Shown here: positions 1 to 64,000 of the stretch, piece by piece
Position numbering within the stretch: position 1 is the first letter of the stretch
Layout of the letters: each line of letters opens with the position of its first letter
NCBI RefSeq assembly: GCF_023016265.1
Contig: NZ_CP095412.1
Location: 248,001 to 312,000, forward strand
Source of the DNA: Blastococcus sp. PRF04-17
GTDB lineage: Bacteria > Actinomycetota > Actinomycetes > Mycobacteriales > Geodermatophilaceae
Length of the DNA stretch: 64,000 nucleotides
Direction of reading: 5' to 3'
Position numbers and translations under genes: made by a program
Notes under the pieces: model-generated
Database searches by the model: none
Told to the model about the DNA's origin: nothing
The model's input: only the letters and a program-made list of their open reading frames with translations

Positions 1-1513
1 CGCAGGACTTCTTCAGCGCCTTGCCGACGGCGAACGCGGTGGCGAGCGTCGCGTCGTCGGTCCGTCCGGCGCGCACGACCTCGAGCAGCGGGAGCACCGC
101 CACCGGGTTGAAGAAGTGCAACCCGACGACCCGCTCCGGGTGCTCGAGCTTCGAGGCCATCTCGGTCACCGACAGCGCCGAGGTGTTGGTCGCCAGCACG
201 CACTCGGGCGACACGACCGCCTCGACCTCGGCGAACACCTGCTGCTTGACCGACATCTCCTCGAACACCGCCTCGACGACGAGGTCGGCGTCGGCGAAGA
301 CGTCCTTGGACAGCGAGCCGGTGACCAGGCCCTTGAGCCGGTTGAGCGCGTCGGCCGACAGCCGGCCGCGGGCGGCGAGCTTGTCCAGCTCGCCGTGCAC
401 GTAGCCCACGCCCTTGTCGACGCGGGACTGGTCGATGTCGGTCAGGACGACGGGCACCTCGAGCCGGCGCACGAACAGCAGCGCCAGCTGCGACGCCATC
501 AGCCCGGCCCCGACGACGCCGACCTTGCCGACCTTCCGCGCCAGCGACTTGTCCGGCGCACCGGCCGGCCGCTTGGCCCGCTTGTTGACCAGGTCGAACG
601 AGTACAGCGAGGCCCGCAGCGGGTCGCTCATCAGCAGGTCGGTCAGGGCGTCGTCCTCGGCCGCGGTGCCCGCGGTGAAGGCGCCCCCGTCGGCGCCGGC
701 CCGGGCGAGGTCGAGCAGCTCCACGGCCCGGACGGCGCCGGGGGAGGCGTTGCGCGTCCGCGCGGCGACGATCTGCCGGGCGCGGGCGATGGCGTCGTCC
801 CACCCGCCGCGGTCGACCTCGGGACGGGAGACGGTCACCTCGCCGGTGAGCACGCCCACGGCCCACTCGAGCGACCGCTCGAGGAAGTCCGCGGGCTCCA
901 GCACGGCGTCGGCGATGCCGAGCCTCGCGGCCTCGGGTGCCGGCAGCATCCTGTTCTGCGCCAGGGCGTTCTCGACGATCACGGTGACCGCGGGGTCGAT
1001 GCCGATCAGGTTCGGCAGCAGCTGCGTGCCGCCCCAGCCGGGCACCAGGCCGAGGAAGACCTCGGGGAAGGCGACCGTCGCGGTGGTCGCGATCGTCCGG
1101 TGCCCGCAGTGCAGCGCCAGCTCGAGCCCGCCGCCCAGCGCGACGCCGTTGACGAACGCGAAGGTCGGCACCGGGGCGTCCTTGAGCCGGCGGAACACGC
1201 GGTGGCCGGCCTCGGCGATCTCCCGGGCCTGCGCGGCGTCGGTGATCGACGGGACGCCGGAGAGGTCCGCGCCGACGGCGAAGATGAACGGCTTGCCGGT
1301 CACGCCGATCGCGACGGGGGCGGGGGAGTGCGCCGCGATCTCGTCCAGAGCCGCGTCCAGGGAGGCGATGCCGCCCGGGCCGAACGTCGAGGGACGCGTG
1401 TGGTCGTGCCCGTTGTCGAGCGTGATCAGGGCGAACTCGCCCGACAGCCCGGGCAGGGTCAGGTAGCGGACGTGCGCCGTCGTGACGACCTCGTCCTCGA
1501 AGACAGCGGTCAC
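1..1513 (-). CDS. fadB: 3-hydroxyacyl-CoA dehydrogenase / enoyl-CoA hydratase (FadB-type), 3' end outside window
   Basis: This is the multifunctional beta-oxidation subunit that hydrates enoyl-CoA and oxidises 3-hydroxyacyl-CoA. The 504 visible residues start at GTG 1513, whose GTGA overlaps the thiolase stop, so translation is probably coupled. An N-terminal crotonase domain (about residues 15-250) shows GVALGGGLELALHCG and FPEVFLGLVPGWGGTQ. From about residue 320 a Rossmann domain follows (KVGKVGVVGAGLMASQLA), then DIDQSRVDKG, ATNTSALSVTEMA and GLHFFNPV, which are typical of 3HCDH_N. The frame runs off the left edge, so the C-terminal 3HCDH domain, roughly 200 residues in relatives, is missing. 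It forms an operon with fadA. The family call is firm; the substrate chain length is unknown. Confidence 0.9.
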   Translation of the reverse strand, partial: MTAVFEDEVVTTAHVRYLTLPGLSGEFALITLDNGHDHTRPSTFGPGGIASLDAALDEIAAHSPAPVAIGVTGKPFIFAVGADLSGVPSITDAAQAREIAEAGHRVFRRLKDAPVPTFAFVNGVALGGGLELALHCGHRTIATTATVAFPEVFLGLVPGWGGTQLLPNLIGIDPAVTVIVENALAQNRMLPAPEAARLGIADAVLEPADFLERSLEWAVGVLTGEVTVSRPEVDRGGWDDAIARARQIVAARTRNASPGAVRAVELLDLARAGADGGAFTAGTAAEDDALTDLLMSDPLRASLYSFDLVNKRAKRPAGAPDKSLARKVGKVGVVGAGLMASQLALLFVRRLEVPVVLTDIDQSRVDKGVGYVHGELDKLAARGRLSADALNRLKGLVTGSLSKDVFADADLVVEAVFEEMSVKQQVFAEVEAVVSPECVLATNTSALSVTEMASKLEHPERVVGLHFFNPVAVLPLLEVVRAGRTDDATLATAFAVGKALKKSC

Positions 1514-2727
1514 TTCGCGGCCCCTTCCCAGTTCGGGTTCTCCCAGATCACGCTGGCGCCCATGCCGAGGCCCACGCACATCGCGGTGAGGCCGTAGCGG
1601 ACGTCGGGCCGCTCGGCGAACTGTCGCGACAGCTGGGTCATGAGCCGGACGCCGGAGGACGCCAGCGGGTGGCCGACGGCGATGGCGCCGCCCCACGGGT
1701 TGACCCGCTCGTCGCCGTCGGCGATGCCGAAGTGGTCGAGGAAGGCCAGCACCTGGACGGCGAAGGCCTCGTTCAGCTCGAACAGGCCGATGTCCTCGAT
1801 CGACAGGCCGGTGCGGGCCAGCGCCTTCTCGGTGGACGGCACCGGCCCGATGCCCATGACCTCGGGCTCGACGCCGGCGAAGCCGTAGCCGACCAGCCGC
1901 ATGCCCACGTCCAGCCCGAGTTCGCGCGCCACGTCCTCGGCCGCGAGCAGGCAGCCGGTGGCGCCGTCGTTGAGCCCGGCCGCGTTGCCCGCGGTCACGT
2001 GCCCGTGCGGGCGGAACGGCGTCTTCAGCGAGGCCAGCCCGTCGAGCGTCGTGTTCGGCCGCGGCGGCTCGTCGGCGGTGGCCACGCCCCACCCGTGCTC
2101 GGCCGAGCGGGTGGCCATGGTCACCAGCTCCGGGCCGATCTGCCCGTTGGCCACGGCCTTCGCGTACTTCTGCTGGCTGGCCAGGGCGAACGCGTCGCAG
2201 CGCTCCTTGGTCAGGTGCGGGAAGCGGTCATGCAGGTTCTCCGCGGTCGAGCCCATGACCAGCGCCGACGGATCGACCAGCTTCTCGCTGATGATCCTCG
2301 GGTTCGGGTCCACGCCCTCGCCCATCGGGTGGCGGCCCATGTGCTCCACGCCGCCGGCGATCGCGACGTCGTACGCGCCGAACGCGATGCCGCTGGCGGT
2401 GGTGGTCACCGCGGTCATGGCACCGGCGCACATGCGGTCGATCGCGTAGCCCGGCACCGACTTCGGCAGCCCGGCGAGCAGCGCCGCGGTGCGGCCGATG
2501 GTCAGGCCCTGGTCGCCGATCTGCGTCGTGGCGGCGATCGCCACCTCGTCCACGCGGTCGGCCGGCAGGGCCGGGTTGCGGCGCAGCAGCTCGCGGATGA
2601 CCCGGACGACGAGGTCGTCGGCGCGGGTCTCGGCGTAGATGCCCGCAGGGCCGGCCTTGCCGAAGGGGGTGCGCACGCCGTCGACGAAGACGACAGCTCG
2701 CCCTCCATGGCGCAACGAGCGGGACAT
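1510..2727 (-). CDS. fadA: Acetyl-CoA acyltransferase (thiolase)
   Basis: The thiolase partner of FadB, 405 residues, cleaves 3-ketoacyl-CoA to acetyl-CoA. The nucleophilic Cys lies in DRMCAGAMTAV, the histidine in AVGHPLASSGVR, and the second catalytic Cys in MCVGLGMG near the C-terminus; NEAFAVQ and AGNAAGLNDGA are further family blocks. The start chosen is ATG 2727, preceded by GGAGGT, giving MSRSLRHGG before the conserved VVFVDGVRTPFGK. A longer reading from 2817 would add 30 residues without family similarity and would swallow the palindrome at 2780-2795. The gene comes first in the pair and overlaps fadB by four bases. Degradative rather than biosynthetic thiolase is inferred from the FadB neighbour. 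Confidence 0.93.
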   Translation of the reverse strand: MSRSLRHGGRAVVFVDGVRTPFGKAGPAGIYAETRADDLVVRVIRELLRRNPALPADRVDEVAIAATTQIGDQGLTIGRTAALLAGLPKSVPGYAIDRMCAGAMTAVTTTASGIAFGAYDVAIAGGVEHMGRHPMGEGVDPNPRIISEKLVDPSALVMGSTAENLHDRFPHLTKERCDAFALASQQKYAKAVANGQIGPELVTMATRSAEHGWGVATADEPPRPNTTLDGLASLKTPFRPHGHVTAGNAAGLNDGATGCLLAAEDVARELGLDVGMRLVGYGFAGVEPEVMGIGPVPSTEKALARTGLSIEDIGLFELNEAFAVQVLAFLDHFGIADGDERVNPWGGAIAVGHPLASSGVRLMTQLSRQFAERPDVRYGLTAMCVGLGMGASVIWENPNWEGAAK

Positions 2728-2779
2728 GGGACCTCCGCAGCTGTTCGGGACCGCACCGGGCACGGCGCGGCCCCCACAA

Positions 2780-2795
2780 GTTACCCGTCGGTAAC
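2780..2795. promoter_or_regulatory. Perfect inverted repeat, candidate operator of fadAB
   Basis: GTTACC-CGTC-GGTAAC is a perfect 6-4-6 palindrome, 53 bases upstream of the fadA ATG. Its size and place suit a TetR-type repressor site, the usual regulator class of actinobacterial beta-oxidation operons. No regulator gene is adjacent, so which protein binds is unknown. Confidence 0.5.
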
Positions 2796-2841
2796 CAGGT
2801 CGCCAAGCGGGCGGCACCTCCGGCGGGTCATCCCGTGCCGC

Positions 2842-3123
2842 TCAGTCGTCGCGGTCCACGATCTGGCCGAAGATCGCGACCCGTCCCAGGCTGATCCCGC
2901 CGGTCGTGACGGCCTCCACGGCCTCGGTCCCGGCCGGCAGCGGGACGACGACGACGCCGTCCTCCGCCGGGTGCTCGGAGAGGAACCGGCGGTCGAAGTC
3001 GTAGGTGCGGACCAGCGCGACGTCGGTCGGGCCGACCACCACCAGGTTGGTGCGCATCGGTGCGCCGACGGTGTCGGCGACCACGTCGCAGATCAGGGCC
3101 AGCACGCGCCGCTCCGCCGGGGG
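2842..3123 (-). pseudogene. Displaced 3' part of the sigma-like membrane protein
   Basis: In the -1 frame relative to the main reading, sequence from about 3123 to the stop at 2842 encodes a coherent C-terminus: RRVLALICDVVADTVG, then NLVVVGPTDVALVRTYDFD, ending in FGQIVDRDD. It has no start codon of its own. Inserting one C in the coding-strand run (GGCCCCCGG to GGCCCCCCGG) joins it to the upstream frame, and the combined length becomes an exact multiple of three (637 codons). It is therefore the tail of the same gene, not a separate one. Confidence 0.65.
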
Positions 3124-4751
3124 CCGGCCGGGAGCACCGCGCGGCCGCAGTCCGCGCCCTGCACGGGCCCGTCGCCCGGTGCGGGCAGCAGCCAGTGGCT
3201 CTCCAGGATCACCGCGCCGCTGGGCACCGTCACGGTGACGACGGCGGCCTGACCCGAGCCCTCTGCCGGCACGCTGCCCACCCACTGCGCGGCCACCTCG
3301 ACGTCCTCCCGGGGCAGCCCGACCTCCCTCAGGACGCGCTCGGCGGCGTACTCGGCGGCCTGCCGGCCCGTGGCGTCGGGCGTTCCGCGCGGATAGTCGA
3401 TGGCCACCTCCCCCCACGTGCCGTCGAGCACGGTCATCGACCACGAACTCATCGGCTCGCCGTCGGGACCTCCGTTCCTGGCGCGGAACGCCAGGGCACC
3501 GCCGAACGGCAGCCCGCGCTCGGTCAGGCGGACGACGGCGATGCCCTCGTCGGTCCGGACCGGCCGGAACTCGCGCGAGATGCTGCCGTCGGCGGCGATC
3601 TCGGGTCGCTCGGAGACCTCGACGACGTCGTCCTGGGCGGCGACCACGACCAGCAGCCCGGCGTCGGGATCGAGCAGGGCCGAGGGCCAGCCCGCCTCCA
3701 GGGTGGTCGGCTCCGTCGCCGGCCGCATCTGGTCGGCCGACGCCCCCGACGGCCCGGTCAGCCAGACCGCAGCCATCGTCCCGTGGGTCGAGCCGCCACC
3801 CCAGGGCTGCGCGGGGATCACGACGGGCCGGCCGACGAGGAACGCCCATCGCCCGGACGGCACGTCGCCGGCGAACACCACGTGCCGGCCGTCGACCGGG
3901 CTGTCCACGGCGTCGGGGGACGCGGTGGCCGGGTCCAGCCAGGGAACGGCGCGCAGCGCCTCGAGGAAGGCCTCGTCGGCGGCGAGCGAGCCGCGGGTGG
4001 GCCGGTCGAAGACGTCCTGGCGGGTGGTGATCCCGCCGGTGCCGGCGACCGGCCCGCGGTCGGGAGCGGACCCGCCGGCGGCCCGGGGTCCTCCCTCCGT
4101 GGCGGAGGCGCCGAGCGCGACGGGCACGGCCGTGACGACGGCGACGGCCGCGACCGCGACGGCCACCGCCCGCCGCACCCGGCGGTGGACGGCCGCGTCA
4201 CGGACCAGCCACCAGCCGAGCGAGGCGCCGTCCCCGGGTGGCCCGGCCGCGTCGGCGAGTGCGCGGAGCCGGCGCCGCAGCTGCTGCTCGGCGGACTCGA
4301 GCGGGCTGGGGACGGCGATCTCGGCCGCCAGGCGGGTCAGGCCGGCCGCCGTCCACCTGCGGGCGGTGGCGTCCGGAACCCCCATGACGCTCGCCGCCTC
4401 CGCGTCGTGCAGGCCCTCGGAGCAGCGCAGGACGACGGCGGCGCGGAGGTGTCCGGGCAGGGCGAGGAGGGCCCGCAGCACCTCGTCGCTCCCCGGTCCG
4501 AGCCGGCCGGGCCTGCTCCAGCGCGTCGGCAACCGGCTGGCCACGGTCCTGACGAGGGTGTGGCGGGCGACGTCGGCGGGGGCGTCCCGTCGGGTTCCCC
4601 GCTGCCAGGAGCGGTGGGTCCGCAGCAGCGCCCTGCGCACGAGGCGGTCGGCGGCCCGGCGGTCGCCGGTGAGCAGGAAGGCCAGCCGCAGCAGGGCGGG
4701 CTGCTCCGCGGCGACGAACCCGGCGAAGCGATGCTCCGCGTCGTCGTCCAT
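3093..4751 (-). CDS. ECF sigma-70-like protein with transmembrane segment and C-terminal domain (frameshifted near 3119)
   Basis: As sequenced the frame gives 552 residues from ATG 4751. Residues about 10-160 resemble SigE-type ECF factors: a region-2-like LLRLAFLLTGDRRAADRL and a region-4 helix-turn-helix (LRALLALPGHLRAAVVLRCS, then DAEAASVMGVPDATARR). A hydrophobic helix rich in Val and Ala follows at about residues 205-225, then a long domain that would lie outside the membrane. There is no anti-sigma zinc-finger motif. The reading ends in an arginine/glycine-rich tail without family character, because one base appears to be missing in the G5 run at 3119-3123. Adding it joins the next entry and gives 636 residues. 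Either a membrane-tethered sigma factor or a degenerate sigma domain reused as an anchor is possible. Confidence 0.7.
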   Translation of the reverse strand: MDDDAEHRFAGFVAAEQPALLRLAFLLTGDRRAADRLVRRALLRTHRSWQRGTRRDAPADVARHTLVRTVASRLPTRWSRPGRLGPGSDEVLRALLALPGHLRAAVVLRCSEGLHDAEAASVMGVPDATARRWTAAGLTRLAAEIAVPSPLESAEQQLRRRLRALADAAGPPGDGASLGWWLVRDAAVHRRVRRAVAVAVAAVAVVTAVPVALGASATEGGPRAAGGSAPDRGPVAGTGGITTRQDVFDRPTRGSLAADEAFLEALRAVPWLDPATASPDAVDSPVDGRHVVFAGDVPSGRWAFLVGRPVVIPAQPWGGGSTHGTMAAVWLTGPSGASADQMRPATEPTTLEAGWPSALLDPDAGLLVVVAAQDDVVEVSERPEIAADGSISREFRPVRTDEGIAVVRLTERGLPFGGALAFRARNGGPDGEPMSSWSMTVLDGTWGEVAIDYPRGTPDATGRQAAEYAAERVLREVGLPREDVEVAAQWVGSVPAEGSGQAAVVTVTVPSGAVILESHWLLPAPGDGPVQGADCGRAVLPAGPRRSGACWP

Positions 4752-4811
4752 GTCCGCTCCCGTGCCGTCAGGAAGTGCGTCCCCTGACCATGGTGACTCC
4801 CGGGAGCCGGA

Positions 4812-6085
4812 TCAGGCGCGGTTGACCGCGTCGGTCAGGACGTCGGAGGTGAGCCCGATCTGCCAGTCGCGGGCGCCCCCGGCGCGGAGGGCCTCGATCA
4901 CGGCGGAGCTGTCCCGGGGCTCGGGCGGGCTCCACATGATCCGGCGGACCAGGTCGGGGGAGAGGATGTTCTCGACCGGGACCGAGTGCTTCTCGGAGAG
5001 CTCCGCGAGCCCCGCCCGCGCCACCTGCAGGCGCGTCGCGGCGGCAGGGTCCCGATCGGCCCAGCGGTTCACCGGCGGCGGCCCCTCGCCGGGCTTGCTG
5101 TGCAGCGGCAGCTCGGCCTCGGGCAGCGCCCGGCCGCGGGCCAGGGCGCTGAACCAGGTGGCGACGAGCTTGCGGTTGGCCCGGCCGCGGAAGACCGGCA
5201 GCTCGAGCAGCGCGCCCTCGTTCGCCGGGTCGGCCTGCACGGCCGAGACCATCGCCGAGTCGGGCAGCACCCGGCCGGGCGCGACGTCGCGGCGGCGGGC
5301 CATGTCGTCGCGGGCCTGCCAGATCGAGCGGAGCATGCCCAGCTGCCGACGGCTGCGCAGGCCGTGCACCCCCGACGTCCGGCGCCACGGGTCGGCCTTC
5401 GGCGGTGGCGGGCCGGCGGCCAGGATCGCCTCGAACTCCTGGCGGGCCCAGTCGGTCTTGCCCTGCTCCTCGAGGATCTCGGCCAGTGCGTCGCGCAGGT
5501 CGACCAGGACCTCCACGTCGAGGGCGGCGTAGACCAGCCACTCCTCCGGCAGCGGCCGGGTGCTCCAGTCGGCCGCCGAGTGGCCCTTCTGCAGCGAGTA
5601 GCCCAGCAGCGACTCGACGACGGCGCCGAGGCCGACCCTCGGCAGGCCGGCCAGCCGGGCGGCGAGCTCGGTGTCGAAGACCCGCCGGGGCACCAGGCCG
5701 ATCTCGGCCAGGCAGGGCAGGTCCTGGTTGGCGGCGTGCAGCACCCACTCCGTGTCGGCGATCGCGGCCTGGATCACCGACAGGTCGGGGAGGGGGACGG
5801 GGTCGACGAGGCCGGTGCCCGAGCCGTTGCGGCGCAGCTGGACGAGGTAGGCACGCTGCCCGTACCGGTAGCCCGATGCCCGCTCGGCGTCGACGGCCAC
5901 GGGACCGGAGCCCGCCGCCAGCGCCGCGGCGTAGTCGACCAGCTGGGCCGAGTTCTCGATGACCGGGGGAGCCCGTCGCGGGGAGCCAGCAGTGGCCGCG
6001 CGGGAGGGATCTCGGCAGCCGGCGTCGTCCCTGTCTGCCCCGGCGGGGTCGTCGTCTCCGGCTGGGGAGTGGCCTCGGTGCTCAG
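4812..6085 (-). CDS. rnd: Ribonuclease D (HRDC-containing 3'-5' exonuclease), frameshifted at 5965-5969
   Basis: This 3'-5' exoribonuclease trims stable RNA. The DEDD exonuclease fold shows VAVDAERASGYRYGQRAYL, then LHAANQDLPCLAEIG with FDTELAARL and ALDVEVLVDLRDAL; an HRDC-like region with R(R)QLGMLRSIWQARD follows. The conserved start ENSAQLVDYAAALAAG lies in one frame and its extension back through PPARPLLAPRDGLP in another. One C missing from the coding-strand C5 run (+ strand G5 at 5965-5969) explains this, and restoring it gives 424 residues. No ATG, GTG or TTG lies sensibly before the second part. CTG at 6085 has a good Shine-Dalgarno (AAGGTGG) and is the start used here, with moderate confidence. 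A GTG at 6166 inside the preceding gene is the alternative. Confidence 0.82.
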
Positions 6086-6143
6086 TTGCCGTCCACCTTC
6101 TCGCCGGTCCTCGTCGGTCGGGCCGCCGGGCCCGTAACCGATG

Positions 6144-6776
6144 TTAGAGAGTCTCGCCGCCGGCACGGTCGGAGGGACCCAGCAGCCGCACCCCGGGCGG
6201 CGGCAGGCCGGCCGCGTTGCCGAGAACCTGCAGCCAGGCGAGCAGATGCCGGTCGAGCGCGGTGTCCTCCGCGGTCCAGGAGGCGCGCATCTCGACGTCG
6301 ACGGTGTGCTCCGGGCCGGCGAGGTCCCCGAAGCGCGTCGACGCGGTGCGGGTCACCGTGCCGCCCACGTTGTGGTGCCCGGCGCCGCTCTCGATCAGCG
6401 CGTCGGTCAGCCAGCTCCACGCGACCTCGGAGAACATCGAGTCGTCGACGAGCTCCTCGTCGGTGGCCGCCGACAGATACCCCACGCAACGGGTGGTCCC
6501 GTTCCAGGCCTCGTGGCCCTCGGGGTCGAAGAGCACGATGAAGCGGGCGCTGGCGACCTCGAGGTCGTCGTCGGAGCCGTCCCCCTCGGCGACGTGGGCG
6601 CCGACCGCGTGCGCCCAGGGCGCCAGGCGCTGGGGGGCGGGGATGTGCTCCAGGACGATCTCGGGCCGGGTCCGGACGGTGGCGAGCGCGGCCAGGGCAG
6701 CCCGGAACTCGACGGGCGGTTCGTCCCCGTTCGTGTCCCTGCCTCTGCTGGCGCCGGCCAGACTCGTGGGCTCCAC
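6144..6776 (-). CDS. DUF3000 domain-containing protein
   Basis: A 210-residue actinobacterial protein of unknown function. Recognisable blocks are FRAALAALATVRTRPEI, LAPWAHAVGAHVA, RFIVLFDPEGHEAWNG and SEVAWSWLTDAL; the last third matches the family pattern TVTRTASTRFGDLAG. It sits between hemE (divergent) and rnd (downstream, same strand), the order seen in mycobacteria. GTG 6776 is chosen because the minus-strand -10 box TACCCT (6783-6788) lies only six bases before it, consistent with a leaderless transcript. A longer in-frame reading would run back into hemE and is rejected. No catalytic motif is visible, so no activity is proposed. Confidence 0.85.
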   Translation of the reverse strand: MEPTSLAGASRGRDTNGDEPPVEFRAALAALATVRTRPEIVLEHIPAPQRLAPWAHAVGAHVAEGDGSDDDLEVASARFIVLFDPEGHEAWNGTTRCVGYLSAATDEELVDDSMFSEVAWSWLTDALIESGAGHHNVGGTVTRTASTRFGDLAGPEHTVDVEMRASWTAEDTALDRHLLAWLQVLGNAAGLPPPGVRLLGPSDRAGGETL

Positions 6777-6894
6777 GAGCGCAGGGTAGGCCGCGGATCG
6801 GAACATCGCTCCCGACGCGCCGCAACCGATCCATGACCCAGCATCACCGGGACACGGCCGAGGGGCGCCCGGGCGTCTGGGAGAATGGCCGGTC

Positions 6895-7962
6895 GTGACC
6901 CCCGCCCCCGAGCTGCCACCCGCCCCCCAGCTGCCCCCGGGCGAGTCGGACCTCGTCAGAGCCGCCCGCGGCCTGCCCGTGCAGCGCACCCCGGTCTGGT
7001 TCATGCGGCAGGCGGGCCGGTCGCTGCCCGAGTACCGGGCGCTGCGGGCCGGGACGGCGATGCTCGACGCCTGCCAGGACCCCGACCTCGTCACCGAGAT
7101 CACCCTGCAGCCGGTCCGGCGGCACGGGGTCGACGCCGCGATCCTGTTCTCCGACATCGTGCTGCCGCTGGTCGTGGCCGGCATGGACATCGAGATCAAG
7201 CCCGGCATCGGCCCGGTGGTGGCGCAGCCGGTGCGATCGGTCGCCGACGTCCATGCCTTGCCACTGCTCGACCCCGACCGCCTCGACTTCCTGGCGACCG
7301 CCGTGCGGTCCCTGGTGCGGGAGCTGGGGCCGGTACCGCTCATCGGGTTCGCCGGCGCGCCGTTCACCCTGGCCACCTACCTGATCGAGGGCGGCCCGTC
7401 GAAGGAGCACGCGCGCACGAAGGCGTTCATGTACGCCGAGCCGGAGGCGTGGGCGCACCTGATGGACCGGCTCGCGCTGAGCGCGGCCACCTTCCTCAAG
7501 GTGCAGCTGGACGCCGGGGTCTCGGCGGTCCAGCTGTTCGACTCCTGGGCCGGTGTGCTGTCCGCCGCCGACTACGAGCAGCGCGTGCTGCCGTACTCGC
7601 GCGAGGTCTTCGAGGCGATCGGTTCCCGCGACGTGCCGCGGATCCACTTCGGCGTGGGCACCGGCGAGCTGCTCCCGCTGATCGGTCAGGCGGGCGCCGA
7701 CGTCGTGGGGGTCGACTGGCGGGTGCCCCTCGACGAGGCCGCCCGACGGGTCGGCCCCCATCGCTCGCTGCAGGGCAACCTCGACCCGGCCGTCCTCCTC
7801 GCCGACCGGGCCACCGTCGACCGGGAGGTGCGCCGCGTGGTCGAGCAGGGCCGGGCCGCGCGCGGGCACGTCTTCAACCTCGGGCACGGCGTCCTGCCCG
7901 ACACCGATCCCGGGGTGCTCACCCACGTCGTCGAGCTGGTGCACGAGCTCAGCGCCCGATGA
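6895..7962 (+). CDS. hemE: Uroporphyrinogen decarboxylase
   Basis: Cytoplasmic haem enzyme, 355 residues, that decarboxylates uroporphyrinogen III to coproporphyrinogen III. The signature [16 protein letters not shown] is near residue 35; [41 protein letters not shown] and the C-terminal [15 protein letters not shown] are all present. GTG 6895 is the start; GAGAAT at 6881-6886 could be the -10 of a leaderless mRNA. The stop overlaps the hemY start as ATGA, so the two are translationally coupled. The divergent DUF3000 gene shares the 118-base promoter region. Confidence 0.96.
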
Positions 7963-9326
7963 CGCGTCTGGTCGTCGTCGGTGCCGGGATCACCGGCCTG
8001 GCCGCCGCCTTCGAGTGGCGGCGCCGGCGGCCGGACGACGAGATCGTCGTCCTGGAGGCCGGCGACCGGATCGGTGGCAAGCTGCACCGCGTGCGCCTGG
8101 CCGGGCACTGGTACGACACGGGGCCCGAGGCGGTCCTGGCCCGCGTCCCGGAGGCCGTCGAGCTGGTCGAGGCGCTCGGACTCGGCGACCAGCTCGTCGC
8201 GCCCGCCACGACCCAGGCATCCGTCGTCCTGCCCGGTGGGCGCCGTCGCCTGCCGGCGGGCACGGTGCTGGGCGTCCCGGCGTCCGCCGACGACGTCGCC
8301 GGCTTCCTGTCCCCGGAGGGCGTGGCCCGGGTGCGCGCCGAGGCCCAGCTGCCTCCGGCGGCCGTCGACGGCGACGTCGCCGTCGGCGCCCTGCTGCGCG
8401 AGCGCCTGGGCGACGAGGTCGTCGACCGCCTCGTCGAGCCGCTGCTCGGTGGGGTCTACGCGGGGCGGGCCGACGAGCTGTCCCTGGCCGCCACGATGCC
8501 TGCCCTGGCCGCGCACCTGCCCGCCGCCGGGTCCGTGCTCGCCGCCGCCGCGGCCGCGCGCGACGCCGGAGCCCGCAGCCGCGGCGACGCCGACGGCCCG
8601 GTGTTCGCGACGGTGCGCGACGGCATCGGATCGCTGCCCGGGGCGCTCGTCGCGGCCGCCCGCGCCGACGTCCGGCTCCGCACACCCGCGCAGGGCCTGC
8701 GCCGGACCCCTGGCGGGTTCGAGCTGTCCGTCGGCGCGGCCGCGGCGCCAGAGCGGCTCCTCGCCGACGCCGTCCTCGTCACCGCGCCGGCGCAGAAGGC
8801 CGCCCGGCTGCTCGGCGAGGTCGCACCGGACGCCGTCGAGCAGCTGCGCGGCATTCCGTACGCGTCGATGGCCGTCGTCGCCATGGCCTTCCCGGCGCAG
8901 GACGTCGACGCCGGCTCGGGCCTGCTCGTGCCGCCGGTGGCCGGGCGGCTGGTCAAGGGCGTCACCGTCTCGTCGGCGAAGTGGCCGCATCTGGCCGGGG
9001 ACGGGCCGGTGCTCGTCCGGTCGTCGGTGGGCCGGTTCCGCGACGAGGCGGAGCTGCAGCGCCCGGACGACGACCTGACCGCCGCCGTGGTCGCCGACGT
9101 CGCCGCCCTGCTGGAGCTGTCCCGCCCCGAGCCGCTGGAGACGCGCCTGGTGCGGTGGGGCGGCGGGCTGCCGCAGTACCTGGTCGGTCACCAGGACCGG
9201 GTGGACGCGATCCGGGCCGCGGTCAGCGAGGTGCCGGGGCTGGCGATCGCCGGGGCGGCCTTCCGCGGGGTCGGCGTCCCGGCCTGCATCCGGGACGCGC
9301 TGCACGCCGTCGACGCGCTGAGCTAA
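7959..9326 (+). CDS. hemY: Coproporphyrinogen III / protoporphyrinogen oxidase (HemY/CgoX)
   Basis: FAD-dependent oxidase of 455 residues. In Gram-positive bacteria this family oxidises coproporphyrinogen III to coproporphyrin III in the coproporphyrin-dependent haem route. The N-terminal dinucleotide-binding motif is [16 protein letters not shown], followed by [31 protein letters not shown] and the C-terminal [15 protein letters not shown] complete the family pattern. ATG 7959 overlaps the hemE stop. Together with hemQ at 14712 this gives three of the pathway's late steps in the window; hemH/cpfC is not here. It converges with the LuxR-type gene, whose last four bases overlap its stop. Confidence 0.94.
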
Positions 9327-12144
9327 CCGCCACCGAGCATCGCCGTCGCGAGCTGCGTCCGGTTCGCCAGTCCCAGCTTGGCCAGCACGTTCCGGACGTG
9401 GCTCTCCACGGTGCGCTCGGACAGGAACAGCCGCTCGGCGATCTGCCGGTTGGTCAGGGCCTCGGCCACGAGCGCGGCGATCTCCCGCTCCCGGCCGGTC
9501 AGCGGGTCGGCCTCCCGTGCGGCCCGGGCGGCACGATCCACCAGTGCGGCCGCCCGCCGCTGCGGCCCGGGCATGCCCAGGCGGCGCGCCTCGGCCTGTG
9601 CCGTCCGCGCCAGGTCCCGGACCCTGGGCAGGCACGCCGCCCCGTCGCGTTCGAGCAACGCCCCGGCCAGCCCCACCCGGTCGTTGACGGCGGCCGGCCG
9701 GGCGCCGGTGCGGAGGTCGACCCGCAGGGCCTCCTCGAAGTGCGCGACGGCCTCGTCCCAGGCGCCCCGGACGGCGGCGAGCCGGCCGAGCAGGACCTCG
9801 ACGGACCCGCAGCAGTAGACGCCCGCGCCGCCGGCGTCCATGGGGCCGGCGGCGACGAGGCGGCCCAGGGCCTCCGCGGCCTCGACGTCCCCGAACTCCT
9901 CGACCAGCGGCACCAGCGTCTCGGCCACGCCGGCCGACTCCGCGAAGTCCGGCTCGGACACCCGCGGCCGCAGCTGCGCGTACCGGGCCGCGGCCTCCTC
10001 CCGGCGGCCGCCGACGAGGGCGACGACCGCTCGGCTGGCCTGCACGATGGGGACGTCGTCGGCCAGGTCCATGAGTCGGACCGCCTCGCCGTCGAGGTCG
10101 TGGGTGTTGCCCGTGACCAGGGAGTACTGGTAGAGGAACGCGCCCGACATGCCGGCGGCGGACAGGTCCTGGGCGAGCTCGGTGGCGCCGACCACGCGGG
10201 CGTGCTCGTTGAGCGCGAGGGCCTCGTCGAACCGGCCGTGCAGCGCCGCGACCGATGCGCGCAGCCGCAGGTCGTGCCAGCGGACCAGGGGCAGCCGGGT
10301 GCGCTCCGCCAGCGCGGTGACCCGCGCCAGCTCGTCCTCGACGGTCGCCATGTCGCCGTGCTCCAGCGCCGCGTCGATCCGCCACTTGGCTCCCCAGAGC
10401 TCCACCAGCGGCTGCCCGGTGGCCGCCCCGTGGTGGAAGGCCAGGCGGCCGAGGCGCATCCGCTCCTCCCGGCCGAGCGCGGCGGGGCTCACCTTCATCC
10501 GCGCACGGACGGCGTCGATCACCGCCGCGGGATCACCGCTCTCCTCCGCCAGTGCCAGCGCCTCGACCGCGTGCCTCGTCGAGGCGCCCAGCCGGCCGGC
10601 GTCGGCCAGCACCGAGGCCGACTGGGCGAGGAGGCGGGCCCGGAGGGACGGCTGGTCCTCGACCGCCGGGTCGACGAGGGCCCGCTCGCACATGCGGAGC
10701 ACCGCCGGGGGAAGCCCGGGGCCGCCACGTCCTGCACCGTGAGCGCGGCGGGGGCCAGCAGGTCGTTCCGTCCGCACTCGGCGGCCGCGTCGGAGGCGGC
10801 CGTGGCGTGGCCGAGGCTCTCGGCGAACCGCCCGGCGCGGAACTCGGCCCTGGCGAGTGCCAGCAGGAGCTCGGCCCGATCGGCGGGGTCGACCCCGGCG
10901 CGCTGCGCGGCCCCCCACGCCATGGCGAGGAACCGGGCGGCCTCGTCGAAGGCGAGGGAGCGGGTCGCCGCCTCCGCCGCGCGGCGCGCCCAGGCCGCCG
11001 CCCGCCGCAGCGTCCGCGGCTCCGAGGTCGCGCGCAGCCAGTGGCCCGCCACCGGCCCGGACGCGTGGTCGTCGTCCTCGGCGAGCGGTTCCAGGGCCTC
11101 GGCCGCGCGGCGGTGCAGCTCCTCCCGCGCGCTGGGGGAGAGGTCGTCGTAGATGGCCCCCCGCACCACGGCGTGCACGAACCGTCGCCTGCCCGGGGCG
11201 TCGGGGACCGCGGCCAGGACGCCGGCCCGCACGGCGGCGTCCAGCCCGTCGCGCACCTCGTCGGGCGGGCGGCCGGTCACCAGCCCGAGCTGCCCGGGAT
11301 CGAGCTCCTCGCCCAGGACGGCGGCCGTGTCGAGCAGGTCGAGCACGGCCGGGGACAGGGCCGACAGCGTCGTCCTGACCAGATGGCGCAGCTCCTGGCC
11401 GTCCTGCCCGTTCCCCGTCGCGGGCGCCCGCGCGATCGCGCGCAGGTACAGGGGGTTGCCGCCGCTGCGCCGGAGCGCGAGCCGGACCGCCTCCTCCGGT
11501 GCTCCGCGGAGATAGGCCCGGACGTCGTCCTCGGTGAGCGGCGCGAGGGACAGCACGCGGCTGGTGGGCCAGCGCAGCAGGTCCGGCAGCGCCCGGTCCA
11601 GCGGGCTCCCGACCGCCGCGCCGGACGGGTCGCGGTAGGTGGCGACCACCAGCAGCCGCGAGCGCGGCAGCTCACCGGCGAGGTGTCGCAACAGCCGCAG
11701 TGATGTCTCGTCGGCCCAGTGCAGGTCCTCCAGGACGACGACGAGGCCGTCCGCCTCGGCGGCCTCGAGCAGCGCCTCCGCGGTGCCCGCCACCAGCGCG
11801 AACCGGGCGGATTCGGGGTCGGGAGGTCCCCCGCCGGGGACGTCGAGGCCCGACCGGGTCCCGGCGAGCGCTGCCCGGACACCGGGCAGGGTGCGCGCCA
11901 CCCGGCGCCACGGCCACATCGGCGGGGCTCCGGGGTCGTCCACGCACCGCCCCCAGACGACGGCCGGCGCCCGTGCCGTGGCCTCCTCGACGGTGCGGGT
12001 CTTCCCGATGCCGGCGGGTCCGGAGAGCAGGAGCAGCCCGCCCCGGCCGGCCGCGGCCGCGGCGATGCCGGCCGCCAGCTCGGCGAGCTCGGCGGAGCGG
12101 CCGACGAAGGCGGCGTCCTCGGCCGGCCGAGCGGCGAGCGCCAC
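9323..12144 (-). CDS. LuxR-family ATPase transcriptional regulator (LAL/MalT-like), frameshifted at 10707-10711
   Basis: A large regulator of about 940 residues once one base is restored. The N-terminal AAA ATPase has [10 protein letters not shown], Walker A GPAGIGKT and Walker [13 protein letters not shown]. The middle is alpha-helical and TPR-like; the C-terminus is a LuxR helix-turn-helix ([20 protein letters not shown], then [19 protein letters not shown]). The ATPase lies in one frame (12144 to about 10711) and the C-terminal half in another, from the coding CTTCCCCCGG run onwards; a sixth C makes the total an exact multiple of three. GTG 12144 has GATACT seven bases upstream. Three 13-base repeats lie where an autoregulatory site would be. 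It probably controls the divergent 12307-13376 genes; the effector is unknown. Confidence 0.88.
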
Positions 12145-12176
12145 GGTGCGCAGTATCCATGCAGGCGGGCGCCGTG

Positions 12177-12215
12177 CGTACCGGCTTTCCGTACCGGCTC
12201 TCCGTACCGGTCCCC
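12177..12215. repeat. Three tandem 13-bp repeats (CGTACCGGYYYYC-like), candidate iteron operator
   Basis: Three head-to-tail copies: CGTACCGGCTTTC, CGTACCGGCTCTC and CGTACCGGTCCCC, at 12177, 12190 and 12203. They lie 33-71 bases upstream of the LuxR-family start and 92-130 bases before the divergent gene at 12307. Exact 13-base phasing in a promoter region suggests a multi-site binding platform, most simply for the adjacent regulator. That assignment is inference. Confidence 0.6.
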
Positions 12216-12306
12216 GCGCTTCCACGGATGTCCGGGGGTCTCCCGCGCCGCATCGTTCGCGGTGCCGGGGCCGGAGTCGCCGGCCCCCGAACGAAGGAGC
12301 ACCCCC

Positions 12307-12855
12307 GTGTACGCCACCATCCACCCGTATCGGCGCCCGGCACCCGCCGGCACCGACCCCGTCCGAGCCGTGCTCGCCGGCGCGGAGCCCGCCGGAGCCG
12401 TCGTGGTCGAGCACCAGGAGGGGGACGAGGGCACGGTCGTCGCGCTCTGGCCGGACGGGACGGACGTCCCGGCCGGCAGCCGTGTCTACTCCCTCGTCGA
12501 CCGCCTGGACGGGGTGGCCGCCGGTCGCAGCCCGCTGTTCGCGCAACTCACCTGGCTCAACGGCGCCGGCGACCCCGCGGTCGCGCAGGCGGCCGAACGC
12601 GGTGGCCGGGAGCGGATCCACCCCGCGATCCGGGACGTCGACGGCCTCGTCGCCGCCCTGGTGTTCCGGTCGCCGGACGACCGGATCGTCGTCGTCGGCC
12701 TCGCGACCGGGCTGGAGACCCACGCCGAGGTGCAGGACCGGATCGTCCGCACGCAGCTGCTGCCCGGTGAGGACGCGAGCCTGCTGCCGGGCGCGGACCG
12801 CGTGGAGGTCGGCCGGGTGCTCCGCGCCGACGTCCCGGCGGAGGTGCGGTCGTGA
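12307..12855 (+). CDS. Hypothetical protein, possibly ABM-like (dimeric alpha+beta barrel)
   Basis: A 182-residue soluble protein that I do not recognise by name. It begins MYATIHPYRRP and near residue 85-160 has a second segment (RERIHPAIRDVDGLVAALVF, then VVVGLATGLETHAEV). This looks like the antibiotic-monooxygenase (ABM) pattern of a strand, a GL-containing helix-to-strand turn and a display strand; two halves of this kind would make a fused dimeric barrel. GTG 12307 is preceded by AAGGAG at good spacing. It overlaps yceI by GTGA, so the pair is co-translated, and it diverges from the LuxR-family regulator. A role in handling a small organic substrate is only a guess. Confidence 0.6.
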   Translation: MYATIHPYRRPAPAGTDPVRAVLAGAEPAGAVVVEHQEGDEGTVVALWPDGTDVPAGSRVYSLVDRLDGVAAGRSPLFAQLTWLNGAGDPAVAQAAERGGRERIHPAIRDVDGLVAALVFRSPDDRIVVVGLATGLETHAEVQDRIVRTQLLPGEDASLLPGADRVEVGRVLRADVPAEVRS

Positions 12856-13376
12856 GCGCGCCGCTGCGGGCACCCGTCCTGGCCGCCGGCACCTGGAGGG
12901 TCGACGACGGCCGGACCAGGGTCGCCTTCGCCGTCCGCAACTTCGGGTTCGTCGTGCACGGGACGGTGGCCTGCGCCGCGGGCGAGGTCGAGCTGGACGG
13001 CGCCGGCCGGCCGGTCCGGGCCCGAGCCCGGCTGGATCTCACCAGCGTGGCCACCGGCATCGCCCGCCGGGACCTCGACCTGCGCAAGCCCTCGCTGCTC
13101 GACATCGACCGGCACCCGGAGATGACCTGGTCGGCACACCGGTTCACGCCGGCTCCGGACGGGGGCTGGCGGGCGGACGGGGTGCTGGCGGTGCGCGGCA
13201 CGTCGGCGCCCCTCACCCTCGTCGGTACGCCCGAGGCGGCCGGTCAGGACGGTGCGTGCATCCGCGTCCGCGCCACCGGCGAGCTGGACCGGGCCACCGT
13301 CGGTATCCGGGTGCCCTCGCTCGTGATCGGTCGCCGGGTCGTGGTCACCGTCGACGCCTGGCTGTCGCGCTCGTGA
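12852..13376 (+). CDS. YceI family protein
   Basis: A 174-residue member of the YceI/lipocalin-like family, whose proteins bind isoprenoid-type ligands in a beta barrel. The pattern GTWRVDDGRTRVAFAVRNFG at the N-terminus, the central DLTSVATGIARRDLDLRKPS with FLDIDRHPEMTW-like spacing, and GVLAVRGTSAPLTL are characteristic. No signal peptide is visible, so it should be cytoplasmic, unlike the periplasmic E. coli YceI. The GTG start overlaps the stop of the preceding gene as GTGA, implying a functional pairing with that ABM-like protein. Confidence 0.88.
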   Translation: MSAPLRAPVLAAGTWRVDDGRTRVAFAVRNFGFVVHGTVACAAGEVELDGAGRPVRARARLDLTSVATGIARRDLDLRKPSLLDIDRHPEMTWSAHRFTPAPDGGWRADGVLAVRGTSAPLTLVGTPEAAGQDGACIRVRATGELDRATVGIRVPSLVIGRRVVVTVDAWLSRS

Positions 13377-13460
13377 CAGGTGGCGGACGGGGGTGGGCGA
13401 CGCCACCCCCCGTCCGGGCATCACCGGTGGCTTCGCCGCGTTGAGCGCGGGGTGAGAACC

Positions 13461-13613
13461 GTGCACCACCCGAACGACCGCGACCACCCCGGCGACCGAC
13501 CCGCACCGCGGTGCTTCCGCCACTCCGTCTGGATGGCTTCCTGCGGCGACTGCCGCGACTTCCACGTCCCGCGGCTGCGCCGCGCGAAGGCCGCCGCCCC
13601 GCCTCCGCGCTGA
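13461..13613 (+). CDS. Small Cys/His protein, hypothetical
   Basis: A 50-residue reading frame from GTG 13461, with a plausible ribosome site (GGGGTGAG) upstream. The only notable part is CFRHSVWMASCGDCRDFHV, where three Cys and two His within 19 residues could bind a metal. It follows yceI by 84 bases. The frame also stays open upstream to 13380, so the start is uncertain. It may be a chance frame in GC-rich DNA; the metal-ligand spacing is the only reason to list it. Confidence 0.35.
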   Translation: MHHPNDRDHPGDRPAPRCFRHSVWMASCGDCRDFHVPRLRRAKAAAPPPR

Positions 13614-13618
13614 CCGCA

Positions 13619-14140
13619 CTAGCGCGGCGCCGGCACCCGGCCCGGGTCGGCCAGCGGCACCACCCGCCGCTCGCCGAACCGGGCCATCGCATGCAGGGGG
13701 CCGGTCGCCGCGCCCAGGAAGGCCGCGAGTCCCCGCCGCCCGCCGTTGCGGGCCAGCGCCGGGCCCAGTGCGGACATCAGTCCGGTCACCGCTGGCAGCG
13801 GCCGGACGAACAACGTCAGTTCCCCGATCAGGCCCTGCGCATCGAGGCGCAGCAGCTGCGCCTCCTCCAGCTCCTCCCGGCCGACGTGGGCCCGCGCGTA
13901 CAGCGCGACGGCGCTCCCGTCGCGCAGCTCCGTGTGGAATCGGATGTCGTCGAGCACGCCGAAGGCGGCCGTGAGGACTTCGGCCACCTCGTCCCGTCCG
14001 GTGAACCGGAACCGCTCGGTCAGCGGTGACACGAGGACGACGTCGGGTGCGAGGCACGCCGCTGCAGCGGTGGCGTCGCCGTCCTCCGCCGCGCTGCACC
14101 AGCGGTGGACGACGTCCGGTGGTAGCTGGTCCGGCGACAT
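13619..14140 (-). CDS. Nuclear transport factor 2 / SnoaL-like protein
   Basis: A 173-residue protein with an NTF2-like cone fold: [40 protein letters not shown] and [20 protein letters not shown] give the helix-loop-strand pattern, with [17 protein letters not shown] following. About 50 residues after the domain are unassigned. ATG 14140 is chosen because GAGGAGG lies just upstream; an ATG nine codons earlier would remove that site. It is transcribed divergently from the HxlR regulator, which makes it the likeliest target of that regulator. Substrate unknown. Confidence 0.75.
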
Positions 14141-14193
14141 CGGAACCTCCTCGCATGGTGAGTTCAATACCGCAACCTACTACGCTGGCGTCC
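14141..14193. promoter_or_regulatory. Divergent promoter region between SnoaL-like and HxlR genes
   Basis: These 53 bases separate two divergent starts. TACGCT at 14181-14186 lies seven bases before the HxlR ATG, the leaderless arrangement. The minus-strand ribosome site GAGGAGG is at the other end. The segment is markedly more AT-rich than its surroundings (TTCAATACCGCAACCTACTA), as expected of an HxlR operator, although no perfect palindrome is seen. Confidence 0.5.
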
Positions 14194-14715
14194 ATGCGCC
14201 AGACCAGTTTCGCCGCGATGCAGTGCTCGCTGGCCCGATCGCTCGAGGTGGTCGGCGACTGGTGGACGCCGCTGATCCTGCGCGACCTGTACCTCGGCCT
14301 CGACCGGTTCGACCAGCTGGTCGACGACCTCGGCATCTCCCGCAACCTGCTCGCCGACCGGCTGGAGACGCTCACCGCCGGGGGAGTGGTGGCGAAGGAG
14401 GCCTACCAGGAGCGCCCGGCCCGGTACCGGTACGTCCTGACCGACGCCGGCCGGGAGCTGGTGCCCGTGCTGCTCGCGCTCACCGCCTGGGGCGACCGCT
14501 GGGCGACGCCGGACGGCGGCCCGCCCCTGCTGCTCCGGCACACCGGGTGCGGCGCGCGCACGACGCCGACCGTCTGCTGCTCCGAGTGCCGGGCGCCGCT
14601 GGCCGCCGACGAGGTGGCGGTGGCCGCCGGACCGGGTGGTCGGACGGCGCCCGGGACGGCGCTGCTCGAGGGCGTGCTCGGTCGCGGCCCGCGACCGGGG
14701 ACAATGGGCGCATGA
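14194..14715 (+). CDS. HxlR/MarR-like winged-helix transcriptional regulator
   Basis: A 173-residue regulator. The HxlR winged helix is clear: [40 protein letters not shown] and [16 protein letters not shown], then [17 protein letters not shown]. The C-terminal 50 residues carry HTGCGARTT and CCSECRAPL, a four-Cys set that could hold zinc or sense redox state. The stop overlaps the hemQ ATG (ATGA), so the regulator is translationally coupled to a haem-synthesis gene. hemQ also has its own -10 candidate (GACAAT, 14700-14705). Likely targets are itself, the divergent SnoaL-like gene and perhaps hemQ. Confidence 0.87.
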
Positions 14716-15437
14716 GCGAGCAGCAGACCGAGGACACCGAACGCAGCATCGGCAAGCGGGCGAACGAGCTGAACGCCACCATCCGCTACACGATGTGGTC
14801 GGTGTTCCGGCTGGCCCGCCCGCTCGCCGACGACCAGCGGTCGGCCGTGGGCGACGAGGTGGGCGCGCTGCTCGACGAGCTCGCCGGCAAGGACGTCGTC
14901 GTCCGCGGGGTCTACGACGTGGCGGGCCTCCGGGCCGACGCCGACGTCATGGTCTGGTGGCACTCCTCGACGGCAGACGCCCTGCAGGAGGCCTACACCC
15001 GGCTGCGCCGAACGACCCTGGGCCGGCACCTCGAGCCGGTGTGGTCGCAGATGGCGCTGCACCGGCGGGCGGAGTTCAACCGCAGCCACATCCCGGCGTT
15101 CCTCGCCGACGAGGAGCCGCGGCGCTACGTGTGCGTGTACCCGTTCGTGCGGTCCTACGAGTGGTACCTGCTGCCCGACGAGGAGCGCCGGGCGATGCTC
15201 GCCGAGCACGGGAAGATGGCGCGCGGCTACCCCGACGTGCGGGCCAACACCGTCGCCTCGTTCGCCCTCGGCGACTACGAGTGGATGCTGGCCTTCGAGG
15301 CCGACGAGCTGCACCGCATCGTCGACCTGATGCGCGAGCTGCGGGCCTCGAGCGCCCGTCGGCACGTCCGCGAGGAGGTGCCGTTCTACACCGGCGTCCG
15401 GAAGCCGATCGCCGAACTGGTCGCCGACCTGGCGTGA
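14712..15437 (+). CDS. hemQ: Coproheme decarboxylase (HemQ/ChdC)
   Basis: A 241-residue member of the chlorite-dismutase superfamily that removes two propionates from coproheme to give haem b, the last step of the Gram-positive pathway. Blocks seen are [54 protein letters not shown] with [11 protein letters not shown], then [19 protein letters not shown], where the conserved His sits. It lies upstream of and convergent with msrB, with a strong hairpin between them. The start overlaps the HxlR gene. Confidence 0.95.
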
Positions 15438-15439
15438 AT

Positions 15440-15477
15440 GGAGTGCCAGGGCGCGGAGAATGCGCCCCTGGCACTCC
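15440..15477. terminator. Bidirectional hairpin terminator between hemQ and msrB
   Basis: GGAGTGCCAGG at 15440 pairs with CCTGGCACTCC at 15467-15477 and the stem continues inward with GCGC, giving a long GC stem with one bulge. It fills the gap between two convergent stop codons. There is no U-tract on either side, as is common for actinobacterial terminators. Confidence 0.75.
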
Positions 15478-15483
15478 GCAAGC

Positions 15484-15900
15484 TCATTCGGCCGGCTGCA
15501 GGCGGATCGACACCGAGTTGATGCAGTAGCGGTCGCCGGTCGGCGTCTGGGGCGCGTCGTCGAACAGGTGCCCCAGGTGGCTGTGGCAGGTCGCGCACAG
15601 CACCTCGGTGCGGATCATCCCGTAGCTGCGGTCCTCGCGGAGGATCACGTTGTCCTCGGCGGAGGCCTCGTAGAACGACGGCCATCCGCAGTGCGAGTCG
15701 AACTTGGTCTCCGACCGGAACAGCTCGGCGCCGCAGGCACGGCACTCGTAGACGCCCACGGTCTTGGTGTCGACGTACTCGCCGGTCCAGGCACGCTCGG
15801 TGCCGGCCTGCCGGAGCACCGCGTACTCCTCGGGCGAGAGCTGGGCGCGCCACTCCTCGTCGGTCTTGCTGACCTTGGGCTGCGATGCGGAGGTGGTCAT
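15484..15900 (-). CDS. msrB: Peptide-methionine (R)-S-oxide reductase
   Basis: A 138-residue MsrB that reduces methionine-R-sulfoxide in proteins. Two zinc-binding CxxC pairs (ECRACG and CATCHSHLGH) and the catalytic Cys in DRYCINSVS are present, with KFDSHCGWPSFYEA between. ATG 15900 has the minus-strand -10 TACCGT (15908-15913) seven bases away, suggesting a leaderless mRNA. A longer reading that runs through the divergent gene is rejected. It neighbours hemQ as in mycobacteria. Confidence 0.95.
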   Translation of the reverse strand: MTTSASQPKVSKTDEEWRAQLSPEEYAVLRQAGTERAWTGEYVDTKTVGVYECRACGAELFRSETKFDSHCGWPSFYEASAEDNVILREDRSYGMIRTEVLCATCHSHLGHLFDDAPQTPTGDRYCINSVSIRLQPAE

Positions 15901-15999
15901 GCGCTCAACGGTACGGCGGCAGCGCCACCCTGCGTGTGACGGGTGAGCGGCCCGGGCCCGCCCGGGAGGCGGGCCTCCGCCGTGCCGGAGACTGGAGGG

Positions 16000-16464
16000 G
16001 TGACCATCCCTGACCGGCCGCTGTCCGATGTCTGGTTCACCCGTGACCTGCCGGTGCTGCGGGCCGTCGCCCGCCTGGTCGACGAGCCGAAGCACGGGGG
16101 CGCGCCGTACCTGCTCGGCTCGGTCGTGCCCGCCAGCGGACTGCCCAAGGCGGAGGTCATCGCCGCGGCGCGGGCCCTCGCGGCCGCCGGCTACATCGAG
16201 CCGCTCACCAACCACGCCGGCGACATCGTCCGGATCACCGCGATCTCGGCCGAGGCGCGCCGGCTGGCCGGTCTCTGGCCCACGCCCCAGGGGGAGTGGG
16301 ACCGGCTGCGCGAGCAGCTCGCCGTCCGGGCGCAGAACGCGCCGACGGACGTCGAGCGGCAGCGGTGGCGGGCCTTCGCCGACGCGGCGGACGCGATCGG
16401 GGAGCACGACGGCGCGCTGCTCATGTCGGCGCTCATCGGCGGTTACGTACCCCGGCGGTCCTGA
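16000..16464 (+). CDS. Hypothetical protein with winged-helix-like character
   Basis: A 154-residue soluble protein, not recognised by name. The first half (PVLRAVARLVDEPKHGG, LGSVVPASGLPKAEVIAAAR, ALAAAGYIEPL) reads like a winged helix in which a resistance-to-repression helix is followed by a recognition helix, and then ITAISAEARRLAGLWP as in MarR-type proteins. The C-terminal half is helical. GTG 16000 directly follows GGAGGG. It is divergent from msrB, and a hairpin (GCCCGCC/GGCGGGC at 15956-15974) sits in the shared leader. Confidence 0.6.
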   Translation: MTIPDRPLSDVWFTRDLPVLRAVARLVDEPKHGGAPYLLGSVVPASGLPKAEVIAAARALAAAGYIEPLTNHAGDIVRITAISAEARRLAGLWPTPQGEWDRLREQLAVRAQNAPTDVERQRWRAFADAADAIGEHDGALLMSALIGGYVPRRS

Positions 16465-16479
16465 GCGCTGGAACGCCAA

Positions 16480-16549
16480 CCCAGGAACGACAGCCCAGGA
16501 ACGACAGCCCAGGAACGACAGCCCAGGAACGACAGCCCAGGAACGACAG
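16480..16549. repeat. Five perfect tandem copies of a 14-bp unit
   Basis: CCCAGGAACGACAG occurs five times in a row without a mismatch, beginning 15 bases after the stop codon at 16464. The last copy runs straight into the terminator stem at 16548. Because 14 is not a multiple of three it is not a coding repeat. The perfect identity implies recent expansion by slippage, so copy number is likely to vary between strains. Confidence 0.9.
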
Positions 16550-16581
16550 CGCCCCCGCCCGGAGTACCGGGCGGGGGCGCT
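16548..16581. terminator. 15-bp perfect hairpin, bidirectional terminator
   Basis: AGCGCCCCCGCCCGG pairs perfectly with CCGGGCGGGGGCGCT around an AGTA loop. It lies between the plus-strand gene ending at 16464 and the convergent cold-shock gene ending at 16599, so it can serve both. No U-tract is present. Confidence 0.8.
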
Positions 16582-16598
16582 GGGTGCTGATCAGGTGA

Positions 16599-16802
16599 TC
16601 AGAGCGGGGTGACGTTCGCAGCCTGCGGGCCCTTCTGGCCCTGCTCGATGTCGAACGCGATCCGCTGGCCTTCGTCGAGCGAGCGGTACCCGCTGGTCTG
16701 GATGGCCGAGTAGTGGACGAAGACGTCCGGTCCGCCACCGTCCGGGGTGGCGAAGCCGAACCCCTTCTCAGCGTTGAACCACTTCACTGTTCCTTCGGGC
16801 AT
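16599..16802 (-). CDS. cspA: Cold-shock protein (CspA family)
   Basis: A 67-residue single cold-shock domain that binds single-stranded RNA and DNA. It begins [18 protein letters not shown], containing RNP1 (KGFGFA), with RNP2 in [10 protein letters not shown] and the GPQAANV tail typical of actinobacterial CspA. TAGGAGCGAGCA precedes the ATG. The leader is about 30-40 bases long if the promoter at 16841-16869 is used. It is monocistronic between two hairpin or promoter regions. Confidence 0.96.
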
Positions 16803-16840
16803 TGCTCGCTCCTAGCTGAGGTCGTGCATCGGGGTCCTGC

Positions 16841-16869
16841 CATATCGCAGGGCCTTCCCGACGGCACAA
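16841..16869 (-). promoter_or_regulatory. Candidate promoter of cspA
   Basis: On the minus strand TTGTGC (16864-16869) and GATATG (16841-16846) are separated by exactly 17 bases, a reasonable sigma-A pair. The start codon at 16802 would follow a leader of about 30 bases. Confidence 0.45.
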
Positions 16870-16950
16870 CCCTAGCGGCATCGGTCCTGTTCGGACCAGA
16901 CGCCCGTGTTCCGGGTCGGCCACGACGTGCCCCACGGCCGCTCCGACGGT

Positions 16951-19631
16951 TCAGAGCGCGTTCTGCCCGATGGCGATCCGGTCGATCCAGCCGCCCTGGG
17001 AGTTCCAGCCCGACCAGCCGCTGTTGGGGGCGACCTGCCACTTGTGCCAGAGCGCCTTGTCGGAGCCCCGTGCGAAGATCTCCAGCCGGCCGTCGTTGTT
17101 CTGGTCGACGTCGAGCATGTCGATCCAGCCGCCCTGGGAGTTCCAGCCCGACCAACTGCTGTTCGGTGCCACCTGCCACTTGTGCCAGACGGCGCCGTCC
17201 GCGCCGCGGGCGAACACCTCGAGCCGGCCGTCGAGGTTCTTGCCGACGTCCAGCATGTCGATCCACCCGCCCTGGGAGTTCCAGCCCGACCAACTGCTGT
17301 TCGGTGCCACCTGCCACTTGTGCCACAGCGCGCCGTCCGAGCCGCGGGCGAAGACCTCCAGCCGGCCGTCGTCGTTGCGCCCGACGGCCAGCCGGTCGAT
17401 CCAGCCGTCCTGCGAGTGCCAGCCCGACCAGCCGTTGTTGGGCGCGGTCTGCCACTTGTGCCACAGCGCCTTGTCCGAGCCGCGGGCGAAGACCTCCATG
17501 CGGCCGTCGGCGTTCTGCCCGACCGCGAGGTCGTCGATCCAGCCGCCCAGGGACTCCCAGCGGGACCAGCCGCTGTTGGGTGCCACCTGCCAGATGTGCC
17601 ACAGCGCCTTGTCCGAGCCGCGGGCGAACACCTCCATGCGACCGTCGAGGTTGCGGGACACGGCGATCTGGTCGACCCAGCCGCCGAGGGAGTGCCAGGC
17701 CGACCAGCCGGCGTTCGGGGCGACCTGCCACTTGTGCCAGACGGCTCCGTCCGAGCCGCGGGCGAACAGCTCCATGCGCCCGTCGGCGTTCCGGCCCACC
17801 TTCAGGATGTCGATCCAGCCGCCCTGCGAGTTCCAGCCCGACCAGCCGCTGTTGGGGGCGACCTGCCACTTGTGCCAGACGGCTCCGTCCGAGCCGCGGG
17901 CGAAGATCTCCAGCCGGCCGGTGGTGCCGACCACCGCCTGGCGGACGGCGGCACCGGCGTCGAGGAACCGGCCGAGGTCCTTGCCCGGGTCGGCGGTGAG
18001 GGCCGAGCCGGTGACGGTGAGGATCCGCCGGACGTCGGCGTGGCTCAGGCCGGGGTTGACCGCCAGCATCAGCGCCGCGGCGCCGGCGATCTTCGGCGTG
18101 GCGCCCGAGGTGCCGCCGAAACCGTTGCGGTATGCGGTGTCGCTGCTGTCCAGGCAGGTCAGGTCGTGGTCGGCATCGCCGGGGCAGGACACCGTGATCC
18201 GCGGCCCCCAGTTGCTGAACCACGCGCGCTTGTTCTGCGTCGCGTGGTAGGCCGTCGCCCCGACCAGGATCGAGCCGGTCTCCGGGATGGCCTTGCCCGA
18301 GTCGTCGAGCCCGGCGTTCTTGTCGCCGTTGCCGGCCGCGACGCAGACGACCACACCGGCGGCGATCGCGGTCCGGATGGCGGCGTTCACCGACGGGACC
18401 TGCTCGTAGTTGCCGAACGCGCCGGTCTGCACCTCCAGCACGATCACCTTGCGGCGGCCGTTGCTGTTCTGCGTGCGGACCCAGTCGATGCCGCGGGCCC
18501 ACGCGTTGCCGCCCAGGCCGGGGCTCGTCCCGGAGTCGGCCTGCACGGCCCAGAGCTCGGCGTCGTGGGCGACGCCGGACATCCCCCGGCCGTTCACCGC
18601 CGCACCCGCGAGGCCGGCGACCGCCGTGCCGTGGGACACCGAGCCGCCGTGGGTCACGACCGCGGTGCCGTCGAACGAGTTGTACGTCCGCCGGATCTTC
18701 GCCGACAGGTCCTGGTGCGACGTCCGGTAGCCCCAGTCGATGTCGGTGATGACGACGTTGCGTCCCGAGGACCGCGACCAGGCGGTGTTCACCGCGCACC
18801 GGAAGACGTACCACTGGTTCTCGAGGCCGGTCGAGGGGTTGACGACGACCTGACCGCTCGTGCCGACCAGCGGGTCCGACAGCGGCCCGGCCGGTGCGAC
18901 GACGGTGTCCGGAGCGGTGTCGACGACGGTGTTCCCGGCGGCGGTCGTGGTGGTCGTCGCCCCCGTTCCCCGGGGCGTCACCACCGTCGGGGGAGCGCGA
19001 CGGGGACGGCGACCGCGCGCTCCACCTCCGGCAGGTCGCTGAGCTCTTCGGCGATCCGCGCGGTGTCGGCGTCGTCGGCGAAGTGCAGCGTCATGAACTG
19101 GGCGAGCAGCGGTACGTCCATGCCCTGCTCGCGCGCCACCCGCTGGGCGGCCACGGCCTCCTCGCGCGGCGTCGTGAACGTCGGCTCGGCCTGCACGAGC
19201 CCGTTGCGCTGCAGGATCTCGTTCATCGCGTCGAGGTCGTCGCCGTCGGCGGCGACGGTCGGCGCGGCCGCGCCGGTCCGGCTCAGGGCCGGCGAGACGT
19301 CCTCGCGGAACTGCACCTCGACCACGCCCGGCTCGTAGGCCCGGTTGCCGCCCGCCCCTCCGGGCGGACCGAACCGGGGCAGCTCCCCGCCGGGCAGCGG
19401 GCTGACCGGCGAGGACGCCGACCGCGGCACCGGCATGGCGCCGTCCGGCACGGAGGCGGCGGACGCGGCCGCGCGGGCACCCGGCATGGGCATCCCGCCG
19501 GTGTCGGACTGCCCCATGCTCGGTACCGGCATCTCGCCGTCGGGGGGCGACGCCGCAGAGGCGCGGGACGACGGCTGGGGCATGCCGTCCCTGTCGTCGT
19601 GGCCGTTCGGGTTGGTGCCTGGGACGGTCAT
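16951..19631 (-). CDS. S8 subtilisin-like peptidase with C-terminal seven-bladed PLL-type propeller (frameshifted at 18989-18993)
   Basis: About 893 residues when one base is restored. The N-terminus (ATG 19631, AGGAGA upstream) is Pro/Gly/Met-rich with repeated DGxMPxP and shows no signal peptide. A propeptide-like region (YEPGVVEVQFREDVSP) follows. The catalytic domain has Asp in VVITDIDWGY, His in SVSHGTAVAGLAG, the oxyanion Asn in VVVCVAAGNGD and Ser in GFGGTSGATPKIAGAAA. Seven 46-residue blades of the GRxEVFARGSDxALWHKWQ type then run to the last residue. The propeptide and protease lie in different frames that join if the coding C5 run (CTCCCCCGA) gains a C. It probably cleaves extracellular or surface proteins with a glycan-binding tail; the export route is unclear. 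Confidence 0.85.
16954..17919 (-). repeat. Seven 138-bp coding repeats (46-residue propeller blades)
   Basis: Seven consecutive blades, each 46 residues, begin with GRLEIFARGSDGAVWHKWQ or a close variant, continue with APNSGWSGWNSQGGW, and end in a variable segment such as ILKVGRNAD. DNA identity between blades is high, especially blades 5 and 6. The pattern matches the PLL-like lectin family of beta-propellers, which also have seven blades. The protein stops right after blade seven, which would close the ring. Confidence 0.85.
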
Positions 19632-19861
19632 GGCGGTTCTCCTCGCAGGAGCCTGCGCCGGCGCCGGACGGGAAGCGTCGGGCATGGAAAGTGGGGATGG
19701 ACGGGTCGGTGGAGCCGCACCGTCCTAGTCCTGTCCGCTCCCCGTGGCGACGGCCCTAGGACCCTCGATCGACGGCCGACCGACTTGCCGTGACTCCCCG
19801 TGCGGGCGTGGCGACCGACCGCACAGCGGTCTTGCGGTTTTCGTGCGGCTATCTCGGCGGC

Positions 19862-19916
19862 GGCCTGCGGGAGGCCCCTCACAGTCGGGAGCAGCCGGGA
19901 GGAACCGGCGCCCGAC
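19862..19916 (+). other. Two tandem hairpins in the leader of the 76-residue gene
   Basis: The 304-base stretch 19632-19935 has no gene and holds the promoters of the divergent subtilase and small gene. At its right end GGCCT/AGGCC (19862-19876) is followed by a composite stem: GTCGGG 19884 with CCCGAC 19911, then GCCGG 19894 with CCGGC 19905, closed by a GAGGAA loop. The ribosome site (AGGAG, 19923) lies seven bases beyond. This looks like a structured 5' leader; I cannot match it to a known class. Confidence 0.4.
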
Positions 19917-19935
19917 TCAGCCAGGAGATGCCGTC

Positions 19936-20166
19936 ATGGAGACCGTCGTCGCACCGCCCGCCCGTTTCGTCGCCTTCCCGGACGCCGCTCCGGTGGTGCT
20001 GCGCGACGTGGAGGACCTGCACGACGCGGACCTGGACGCCCTGCTCGCCGACGCGCTCGACCCCGTGGGCACGGCCTCGTCGCTCGCCCAGCTGGTGGTG
20101 CGGCCCGGCAGCGCCCTGGTGGTGCACGACTTCGCGGCCTCAGCGGGGCTGCTCGCCCGGAACTGA
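19936..20166 (+). CDS. Small hypothetical protein
   Basis: A 76-residue acidic soluble protein starting METVVAPPARFVAFPD, with DVEDLHDADLDALLADALDP in the middle and PGSALVVHDFAASAGLLARN at the end. No family is recognised. ATG 19936 has AGGAG eight bases upstream. A second ATG at 19928 is in another frame. Two hairpins directly precede the ribosome site. It is divergent from the subtilase and convergent with the membrane protein at 20193. Confidence 0.6.
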   Translation: METVVAPPARFVAFPDAAPVVLRDVEDLHDADLDALLADALDPVGTASSLAQLVVRPGSALVVHDFAASAGLLARN

Positions 20167-20192
20167 CCGCTGGGGACCAGAACCGCCGGGGA

Positions 20193-20588
20193 CTAGAGCT
20201 GCCGGCCCGGACCGGTCGGCCAGCGGCGTCCCGCGAAGGTGTACGGGTGGCCGCCGTAGGTGCCCTGCGCGGGCGGCGGAGGTGTCGGGGGGTCGGCCAT
20301 CTCCTCCGGCGTCGGACGCCAGGCGGTGACCTCGATCGGCTCGTCGTCCCACCGGGCGTCGACCGGGCCCACGTGGGGCCGCTGGGCCTGGATCCGGCGC
20401 CAGCGGCGCAGTCCCATCTGACCGGCGAGGCCGACGGCGGCGCAGATCGCGACCACCAGGAAGGCGTCGGTCAGGGCGGTCGCGACGTCGAGGGTGGTGA
20501 TCTGCGCCCAGCCGACGACGGCGAGCGAGTGCCCCACCATCTCCATGACGACGTACAAGACGCCGTAGACCAGCAGCCAGACCCTCAC
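20193..20588 (-). CDS. Hypothetical membrane protein with two transmembrane helices
   Basis: A 131-residue protein, unnamed. Two hydrophobic helices (about residues 3-25, beginning WLLVYGVLYVVMEMVGHSL, and 38-58, TDAFLVVAICAAVGLAGQMG) are followed by a basic stretch (LRRWRRIQAQRP) and a Pro-rich tail of about 65 residues. The positive-inside rule puts the tail in the cytoplasm. It lies 43 bases downstream of the phosphotransferase gene on the same strand and could be the last gene of that run. Confidence 0.65.
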   Translation of the reverse strand: MRVWLLVYGVLYVVMEMVGHSLAVVGWAQITTLDVATALTDAFLVVAICAAVGLAGQMGLRRWRRIQAQRPHVGPVDARWDDEPIEVTAWRPTPEEMADPPTPPPPAQGTYGGHPYTFAGRRWPTGPGRQL

Positions 20589-20631
20589 GCAGAACGCGTC
20601 GGCGTCCCCGAATGGGTGCTGGAGCCTGCCG

Positions 20632-21486
20632 TCACCCGTCCGGGTGACCGGCGGTCCAGGCGTGGGCCTCCAGCCACGGGACGATCGCGGCGACGAAGCC
20701 GTCCGGGTTGGTCATCGGGCGGCCGTTCATGGTCGCGACCAGGTGGCCGACGCCGAACAGGGCATCCCAGGTGCGGGCGCGGCGGTAGGTGGCGGCGGAG
20801 ACCGCCCGACGGACGTTCTCCCAGCCGTGCCAGGCCATCAGCGCGGCGTCGATCGCGGGGTCGGCCGGCATGGCCAGGTCCCAGTCGAGGATGCCCAGCA
20901 GCTTCCCGTCCGGCGACCAGTGGACGTTGGAACCGCCGAGATCGCCGTGGACCAGGGCGTCGGGTACCGGCTCCAGGGCCAGGGCGGCATCCAGGCGGCG
21001 CCGACCCTCGGACCGCCAGCGAACGGGCAGGCGGGGAAGGATCTCCTCGGCGACGACGGTCGACCAGGGTGGACCCAGCGCCCGGCCGTCGAGGACCGCG
21101 AGCAGCGGACCGTCGAGCGGCACCGACCGGACGGCCGCCAGCACCTCGGCCACCTGCGACGGATCGCCGACCCCCTCGGGCAGGGCGACGCCGTCGACCC
21201 ACGACACGGCGACGGCGGCCCGGTCCCCGAACGTGGTCACCGGGGTGAGCGGCTCGGGCACCTGGAACGGCAGACCGGCACCGGCCAGGTGCCGCAGCAC
21301 CTCGACGTTGCGGGGCATCGACGCGGCGGCCAGCGGCCGTCTGCTGACCCGGACGGCGGCCACGCCCGGGATCAGCAGCACGTGGTGGACGTTGCCGTCG
21401 GCCGAGACGAACGCGTCGTCCAGCCGTACGCCGGGCAGCAGCGCCGCGGCGACCTCCAGCAGGTCGGGACCCGCGTCGGGCCTCAC
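20632..21486 (-). CDS. Aminoglycoside phosphotransferase (APH) family protein
   Basis: A 284-residue kinase-like protein. The catalytic loop is LVHGDLGGSNVHW and the metal-binding Asp is in LGILDWDLAMPADPAID. The N-lobe shows HVLLIPGVAAVRVSRRP, with the probable ATP-contacting Arg or Lys. GTG 21486 overlaps the polymerase stop as GTGA, so it is co-translated with that gene. Members phosphorylate small molecules, but drug resistance cannot be inferred from the sequence. It is not a recognised resistance allele. Confidence 0.85.
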   Translation of the reverse strand: MRPDAGPDLLEVAAALLPGVRLDDAFVSADGNVHHVLLIPGVAAVRVSRRPLAAASMPRNVEVLRHLAGAGLPFQVPEPLTPVTTFGDRAAVAVSWVDGVALPEGVGDPSQVAEVLAAVRSVPLDGPLLAVLDGRALGPPWSTVVAEEILPRLPVRWRSEGRRRLDAALALEPVPDALVHGDLGGSNVHWSPDGKLLGILDWDLAMPADPAIDAALMAWHGWENVRRAVSAATYRRARTWDALFGVGHLVATMNGRPMTNPDGFVAAIVPWLEAHAWTAGHPDG

Positions 21487-22568
21487 GTCGACTGCCGGTT
21501 GCCGTCCTCGTCCCAGTGGGCGGCGACCTTCTTCGACGGCTGCACCCGGGGAGGCTCGCCCGGCATCTTCGGGTAGTCGGGCGGATAGGGCAGGTCGCCC
21601 AGGCCGGCGTCGGTCACCTGCTTCTCGAACAGCTCCAGCAGTGGCGTGATGTCGAAGGCGTGCCCGGCCAGGCCGGCGTGCTTGTCGCCGACCTCCGCGA
21701 ACCGCGCGGGCATCGTCAGGACGTCGAAGTCGAACGGCGACACGTCGGGCAGCTCGTCCCAGTCGACCGGTGCCGACACCGGGGCGTGCGGCTTGGGCCG
21801 GATGGAGTACGCGGAGGCGATCGTGCGGTCCCGGGCCATCTGGTTGTAGTCGATGAAGATCTTCTCGCCGCGCTCCTCCTTCCACCACGACATGGTCACG
21901 CGGTCGGGGAGGCGCCGTTCCAGCTCGCGGCCGAAGGCGATCACCGCGTGCCGCACCTCGGTGAAGGTCCAGCGCGGCTGGATCGGCACGTAGACGTGCA
22001 CTCCGCGGCCGCCCGACGTCTTCGGCCAGCCCTCCATGCCGTACTCGTGCAGGAGCTCGCGCACGTGCGGCGCGACCCACACGGCGTCGGAGAAGTCGGT
22101 GCCCGGCTGCGGGTCCAGGTCGATGCGGATCTGGTTGGGCGACTCGACGTCGGTCTTGTCCACCGGCCACGGGTGAAAGGTGAGCGTGCCGAGGTTGGCG
22201 CACCAGGCCACGACGGCGACCGAGTCCGGCGCGATCTCGTCGGCCGTCCGCCCGCTGGGGAACGTGATGTGCGCGGTCGGCACCCACGGCGGGGCGTTCT
22301 TCGGCACCCGCTTCTGGTAGAAGGCGTCGCCGGTGTTGTCGACCCGCGTCGACAGGCGGGCGCCCTCGAACACGCCGCCCGGCCAGCGCTCCAGCGTCGT
22401 CGGGCGGTCCCGCAGCGCGAACAGGATCCCGGGGCCGACGGCCACGAAGTACTCGACGACGTCGATCTTCCGGATGCCGCGCTCGGGGAAGTACGGCTTC
22501 TCCGGGTTGGAGACGCGAACCTCCAGACCGTCGACGTCGAGGATCGCCGCGTTCTTGCTGCTGGCCAT
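21483..22568 (-). CDS. LigD-type polymerase/primase domain protein (NHEJ)
   Basis: A stand-alone PolDom of the archaeo-eukaryotic primase fold, 361 residues, which fills gaps at double-strand breaks in bacterial end joining. Blocks seen are NPEKPYFPERGIRKIDVVEY, GDAFYQKRVPKNAPPWV and LGTLTFHPWPVDK, the catalytic DLD in QIRIDLDPQPG, TSGGRGVHVYVPI, and MSWWKEERGEKIFIDYNQMA with the third acid. The ligase and nuclease domains of full LigD are absent. A separate ligase gene is found 1.7 kb upstream at 24241. A GTGA overlap links it to the phosphotransferase. Ku is not in the window. Confidence 0.93.
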   Translation of the reverse strand: MASSKNAAILDVDGLEVRVSNPEKPYFPERGIRKIDVVEYFVAVGPGILFALRDRPTTLERWPGGVFEGARLSTRVDNTGDAFYQKRVPKNAPPWVPTAHITFPSGRTADEIAPDSVAVVAWCANLGTLTFHPWPVDKTDVESPNQIRIDLDPQPGTDFSDAVWVAPHVRELLHEYGMEGWPKTSGGRGVHVYVPIQPRWTFTEVRHAVIAFGRELERRLPDRVTMSWWKEERGEKIFIDYNQMARDRTIASAYSIRPKPHAPVSAPVDWDELPDVSPFDFDVLTMPARFAEVGDKHAGLAGHAFDITPLLELFEKQVTDAGLGDLPYPPDYPKMPGEPPRVQPSKKVAAHWDEDGNRQST

Positions 22569-22604
22569 GGCACTCCGCTCGCAGGGATCAACGAGCGCAG
22601 AGTG

Positions 22605-24185
22605 TCACGCCGGGCAGGTGAGCCCGTCCAGCGGAGCGGTGAGGTCGATCAGGTAGGCGTTGACCGCGGCGGTCACGCACTCGCTCTTCGGATAGGCGGT
22701 GTGGCCCTGCCCCTGCCACGTCAGCAGGACGCCGGACTCGAGGTCCTCCGCCATGTCCACGGCACCCGGGAGCGGCGTCACCGGGTCGCCGGCGGTACCC
22801 ACCACGAGGATCGGTGCGCTGCCCTCCGCGTCCCGCTCGGGCAGCGGCGTGCGCTCGGCCTCCCAGACGTTGCAGGTGTAGAGGCCGACGGCCGATCCGG
22901 CGCCGAACAGCGGGTACTTCTGGTTCCACTCGACCGCGAGCTCGCGGATCTCGCGCTCCTCCACGGTCACGTCCGTGTCGGCGCAGTTGATCGCGATGTT
23001 GGCGTCGAAGAGGTTGGAGTAGGTGCCGTCCTCGAGCCGGCCGGCGTAGGCGTCGGCGAGGGAGAACAGCCCGGCGGAGTCGCCCTTCGAGGCGGCGGCG
23101 AGCGCCTGGGCGAGCTGCGGCCACGAGGCCGTGTCGTACAGGGCTGCGGCGATCGCCGTCTGGATGACGCCGGGCGTCGCGCGGCGGGCCGCCGCGGCGT
23201 CCTCGGGGTCCGCGCTGGGCACGGGTGTCGCGGCGGCCGTGGTCAGCAGGTTCTCGACGAACGCCCGCGGGTCGGCACCGATGGGGCAGCCGGCGATGAG
23301 GCCGACGCAGTTCTCCGCGAACGCGTCGAAACCGGCCTCGAGCGCCGCGGCACGGGCCTCGGCGTGCTCCACCTTGTCGGTGTCGGGGTCGACCGCGGCG
23401 TCGAGCACCACGGCGCGCACGTTCTCGGGGAACAGCTCGGCATACGTGGAGCCCAGCGTCGTCCCGTAGGAGTAGCCGAGGTAGGTCAGCTGCTCGTCGC
23501 CGAGGGCCTCGCGGAGGCGGTCCATGTCACGGGCGGTGTCGGTGGTGTTGAAGGTGCCGAGGGCGTCGCCGTACTCCTCGGCGCAGGCGTCGGCGACCTC
23601 CTGGGCCAGGGCGAACGCCTCGTCGATCTGCTCGTCGGTCACCGGTCGCGGCTCGGCGGCGACGATGTCCTCCTTGGTCTCGTCGGGGATGCACTCCACC
23701 GGCGTGGACAGGCCGACGCCGCGCGGGTCGAAGCCGACGATGTCGAACCGCTGGAGGACCTCCACGGGGAGGGTCAGTGCCGCGCTCAGGGCTGCGTCGG
23801 CTCCCGAGACGCCGGGACCGCCCGGGTTGACCATGAGCGAGCCGATGCGGTCGGTCTGGCCGGCCATCACGACGCGGACGAGGAACAGCGGCAGCGTCGC
23901 GCCCTCGGGCTCGTCGTAGCTGATCGGCACCTCGGTCGTGCCGCACTCGAAGGACAGGTTCCGCTCGGCGCCGGGACGCTCGGCGATCAGCCCCTGCAGC
24001 TGGGCGTTGCAGTCGGTCCACTCGATCTCGGCCACCTGAGGCTCGGCCGGCGTGGTCGGTGCGGCCGACGCCGTCGACTCCTCCTCGACGGAGCCGGAGA
24101 ACGACGAGCAGCCCGCCAGCACGAGGCTCGAGGCGAGCAGGATCGACGGGACGACCGACCGGCCGCGGGACGAACGCATGATCAT
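22605..24185 (-). CDS. Lipoprotein alpha/beta hydrolase (TAP-like C-terminus)
   Basis: A 526-residue exported hydrolase. The signal peptide ends in a lipobox, SLVLAGCSS, with Cys about residue 25. The alpha/beta-hydrolase core has VNPGGPGVSGAD, DPRGVGLSTPVEC, the nucleophile elbow LGYSYGTTLGS, Asp in VVGTAGDPVTPLPG and His in GQGHTAYPKSECV. Disulfide-forming Cys pairs are expected from CGLYTCN-like positions. The family includes mycobacterial CaeA-type esterase/proteases and Streptomyces tripeptidyl aminopeptidases. It sits between the NHEJ ligase and polymerase genes on the same strand, with gaps of 55 and 36 bases, without an obvious functional link. Confidence 0.9.
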   Translation of the reverse strand: MIMRSSRGRSVVPSILLASSLVLAGCSSFSGSVEEESTASAAPTTPAEPQVAEIEWTDCNAQLQGLIAERPGAERNLSFECGTTEVPISYDEPEGATLPLFLVRVVMAGQTDRIGSLMVNPGGPGVSGADAALSAALTLPVEVLQRFDIVGFDPRGVGLSTPVECIPDETKEDIVAAEPRPVTDEQIDEAFALAQEVADACAEEYGDALGTFNTTDTARDMDRLREALGDEQLTYLGYSYGTTLGSTYAELFPENVRAVVLDAAVDPDTDKVEHAEARAAALEAGFDAFAENCVGLIAGCPIGADPRAFVENLLTTAAATPVPSADPEDAAAARRATPGVIQTAIAAALYDTASWPQLAQALAAASKGDSAGLFSLADAYAGRLEDGTYSNLFDANIAINCADTDVTVEEREIRELAVEWNQKYPLFGAGSAVGLYTCNVWEAERTPLPERDAEGSAPILVVGTAGDPVTPLPGAVDMAEDLESGVLLTWQGQGHTAYPKSECVTAAVNAYLIDLTAPLDGLTCPA

Positions 24186-24240
24186 CAGACTAGGAGCCGC
24201 GCGGGGCCGCTGCAGACGATCACCGGCCGCCGAGGGCCTC

Positions 24241-25329
24241 TCAGGTGGTCAGGACCTCCGCCAGGTCGTACCGCACCGGCACGTCCAGCTGGTCGTAGGT
24301 GCAGGTCAGCGGGTCGCGGTCGGGCCGCCACCGGAGGAACTGTCCGGTGTGACGAAGACGTCGTCCCTCGAGCTGGTCGTACTTGATCTCCACCACCAGT
24401 TCCGGGCGCAGCGGCACCCAGGAGAGGTCCTTCTTCGCGTTCCACCGGCTGACCGCGCCGGGCATGCGGGTCCCCGGGCCGTTCGCTGCGTCCTCCCCCT
24501 GGGGAACCTGGGCATTCGCCCAGTCCTGCCACGGGTGCCCGTCCAGCGCCTCGGCGCGGTACGGCTCGAGCTCCTCGACCAGCTCCGCCCGGCGGGCCAT
24601 GGGGAAGGACGCCGCGACGCCGATGTGCTGCAGCTTCCCGTCGTCGTAGAGCCCGAGCAGCAGCGACCCGACGATCGGCCCGCTCTTGTGCCAGCGGAAC
24701 CCGGCGACGACGCAGTCGGCGGTCCGCACGTGCTTGACCTTGGTCATCAGCCGCTGGTCGGGCCCGTAGGGAAGGTCGGCGGCCTTGGCGACGACCCCGT
24801 CGAGGCCGGCGCCCTCGAAGGTCTCGAACCAGCGCCGCGCGGTGTCGGCGTCCCGCGTGATGCCGGTGAGGTAGACCGGCGGTGCACTGTCGGCGAGCGC
24901 CTGCTCGAGCCGCGCGCGGCGCTGCGCGAACGGCCGCTCGAGCAGCGACTCGTCGCCCAGGGCCAGCAGGTCGAACGCCACGAACGACGCCGGCGTCTGC
25001 TCGGCCAGCAGCCGCACCCGCGACTCGGCGGGGTGGATGCGCTGCAGCAGCGCCTCGAAGTGCAGCCGGTCCCCGGCCGGGACGACGATCTCGCCGTCGA
25101 CCACGCACTTCCGCGGGAGCTGTGCCTTGACCGCCGCCACCACCTCGGGGAAGTACCGGGTCAGCGGGCGCTCGTTGCGGCTGCCGAGCTCCACCTCGTC
25201 GCCGTCCCGGAACACGATGCAGCGGAACCCGTCCCACTTGGGCTCGTAGTAGAGGTCCTCGCCGGTCGGCAGCTTCGTGGCGGCCTTGGCCAGCATCGGC
25301 TTCACCGGCGGCAGCAGGGGCAGATCCAT
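24241..25329 (-). CDS. ATP-dependent DNA ligase (LigC/LigD-ligase type)
   Basis: A 362-residue ligase that seals nicks with ATP. The adenylated lysine is in YEPKWDGFRCI (motif KxDG, about residue 31); motif III-like VDGEIVV, FVAFDLLAL, GLDGVVAKAADLPYGP (motif IV) and KVKHVRTADCVVAGF (motif V) follow. The C-terminal OB fold holds ELVVEIKYDQLEGRRLRHT. It is the size of mycobacterial LigC. Together with the PolDom gene it makes a split version of LigD. It is upstream in a minus-strand run. No SOS box was seen before it. Confidence 0.93.
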   Translation of the reverse strand: MDLPLLPPVKPMLAKAATKLPTGEDLYYEPKWDGFRCIVFRDGDEVELGSRNERPLTRYFPEVVAAVKAQLPRKCVVDGEIVVPAGDRLHFEALLQRIHPAESRVRLLAEQTPASFVAFDLLALGDESLLERPFAQRRARLEQALADSAPPVYLTGITRDADTARRWFETFEGAGLDGVVAKAADLPYGPDQRLMTKVKHVRTADCVVAGFRWHKSGPIVGSLLLGLYDDGKLQHIGVAASFPMARRAELVEELEPYRAEALDGHPWQDWANAQVPQGEDAANGPGTRMPGAVSRWNAKKDLSWVPLRPELVVEIKYDQLEGRRLRHTGQFLRWRPDRDPLTCTYDQLDVPVRYDLAEVLTT

Positions 25330-25429
25330 GCAGGTCAGTCAATCAGGACGGGGCGCGCACGGGGGCCTCGACGGGGACGGTCCGCGGTCCTACCGTCCGC
25401 CGCGCGGGGGATGACCGAAGGGCACGACC

Positions 25430-25759
25430 ATGCCGCTCTACCTGACGAGGTTCAGCTACACGCCCGAGACGTGGGCCCGCATGATCAGGAATCCGGAGGA
25501 CCGCCGGAAGGCCGCGCAGGCCTACATCGAATCCGTCGGCGGGTCGCTGCACGGGTTCTGGTACGCCTTCGGAGCCTACGACGGGCACACCCTGTGGGAG
25601 GCGCCCGACGACGTGTCGATGGCCTCGGTGGCCCTGGCGATCGGCAGCGGCGGGGCGATCAAGGCGATGGAGACGACCGTCCTGCTCACCGTCGAGGACA
25701 CCATCGAGGCGTTGACCAGGGCGCAGGGCATCTCCTACCGCGCCCCGGCGACCGCGTAG
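25430..25759 (+). CDS. GYD domain-containing protein
   Basis: A 109-residue protein. The family signature appears as FWYAFGAYDGHTLWEAPDD, with PLYLTRFSYTPETWARMI at the N-terminus and GGAIKAMETTVLLTVED after it; it is a ferredoxin-like alpha+beta fold of unknown role. TACCGT near 25394 may be its -10. Its last 25 bases overlap the convergent RibD-like gene. Confidence 0.85.
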   Translation: MPLYLTRFSYTPETWARMIRNPEDRRKAAQAYIESVGGSLHGFWYAFGAYDGHTLWEAPDDVSMASVALAIGSGGAIKAMETTVLLTVEDTIEALTRAQGISYRAPATA

Positions 25760-26477
25760 CGGGTGAAGAGCATCCCGTCCTCCTCGAGCAGCTGACGCAG
25801 GTCGAGCCGGGCCGGGGTGCCCAGCGCCGCCTCCAGCAGCCGCGACTCGCCGCCGACGAGGGCGGGGGAGATCGACAGGTCGAGCTCGTCGACGACGCCC
25901 GCGGTCAGGGCCGCGTGCAGCAGCTGCGGGCCGCCCTCGCAGACCAGCTGCTCGAGCCCGCGCTCGGCCAGCCGGTCCAGCGTCGTGGGCAGGTCGACGT
26001 CGTCGTCGCCGCAGACCAGGACCTCGGCGCCGGCGTCGGCCAGCGCCGCCCGGCGGTCCGGGTCGGCCGCCTCGCACGTCACGCAGATCGTGGGAGAGGG
26101 CCCGCCCAGGAGCTTCCCGCCCGGGTCCAGCGACGCTCGTCCCGAGACGACGACGATGGGCGCGGTCGGCGGCCGCCCCAGCGCGGCACGGAGCCGGCCG
26201 ACCCGCGTCTCCGGCGTGATCGGGCCGTACCCCTCGGCGGCCGCCGTCCCGTGACCGACGAGGACGCCGTCCGCGAGCGCCCGCAGCAGGTCGAAGATCC
26301 GCTTGTCGCCGGGCGAACCGAGCGGCTCGCTGCGGCCGCCCACGGTCACCGCGCCGTCCAGCGAGGCGATGAAGTTGACCCTCAGGTGCCGCCCGGCGGC
26401 AGCCGGTAGGCCTCGACGAGTCCGGCCTGGTCGAGTTCGGAGTCCAGGAGGGCCGGGTCGGGGAGGAGGCGGCGCAC
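25735..26477 (-). CDS. Pyrimidine reductase family protein (RibD C-terminal domain), frameshifted near 26382-26396
   Basis: A stand-alone riboflavin-type reductase domain of about 247 residues when one base is restored. N-terminal VRRLLPDPALLDSELDQAG with VEAYRLPPGG (GTG 26477) is in one frame and ends at a TGA (26382). LRVNFIASLDGAVTVGGRSE and the rest, including GDKRIFDLLRALADGVLVGHG and LVCEGGPQLLHAAL, are in another. Relatives have both parts in one chain. One missing base between 26385 and 26396, for example a third G in GGGCGGC, accounts for this. It begins two bases after the treZ stop, so it is the second gene of a treZ operon. NADPH reduction of a pterin or pyrimidine substrate is likely. 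Confidence 0.75.
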
Positions 26478-26478
26478 G

Positions 26479-28233
26479 TCAGCGGATGCTGACGACGGCC
26501 GCGCTCTCGGCCGGCATGGTCACCGTCTCGCCGTCGGTCTCGGGCAGCTCACCGGTCGCGAAGAGCACCTCGGCCGTGGGCAGGTCGAGGTCGATCTCCC
26601 GCGGCTCCCCGGCCAGGTTGACCACCACCCGGAGGGAGCCGCGCTTCACGACCAGCCACCGGTCGGTGTCGTCCCAGTCGACCTCGACGGCGGTCAGGTC
26701 GGGGTCGAGCAGATCGGGGTGCGCGCGTCGCAGCGCCAGCAACGACCGGTGGACGGCGAGCAGCCGGTCGTGCGGCTCCTTGCCGAGCTCGGCCCAGTCC
26801 AGCTTCGACCGGCTGAACGTCTCGGGGTCCTGCGGGTCGGGCACGACGTCGGCGTCCCAGCCGTGCTCGGCGAACTCGCCGATGCGGCCCTCGGCAGTGG
26901 CCTTGCCCAGTTCCGGCTCCGGGTGGCTGGTGAAGAACTGCCAGGGCGTGGTGGCGCCCCACTCCTCGCCCATGAACAGCATCGGCGTGAACGGGCTGGT
27001 GAGCACGATCGTGGCGCCGACGGCGAGCAGGCCGGGGGAGAGGGTGGCCGAGATGCGGTCGCCGACGGCCCGGTTGCCGATCTGGTCGTGGTCCTGCAGG
27101 TAGCCGAGGAACTTCCAGCCCGGCAGCGTCGCGGTGTCGACCGGCCGCCCGTGGTGGCGACGCCGGAAGCTCGACCAGGCGCCGTCGTGGAAGTAGGCCC
27201 CGGTGAGCGTCTTGGCCAGCCCGCCCAGGCCCGCCTCGGCGAAGTCCGCGTAGTAGCCCTGACCCTCGCCGGTCAGCACCGAGTGCAGCGCGTGGTGGAA
27301 GTCGTCGCTCCACTGCGCGGTCAGGCCCAGGCCGCCGGCGACGCGCGGGGTGACCATGCGCGGGTCGTTGAGGTCGCTCTCGGCGATCAGGGTCAGCGGG
27401 CGGCCGACGGCGACCGAGAGCCTGTCGACCTCCTGGGCCATCTCCTCGAGCACGTGGGTCGCCCGTTCGTCGACCAGCGCGTGCACCGCGTCGAGCCGCA
27501 GTCCGTCGACGTGCATGTCGCGCAGCCACATCAGCGCGTTGTCGATGACGTAGCGCCGCACCTCGTCGGAGTCCGGGCCGGAGAGGTTGATCGAGTTGCC
27601 CCAGGTGTTCGCGCCACCCTCGGCGAAGATCGGGAAGAACTCGGGCAGGTAGTTCCCCGACGGGCCGAGGTGGTTGTAGACGACGTCCTGGATCACGCCG
27701 AGGCCGTGGGTGTGGCAGGCGTCGACGAACCGCTGGTAGGCCGCCGGCCCGCCGTACTCCTCCTGGACGGCGTACCAGAGGACGCCGTCGTAGCCCCAGT
27801 TGTGGGTGCCGTTGAACCCGTTGACCGGCAGCAGTTCCACGAAGTCCACGCCGAGGTCGACGAGGTGGCCGAGCCGGCCGATCGCGGCGTCGAGCGTGCC
27901 CTCGGGCGTGAAGGTGCCGACGTGCATCTCGTAGACGACGCCACCTGCGAGCGGGCGCCCGGTCCAGGCGTCGTCCCCCCACGTGTGCGCACCGGCGTCG
28001 AAGCGCCGGGAGAGGCCGTGCACGCCCTGTGGCTGCCGCCTCGACCGAGGGTCCGGGCGGGGAGTCTCGTCGTCGCCGAGCAGGAACCCGTAGTCGGACT
28101 CGGGGCCCGCGTCCACCTCCGCCCGCCACCAGCCGGCGTCGTCCCGCCGCATGTCGTGGACGGTGCCGTCGACCTGGACCCGCACCCGCGCGGGCAGCGG
28201 CGCCCAGACGGCGAACTCGACGGGAGCGGACAT
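26479..28233 (-). CDS. treZ: Malto-oligosyltrehalose trehalohydrolase
   Basis: A 584-residue GH13 enzyme that releases trehalose from maltooligosyltrehalose, the last step of the TreX-Y-Z route from glycogen. An N-terminal E-set domain ([17 protein letters not shown]) precedes the barrel. [16 protein letters not shown], the nucleophile Asp in [12 protein letters not shown], the acid Glu in [11 protein letters not shown] and the third acid in [12 protein letters not shown] are visible. ATG 28233 has AGGAGG upstream. It lies 3.2 kb from treY, with the export operon in between on the other strand, so it needs its own promoter. That promoter must share the 183-base region with the exporter. Confidence 0.95.
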
Positions 28234-28347
28234 GCGGGGGCCTCCTGGGACTGGAACGACGAACGGCGGCATCATGCCCCCGGCGTGGCGACCGAACCCT
28301 CGCCCGGGTGGCGTTCCGGTCACGGCGTGGCGCAGCCCCTGGCGCGA

Positions 28348-28364
28348 TGCATACGCGGTATGCA
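28348..28364. promoter_or_regulatory. Perfect 7-3-7 palindrome, candidate operator of the export operon
   Basis: TGCATAC-GCG-GTATGCA is perfectly symmetric, and ATGCATAC is partly repeated beyond it. It lies 52 bases before the ATG of the adaptor gene at 28417, inside the 183-base region shared with treZ. The ATAC...GTAT core recalls PadR or GntR operators, regulators that often govern drug exporters. No such regulator gene is adjacent. Confidence 0.55.
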
Positions 28365-28416
28365 TACTCCGGCGACGAACCGGCACCATCGGGTGCCCGA
28401 ACACCGGAGGCCGCTG

Positions 28417-29460
28417 ATGGGCACGGTCCGCACCATCGTGTTTCCTGCGCTGCGGCTTCTGGTGTGGGCGGTGATCGCCGCGGCGCTCGTCGTCCTCGCC
28501 TTCCGGGGCGGCAGCGGGCTGGGCGGCGAGCCCGCCGCCGGTCCGGGTCCGTCCTTCGTCGACACCGGCTCCCCACCGATCCCCGTCGGGCGCGGCACGG
28601 TGAGCAACACGGTGACCGTCGCCGGCACGGTCGTCGCCGACCCGTCGGTGCCGGTGAAGGCCACCGCCGCCGGTGAGGTGAGCACGCTGCTGGCCGAGCC
28701 GGGCCCCGTGACGGCGGGCCAGCCGCTGGTCGAGATCCGCTGGGAGGAGGAGCGCGACCCGGTCACCGAGACCGACGCCGAGGGCAACCAGACGGTCACC
28801 CAGCCGAAGCCGCGGATCCGCTACGCCACCGTGGCCGCGCCGATCGCCGGCACGCTCACCAGCCTCGACGTCCTCAAGGCCCAGCTGGTCTCCGTCGGCG
28901 ACCGCATCGGCAGCATCTCGCCCGGCACCCTCTCGGTGACCGCCTCGCTGACCCAGGCCGAGCAGTTCCGGCTGCTGCGCCCCCCGGCGGCGGCGGAGGT
29001 GGAGGTGCAGGGCGGGCCGGCGCCGTTCACCTGCACCGGCCTCGTGCTGGGGGCCCCGGCCTCCGCCCCGGCGGAGGAGCCCGACCCGGCCATGCCGGTC
29101 GACCCGTCCATGCCGACCGGCGGCGGGACGTCGGCCCGGTGCTCCGTGCCGCCCGGCACGGCCGTCTTCGCCGGCATGGGCGCGACGATGGCGATCCAGG
29201 CAGGGCTCGCCGAGAACGTGCTCGTGGTCCCCGTGACCGCCGTCCAGGGCTCGGTGCAGACCGGCAACGTCTGGGTGGTCGGCGAGGACGGGGAACCGGT
29301 CGAGCGGCCGGTGTCCCTGGGGCTCACCGACGGCGAGCTGATCGAGATCAAGGACGGGCTGGCCGAGGGCGAGCAGATCCTGCAGTTCGTCCCGGTGCCC
29401 GACGACACCCCGGTCGACCCCTTCACCGGCGAGCCCATGACCGGAGGGCCGTTCGGATGA
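28417..29460 (+). CDS. Efflux periplasmic-adaptor-like (HlyD/MacA family) protein
   Basis: A 347-residue membrane-anchored adaptor. The N-terminal helix ([18 protein letters not shown]) anchors it; a biotinyl-lipoyl-like hairpin domain follows, split as [20 protein letters not shown] and [20 protein letters not shown]. The C-terminal part ([19 protein letters not shown], then [16 protein letters not shown] and GLAEGEQIL) matches the MacA membrane-proximal domain. In Gram-positive bacteria such proteins pair with MacB-like ABC transporters. It overlaps the ATPase gene by ATGA. CGGAGG precedes ATG 28417. Confidence 0.88.
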
Positions 29461-30191
29461 GCCTGCTCGAGCTCGCCGGCGTCCGCCGGGAGGTGCGGCT
29501 GCCCGACGGCTCGGTGCTGCCCATCCTGACCGGCGTGGACCTGTCGGTCGACCACGGCGACCACGTGGCGGTCGTCGGCCGGTCCGGGTCGGGCAAGTCG
29601 ACACTGCTCAACATCCTCGGCCTGCTCGACGCCCCCACCGGCGGTGACTACCTGCTGGACGGCGAGCCGACCGACCGGCTGCGTGCCCGTCGCCGGTCAC
29701 GGCTGCGCGGCGAGGTGTTCGGGTTCGTCTTCCAGCAGTTCAACCTGCTCCCGCGGCGCACCGCCCTGGAGAACGTCGCCGCGCCGTTGCTGTACTCCTC
29801 CGGCCGCGCCTACCTCACCCGCACGCGAGCGGCGCGCGAGATGCTCGAGCGCGTCGGGCTGGGCGCGCGGGCCGAGCAGGTGCCCGAACGGCTCTCCGGC
29901 GGCGAGCAGCAGCGCGTGGCGATCGCGCGGGCGCTGGTCCGCCGTCCCCAGGTGGTGCTGGCCGACGAGCCCACGGGCGCCCTCGACGTGGAGACCGGCG
30001 CCCGGGTCATGGACCTGCTGACCGAGGTGACCCGCGAGACCGGCGCGGCCTTGGTCACCATCACCCACGACCTGTCGGTGGCGGCGCTCGCCGGCCGGCG
30101 GTTCCGTCTGGACGGCGGCCACCTGTCACCCCTGCCCGCCGGCTCGGCCCTGGCTGCCGCCACCTCCGCGCGGTCCGGGGGGACGGCGTGA
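29457..30191 (+). CDS. ABC transporter ATP-binding protein (MacB/LolD type)
   Basis: A 244-residue ATPase. Walker A is GRSGSGKST, the Q-loop [17 protein letters not shown], the signature [15 protein letters not shown], Walker [13 protein letters not shown], and the switch His in [14 protein letters not shown] is typical of the LolD/MacB export subfamily. It overlaps both neighbours (ATGA upstream, GTGA downstream), so adaptor, ATPase and permease form one translationally coupled unit. Confidence 0.95.
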
Positions 30192-31405
30192 CCGGGGTCC
30201 TGGGCGCCTTCGCCGAGGCGTGGGGGGAGGTGCGGGTGCACAAGTCCCGCGTGGTGCTGTCGCTGGTCGGCGTCTTCCTCGCCGTGTTCGCCATGACCAG
30301 CGTGACGGCGCTCGGGCAGCTGATGGCCCAGGCCCAGCAGGAGCAGTCCGAGCGCTGGGGCGGCCGCGCGGCGACCATCGGCATCCAGGCCTTCGACCCC
30401 ATGACCGGTGCGGCGCCGGCCAAGGAGAAGTGGGACGCCGCCGTCGCCGGGCTCATCGAGCGGTACGGGATCACCGGCGCGTCCAGCGTGGCATGGAGCG
30501 AGGGCCTCTACCGCCTGCCGGAGGGCCCCATGGCCGTCCAGACACGCACGGTGTCGCCGTCCTACGGTCCGCTGCACCGCGTCGAGCCGGTGCAGGGCCG
30601 CTGGTTCCGGGAAGGCGACCGGACCAGCCTCGCGCCGGCTCTCGTCGTCAACGAGCGCTTCCTGGCGCGGCTGGGCATCGGCGACCTCAGCTCCCCGGCG
30701 ACGGTGATGATCGGCGGCCCGCGCCCGGTGCTCGCCGCCATCGTGGGCGTCGTCCGCGAGGGCTACGAGGAGGAGCTGATCGTCTACCGGGCCGAGGGGT
30801 CCGGCGGGGTCTGGGAGTCCGAGGCCGACGCGTCGCAGCAGGTGATGTACGGCCCGCCGACGCTCGAGCTGTGGGTGCCGCCCGAGCAGGCGGAGCAGGT
30901 CATCGAGACGGTGCAGCACGACCTGCGCCTCGCGCTGCCGGGCACCGACGTGCAGGCCTACCGGCAGGACGACCCGATGCTCGCGGAGTCGCTCGCGACG
31001 CTGCGCCTGGCCATCCGCGGCGCCGGCATCGTGGTGCTGATCCTCGGCGGGCTCGGCGTGCTGAACATCGGCCTCGTGACGGTGCGGCAGCGGATCCGGG
31101 AGATCGGCGTCCGCCGCAGCTTCGGCGCCGGCTCCGGCCGGATCTTCTCGGCCGTGATGCTCGAGAGCGTCTGCGCCACCGCGGTGGCCGGCGTGGCGGC
31201 CGTGGCCGCGTCCATCGTGCTCGTCCGGCTGCTGCCCCTGGAGAGCCTGGTCAACCAGGGCATCCCCTTCGCCGACCGGCCCGGCTTCCCGGTCGCCGCC
31301 GCCGTCGAGGGGATGGTGGCGGCGACCGGTGTCGGCGCGCTGGCAGGTCTGCTGCCCGCGATCATCGCCGTCCGAGCCAAGGTGATCGACGCGATCCGCT
31401 TCTAG
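30188..31405 (+). CDS. ABC transporter permease (MacB/FtsX type)
   Basis: A 405-residue permease with the MacB layout: one helix near the N-terminus (VVLSLVGVFLAVFAMTSVTA), a periplasmic-type domain of about 230 residues, then three helices at the C-terminus (IVVLILGGLGVLNIGLVTV, a second around VAGVAAVAASIVLVRLL, a third around ATGVGALAGLLPAIIA). IREIGVRRSFGAGSGRI is the coupling-helix motif of this family. The substrate is unknown; peptides, antibiotics or lipids are usual. Its TAG stop overlaps the convergent treY stop in the shared CTAG. Confidence 0.93.
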   Translation: MTGVLGAFAEAWGEVRVHKSRVVLSLVGVFLAVFAMTSVTALGQLMAQAQQEQSERWGGRAATIGIQAFDPMTGAAPAKEKWDAAVAGLIERYGITGASSVAWSEGLYRLPEGPMAVQTRTVSPSYGPLHRVEPVQGRWFREGDRTSLAPALVVNERFLARLGIGDLSSPATVMIGGPRPVLAAIVGVVREGYEEELIVYRAEGSGGVWESEADASQQVMYGPPTLELWVPPEQAEQVIETVQHDLRLALPGTDVQAYRQDDPMLAESLATLRLAIRGAGIVVLILGGLGVLNIGLVTVRQRIREIGVRRSFGAGSGRIFSAVMLESVCATAVAGVAAVAASIVLVRLLPLESLVNQGIPFADRPGFPVAAAVEGMVAATGVGALAGLLPAIIAVRAKVIDAIRF

Positions 31406-33747
31406 TCGCGGACCAGCAGCGCCACCGGCAGCCGGGCCAGCAGCCGGTCGGCGGGGATGCCCGCGACGTCCGAGACGAACCGCCCGCCGGTGAGCAGGTC
31501 CTTCCACGGTCCGTTGGGCAGCTGCAGCGCGGTGTCGCCCCAGCCCTCCCGGGCCAGCCGCACCGGCAGCCGGGTGGCCACCGGGACGACGCCGCCGCGG
31601 TCGAACGCCACGACGTGCTCGGACGCCGAGCCGGTCACGACGATCGGCTCGTACCCGGCGAACCACTCGGGGTGGTCCCGGCGGGCCCGGAGGACCCGGG
31701 ACACGACGAGCAGCTTCGCCGCGCCGGTCTCGTCGACCGCCGGTACGTGGCCGCCGTCCAGCTCGGCCAGCAGCCGGCGGCGCGCCGAGTAGTCGACCGG
31801 ACGGCGGTTGTCCGGGTCGACCAGCGAGAGGTCCCAGAGCTCCGAGCCCTGGTAGACGTCCGGTACGCCGGGCATCGTGAGCTGCAGCAGCTTCTGCGCC
31901 AGCGAGTTCGACCGGCCGAACGGCGCGATGCGGGCGACGAGGTCCTCGATCTCCCGATGCGTCGCCTCGTCGTCGAACGCGGCGTCGACCAGTGCGTGCA
32001 GCCGGCCCTCGAACTCCTCGTCCGGATCGGTCCACGTGGTGGACGTCCCGGCCTCGCGCGCGGCCTTCTCCACGTAGGCGTGCGCCCGCTCCCGCGACAA
32101 CGGCCACGCGCCGACGAGGTTCTGCCACACCAGGTGCGCCAGCGACCGGTCGGCGAGCGGGTGACGGTCCAGCAGGCGGCGCACCAGCGCCGCCCACTCG
32201 TCGGGCAGCTCGGCCAGCACCGCCAGGCGTGCCCGGACGTCCTCGCTGCGCTTGGTGTCGTGCGTCGACAGCGTCGTCATCGACTCGGGGTAGCGCGCGG
32301 CGCGGCGCTGCTGCGCGGCGTGGAACTCGGCCACCGTGCTGCCGAACCGGGCCGGGTCGCCGCCCACCTCGTTGAGCGCCACGAACCGCGCCCACCGGTA
32401 GTAGGCGCTGTCCTCGACGCCCTTGGCCATCACCGGGCCGCTGGTCTGCTCGAAGCGGGTCGCGGCCTCCGATCCGGCCTGCGACAGCACCGGGTGCAGC
32501 GCGTCCAGCGCCGGCGCGAGGTCGCGCCGCCGCTCGCGCACCGCGGCGACCGTGCTGTCGAGGTGCTCGCGGCCGTCGGGCAGGTAGCTGCGGTAGACGG
32601 GGAAGGTCGCCAGCAGCTCGGCCAGCGCCTCGGTCTGCTGGGCCGGATCGATCCCCGGCAGCTCGCCGATCACCCGGACCAGCCGGGCGACCTCCGAGCC
32701 GAGCATGCCGTCGGTGACCTCCCGCTTGCAGTCGTGCACCAGCCGCGCGTAGTCGACGGTCTCCCCGGCGAGCTCGGTGTCGAGGGCGGTCAGCGCCGGT
32801 TCGCCGGCCGGGTCGACGAGGACGTCGTCCACCTCGGCCAGGGCGTCGTAGCCCGTCGTCCCCGCCGTCCGCCACGACTCCGGCAGGTCCTCGCCGGGCT
32901 CCAGGATCTTCTCCACGACGGTCCACCGGTCGCCCGAGGCGTCGGCCAGGCGGTCGAGATAGCCCTTCGGGTCGGCCAGTCCGTCGGGGTGGTCGATCCG
33001 CAGGCCGTCGACCGCGCCGCCGTGGACGAGCTCCAGGACCAGCCCGTGCGTGGCGTCGAAGATCGCGGGGTCCTCGACCCGCAGGCCGGCGAGGGTGTTG
33101 ATCGCGAAGAACCGCCGGTAGTTGAGGTCGGCGTCGGCGCGCCGCCAGTCCACCAGCTCGTAGTGCTGGCGGGCGTGCACCTCCTGCGGGGTCCCGCCCT
33201 CGCTGCCGGGCGCCAGCGGGAAGCGGTTGTCGTAGTACCGCAGCTCACCGGCTCCGCTGCCCCCACCCTCCGGACCGACCACCTCGAGCTTCTCGACGTC
33301 GTCGGCCGAGCCCAGCACCGGGATGCGGACCTTGCCGCCGCCGAACTCCCAGTCGATGTCGAACGCGCCGGCGTGCGCGCTGTCCTGCCCGTGCTGCAGG
33401 ACGTCCCACCACCACGGCGCCGCCGCCGGGTCCTCGACGCCCATGTGGTTCGGCACCAGGTCCAGGACCAGCCCGAGCCCGCGTTCGTGCAGGGCCGCGA
33501 CGAACCGGTCGAAGCCCGCCCGGCCGCCGCGCGCCTCGTCGATGTGGGCGTGGTCCACGGTGTCGTAGCCGTGGTTGCTCCCCTCCGCCGAGCGCAGCAG
33601 GGGAGAGGCGTAGGCGTGCGTCACCCCGAGGTCGGCCAGGTAGCCGGCGAGCTCGGCGCCGTCCTGCAGCGTGAAGTCGGCGTGGAACTGCAGCCGGTAG
33701 GTGCTCGACGGAGTGCCCCGCCGGCGGTCGGCGTGCGGTCCGGTCAC
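31402..33747 (-). CDS. treY: Maltooligosyltrehalose synthase
   Basis: A 781-residue GH13 enzyme that isomerises the reducing-end alpha-1,4 bond of maltooligosaccharides to alpha-1,1. It starts near STYRLQFHADFTLQDG; THAYASPLLRSAEGSNHGYD, LVLDLVPNHMGVED, NYRRFFAINTLAGLRVED, the nucleophile in VDGLRIDHPDGL and the acid in WTVVEKILEPGE are all typical. GTG 33747 overlaps the treX stop (GTGA), so the two are coupled. Its stop codon shares CTAG with the exporter permease on the opposite strand. Confidence 0.95.
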   Translation of the reverse strand: MTGPHADRRRGTPSSTYRLQFHADFTLQDGAELAGYLADLGVTHAYASPLLRSAEGSNHGYDTVDHAHIDEARGGRAGFDRFVAALHERGLGLVLDLVPNHMGVEDPAAAPWWWDVLQHGQDSAHAGAFDIDWEFGGGKVRIPVLGSADDVEKLEVVGPEGGGSGAGELRYYDNRFPLAPGSEGGTPQEVHARQHYELVDWRRADADLNYRRFFAINTLAGLRVEDPAIFDATHGLVLELVHGGAVDGLRIDHPDGLADPKGYLDRLADASGDRWTVVEKILEPGEDLPESWRTAGTTGYDALAEVDDVLVDPAGEPALTALDTELAGETVDYARLVHDCKREVTDGMLGSEVARLVRVIGELPGIDPAQQTEALAELLATFPVYRSYLPDGREHLDSTVAAVRERRRDLAPALDALHPVLSQAGSEAATRFEQTSGPVMAKGVEDSAYYRWARFVALNEVGGDPARFGSTVAEFHAAQQRRAARYPESMTTLSTHDTKRSEDVRARLAVLAELPDEWAALVRRLLDRHPLADRSLAHLVWQNLVGAWPLSRERAHAYVEKAAREAGTSTTWTDPDEEFEGRLHALVDAAFDDEATHREIEDLVARIAPFGRSNSLAQKLLQLTMPGVPDVYQGSELWDLSLVDPDNRRPVDYSARRRLLAELDGGHVPAVDETGAAKLLVVSRVLRARRDHPEWFAGYEPIVVTGSASEHVVAFDRGGVVPVATRLPVRLAREGWGDTALQLPNGPWKDLLTGGRFVSDVAGIPADRLLARLPVALLVRD

Positions 33748-35855
33748 AGCGCCGGTCCGGTGAGGACGACGATCGAGCGGCCCGCCACGGTGATCGCCTC
33801 GCCCGGCTTGATCTCGACCGGCTCGACGGCATGCATCTGCGCGGTGTCGATGACCGTCGTCCACTTGGGGGAGTAGTCCTCGCCGGGGAGGGTGTACTCG
33901 ATCGCCTCGTGCGAGGCGTTGAACGCCAGGTAGAAGTGGTCGTCCTTGACGTACTCCCCGCGCTCGTCCATCTCGCGGATGCCCAGGCCGTTCAGGTAGA
34001 CGGCCAGGGAGCGCGCATAGCCGACGTCCCAGTCCTCGTCGGTCATCTGCTCGCCCTCGGGGGTGAGCCAGTCGATGTCGGCCACCGGCTCGCCCTGTCC
34101 GCGACGGACCGGCCGTCCGTGGAAGAACCGCCGGCGGCGGAACGTCGGGTGGTCGTGCCGGAGCCGGGTGACCTTCTTGGTGAACTCGAGGAGGCCCTCG
34201 TCGACGTTCTCCCAGTCGATCCAGGTGATGGGGGAGTCCTGGCAGTAGCCGTTGTTGTTGCCGCCCTGGCTGCGGCCGAGCTCGTCACCGTGCAGCAGCA
34301 TCGGCACGCCCTGGCTGAGCATCAGCGTGGCGATGAAGTTGCGCCGCTGCTGCGCCCGCAGCTGCAGGATCTTCGGGTCCTTCGTCGGCCCCTCGACGCC
34401 GCAGTTCCAGCTGCGGTTGTGGCTCTCGCCGTCGTTGTTGTCCTCGCCGTTGGCCTCGTTGTGCTTCTCGTTGTAGGAGACCAGGTCGTTGAGGGTGAAG
34501 CCGTCGTGCGCCGTGACGAAGTTGATGCTCGCGACGGGACGGCGGCCCGAGTGCTGGTACAGGTCGGACGAGCCGGAGATCCGGCTGGCGAACTCGTCGA
34601 TGGTGCCACCCTCGCCGCGCCAGAAGTCGCGGACGGTGTCGCGGTACTTGCCGTTCCACTCCGTCCACAGCGCCGGGAAGTTGCCCACCTGGTAGCCGCC
34701 CTCGCCCACGTCCCACGGCTCGGCGATCAGCTTCACCTGGCTGACGATCGGGTCCTGGTGGACGAGGTCGAAGAAGGTCGCGAGCCGGTCGACGGCGTGC
34801 AGCTCGCGCGCCAGCGCGGAGGCGAGGTCGAAGCGGAAGCCGTCGACGTGCATCTCGGTGACCCAGTACCGCAGCGAGTCCATGATCAGCTGCAGCGACT
34901 GCGGCGTCCGGACGTTGAGCGTGTTCCCGGTGCCCGTGTAGTCCATGTAGTAGCGCTCGTCGCCCTCGACGAGCTTGTAGTACGTGCGGTTGTCGATCCC
35001 TCGGAACGACAGCGTCGGGCCGTTGTGGTTGCCCTCGGCCGTGTGGTTGTAGACCACGTCCAGGATGACCTCGATGCCCGCCTCGTGCAGGGCGCGGACC
35101 ATGCCCTTGAACTCCTGGACGTGCTGGCCGGCGGCCGTCGCGCTGGCGTACTCGTTGTGCGGGGCGAAGAAGCCGATCGTGTTATAGCCCCAGTAGTTGC
35201 GCAGGCCCTTCTGCTGCAGGGTGTCGTCCTGCACGAACTGGTGCACCGGCAGCAGCTCGATCGCGGTGACGCCGAGGTCCTGCAGGTACTCGATGGTCGC
35301 GGGGTGCGCGACGGCGGCGTAGGTGCCGCGCAGCTCCTCCGGGATCCGTGGGTTGGTCATCGTCAGACCCTTGACGTGGGCCTCGTAGATGACCGTCTTG
35401 TTGTAGGGCGTCTTCGGCGGGCGGTCGACGCCCCAGTCGAAGTAGGGGTTGACGACGACGGACTTCGGCATGTGCGGTGCCGAGTCCTCGTCGTTGCGCT
35501 CCTTGGTCTCGAAGTCGTAGCCGAAGACCGACTGGTCCCAGTCGATCTGGCCGTCGATCGCCTTCGCGTACGGGTCGAGCAGCAGCTTGTTGGGGTTGCA
35601 GCGCAGGCCCTTCGCCGGGTCGTACGGGCCGTGGACCCGGAAGCCGTAGCGCTGGCCGGGGTGGATCCCGGGCAGGAACGCGTGCCAGACGTACCCGTCC
35701 ATCTCGGGGAGGCGGATGCGCTCCTCGTTGCCGGACTCGTCGAACAGGCACAGCTCGACCTTCTCGGCGACCTCGCTGAAGATCGCGAAGTTCGTGCCGG
35801 TGCCGTCGTACGTGGCCCCGAGGGGGTAGGCACTGCCGGGCCAGACCTGGGTCAT
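33744..35855 (-). CDS. glgX: Glycogen debranching enzyme (GlgX/TreX)
   Basis: A 703-residue isoamylase-type debranching enzyme that feeds linear maltodextrin to TreY. An N-terminal CBM48 domain (YPLGATYDGTGTNFAIFSEV) precedes the barrel: VILDVVYNHTAEGNHNGPTL, the nucleophile in VDGFRFDLASALAREL, the acid Glu in KLIAEPWDVGEGGYQVG, and INFVTAHDGFTLNDLVSYNE. It is first in the treX-treY operon. ATG 35855 has an AGAAGGAAG site. The upstream 479 bases are non-coding. Confidence 0.95.
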   Translation of the reverse strand: MTQVWPGSAYPLGATYDGTGTNFAIFSEVAEKVELCLFDESGNEERIRLPEMDGYVWHAFLPGIHPGQRYGFRVHGPYDPAKGLRCNPNKLLLDPYAKAIDGQIDWDQSVFGYDFETKERNDEDSAPHMPKSVVVNPYFDWGVDRPPKTPYNKTVIYEAHVKGLTMTNPRIPEELRGTYAAVAHPATIEYLQDLGVTAIELLPVHQFVQDDTLQQKGLRNYWGYNTIGFFAPHNEYASATAAGQHVQEFKGMVRALHEAGIEVILDVVYNHTAEGNHNGPTLSFRGIDNRTYYKLVEGDERYYMDYTGTGNTLNVRTPQSLQLIMDSLRYWVTEMHVDGFRFDLASALARELHAVDRLATFFDLVHQDPIVSQVKLIAEPWDVGEGGYQVGNFPALWTEWNGKYRDTVRDFWRGEGGTIDEFASRISGSSDLYQHSGRRPVASINFVTAHDGFTLNDLVSYNEKHNEANGEDNNDGESHNRSWNCGVEGPTKDPKILQLRAQQRRNFIATLMLSQGVPMLLHGDELGRSQGGNNNGYCQDSPITWIDWENVDEGLLEFTKKVTRLRHDHPTFRRRRFFHGRPVRRGQGEPVADIDWLTPEGEQMTDEDWDVGYARSLAVYLNGLGIREMDERGEYVKDDHFYLAFNASHEAIEYTLPGEDYSPKWTTVIDTAQMHAVEPVEIKPGEAITVAGRSIVVLTGPAL

Positions 35856-36304
35856 GGGTGCTTCCTTCTGCGCTGTCTCGCGGCGAGATGGCCCCCGACG
35901 GCCGGGGGCACGGGTCGTCCACCGCGATCCTCGCGGAGACGGTCGGGCGGGGCGACCGGGACCCCGTGCCCATGGCGCGAGGTCCTCAATCGTGCCCTCG
36001 ATCGTGACGTTGCCGACCCCGAGGACGACGACGCCCCCCGGAGCGTGGCTGCGAGGGGCGTCGTGCGCAGGAACGGCCCGGACGCGGACCGCGTCCGGAC
36101 CGGGACGGCTGCGGCGGACCACCCCTGGGGGTCGGGCGCCGCGCACGGACCGACCTCGCCCAGAAGACCTGGGTGGCGCTGGCCCGTGGCTGAACCGCTC
36201 CTGCGACCAGGGACGCTAGGGCCGCGTGAGGGCGGAGACAAGTACCCGCCGGCCTCCCCGTCCCCTCGCGCACCGGTCGGCGCAGGGAACGCACGCCCGG
36301 CGTT
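35856..36304. other. Non-coding divergent region between glgX and uvrB with two strong inverted repeats
   Basis: No credible gene is seen here on either strand. It holds ACGACGCCCC (36028-36037) pairing with GGGGCGTCGT (36055-36064), a 10-bp stem with a 17-base loop, and a perfect 9-3-9 palindrome CCGGACGCG-GAC-CGCGTCCGG at 36078-36098. Near 35989-36009 two similar decamers (TCAATCGTGC, TCGATCGTGA) follow one another. The hairpins may be a terminator, operators or a small RNA. The glgX promoter should lie here, but I cannot place it. Confidence 0.45.
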
Positions 36305-36327
36305 CTGTCACACCCCCGTCGTACCGT
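36305..36327 (+). promoter_or_regulatory. RecA_NDp-like (PafBC-type) promoter of uvrB
   Basis: CTGTCACAC, then exactly eight bases, then TACCGT (36322-36327), seven bases before GTG 36335. The mycobacterial damage promoter consensus is TTGTCRGTG-N8-TANNNT; TGTCA, the spacing and the -10 agree. A leaderless transcript is implied. Confidence 0.5.
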
Positions 36328-36334
36328 CGTCGGC

Positions 36335-38461
<2,127 letters not shown>

Positions 38462-38558
38462 AATTCGATGCTGCGCCGGGAACACCGGCGAACCGTCGGT
38501 CGTTGGAGCCGACGAACCACACGACGTGCGGGCGATGATGGCTGCCGTGGAACGGTTC

Positions 38559-38693
38559 ACCGTGGAGGGGAGTATCCCGCTGCGGCAGCGTCGTCAGTAC
38601 GGGACCGCGTGCGGTCCCCGGCGCTGCCGGTCGGCCGTGACAGGGGCGACGGGAGAGACCTCCGGTCACTGACGTACGCCAGTTTCCGGAGGT
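38559..38693 (+). ncRNA. yybP-ykoY manganese riboswitch of the first terC gene
   Basis: The two conserved loops are GGGGAGTA (38567-38574) and GGGAGAGACC (38651-38660). Between them lie the P2 stem (GGCAGCG/CGCTGCC), an inner hairpin GGGACCGC/GCGGTCCC and a P3 stem. P1 can form between ACCGTGGAG (38559) and CTCCGGT (38660). The same 3' strand, ACCTCCGG (38658-38665), is fully complementary to CCGGAGGT (38686-38693), which holds the terC ribosome site. Metal binding that stabilises P1 would free that site, so this is a translational ON switch. Confidence 0.85.
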
Positions 38694-38702
38694 AGTTGCT
38701 GC

Positions 38703-39830
38703 ATGGACGTCCCCTTCTGGGTGTGGGCTGTCACGGTCGGCGCGATCGTGGGCATGCTCCTCTTCGACCTCGTCGGCCACGTGCGCACGCCGCATTCACC
38801 GACGCTCCGTGAGTCAGCGACGTGGTCGGCCGCCTACGTCGGCATCGCGATCGTCTTCGGCTTCATCGTCTGGTGGGGCTGGGGCGCAGGTTTCGCCGGC
38901 GAGTACTTCGCCGGCTACGTCACGGAGAAGAGCCTCTCGGTCGACAACCTCTTCGTCTTCGTCCTGATCATGGCCGCCTTCGGCGTACCGCGGGAGCTGC
39001 AGCAGAAGGTGCTGCTGTTCGGCATCACGTTCGCGCTCGCCCTGCGGACGGTCTTCATCGTCGTCGGCGCGGCGGCCATCGCCAACTTCAGCTGGGTCTT
39101 CTACCTGTTCGGCGCGATCCTGATCTACACCGCCTGGGTGCAGGCGCGCAGCGGCGGCCACGAGGACGAGGACGACTTCAAGGAGAACGCCGTCCTCCGG
39201 TTCGCCCGCAAGCGGCTGCGGACGACCGAGGAGTACCACTCCGACCGGATGACGGTGAAGCTGGACGGCAAGCGGTACCTCACCCCGCTGGCCATCGCGC
39301 TGATCGCGATCGGGACGGCCGACATCATCTTCGCCGTCGACTCGATCCCGGCGATCTTCGGCCTGACCCAGGAGACGTTCCTGGTGTTCACCGCGAACGC
39401 GTTCTCGCTGCTGGGCCTGCGGCAGCTGTACTTCCTCATCGACGGCCTGCTCGACCGGCTCGTCTACCTCTCCTACGGCCTCGCGGTCATCCTCGGCTTC
39501 ATCGGCGTGAAGCTCGTCATCCACGCGCTGCACGAGAACGAGCTGCCGTTCATCAACGGCGGGGAGCACGTCACCGTGATCCCCGAGGTGCCCATCACGG
39601 TGTCCCTCCTGGTCATCCTCGTGACACTGCTGGTGACCACCGTGGCCAGCCTGTGGCGGGTCCGCCGCGACCGGCGCGAGCACCTGGTCGTCGAGACCGC
39701 CGCCAGCGACCCCACGGCGCTCTCGGCCGGCGGCCGGACACCGACGGAAGCCCACGGGGCAGCCACCGGGTCGCGACCGGACGGAGGAGGTAGCGTGAGC
39801 GCCGCGAACCCGGGCCGACGCGACCACTGA
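38703..39830 (+). CDS. TerC family integral membrane protein (probable Mn2+ exporter), first copy
   Basis: A 375-residue TerC/Alx-type membrane protein with about nine helices. Family motifs: KSLSVDNLFVFVLIMAAFGV, ALRTVFIVVGAAAIANFSWV, ADIIFAVDSIPAIFGLTQET and FSLLGLRQLYFLIDGLLDRL, with conserved Asp residues in the membrane (SVDN, AVDS). Relatives such as Alx and YkoY export or meter manganese, and this fits the Mn riboswitch directly upstream. The last 60 residues are a soluble charged tail. The second copy follows after 165 bases; the two proteins are paralogous. Confidence 0.93.
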   Translation: MDVPFWVWAVTVGAIVGMLLFDLVGHVRTPHSPTLRESATWSAAYVGIAIVFGFIVWWGWGAGFAGEYFAGYVTEKSLSVDNLFVFVLIMAAFGVPRELQQKVLLFGITFALALRTVFIVVGAAAIANFSWVFYLFGAILIYTAWVQARSGGHEDEDDFKENAVLRFARKRLRTTEEYHSDRMTVKLDGKRYLTPLAIALIAIGTADIIFAVDSIPAIFGLTQETFLVFTANAFSLLGLRQLYFLIDGLLDRLVYLSYGLAVILGFIGVKLVIHALHENELPFINGGEHVTVIPEVPITVSLLVILVTLLVTTVASLWRVRRDRREHLVVETAASDPTALSAGGRTPTEAHGAATGSRPDGGGSVSAANPGRRDH

Positions 39831-39854
39831 CGATCGCGGCCGCCGGGGGGATGC

Positions 39855-39985
39855 GAGGAGGGGAGTATCCCCCCGCGGCAGCATCGTCATCACGAGGTCC
39901 CATGGCCTCCGGTGCTGCCGATCGCACGCTGCCGGCGTGCGGTGGGAGAGACCTCCGGTGCTGACACGGCTGGTCCCCCCGGAGG
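39855..39985 (+). ncRNA. yybP-ykoY manganese riboswitch of the second terC gene
   Basis: GGGGAGTA (39860-39867) and GGGAGAGACC (39944-39953) are the conserved loops. P2 is GGCAGCA/TGCTGCC, an inner GAGG/CCTC hairpin follows, and P3 is CGCACGC/GCGTGCG. CCTCCGG (39952-39958) complements CCGGAGG (39979-39985), the ribosome site of the downstream gene, the same design as the first copy. Only about 25 bases separate it from the preceding stop codon, so it probably acts on a shared transcript at the level of translation. Confidence 0.83.
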
Positions 39986-39995
39986 AAACGCCCGC

Positions 39996-41089
39996 ATGGA
40001 GCTCCCCGTCTGGTTCGAGATCGCGACGTTCGTGGGGCTCACCGCTCTGCTGCTCGCCGATCTGGCCATCGTCGCCCGTCGTCCGCACGAGCCCTCGCTG
40101 AAGGAGGCAGGGCTGTGGGTGAGCTTCTACGTCAGCCTGGCGCTGGCTTTCGGCCTGCTGATGCTCGCCTTCACCAACGGGACGTACGCGACCGAGTTCT
40201 ACGCGGGCTGGCTCACCGAGTACTCGCTCTCGGTGGACAACCTGTTCGTCTTCGTGATCATCATGGCCCGCTTCCAGGTCCCTCGGAAGTACCAGCAGGA
40301 AGCGCTGATGATCGGCATCATCATCGCCCTGGTCCTGCGCGGGATCTTCATCCTGCTCGGTGCCGTGGTCATCGAGCGGTTCGTGTGGGTCTTCTACATC
40401 TTCGGCGTTTTCCTCATCTACACCGCGATCAACCTGGTCCGGCACCGCGGGGAGGACGAGGACTACGAGGAGAACGCCTTCATCCGGCGGATGCGCAAGG
40501 TCCTGCCGATCACGAAGGACTACCACGGAGCCAAGATCCGGGTCACCGAGAACGGCAAGAAGATGTGGACGCCGATGATCGTGGTGATCCTGGCGCTCGG
40601 GACGACGGACCTGATCTTCGCCCTCGACAGCATCCCGGCGATCTTCGGCCTGACCCGCGAGCCGTTCATCGTCTTCACGGCCAACGTCTTCGCGCTGATG
40701 GGCCTGCGCCAGCTCTACTTCCTGCTCGGCGGCCTCCTGAAGCGGCTCGTGTACCTCTCCCTCGGCCTGGCCGTCATCCTGGCCTTCATCGGCGTCAAGC
40801 TGATCCTCGAGGCGGTGCACGAGAACCAGCTGCCGTTCGCCGGCGAGCGCGAGCCCATCGAGGCGGTGCCGCACATCCCGATCTGGCTCTCGCTCTCGAT
40901 CATCCTGGGCGTCCTGGTCGTGGCGACGGTGGCCAGCCTGATGTCGACCCGCGGCGCGGGGTCACCGTCGACGAGCCGGTCGTCGACGAGGAGACGGCGA
41001 AGCAGGTGCCGACGGGCGGACCCGAGGCCGCGGCCGCGGCCGAGGCCAAGCTGGCCGAGGAGGTCGACGAGGAGACCTCCCGGCGCTGA
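39996..41089 (+). CDS. TerC family integral membrane protein, second copy (frameshifted near 40947-40962)
   Basis: A paralogue of the preceding gene, about 364 residues when one base is restored. Motifs: TEYSLSVDNLFVFVIIMARF, LRGIFILLGAVVIERFVWVF, TDLIFALDSIPAIFGLTREP and LMGLRQLYFLLGGLLKRLVY. After the last helix (ILGVLVVATVASLMSTR) the frame drifts into an Arg/Ser/Pro-rich tail running past the next start. In the neighbouring frame a coherent acidic tail (VTVDEPVVDEETAKQVPTGG, ending EEVDEETSRR) stops at 41089. One extra base, for example in the GGGG at 40958-40961, joins them. The membrane part is intact either way, so function may survive. Confidence 0.88.
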
Positions 41090-41125
41090 CCCGGCCCGTC
41101 AGCGGGCTCGGCTAGCGTCGCCGAC

Positions 41126-43180
41126 ATGCGGCCGACCGACCTCGCGCTCCTGCGCACTCCGGGCGTCCCGACCGTCTCCCCGGACGGCCGCATGGCCGTG
41201 GTCGCCGTGGCGCGGCTCGACCTCGACACCGATGAGTACCGCAGCCGGCTGTGGGCGGTCCCGACCGACGCCTCCGCGCCGGCCCGCCCCATCACCGAGG
41301 GGCACCGGGACAGTGCGCCCGTCTTCTCGCCGGACGGCCGCTGGCTGGCCTACCTCGGTGCCGAGCCGGGCGGCAAGCCACAGATCTGGCTCCTGCCGAC
41401 GGCGGGTGGCACCCCGCGGCGGCTGACCGACCACCACCTCGGCGCCGGGGCCCCGGTCTGGTCCCCCGACTCGCGCCGGCTGGCCTACACCGCGCGGGTG
41501 CCCGAGGCGGGCCGGTACGGCACCGCCGAAGGGGTCGGCCCCGGTGCCGAGCCGCCGCGGCTGATCACGACGCTGCAGTACCGGCTCGACGACGTCGGCT
41601 TCACCCTCGACCGCCCCAGCCAGGTGTTCGTGCTCGACCTGCCGGCCGACTTCACCGACGACACGACGCCGTTGCCGTCGCCGGTGCAGGTGACCACGGG
41701 GGCCGTCGACAGCACGGACGTCACCTGGCGGCCGGACGGCGCCGAGCTGGCGTTCGTCTCGGCACTGCACGAGCGCGCCGACCGCGATCTGGTCCGCGAC
41801 GTCTACGGCATCGCCCCGGACGGGTCGGGCCTGCGCCGGATCACCGGGTCGCGCGGGAGCTGCGCCGGGCCGGCGTTCGGCCCCGACGGCGGCTCGATCT
41901 ACGTCACCGCCGTCCCGGACCTGGGACCGGAGGGGCTGGACTTCGTCGCCCGGCAGGCAGTGCCCTGCCGGGTCGACGCCGCGGGTGGTCGGCTGGAGCC
42001 GCTGCTCGACCCGGAGCAGCACCACCGCGGGGACACGTCACCGAGCACGGTCGTGGCCGACGGCGCGGTGCTCGTGGGGGTGCGGCGACGCGGGGCGGTC
42101 GAGCTGCTCCGCGTGCCGGTGGACGGCGGCCCGTCGGAGATCCTCGTCGAGGGACCGTTCACCGTGGGCGGCGTCGCCGCCGGCGGAGGAGTGGTCGTCG
42201 CCGTGGTGGCGCACGACCGGTCGGCCGGCGAACTGGTGGCGATCACCTCGAGCGGCCGCCGGCTGCTCACCGGGTTCGGCCGAGCGCTGGGCGCGACCGG
42301 CCGGGTGCACCGCATGGAGGAGCGCACGATCCGTGGCGCCGACGGCTATCCGGTGCACGGCTGGGTCACCGTCCCGCCCGGGCCCGGGCCGCACCCGGTG
42401 CTGCTCACCATCCACGGCGGACCGTTCGACCAGTACGGCTGGACGCTGTTCGACGAGACGCAGACCTACGTCACGGCCGGCTACGCCGTCGTGCAGTGCA
42501 ACCCGCGCGGGTCGGCCGGCTACGGCGCGGCACACGGCCGGGCGGTCCGCGGCGCCTTCGGAGGTCCGGACGCGGACGACGTGACCGCCTTCCTCGACGC
42601 CGCGCTCGAGGACCCCCGCCTGGACGCCGGCCGGGTGGGCGTCATGGGCGGCTCCTACGGCGGCTACCTCACGACGGTGCTGCTGAGCCGCACGAGCCGC
42701 TTCGTCGCGGCCGTCGCCGAGCGCGGCTTCCTGGACCCGGTCAGCTTCGTCGGCTCGTCGGACATCGGGTGGATGTTCCCGGACCAGTACCTGGGCACCG
42801 ATCCCGGCCGGATCGCCGAGCAGAGCGCCCTGGCGCACGCGCACCGGATCACCACGCCCACGCTGGTGGTCCACTCCGAGGAGGACTGGCGCTGCCCGGT
42901 CGAGCAGGGGCAGCGGCTCTACGTCGAGCTCAAGCGGCGCGGTGTGCCGACGGCGCTGCTGCTGTTCCCCGGCGAGGGCCACGAGCTCTCCCGCTCCGGT
43001 CGCCCCCGGCATCGGCTGGCGCGGCTGGAGCACGTGCTGCGCTGGTGGGCGCGGTGGCTGCCGAACCCGGCCAACCGCGAGGAGCGGGTCGAGGTCGAGG
43101 CGGCCCCGGGTGAGGCACCGGCCCCCGAGGAGCCCGCGGATGGCGAGCCCCTGTCCGTGCGGGCGACGCGCGTGCGCTGA
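41126..43180 (+). CDS. S9 family peptidase (prolyl oligopeptidase type)
   Basis: A 684-residue cytoplasmic serine peptidase. The N-terminal beta-propeller shows WD40-like/TolB repeats (TVSPDGRMAVVAV, PVFSPDGRWLAYLG, PVWSPDSRRLAYT). The hydrolase domain has LTIHGGPFDQYGWTLFDE, NPRGSAGYGAAHG, the nucleophile in VGVMGGSYGGYLT, Asp in VVHSEEDWRCPV and His in FPGEGHELSRSG. TAGCGT (41113-41118) lies seven bases before the ATG, with CCGTCAGCG eight bases further upstream, similar to the uvrC promoter layout. Confidence 0.93.
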   Translation: MRPTDLALLRTPGVPTVSPDGRMAVVAVARLDLDTDEYRSRLWAVPTDASAPARPITEGHRDSAPVFSPDGRWLAYLGAEPGGKPQIWLLPTAGGTPRRLTDHHLGAGAPVWSPDSRRLAYTARVPEAGRYGTAEGVGPGAEPPRLITTLQYRLDDVGFTLDRPSQVFVLDLPADFTDDTTPLPSPVQVTTGAVDSTDVTWRPDGAELAFVSALHERADRDLVRDVYGIAPDGSGLRRITGSRGSCAGPAFGPDGGSIYVTAVPDLGPEGLDFVARQAVPCRVDAAGGRLEPLLDPEQHHRGDTSPSTVVADGAVLVGVRRRGAVELLRVPVDGGPSEILVEGPFTVGGVAAGGGVVVAVVAHDRSAGELVAITSSGRRLLTGFGRALGATGRVHRMEERTIRGADGYPVHGWVTVPPGPGPHPVLLTIHGGPFDQYGWTLFDETQTYVTAGYAVVQCNPRGSAGYGAAHGRAVRGAFGGPDADDVTAFLDAALEDPRLDAGRVGVMGGSYGGYLTTVLLSRTSRFVAAVAERGFLDPVSFVGSSDIGWMFPDQYLGTDPGRIAEQSALAHAHRITTPTLVVHSEEDWRCPVEQGQRLYVELKRRGVPTALLLFPGEGHELSRSGRPRHRLARLEHVLRWWARWLPNPANREERVEVEAAPGEAPAPEEPADGEPLSVRATRVR

Positions 43181-43218
43181 CCGGCCCGCGCCGGCGGCTC
43201 CCCTGGCAGGGTGGCACC

Positions 43219-44436
43219 GTGGTGGAGCGCCGGGTGCCGCGCTGGTCCGAACTGCGGGAGCTGGTGCGTCCGCGCCGTCCGTCCGGCGACGCGACCACCC
43301 GGCGGCTGGCGGGGGCGGCCACCGTGGAGGACCTCCGCGACATGGCCCGCCGGCGCGTTCCCCGCGCGGTGTTCGACTACACCGACGGCGCCGCCGGGGC
43401 GGAGATCAGCCTGCGCCGCTCGCGCGAGGCGTTCGAACGGGTCGAGTTCCGGCCCAGCGTGCTGCGGGACGTCTCCGCCGTCGACTCGTCCACGACCGTG
43501 CTGGGCCACCCGTCGGCGCTCCCGCTCGCCTTCGCGCCGACCGGCTTCACCCGACTCATGCACACCGAGGGGGAGATCGCGGTCGCCCGCGTGGCGGAGC
43601 GGACGGGCATCCCGCACACGCTGTCGACAATGGGGACCACGTCGATCGAGGCGCTGGCGGCCGCGGTACCGGGCGCCCGGCGGTGGTTCCAGCTCTACCT
43701 GTGGCGCGACCGGGAAGCGAGCGCCGCCCTGGTCGAGCGCGCCCGTGCGGCCGGCTACGAGGCGCTGGTGCTGACCGTGGACACCCCGGTCGCCGGGCCG
43801 CGGCTGCGCGACGTCCGCAACGGCTTCACCATCCCGCCGGCCCTCACCCTGCGGACGATGGCCAACGCCGCGCTGCATCCGCACTGGTGGATCGACCTGC
43901 TGACCACGCCGCCGCTGGAGTTCGCGTCCCTGCGGTCGTGGGGCGGCACGGTGGCCGAGCTGGTCGACCGGGTCTTCGAGCCCGCCGCCACGCTCGCCGA
44001 CGTCCGGGATCTGCGGGCCGCCTGGCCGGGGCCTCTGGTCGTGAAGGGCGTCCTGACCGCCGACGACGCGCTGGCGGTCGTCGACGCCGGCGCCGACGGC
44101 GTCGTCGTGTCCGACCACGGCGGCCGCCAGCTGGACCGGTCGCCGACGCCGCTCGAGCAGCTGCCCGCCGTCGTGGCCGCGGTCGGCGACCGCGCGGAGG
44201 TCTATCTCGACGGCGGCATCCTCGACGGTGCCGACGTCGTGGCCGCCGTGGCGTTCGGGGCCCGGGCCTGCCTGATCGGGCGCGCCTACCTCTACGGGCT
44301 CATGGCCGGCGGCGAGCGCGGGGTGCAGCGGGTGGCCGACCTCCTGGCCCGGGAGATCAGTCGCACTCTGCAGTTGCTGGGGGTCGCGTCGGTCGCGGAG
44401 CTGACGCCGGACCGGGTGCGCCTCCGGCCGCGCTGA
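43219..44436 (+). CDS. FMN-dependent alpha-hydroxyacid oxidase/dehydrogenase (LldD family)
   Basis: A 405-residue TIM-barrel flavoenzyme that oxidises L-2-hydroxyacids such as lactate or mandelate. Blocks: PRAVFDYTDGAAGAEISLRR, FAPTGFTRLMHTEGEIAVAR, GIPHTLSTMGTTSIE, WFQLYLWRDR, LTVDTPVAGPRLRDVRNGF, the active-site His and Arg in VVSDHGGRQLDRSPTPL, and VYLDGGILDGADVV with AFGARACLIGRAYLYGL for phosphate binding. GTG 43219 or 43222 can start. It is first in a run with the acetamidase and the SDR, suggesting one catabolic unit. The exact substrate cannot be called. Confidence 0.9.
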   Translation: MVERRVPRWSELRELVRPRRPSGDATTRRLAGAATVEDLRDMARRRVPRAVFDYTDGAAGAEISLRRSREAFERVEFRPSVLRDVSAVDSSTTVLGHPSALPLAFAPTGFTRLMHTEGEIAVARVAERTGIPHTLSTMGTTSIEALAAAVPGARRWFQLYLWRDREASAALVERARAAGYEALVLTVDTPVAGPRLRDVRNGFTIPPALTLRTMANAALHPHWWIDLLTTPPLEFASLRSWGGTVAELVDRVFEPAATLADVRDLRAAWPGPLVVKGVLTADDALAVVDAGADGVVVSDHGGRQLDRSPTPLEQLPAVVAAVGDRAEVYLDGGILDGADVVAAVAFGARACLIGRAYLYGLMAGGERGVQRVADLLAREISRTLQLLGVASVAELTPDRVRLRPR

Positions 44437-44475
44437 GGCATTGCCCGGGGGACCTGCGACTTCCTAGGGTGCGCC

Positions 44476-45476
44476 ATGGACGTCGTCGAGGTCACGCCCA
44501 GCTTCGAGCAGTACGCCTACACGTTCGGCGGCGTGGCCCCGCTGCGGCGGGTGCCCCCGGGACGGCGCTGCGGGTGTGGTCCGAGGACGCCTTCAACGGG
44601 GCCCTCCGGTCGACCAAGGACCTCAGCAGCGAGAAGGTCGACCTTCGCTTCGTGAACCCGCAGACGGGGCCGTTCTGGGTGGAGGGCGCCGAGCAGGGCG
44701 ACACCCTCGCGTTGCACTTCGTGGCGATGGAACCGGCGCGGGACTGGGGCGCGTCGGCCACGATCCCGTTCTTCGGCGGCCTGACCAGCACCGACCGTGT
44801 CGCCACGCTGCAGGAGCCGCTGCCCGACACCACCTGGATCTACGAGCTGGACCGGGTGCGCAACACGGTCACGTTCGCGGCGGGCCGCACCGACTTCTCC
44901 GTCGAACTGCCCGTCGAGCCGATGCTCGGCACCGTCGGGGTCGCGCCGGCCGGGGGAGAGGTGCGCAGCTCGCTGGTGCCCGAGCGGTTCGGCGGGAACA
45001 TGGACACCCCGCAGATGCGCCCCGGCACGACCTGCTTCCTGGGCGTCAACGTCGAGGGCGCGCTGTTCTCCATCGGGGACGGCCACTACCGGCAGGGCGA
45101 GGGCGAGGCCTGCGGAACCGCGGTCGAGGGCGCCATGACGACGACGCTGATCGTCGACCTCATCAAGGGTGGGGCGCCGCTCTGGCCGCGGCTGGAGGAC
45201 GACACGCACTGGATGACCGTGGGCTCCAGCCGGCCGATGGAGGACGCCTGGCGGATCGGGATGGTGGAGCTCGTGCGCTGGTTCGGGGAGCTCTACGGGT
45301 TGCACCCCATGGACGCGTACCAGCTGCTCTCGCAGCTCACCGAGGCGCCGATCGCCAACGTCGTGGACGCCAACTACAGCGCCGTCCTGAAGGCGCGCAA
45401 GGCGCTCCTGCCCGGGGCCACCGCCTACGGCGGCCTGCACGACGAGCTGCGCAGTCGCGCAGCGTCCCTGCTGTGA
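44476..45476 (+). CDS. Acetamidase/formamidase family protein, frameshifted at 44554-44558
   Basis: About 333 residues when one base is restored; members hydrolyse acetamide or formamide to ammonia. The first 27 codons (MDVVEVTPSFEQYAYTFGG, then VAPLRRVPP) are in one frame and the rest (LRVWSEDAFNGALRSTKD, GPFWVEGAEQGDTLALHF, ATIPFFGGLTSTDR, NMDTPQMRPGTTCFLGVN and LFSIGDGHYRQGEGEACGTA) in another. A sixth C in GTGCCCCCGGG joins them as RVPPGTALRVW. TAGGGT at 44465-44470 is five bases before the ATG. If the lesion is real the protein is lost, because no good start follows it. Confidence 0.85.
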
Positions 45477-45496
45477 CGCACCGAGAGGACCCAGTC

Positions 45497-46258
45497 ATGG
45501 ACCTGCAGCTCACCGGCTCCCGCGTGCTCGTCACCGGTGGCACCCGCGGCATCGGCCGGGCGATCGTGGAGGCGTTCGCCGACGAGGGGGCCGCGGTCGA
45601 GTTCTGCGCCCGGGACGCCGGAGAGATCGAGACGACCGAGAAGGAGCTGGCCGACCGTGGGGCGGGGGTGCGCGGCGTCCGGGTCGACGTCCGGGACGGC
45701 GCGGCCCTGCGCGGCTGGGTCGACGCGGCGGCCGGGCGGCTCGGCGGGCTCGACGCCGTCGTCGCCAACGTCAGCGCGATCGCGGTCCCGGACACCGAGG
45801 AGAACTGGTACACGAGCTTCGAGACCGACCTGATGCACACGGTGCGGTTGGCCAAGGCCGCGCTGCCCCACCTCGAGGCCAGTGGCCGCGGGTCGATCGT
45901 GGCGATCTCCAGCGTCTCCGGGCGCGAGGCGGACTTCGCGGCGGGACCCTACGCGACGATGAAGACGGCGATCCTCGGCTACGTCAAGGGGCTCGCGTAC
46001 CAGCTGGCCGGCCGCGGCGTCCGCGCCAACGTCGTCTCGCCCGGCAACACGTACTTCGAGGGCGGCTTCTGGCACGGCGCCGAGCAGAACATGCCCGACC
46101 TCTACGCCTCCCAGCTCGCGCAGAACCCGACGGGACGGATGGGGACGCCGCAGGAGATGGCGCGGGCCGTCGTCTTCCTCAGCAGTCCCGTGTCGGCCTT
46201 CACGACCGGGACCCACCTCCTCGTGGACGGCGCCCTGAGCCACGGCATCCAGCTCTGA
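45497..46258 (+). CDS. SDR family NAD(P)-dependent oxidoreductase
   Basis: A 253-residue classical short-chain dehydrogenase. The cofactor motif is VLVTGGTRGIGRAI; NVSAIA replaces the usual NNAG; the catalytic Ser is in VAISSVSGREA, and Tyr and Lys in GPYATMKTAI. RANVVSPGNTYFEGGFW and a C-terminal LLVDGALSHGIQL complete the fold. GAGAGGAC is the ribosome site. It follows the acetamidase by 20 bases and should share its transcript. Substrate unknown. Confidence 0.93.
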   Translation: MDLQLTGSRVLVTGGTRGIGRAIVEAFADEGAAVEFCARDAGEIETTEKELADRGAGVRGVRVDVRDGAALRGWVDAAAGRLGGLDAVVANVSAIAVPDTEENWYTSFETDLMHTVRLAKAALPHLEASGRGSIVAISSVSGREADFAAGPYATMKTAILGYVKGLAYQLAGRGVRANVVSPGNTYFEGGFWHGAEQNMPDLYASQLAQNPTGRMGTPQEMARAVVFLSSPVSAFTTGTHLLVDGALSHGIQL

Positions 46259-46640
46259 CCGACGTCCTGGACTGCCGCGCCCTGGGGCGGGCGACGCTCG
46301 CCCGGCAGCAGCTGCTGGAGCGGGTGCACCGGCCGGTGGCCGCGACGCTGGAGCACCTCGTGGGGCTGCAGGCGCAGGTGCCGCGAGTCCCGCACCTCGC
46401 GCTCCGGGACCGGCTGGCCGGCTTCGAGCCGGGCGAGCTGGACGGGCTGATGACCGCGCGTGCGGTCGTCCGGACGCAGCTGGTGCGGACGACGCTCCAC
46501 ACGGTCACCCCGGGACCCCCGCGCCGGTCCGCTTCCTGACCGGGTACGACGACGTCGTCCTGTCGCATGCGGACCGTCCGCCCGTGGTGGCCGACGCCGA
46601 TCACGTCCCGCTCCAGGGCGGCGCCGGGGGCTGGTCGTGC
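46255..46640 (+). pseudogene. Winged-helix DNA-binding-domain (HTH_42/AlkX-like) gene with internal deletion
   Basis: The first 85 or so codons (DVLDCRALGRATLARQQLLE, then TLEHLVGLQAQVPRVPHLAL and LTARAVVRTQLVRTTLHTVT-like) match the N-terminus of the winged-helix/YcaQ-like family. Directly after a C5 run (46516-46520), in another frame, RFLTGYDDVVLSHADR matches the C-terminal motif of the same family (FLPEYDNxLLSHADR), which normally lies some 200 residues later. The middle is therefore missing. The frame begins with CTG overlapping the SDR stop (CTGA). The gene is clearly dead unless the assembly is wrong. Confidence 0.75.
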
Positions 46641-46677
46641 GCACGACGTGCGGTTGCTGACCCGCTAGCGTTCGGCC

Positions 46678-46959
46678 ATGGCGCTCATCTATCCCGTGCT
46701 GGCCGACACCGAGGAACCCGACGACGAGTCGCCGCCGGACTTCGCGGAGCTGGCCGCGGACCTGTCCGACCAGTGGCTGGTCGAGGTCGCCGTGGGCGAG
46801 GAGGGGGACGACGCGTGCTTCGGGCCCGTCGCCGCCCGCATGGCCTGGGATCTCGCCGTCGAGATCGACGACAAGCGGCCCGACTGGACGGTGTCCGTCG
46901 TGCCGCTCTACATGGCCGAGCCGGCCGACCGGATCATCGAACTGTTCGAGGAGGACTGA
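46678..46959 (+). CDS. Small acidic hypothetical protein
   Basis: A 93-residue strongly acidic soluble protein: MALIYPVLADTEEPDDESPP, FAELAADLSDQWLVEVAVG, CFGPVAARMAWDLAVEIDD, with a C-terminal WTVSVVPLYMAEPADRIIEL. No family is recognised. TAGCGT (46666-46671) lies six bases before the ATG, consistent with a leaderless transcript. Its stop is followed at once by the membrane-protein gene, whose ribosome site GGAGG lies within its last codons, so the two are probably co-translated. Confidence 0.65.
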   Translation: MALIYPVLADTEEPDDESPPDFAELAADLSDQWLVEVAVGEEGDDACFGPVAARMAWDLAVEIDDKRPDWTVSVVPLYMAEPADRIIELFEED

Positions 46960-46960
46960 G

Positions 46961-47494
46961 CTGCGCGGCCTGAGTTCGGCGGGGCGGCTGGCCGTCGCGC
47001 TGCCGCTGCTCGGCGCGGTCTACGTCGTCCTCGTCCTCGGCGGCGCCTGGCTGGTGGGGGAGGACCCCGACTGGGTGCGGCCCCTCCCGCCGATGCTGGC
47101 CTCGTTCGCGGCGGCGTTCGTCGTGGCGCGCTGGCACCGGCGCCGGATGGGCGGCGCGGAGCGGGTCGGGCAGTTCCGCACGGCGCTCCGCAGTGGCCGG
47201 CTGCCCGAGGACGCCGACCCGGCGGTCTGGCGGCCGTTGCTCGAGCAAGAGCAGCGCGTGGTGCGGCTGCTGTGGCGCTGGCTCGCCGGTCTCGTGGTGG
47301 TAGTCGTCGCGCTGTGGGCGCTGGTGGCCGCGGTGGGGACCTTCACGTGGTCGGCCGCCCTGATCTCCACGGGCCTGGTGCTCGCGGTCGTCGTGGTGGT
47401 GGGGGCCGTGCTCGCCCGGCAGTCCGCCCGCATGGCCGCGCTGTCCGCACAGCTGCCGGATCACCAGCCGCGGGACCGCCACTCCGCGAGGTGA
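46961..47494 (+). CDS. Hypothetical membrane protein with four helices (probable CTG start)
   Basis: About 177 residues. Hydrophobic segments: GRLAVALPLLGAVYVVLVLG, PPMLASFAAAFVVARW, LAGLVVVVVALWALVAAVG and WSAALISTGLVLAVVVVVGA; a charged loop of about 50 residues lies between the second and third. The first ATG/GTG/TTG in frame (GTG 47054) would cut away the first helix. CTG 46961 keeps it and has GGAGG six bases upstream, so it is used here. The 3' end overlaps the convergent MBL gene by 34 bases. Function unknown. Confidence 0.6.
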   Translation: MRGLSSAGRLAVALPLLGAVYVVLVLGGAWLVGEDPDWVRPLPPMLASFAAAFVVARWHRRRMGGAERVGQFRTALRSGRLPEDADPAVWRPLLEQEQRVVRLLWRWLAGLVVVVVALWALVAAVGTFTWSAALISTGLVLAVVVVVGAVLARQSARMAALSAQLPDHQPRDRHSAR

Positions 47495-48141
47495 GGGCGC
47501 TCGGTGCCGAGGGTGGTGTCCTTGCCGTGCCCCGGATAGACCCAGGCCTCGTCCGGGAGGACGTCGAAGAGCCGCTGCTCCACGTCGTCGATCAGGCTGG
47601 CGAAGCGCTCCGGGTCCTGCTGGGTGTTGCCGACGCCGCCGGGGAAGAGGCTGTCGCCGGTGAAGACGTGGACGCCGCCGTCGCCCTGCGCCCGGTAGAC
47701 CAGCGCGATGCTGCCCGGCGTGTGACCGCGCAGGTGCACGACCTCCAGGGTGTGCGCGCCGACGGTCACGGTGTCGCCGTGCTCGACCGTCCGGTCGACG
47801 TCGACCGGGAGGTCGTCGGCGTCGGCCGCGTGCGCGACCGCCTGGGCGCCGGTCGCCCGCAGGACGTCGGGCAGCGCGCGGTGGTGGTCCCAGTGCCCGT
47901 GCGTCGTGACCACCGTGCGCAGGTCGGCGTCGCCGATCAGCCCGCGCAGCGTCTCCGGCTCGGCCGCCGCGTCGACGAGCAGCGCCTGGCCGGTGGCGGT
48001 GTCCCGCAGCAGGTAGGCGTTGTTGGCCATGTCGCTCACCGCGACCTTGGAGATGGTCAGGCCGGGGAGTTCGCGGACGTCCGGCGGGCCGCCCACCGCC
48101 ACATCGCCGGTGTAGGTATCGCCAGTGTAGGTCTGGCTCAT
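47461..48141 (-). CDS. MBL-fold metallo-hydrolase (glyoxalase II-like)
   Basis: A 226-residue metallo-beta-lactamase-fold protein. The metal site is VVTTHGHWDHHRALPDVL; VVHLRGHTPGSIALVYRA, HVFTGDSLFPGGVG and WVYPGHGKDTTLGTERPHL supply the other ligands. It resembles hydroxyacylglutathione hydrolases. The N-terminus carries a tandem TYTGDTYTGD, a 15-base duplication. ATG 48141 has CGGAGT upstream. It is divergent from the amidase (49 bases apart). Confidence 0.92.
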   Translation of the reverse strand: MSQTYTGDTYTGDVAVGGPPDVRELPGLTISKVAVSDMANNAYLLRDTATGQALLVDAAAEPETLRGLIGDADLRTVVTTHGHWDHHRALPDVLRATGAQAVAHAADADDLPVDVDRTVEHGDTVTVGAHTLEVVHLRGHTPGSIALVYRAQGDGGVHVFTGDSLFPGGVGNTQQDPERFASLIDDVEQRLFDVLPDEAWVYPGHGKDTTLGTERPHLAEWRSRGW

Positions 48142-48190
48142 CGGGACTCCGTTCGGAAAGTGTCGGCGGTCGCCGTTACGGTCCAGAGCC

Positions 48191-49587
48191 ATGGACGCTA
48201 GCCGAGTCGTCGGGCTGCCCGCCGTCGAGATCGCCGCGCTCGTGCGCGCCGGTGAGGTTCCGGCGGTGGACGTCGTCCGGGCGCACCTCGACCACATCGA
48301 CGCGGTCGACGCGCGGGTCGGGGCCTTCCGTGTCGTCCGCCGCGAGGAGGCGCTCGCCGAGGCGCAGGCGATCGACACCGCGCTGGCCCGCTTCGCGCTG
48401 CCGCTGGCCGGGGTGCCGATCGCGGTCAAGGACAACGTCGCCGTCGCGGGGCAGGTCTGCACCGACGGCTCCCCGGCGTGCACACGAGGCCCGGAGGACA
48501 AGGACCACGCCGTCGTGGCCCGCCTGCGCCGGGCCGGCGCGGTGGTCGTCGGCATCACCCGCGTGCCGGAGCTGTGTCTCTACGCCGCCACCGACGGCCC
48601 TGGCACCGTCACCCGCAACCCCTGGGACACGGCACGGTCGGCGGCGGGGAGTTCCGGAGGGAGCGCCGCTGCCGTGGCGTCCGGCTGCGTGCCGCTGGCG
48701 CACGGCAACGACGGCATGGGTTCCTTGCGCCTGCCGGCCGCGGCCTGCGGTCTCGTCACCCTGAAGCCGGGCCGCGGCGTGGTCCCCGCCGGGATCGGAC
48801 GCGACGACTGGTCGGGCATGGCGGAGAACGGTGCGCTCGCGACCACCGTCGGCGACCTCGCCGTCGCCCACGCGGTGATGGCGGGGGAGGAACCCGGCCC
48901 GCTGCCCGACCCCGGCCGCCCGCTGCGGGTCGCGGTGTCGACGCGCTCACCCCTGCGCGGCGTCCGTGCCGACCGGGAGGCTCTGGCGGCGGTCGACCGC
49001 ACCGTGGCGGTTCTCGTCGACGCGGGTCACACCGTCGTCCGGCGCGACCCCCCGATCGGGGACGCCACAGGGGCGGCCGCCATCGCGCGCTGGCTCGCTG
49101 GCGCCCACGACGACGCCGAGCACCTCGGCATCGACCCGGCCGACCTCCAGCCGCGCACCCGCACCCATGCCCGGCTCGGCCGGATGATCCGCCGGGCCGG
49201 GCTGATCCGCCCCCGCACCCAGGAACGCTTTCGCGACCGGATGACCGCCTTCTTCGGCGACGACGTCGACCTGCTCCTCAGCCCGATCACGGCCGGCCCG
49301 CCCCTGCCTGCGCGGCCGTGGCACGAGCGGTCCTGGGCGGCCAACATGGCGGCGAACATGCGCTGGGCGCCGTGGGGTGCGGCGTGGAACTACGCGGGCC
49401 TCCCGGCGACCGTGCTGCCGGCCGGCACGCGGCCGGAGGGGCTTCCTCTCTCGGTCCAGTTCGTCGGCCCCCGGGGGCCGAAGGACGACTACTCTGGCTG
49501 GCCGGAGAGCTGGAACGCCGCCACCCCTGGCGTCGCTACGCGCCCGTGTTCGACCCCACCGCTTCCTCGGCCGCCTCGGCCGCGTGA
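48191..49587 (+). CDS. Amidase (amidase-signature family), frameshifted at 49468-49472
   Basis: About 465 residues when one base is restored. The Ser-cisSer-Lys triad is in VPIAVKDNVAVAGQ (Lys), AAGSSGGSAAAVASG (cis-Ser) and GNDGMGSLRLPAAACG (Ser nucleophile). Up to LPLSVQFVGP the frame is normal; the end (LLWLAGELERRHPWRRYAPV, then FDPTASSAASAA) is one frame over. CGGCCCCCGGGGG needs one more C or G to join them. Without it, the chain runs on to 49720 with an unrelated tail. Upstream GTGTCGGCG-N8-TACGGT (48160-48182) resembles the uvrC promoter. The amide substrate is unknown. Confidence 0.87.
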
Positions 49588-49730
49588 CCCGTCGCGCCTC
49601 GTCACGGCGCGCCGCGCGGCACGAGTGACGGGCGCGACACCGGGGCACGCCGGGGGGCAGGGAACAGCACTCCGGTCCGGGGCCTTGGCCTCGATCGATG
49701 CATCTGATTTCAGCGACTGACAGGGATCAC

Positions 49731-52622
<2,892 letters not shown>

Positions 52623-52629
52623 TCCGCCG

Positions 52630-53118
52630 TCACCGCCGGACGCCGTACACGGTGAGGCGGTGGTCGACGACGTCGATCAGCGCGGCGCCGTCCGGGTGGG
52701 GCACCTGCCCCGTGCGGACGGCGTCGGCCACGTGCGCGGCGGCGATCCCCGACTCGACCTTCCCCGCTGCTCGCCACATCGCCCCGCGGCGGATGCGGCC
52801 GCGGGCGTGGAGCCGGACGACCCAGGTGCGGTGCGACGCGCCCGCCAGCGCACCGATGCCCTTCCGGATCGCTGGGAAGAGTCCGAGGAGACCGCCGTAG
52901 CCGCCGACCTCGCCGAGGGTGTCCGTCCAGTACTCGAGCTCCGCGGCCTCCACGCCGATGTGCCCGGGAGGTTCACCCCGCTCCGCGCACGGCTCGGGAG
53001 CCAGCGCAGGACCGAGCCGCTGCTGGAGCTCGGGGCACGGTCGGCCGGCAGTGGGGTCGAGCGTGGCGAAGCGGTCACGTCGCACCCGGACGGTCCACCT
53101 GCACCCCCACGGATCCAC
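52630..53118 (-). CDS. Hypothetical protein
   Basis: A 162-residue protein of no recognised family, convergent with uvrA (7-base gap). It starts VDPWGCRWTVRVRRDRFATL from GTG 53118 and ends with RIRRGAMWRAAGKVESGIAA, then ALIDVVDHRLTVYGVRR. The middle has a short hydrophobic patch (GGYGGLLGLFPAIRKGIGAL) that is too weak for a firm membrane call. Trp/Arg-rich starts of this kind recur in actinobacterial hypothetical proteins. The start is uncertain because the frame is open far upstream, antisense to the HNH gene. Confidence 0.55.
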   Translation of the reverse strand: MDPWGCRWTVRVRRDRFATLDPTAGRPCPELQQRLGPALAPEPCAERGEPPGHIGVEAAELEYWTDTLGEVGGYGGLLGLFPAIRKGIGALAGASHRTWVVRLHARGRIRRGAMWRAAGKVESGIAAAHVADAVRTGQVPHPDGAALIDVVDHRLTVYGVRR

Positions 53119-53217
53119 GACCGATGTCCGACGTCCGCTCGCCACGGGGACATCCTGGAGCGCCGGCGTCGCCCGGGCGCCGGTTGTCCACAGGCGCCCT
53201 GAGCTGCGCACATCCCC

Positions 53218-53249
53218 TTGACCGGCCAGGTGTTCGAACGTATGATCGA
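53218..53249 (+). promoter_or_regulatory. SOS-regulated promoter: -35, LexA box over the -10
   Basis: TTGACC (53218-53223) and TATGAT (53241-53246) are exactly 17 bases apart, a strong sigma-A promoter. The LexA-type palindrome TCGAACGTATGATCGA (53234-53249), one mismatch from TCGAAC-N4-GTTCGA, covers the -10. ATG 53254 is seven bases past the -10, so the mRNA would be leaderless and tightly repressed until LexA is cleaved. Confidence 0.8.
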
Positions 53250-53253
53250 ACAC

Positions 53254-55206
53254 ATGGAGACGGCGGCGCCCGACGAGTGGTACGCCGAGGCGTGCCGCCG
53301 CGCTCGCGCACACCGCCGCCGGAGATCCGCGGAGCGCGCCTCGACGGAGTGGCCGGAGTTCGCCCCGCCGGTGGCCCGCGCCGACGGGGTGCTGGGGGAG
53401 ATCCAGGACTGCGACCGGGAGATCGCCCGGCTGACCGCGGTCCGGGCGCGCAAGGTGGCCGAGTTCGCCGCCACCCGGCCGGCGTCGGCCGACCGGGCGC
53501 AGGGCGAGCCCGGGGCGATGAGCCCCGACCGATGGGCGGCGCGGGCTGAGATCCTGCGGGACGTCAGCGAATGGGCCGGCCAGGAACTGGTGGTCGCCCT
53601 GTCCCTGTCCCAGCAGGCCGCCGACGGGCTGCTGGAGCGATCGCTGACCCTGGTGCACCGGCTGCCGGGTACCCACGCCGCGCTGCAGGCAGGGGCGCTG
53701 CACCCGGGGCACCTGTGGGCGCTGCTGGACAAGGTCGCCCCGATCGAGGACGACACCATCCGGGCCGAGGTGGAGGCCGAACTGCTGCGCTGGATGCACG
53801 GCCGGGTCACCTCCCCGGGCCAGCTGGCCGACAAGGCCCGCCGGGTGGTGCTGCAACGCGACGCCCGCGCCGCCGCTCGCAACCTGGAGAAGGCCATCCG
53901 GGACCGTGGGGTGCACCTCGCGGCGGGCCGCACCGACGGCATGGCCGCGGTCACCCTCCTGCTGACCACACCCGAGGCCCGGGCGTTCGTGCAGGCGCTG
54001 GGTCAGTGCGCCGACGCGCTCGACGACGACCCCGACGCGCCCCCGCGCACCCGGAGCCAGAAGATGGCCGACTGCGCGATGGACCTGGTGCTGCGGCCCG
54101 GCGAAACTAATCTGCCGCTGGTGCAGATCCTGCTGCACGTCGTGGCCTCGGTCGGCACCCTGGCCGGCGGCGACCAGCCCGGCGAGATCGACGGCACCGT
54201 CGTCCCCGCCGAGATGATCCGCGAGCTCGTCCGTGCCCTCGGCCCGCGGGGCGCAGCACCCTCCGGCCCCGCCCCCGCCGGCGACGAGAGCGACGGCGCG
54301 GAGAGCGACGGCGACGAGAGCGACGGCGAGGAGAGCGACGGCGCCAATACCGCTCAGGGGTCCGGACCCGCGTGGGAGCAGTTCGAGGGCGAGCTGCTCG
54401 CCGCGTGGGAAGCCGAGGTCCTCACCCGCCAGCTGGCGCATCCGGCGGCACGTGACCCCGACTTCCTCACCTACGACCCGCTCGACCGTCCTCCGCAGCC
54501 GCACGGAGAGCCGACGCCGCCCCGACCTGACACCGGCGGGTGGTGGGCGACCGCCGACCGGGCCGTGGACGACGCCGGCGTGGCGGTCCTGCGCGCCCAC
54601 GAGGCGCTCACGCGGGCCGGTCAGCTGGTCCGCGCGGCACGCGCTGCGGACGCCGGCGACGAGTCGGAGTGGCGGGACGGTCCGGGTGGACGCGTCACCG
54701 CCGCCGAGGACGCCGTGACCGCCCTCCGGGTGACGACCGACGAGCGGCGCGCCTGGCTGGCCGACCTGCTCGCCGCCACGGGTGGCGGGGGTCTGGTCGA
54801 GCGGCCGCGGATCCTGCTCACCGACGCGCTGACCGGTGCCCTGGTCGCGCTCACCGACCTGCCGGCGATGCGCCGGGCGGCGGCGAACGGTGCGGCTCTC
54901 GGGCCGCCAGGTCCGACCGGCGGTTACCGGCCGTCCGCGCCGCTCGACCGCTGGGTCCGCGCCCGGGACCGGCGATGTCGCTTCCCCGGCTGCCGTCGCC
55001 GTGTGCCTCGCGGCGGGGAGCTGGACCACGACCGTCGGTACCCGGACGGGCCGACGAGTGCCCGGAATCTCGCCGGCTACTGCACCGGCCACCACCGGGG
55101 CAAGCACCAGGCGCCCGGATGGCGGCACGCGCTCGCGCCCGACGGCGCCCTGACCGTCACCACGCCCACCGGTTTGACCGCGGTCACCACGCCTCCCCCG
55201 TACTGA
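53254..55206 (+). CDS. DUF222 / HNH endonuclease domain protein (13E12-repeat family)
   Basis: A 650-residue protein of the large actinobacterial DUF222-HNH family. The DUF222 region spans about residues 40-330 (LGEIQDCDREIARLTAVRAR, LVVALSLSQQAADGLLER, HPGHLWALLDKVAPIED and KARRVVLQRDARAAARNLEK). An acidic linker of four (D/E)ESDG repeats follows, then helices and a C-terminal HNH nuclease: CRFPGCRRRVPRGGELDHD and ARNLAGYCTGHHRGKHQAPG. ATG 53254 is preferred over 53242, which lies inside the LexA box and upstream of any transcript start from the -10. Induction by DNA damage is strongly suggested. Whether it is a homing-type or a repair nuclease is unknown. Confidence 0.88.
   Translation: METAAPDEWYAEACRRARAHRRRRSAERASTEWPEFAPPVARADGVLGEIQDCDREIARLTAVRARKVAEFAATRPASADRAQGEPGAMSPDRWAARAEILRDVSEWAGQELVVALSLSQQAADGLLERSLTLVHRLPGTHAALQAGALHPGHLWALLDKVAPIEDDTIRAEVEAELLRWMHGRVTSPGQLADKARRVVLQRDARAAARNLEKAIRDRGVHLAAGRTDGMAAVTLLLTTPEARAFVQALGQCADALDDDPDAPPRTRSQKMADCAMDLVLRPGETNLPLVQILLHVVASVGTLAGGDQPGEIDGTVVPAEMIRELVRALGPRGAAPSGPAPAGDESDGAESDGDESDGEESDGANTAQGSGPAWEQFEGELLAAWEAEVLTRQLAHPAARDPDFLTYDPLDRPPQPHGEPTPPRPDTGGWWATADRAVDDAGVAVLRAHEALTRAGQLVRAARAADAGDESEWRDGPGGRVTAAEDAVTALRVTTDERRAWLADLLAATGGGGLVERPRILLTDALTGALVALTDLPAMRRAAANGAALGPPGPTGGYRPSAPLDRWVRARDRRCRFPGCRRRVPRGGELDHDRRYPDGPTSARNLAGYCTGHHRGKHQAPGWRHALAPDGALTVTTPTGLTAVTTPPPY
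54283..54342 (+). repeat. Four 15-bp coding repeats, acidic (D/E/A)ESDG linker
   Basis: Four in-frame 15-base units (GACGAGAGCGACGGC and variants at the first codon) encode DESDG-AESDG-DESDG-EESDG between the DUF222 and HNH parts. A flexible acidic spacer is likely. Slippage would change its length without breaking the frame. Confidence 0.85.
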
Positions 55207-55262
55207 CCTGTCCGGGCGAGACGCTGGACCTTGCTGCGCGGCAGGGTCCTACGGTCCCGGCC

Positions 55263-55597
55263 ATGGACAGGCTCAGCGTGGGTGAACTCGCCCGCGAGGT
55301 CGGGCTCACCGCCCAGGCGCTACGGCACCACGACCGCACGCGCCCGGCTCATCGCCCGGCTCCGCGGCGCCGGGGTCCCGCTCGACGCCGTCCGCACGTG
55401 GCTGGCCGCCGACGGCGAGCAGGAGGTCGCCGCCCGGCTTCTCGCCGGCTCCTCGCGAGGCGATCGCCCGCGCACACGCGGTGGCCGGACGAACGGCGGA
55501 AGCGGAAGAGGCGATCCGCCGCGCGAGGTACGTCGTCATCGCCGACGACGAGGACCGGGAGCTGCTCGAGTCCGACCTGGCGACGATCGCGGTGTAG
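55263..55597 (+). pseudogene. MerR-family regulator remnant
   Basis: The start MDRLSVGELAREVGLTAQAL with RHHDRT is a MerR helix-turn-helix. The next stretch (RARLIARLRGAGVPLDAVRT, then WLAADGEQEVAARLLAGS) is in another frame and skips the wing with its RxYxxxDL motif, so about 25 codons are lost. A third frame then carries EAIARAHAVAGRTAEAEEAI and ends DDEDRELLESDLATIAV at 55597. At least two indels are needed, unlike the single-base cases elsewhere, so this is true decay. Confidence 0.75.
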
Positions 55598-55710
55598 CCG
55601 GGCGGCGATCGGCCATCCGCACGACGGTGATCCGCACGGCCCGAGGGCGCAGCGGCGGTCGAGAGAACTGCGGGGACAGGCGTGACGGGCGAGCCGGGAC
55701 GCCCGGCATC

Positions 55711-55733
55711 GTGTCGGAGCCCCGACCTAGTCT
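55711..55733 (+). promoter_or_regulatory. RecA_NDp-like (PafBC-type) promoter of uvrC
   Basis: GTGTCGGAG, exactly eight bases, then TAGTCT (55728-55733), six bases before ATG 55740. This agrees with TTGTCRGTG-N8-TANNNT at TGTCGG, the G at position nine, the spacing and the -10. It predicts a leaderless, damage-induced uvrC transcript independent of LexA. Confidence 0.6.
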
Positions 55734-55739
55734 GGAGCC

Positions 55740-57743
55740 ATGGCCGACCCGTCCACGTACCGCCCGGCGGTCGGCAGCATCCCCGAGTCACCCGGCGTGT
55801 ACCGGTTCCGCGACGCGAGCGGCCGCGTCATCTACGTCGGCAAGGCCAAGAGCCTGCGCCAGCGGTTGAACAGCTACTTCGCCGACGTCGCCGGCCTGCA
55901 CCCGCGCACCCGCCAGATGGTGACGACCGCGGCGAGCGTCGACTGGACCGTCGTCGGCACCGAGGTCGAGGCCCTCCAGCTCGAGTACAACTGGATCAAG
56001 GAGTTCGACCCGCGCTTCAACGTCCGGTACCGGGACGACAAGAGCTATCCCAGCCTCGCGGTCACGCTGAACGAGGAGTACCCGCGGCTGCAGGTGATGC
56101 GCGGGCCGAAGAAGAAGGGCGTCCGCTACTTCGGGCCCTACGCCCACGCCTGGGCGATCCGCGAGACCCTCGACACCCTGACCCGCGTGTTCCCGGCACG
56201 GACCTGCTCCAACGGCGTCTTCAAGCGGGCCGGCCAGATCGGCCGGCCCTGCCTGCTGGGGTACATCGGCAAGTGCGCGGCTCCGTGCGTGGGCCGGGTC
56301 AGCGCCGACGAGCACCGGCGCATCGTCGACGACTTCGTCGACTTCATGGCCGGGCGCACCGACCTGATGGTCAAGCGCCTCGAGCGGGAGATGGCGCAGG
56401 CCGCCGAGGCGATGGAGTACGAGAAGGCCGCCCGCCTCCGCGACGACCTCGGCGCCCTCAAGCGCGCCATGGAGAAGCAGGCCGTCGTCCTCGGCAACGG
56501 CACCGACGCCGACGTCATCGCCTTCGCGCAGGACGAGCTCGAGGCCGCCGTCCAGGTGTTCCACGTCCGCGGCGGCCGGGTGCGCGGGCAGCGCGGCTGG
56601 ATCGTCGACAAGGTCGAGGCCGTCACGACCGGCGAACTGGTCGAGCAGTTCCTGCTGCAGGTCTACGGCGGCGTCGACGAGCAGACCGGCGCCACCGAGG
56701 CCGGGGAGACGGTGCCCAAGGAGGTGCTCGTCCCCGAGCTGCCCGACGACGCCGACGTCTACGAGGAGCTGCTCAGCGAGCTGCGCGGCAGCCGGGTCAG
56801 CCTCCGCGTGCCCCAGCGGGGCGACAAGCGCAACCTCATGGAGACCGTCGAGCGCAACGCCAAGGAGGCCTTCGCCCGGCACCGGGTGAAGCGCGCCAGC
56901 GACCTCACGGCGCGCAGCCTCGCGCTGAGCGAACTGCAGGAGGCGCTCGAGCTGCCCGACGCGCCGCTGCGCATCGAGTGCATCGACATCAGCCATGTCC
57001 AGGGCACCAACGTGGTCGCCAGCATGGTCGTCTTCGAGGACGGCCTGGCGAAGAAGTCCGACTACCGGCGGTTCAGCGTCACCTCCGCCACCGACGACAC
57101 CGCCGCCATGGCCGAGGTCGTCCGCCGCCGGTTCGCCCGCCACCTCAAGGAGGAGCAGGACCGGCGCGACGAGCAGGGGATCGCGGCCGAGGAGGGGCGA
57201 CCCAGGCGGTTCGCCTACCCGCCCAACCTGCTCGTCGTCGACGGCGGCGCTCCCCAGGTGGCCGCGGCCGGCCGCTCGCTCGACGAGCTGGGCATCGTGG
57301 ACGTCGCCGTCTGCGGCCTGGCCAAGCGCATGGAGGAGGTCTGGCTGCCCGGCGAGAGCGACCCGGTGATCCTGCCGCGCACGTCGGAGGCCCTCTACCT
57401 GCTGCAGCGGGTCCGCGACGAGGCCCACCGCTTCGCGATCACCTACCACCGGCAGAAGCGGTCGACGAGCATGCTCGTCTCGATGCTGGACGACGTCCCC
57501 GGTCTCGGGGAGTCGCGACGGAAGGCGCTGATGAAGCAGTTCGGCTCGCTCAAGCGGCTCCGTGCCGCCACCGTCGAGGAGCTCATGGCGGTGCCGGGCA
57601 TCGGCCGGCGGACGGCCGAGGCGGTCCAGGCCGCGATCGCCGAGCCGGCCGAGTCGGTGACCGCGCCGAGCGGCCCCGGGGAGCGCGGCGAACCGACCCC
57701 GGGCGCGGGCACGACCGCCGAGGTCGGCAGGGTGGCCTCGTGA
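55740..57743 (+). CDS. uvrC: Excinuclease ABC subunit C
   Basis: A 667-residue endonuclease that cuts on both sides of the lesion. The N-terminal GIY-YIG domain reads [20 protein letters not shown]; Cys residues in [27 protein letters not shown] follow; a UVR motif ([19 protein letters not shown]) binds UvrB. The RNase H-like second nuclease shows [20 protein letters not shown] and [11 protein letters not shown], and tandem HhH motifs end it ([30 protein letters not shown]). It heads the conserved run uvrC-rapZ-yvcK-whiA, overlapping rapZ by GTGA. Confidence 0.97.
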
Positions 57744-58681
57744 GCACCGACACCGGCCAGGGGCATCCCGCAGGCCCGCAGAGCGACGTCCCCCCGGCGC
57801 TGGACCCGGCGACCACCGAGACCCCGCCGCTGGACGTCGTGGTGGTCACCGGGCTGTCCGGGGCGGGCAAGCTCAGCGCCGGCCGGGTGCTCGAGGACCT
57901 CGGCTGGTTCGTCGTCGACAACCTGCCGCCGGCGCTGCTGCTGCCGATGGTGCGGCTCGGCGCCCGCGGCGACCTGCGCCGGTTCGCCGCGGTCGTCGAC
58001 GTCCGCAGTCGCGCGTTCTCCAGCGACCTGCAGGAGGCGATCCGCATCCTGGCCGAGGCCGGCCACCGTCCGCGGGTCGTCTATGTGCACGCCCGCGACG
58101 AGGTGCTGGTGCGGCGCTACGAGTCCAACCGGCGCGAGCACCCTCTGCAGGGCAGCGGCACGCTCATCGACGGCATCTCCGCCGAGCGCGCCCTCCTGAC
58201 CGGCATCGCCGGCGAGGCCGACCTGTGGGTCGACACCAGCGACCTGAACGTCCACCAGCTGCGCGCCACCCTCGAGAACGCCTTCGCCCGCGACGGGCAG
58301 ACCCCGCCGCTCACGGCGACCGTCATGAGCTTCGGCTTCAAGTACGGCCTGCCACTGGACGCCGACCTGGTCGTCGACGCCCGGTTCCTGCCGAACCCGC
58401 ACTGGATCCCGGAGCTGCGCCCGCACACCGGGCAGGACGCCGACGTGCGCGACTACGTCCTGGGCCAGCCGCACGCCGCGGACTTCCTCGACCGCTACGT
58501 CGACGTCCTCCGGCTGCTCATCCCCGGCTACCGCCGCGAGGGCAAGCGCTACCTGACCCTCGCCGTCGGGTGCACGGGCGGCAAGCACCGCAGCGTGGCC
58601 ATCGCCGAGGAGTTCGCCCGGCGGCTGCAGGCCGAGGGCGTGGCCGCCGCCGCGCGGCACCGAGACCTGGGTCGCGAGTAG
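57740..58681 (+). CDS. rapZ: RNase adapter / nucleotide-binding protein RapZ
   Basis: A 313-residue P-loop protein. In E. coli RapZ steers RNase E to GlmZ; actinobacterial roles are less clear. The P-loop is [20 protein letters not shown], in which the usual Ser/Thr after Lys is Leu. ALEDLGW-like [20 protein letters not shown] and the C-terminal [20 protein letters not shown] are family hallmarks; [20 protein letters not shown] is the basic RNA-binding part. The first 30 residues are a Pro/Thr-rich extension. It overlaps both uvrC (GTGA) and yvcK (TAGTG). Confidence 0.94.
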
Positions 58682-59661
58682 TGCAGCGGGCCGACACCCG
58701 GGTCGGTACCACCCGGGTAGTGGCGTTCGGGGGCGGGCACGGGCTGGCCGCGGCGCTCGCGGCGTGGCGCCGCGTCACCTCCGAGCTGACCGCCGTCGTC
58801 ACGGTGGCCGACGACGGCGGCTCGTCGGGCCGCATCCGGCGCGAGATGCCCGTGCTGCCGCCCGGGGACCTCCGCATGGCGCTGGCCGCACTGGCGGGCG
58901 ACGGGGTGCGCGGACCGGACCTGGCGGCGCTGCTCCAGCACCGCCTCGGAGGCGCCGGCGCCCTCGCCGGGCATCCCGTCGGCAACCTCGTCCTCACCGG
59001 GCTGACCGAGATGCACGGCGGCGACACCGTCCGAGCTCTCGACGAGCTGGCCGACCTGCTGGACTGCTGCGGACGGGTGCTGCCGATGGCCGACGTCCCG
59101 CTGGATCTCGTCGCCCGGGTGGAGAGCACCGACCCCGACGATCCCGAGCGCGCCCGGACCATCCGCGGGCAGGTCGCCATCGCCACGACACCCGGTCACG
59201 TCCGCGAGATCCTCGTCTCACCACCGGACCCTCCGGTGAACCAGGCGGTGCTCGATGCCATCGCCGCGGCGGACGTGGTCTCGCTGGGTCCCGGTTCCTG
59301 GTACACCTCTGTACTGCCGCACCTCCTCGTGCCGAAACTGCGCGCCGCCCTGGTCGACGCGCAGGCCAGGGTGGTCGTGGTGCTGAACCTGGAGCCGCAG
59401 CCAGGGGAGACCGACGGGTTCTCACCGGAGGAGCATCTGAGCGTGTTGCAGGCGCACCTGTCCGGAGTGGCGTTGCACACCGTGATCGCCGATGCTGATT
59501 CGGTGGTTGACCGCCGTGGTCTCCTGTCTGCGGTACGTGAGTTCGGCGCCGAGCTCGTGCTGGCACCGGTGGCCGAGCAAGGCGGCGCGCCACGGCACGA
59601 TCCCGAGCGTCTGTCCGCCGTGCTGGCCGGCGTCGTCGCCGGAGTGGTCGGTCCGCGGTGA
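58681..59661 (+). CDS. yvcK: Gluconeogenesis factor YvcK/CuvA family (UPF0052)
   Basis: A 326-residue CofD-like protein that binds UDP-sugars and supports growth on gluconeogenic carbon and peptidoglycan synthesis. Motifs: VVAFGGGHGLAAALAAWRR, TVADDGGSSGRIRREMPVLP with PGDLRMALAALA, HPVGNLVLTGLTEMHGG, and VVSLGPGSWYTSVLPHLLVP. GTG 58681 shares its first base with the rapZ TAG. It precedes whiA by 92 bases, a gap with two inverted repeats. Confidence 0.94.
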   Translation: MQRADTRVGTTRVVAFGGGHGLAAALAAWRRVTSELTAVVTVADDGGSSGRIRREMPVLPPGDLRMALAALAGDGVRGPDLAALLQHRLGGAGALAGHPVGNLVLTGLTEMHGGDTVRALDELADLLDCCGRVLPMADVPLDLVARVESTDPDDPERARTIRGQVAIATTPGHVREILVSPPDPPVNQAVLDAIAAADVVSLGPGSWYTSVLPHLLVPKLRAALVDAQARVVVVLNLEPQPGETDGFSPEEHLSVLQAHLSGVALHTVIADADSVVDRRGLLSAVREFGAELVLAPVAEQGGAPRHDPERLSAVLAGVVAGVVGPR

Positions 59662-59674
59662 AGGAGTACGGGTG

Positions 59675-59726
59675 TCCGATCGGGTATCGGAGCTGACGAC
59701 GGCAGCCGGCTGACCGCGCTGCCGTC
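59675..59726. promoter_or_regulatory. Two inverted repeats in the yvcK-whiA gap
   Basis: TCCGAT-CGGGT-ATCGGA (59675-59691) is a perfect 6-5-6 palindrome, and GACGGCAGC (59698) pairs with GCTGCCGTC (59718-59726) over an 11-base loop. The first could be an operator, possibly for WhiA itself; the second a leader hairpin or attenuator before whiA. Confidence 0.4.
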
Positions 59727-59753
59727 GGTACGAGGGGGAAAGGGAAGCCGCAC

Positions 59754-60734
59754 ATGGCGATGACCGCAATGGTCAAGGACGAGCTCTCACGCGTGGAGTG
59801 CACGAAGACCTCCGAGCGCAAGGCGGAGGTCACGGCGCTGCTGCGCTTCTCGGGCGGCCTGCACATCGTGGGCGGCCGGGTGGTCATCGAGGCCGAGCTC
59901 GACACCGGCTCGGTCGCCAGACGCCTGCGCCGCGACATCAGCGAGGTCTACGGCTACACCAGCGGGGTGAGCGTGCTCGCCGGCGGGAACATCCGCCGCG
60001 GCGTGCGCTACCTCGTCCGCATCGCCAAGCACGGCGAGGGACTGGCCCGGCAGACGGGGCTGGTCGACCAGCGGGGCCGGCCCGTCCGCGGGCTGCCCCC
60101 GGCGGTCGTGTCCGGCGGGATCAACGACGCCGAGGCGGCCTGGCGCGGTGCCTTCCTCGCCCACGGCTCGCTCACCGAGCCCGGCCGGTCCTCCTCGCTG
60201 GAGGTCACCTGCCCCGGCCCGGAGGCCGCGATGGCGCTCGTCGGGGCCGCACGACGGCTCGGCATCCCCGCGAAGGCCCGCGAGGTGCGGGGAGCCGACC
60301 GGGTGGTCATCCGGGACGGCGACGCGATCAGCGCCCTGCTGACGCGCATGGGGGCGCACGACGCCGTCCTGGCCTGGGAGGAGCGGCGGATGCGCCGCGA
60401 GGTCCGGGCCACCGCCAACCGGCTCGCGAACTTCGACGACGCCAACCTGCGCCGCTCGGCCCGCGCGGCCGTCGCGGCCAGCGCCCGCGTCGAGCGCGCG
60501 CTGGAGATCCTGGCCAACGACGCCCCCGAGCACCTGCTCGTCGCCGGGCGGCTGCGTCTGGAGTACGGCCAGGCCTCGCTCGAGGAGCTCGGTCAGCGCG
60601 CCGATCCGCCGATGACCAAGGACGCCGTGGCCGGCCGCATACGGCGTCTCCTGGCCATGGCGGACAAGCGCGCGAAGGACCTCGGGATCCCCGACACAGA
60701 ATCCGTCGTCACCGACGACATGCTGGCTCAGTGA
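59754..60734 (+). CDS. whiA: Sporulation/division regulator WhiA
   Basis: A 326-residue WhiA. The N-terminal LAGLIDADG-like domain begins [20 protein letters not shown] with [17 protein letters not shown], and [13 protein letters not shown] follows. The C-terminal helix-turn-helix contains [40 protein letters not shown] and [20 protein letters not shown]. In Streptomyces it acts with WhiB to switch on division genes; it is also kept in non-sporulating actinobacteria. GAAAGGGAAG precedes the ATG; the second ATG at 59760 is possible. Confidence 0.97.
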
Positions 60735-61819
<1,085 letters not shown>

Positions 61820-61820
<1 letters not shown>

Positions 61821-63013
61821 TGCGGTCCCTCGACGACCTGCTCGCCGAGGGGGTCTCGGGTCGGCGCGTGCTCCTGCGCGCCGACCTGAACGTCCCCCTG
61901 GACAAGAGCACGCGCGAGATCACCGACGACGGCCGCATCCGGGCGAGCCTGCCCACCGTGCAGGCCCTGCGCGAGGCCGGGGCACGGGTACTGGTCGCCG
62001 CGCACCTCGGCCGCCCCAAGGGCGCGCCGGACCCGCAGTTCTCCCTGGCGCCGGTCGCGGCGCGCCTCGGTGAGCTGCTGGGCGCGCCGGTGCCGCTCGC
62101 GGCCGACGTCGCCAGGGACGACGCGTCCGCCCGGGCGGCCGCGCTCGGCGACGGCGACGTCCTGCTGCTGGAGAACGTGCGCTTCGAGGCCGCCGAGACG
62201 TCCAAGGACGACGCCGAGCGCGGAGAGCTGGCCGACCGGTTCGCCGCCCTCGCCGACGTCTACGTCGACGACGCGTTCGGCGCCGTCCACCGCAAGCATG
62301 CGTCGGTGTTCGACGTGGCCGAGCGGCTCCCGCACTACGCCGGCCGGCTGGTCGCCCGCGAGCTCGACGTCCTGCGCCGGCTGACCACCGAGCCCGAGCG
62401 GCCCTACGTCGTGGTCCTGGGCGGGTCCAAGGTCAGCGACAAGCTGGCCGTGATCGAGGCACTGCTGCCGAAGGTCGACCGGCTGCTGGTCGGGGGCGGC
62501 ATGTGCTTCACCTTCCTGTCCGCGCAGGGCCACGGCGTCGGGAAGTCGCTGCTGGAGGCCGACCAGGTCGATACCTGCCGGCGGCTGCTGGCCGAGGCCG
62601 GCGACCGCATCGTCCTGCCGGTCGACGTCGTCTGCGCCCCGGAATTCGCCGCCGACGCGCCGACGGCGACGGTAGCGGTGGACCGGATCCCCGACGACCA
62701 GATGGGCCTGGACGTCGGCCCGCGCACGGTCGAGCTCTTCGGCACCGAGCTGGGCGACGCACGCACGGTGTTCTGGAACGGCCCCATGGGCGTCTTCGAG
62801 CTGGCCCCCTTCCAGGAGGGCACCCGCGGGGTGGCGGCCGCGGTCGCCGCCGTCGACGGGCTCTCGGTGGTGGGCGGTGGGGACTCCGCCGCCGCCGTCC
62901 GCCAGCTGGGGCTCGACGAGGGCGCCTACGGGCACATCAGCACCGGTGGCGGCGCCTCCCTCGAGTACCTCGAGGGCCGGGAGCTCCCGGGCCTCGCCGT
63001 CCTCGCCGACTGA
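61820..63013 (+). CDS. pgk: Phosphoglycerate kinase
   Basis: A 397-residue kinase that makes ATP from 1,3-bisphosphoglycerate. [87 protein letters not shown] and the C-terminal [18 protein letters not shown] with [15 protein letters not shown] are all present. ATG 61820 shares one base with the gap stop, so translation is coupled. Twelve bases separate it from tpiA. Confidence 0.97.
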
Positions 63014-63025
63014 TCAGGGGCTGAC

Positions 63026-63853
<828 letters not shown>

Positions 63854-63901
63854 CCGCCGCTGCCGCCGCCGGCCGCACAACCGGGGGCGGAACAGCAGGC
63901 T

Positions 63902-64000
63902 GTGGAGAAGACGCTCGAACGGCTCGACCACCGGCTCCCGTCCTGGGCGCGGGGGTGGTGGCCCCGACGACGGATCATCGCGGCCGGCGCGGTCGTGGTC
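63902..64000 (+). CDS. Unidentified protein, N-terminal fragment (continues beyond window)
   Basis: From GTG 63902 the frame is open to the edge: VEKTLERLDHRLPSWARGW, then WPRRRIIAAGAVVV. A basic stretch followed by a hydrophobic run suggests the first helix of a membrane protein with a cytoplasmic N-terminus. It does not look like SecG, which often follows tpiA in actinobacteria. Too short to assign. Confidence 0.4.
   Translation, partial: MEKTLERLDHRLPSWARGWWPRRRIIAAGAVVV

Follow-up and report, generated by a model that had tools for sequence, protein, structure and literature searches.

Indels and the genes split by them have been documented in nanopore assemblies, where they are enriched at homopolymers, and in the parts of these reports considered here the correction of frameshifts is described to result in a higher completeness of single-contig genomes (PMC9262707, PMC8103633, PMC8011154). 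The window analysed here, a stretch of 64,000 bases with a GC content of 73.4%, corresponds to positions 248001-312000 of the 4,585,415-base (4.585-Mb) single-contig genome of a soil bacterium of the Blastococcus kind. For this genome, the completeness is 95.89 and the contamination 0.31, compared to a completeness of 99-100 in the six single-contig relatives listed. Eight genes of the window are split by a change of the reading frame, and with a probability of about 95% these breaks reflect deletion-type errors in the consensus of the assembly. As text the feature is real, but as biology it most likely is not.

An earlier note on this DNA had described eight genes, each with a frame change equal to one absent base, and had placed six of the breaks at a coding-strand run of five C followed by G. 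Both descriptions agree with the sequence, and intact copies of the genes were identified in relatives. On the reverse strand, the runs are located at 3119-3123 in a sigma-like gene read in two frames (2842..4751), at 5965-5969 in the ribonuclease D gene rnd (4812..6130, the upper end being approximate), at 10707-10711 in the gene of a LuxR-family regulator (9323..12723), and at 18989-18993 in a gene coding for a subtilase (Peptidase_S8; 16951..19631). For rnd and the subtilase gene the N-terminal part lies in the other frame, while the AAA_16 and GerE domains of the LuxR-family regulator are encoded in different frames. On the forward strand, the run at 44554-44558 separates the first 29 codons of an acetamidase/formamidase gene (44476..45476) from the remainder, and the run at 49468-49472, with a run of five G directly after it, places the last 39 or so codons of an amidase gene (48179..49587) in another frame. 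The latter break concerns the C-terminal end, with positions 1-439 of the 445 positions of Pfam Amidase found in one frame. The two further breaks lie in a RibD_C-domain reductase gene (25735..26477, reverse strand; break at about 26382-26397, with no run of four or more nearby) and in the gene of a TerC-family membrane protein (39978..41089, forward strand; break at about 40947-40976, adjoining a run of four G).

The earlier note had proposed a comparison with sister genomes, and here the copies of the relatives were found to be unbroken where those of the window are split. The genes for the LuxR-family regulator, the subtilase, the reductase, the TerC-family protein, the acetamidase and the amidase each match a single open reading frame of one relative in two frames. 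For the sigma-like gene, whose Sigma70_r4_2 score is slightly below the cut-off, a qualifying reading frame of 460-511 amino acids was present in five of the seven relatives tried, and all five match two frames meeting near 3120. A search with rnd identified 512 encoding stretches, of which 80 were kept, the best matches being Blastococcus. Here, PLLAPRDGL is encoded in one frame of the window and PPVIEN in the following one, with the frames meeting at the C5 run, whereas the relatives contain the unbroken PLLAPRDGLPPVIE. In the DNA alignment, in which 93 loci cover the site, all of the 14 rows shown (some genomes being present twice) are one base longer than the window. At most sites the relatives have one additional base, which is often not part of a longer run, since their codons differ. 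The split halves are still good matches to the relatives. Three other parts of the window (14699-15975, 33192-38458 and 62940-63853) were flagged for two frames in a six-frame comparison with shadow reading frames among the queries, and none of them was flagged again in the homology count made from predicted genes. In addition, an open frame of 410 codons at 6147-7376 on the reverse strand covers a DUF3000 gene and continues antisense to a forward reading frame at 6895-7962; it is a by-product of the high GC content.

Frame breaks were counted for a genome sample consisting of the window plus 20 additional places, each 40 kb long (864 kb in total, 21 stretches). An ab initio detector, a codon model allowing frame changes that was trained on 456 predicted genes of the genome and its relatives, gave 133 missing-base and 33 extra-base events, window included, corresponding to 15.4 and 3.8 per 100 kb; events were present in all 21 stretches. 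In the controls, 400 kb each of the relatives G012 and G017 and four syntenic sets of 80-120 kb from relatives, the values ranged from 0.8 to 5.2 for missing-base and from 0 to 3.7 for extra-base events per 100 kb (missing/extra counts of 21/8 for G012, 10/9 for G017, and 3/0, 2/3, 1/1 and 2/4 for the syntenic sets), and 80 public loci gave 2.6 and 2.1 per 100 kb. The final detector errs at overlapping genes, and a homology comparison was added for this reason. Among 20 scanned pieces (the longer one in each of 20 genes out of 68, with two long genes left out), the profiles of purH and RsmH were complete and that of an iron-sulfur subunit was nearly complete; these false calls are likely to be overlapping neighbour genes.

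For the homology count, matches with a best identity of at least 55% and a coverage of at least 75% were kept, which reduced 1211 queries to 183 genes comprising 186,729 bases. In these genes, 21 breaks of the missing-base class and none of the extra-base class were identified; by frame class alone one missing base is indistinguishable from two extra ones, and the offset was exactly one base in 16 of the 21 breaks and larger, in the same frame class, in the other five. With 21 such breaks in 186.7 kb, the compared genes contain about one for every 9 kb. The thresholds leave rnd and the sigma-like gene outside the 21. Five relatives contributed 347 genes (135 from G012, 48 from G015, 43 from G013, 79 from G010 and 42 from G009), in which a single break was found, with an extra base, and none with a missing one. 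The breaks occur throughout the sampled genome with a frequency not reached in the relatives, and the eight in the window fit this genome-wide excess.

The sequence context of the breaks was analysed against random coding positions. A C or G run of at least five was present within 12 bases of 43 of the 133 missing-base events, compared to 6.6 expected, and outside the window the coding-strand run was C in 21 cases and G in 19. The CCCCCG pattern therefore holds for all six runs of the window, but not outside it; moreover, G follows the run in 34 of 42 broken cases, not clearly above the 113 of 167 intact six-base runs of relatives (Fisher p 0.13), and follows 79 of 100 intact runs in the genome itself. 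A special CCCCCG motif and a preference for C on the coding strand, both considered as candidates, were rejected on these two comparisons, and the C-only pattern is a small-sample feature of the window. Among the homology-defined breaks, 7 of 21 are accompanied by a run of five in the context examined, four of the seven in the window, so that the window, with C runs at six of its eight breaks, over-represents one class. The remaining 90 of the 133 events are near no run of five or six. At 91 missing-base events without a nearby run of five, the words CTCCC (16 compared to 3.1 expected) and CTCCCC (9 compared to 0.8) are enriched, as are GGGGA-like words; the CTCCC and CTCCCC enrichment may be a mark of context-dependent basecalling error.

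Homopolymer under-calling had been proposed in the earlier note as the most likely cause, with slippage and ribosomal frameshifting as alternatives, both of which the data oppose. The artefact as such is supported, but the error is of a broader deletion type, for which C and G runs are merely the most enriched class, since about two thirds of the events lie off homopolymers and are not explained by simple under-calling. An intact run of six C in the window, as pointed out before, is indeed present at 57790-57795. Runs of six amount to 30-45 per 100 kb in the syntenic stretches of four relatives, compared to 21.8 in the first sample of the genome; in genome-wide samples, 25.2 were counted for G012, 17.8 for G017 and 22.7 for the genome. 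A depletion of runs of six or more as proof of under-calling was not decisive, the ratio of six-base to five-base runs being equally low in G017, and this, like the events off homopolymers, counts against the assembly-error explanation.

Genes that should be indispensable are also affected. Outside the window, 10 of 14 broken genes could be named from the intact copies of relatives, although some scores, RecD2 and PBP2 among them, are below curated cut-offs: methionine--tRNA ligase, a RecD2-like helicase, MshC, an MCE-family protein, a radical SAM protein, a PBP2-like protein with two breaks, glutamate dehydrogenase, an amino-acid transporter, IspG and a TatD-like nuclease. Cells require methionyl-tRNA synthetase, and both metG and ispG should be indispensable. 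Each of these two genes is present in one copy in the genome, is split there and is whole in G012 and G010. For metG, profile positions 5-308 and 309-505 are found in different frames, with only weak matches elsewhere in the genome, and for ispG the same applies to positions 1-64 and 72-354.

An untranslated gene is affected as well. The genome contains three 23S rRNA copies, one of which lacks a base at an alignment column that is invariant in the 14 other rows. The second copy has lost one base and gained one at variable columns, and the third shows neither change. Private losses at invariant columns were absent from the seven other Blastococcus rows (three from G012) and numbered 0, 1, 1, 0 and 6 in five rows of other families. 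The base loss, a single column, is supporting evidence for an assembly error. Two side observations were made on the rRNA genes. Of the operons of the genome, the one near 4.34 Mb carries several substitutions relative to the other two, most of them located in the 16S-23S spacer. In G012, one 23S gene differs from the other two in two three-base blocks, ACG/CGT instead of GAA/TTC, with their mutual pairing kept, which as a sequence pattern resembles a compensated stem change inside one genome.

According to the proposed mechanism, single bases would have been dropped from the consensus, most often in C or G runs and also in other GC-rich contexts, during an assembly from presumably long, error-prone and incompletely polished reads, the platform being one that we infer. 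Each base dropped inside a gene would make an intact gene look split, and the cell itself would carry the unbroken genes.

Of the other explanations, the one that survives best combines a genome-wide assembly error with real strain mutations in one or a few of the eight genes, dispensable ones such as those for the LuxR-family regulator and the subtilase or the end of the amidase gene. This is unlikely. A few ab initio events are also seen in relatives, and the window contains one true pseudogene, but the number of breaks, eight in 64 kb, is in line with the excess seen genome-wide, so that a second cause is not needed. The pseudogene is the remnant of an AlkZ-like DNA glycosylase gene (46264..46659, forward strand), for which the frame change at a ninth C5 run had been correctly noted: residues 4-85 and 245-302 lie in different frames, with the change near the run at 46516-46520. 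Residues 86-244 are gone in a large internal loss; therefore, the ninth run is not a like case, and the gene is a truly decayed one. The remnant adjoins the acetamidase gene and an SDR gene, and an intact reading frame of 367 amino acids is found nearby in G015.

Far less probable are real deletions that arose as replication slipped in an organism lacking MutS/MutL repair, by which many genes would now be pseudogenes. The decayed AlkZ-like gene might be taken in its favour, and slips could escape repair, as NucS-type repair is reported in the portion of a review considered here to be inactive on indels (PMC8228993). However, a NucS_C match above the cut-off was identified in the genome, so that loss of NucS repair is not the cause. 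NucS is also present in 18 of the 20 relatives searched, and with its inactivity on indels, a deficient indel repair is therefore common to relatives, yet those sampled are without these breaks. Slippage should also raise the number of extra-base breaks, whereas these make up none of the 21 homology breaks and 33 of the 166 ab initio events, at a frequency close to the range of the relatives. The split halves, as good matches, and metG and ispG, which ought to be indispensable, argue against it as well.

Even less credible is a programmed or tolerated -1 slipping of the ribosome on CCC-CCG, joining the halves in translation: the six window runs are all coding-strand C followed by G, but outside the window both strands are used, the broken runs begin in all codon phases (6, 6 and 11 for C runs of five in phases 0, 1 and 2; 8, 4 and 7 for G runs), most events are near no run of five or six, the unbroken copies of the relatives mean that no conserved site exists, and a base is absent also from an rRNA gene. 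Hundreds of real one-base deletions, even in the sole metG and ispG, bypassed by efficient transcriptional or translational slipping at many unlike sites, are just as hard to credit; were they real, the cell would have to possess some means of reading across hundreds of frame changes, and this would be startling.

Given an assembly error, the breaks are most likely unimportant as biology, and their value is one of caution: split genes, pseudogene counts and claims of gene loss from this genome are unreliable. Pseudogenes formed by replication slippage and phase-variable tracts share with the breaks the changes at homopolymers, but here the runs are of five only, the missing-base class occurs alone and indispensable genes are included. 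With programmed -1 ribosomal frameshifting, a one-base relation of the frames and a repetitive run in some genes are shared, while here no site, strand or codon phase is conserved, and the breaks affect genes unrelated to one another as well as an rRNA copy. The indel consensus errors of nanopore assemblies, in the parts of the reports considered (PMC9262707, PMC8011154, PMC8103633), differ in that most events here lie away from runs of five or six and the platform is a presumed one; they share homopolymer-enriched one-base indels, genes split genome-wide, a lowered completeness and a single contig, and by this comparison the fit is a close one.
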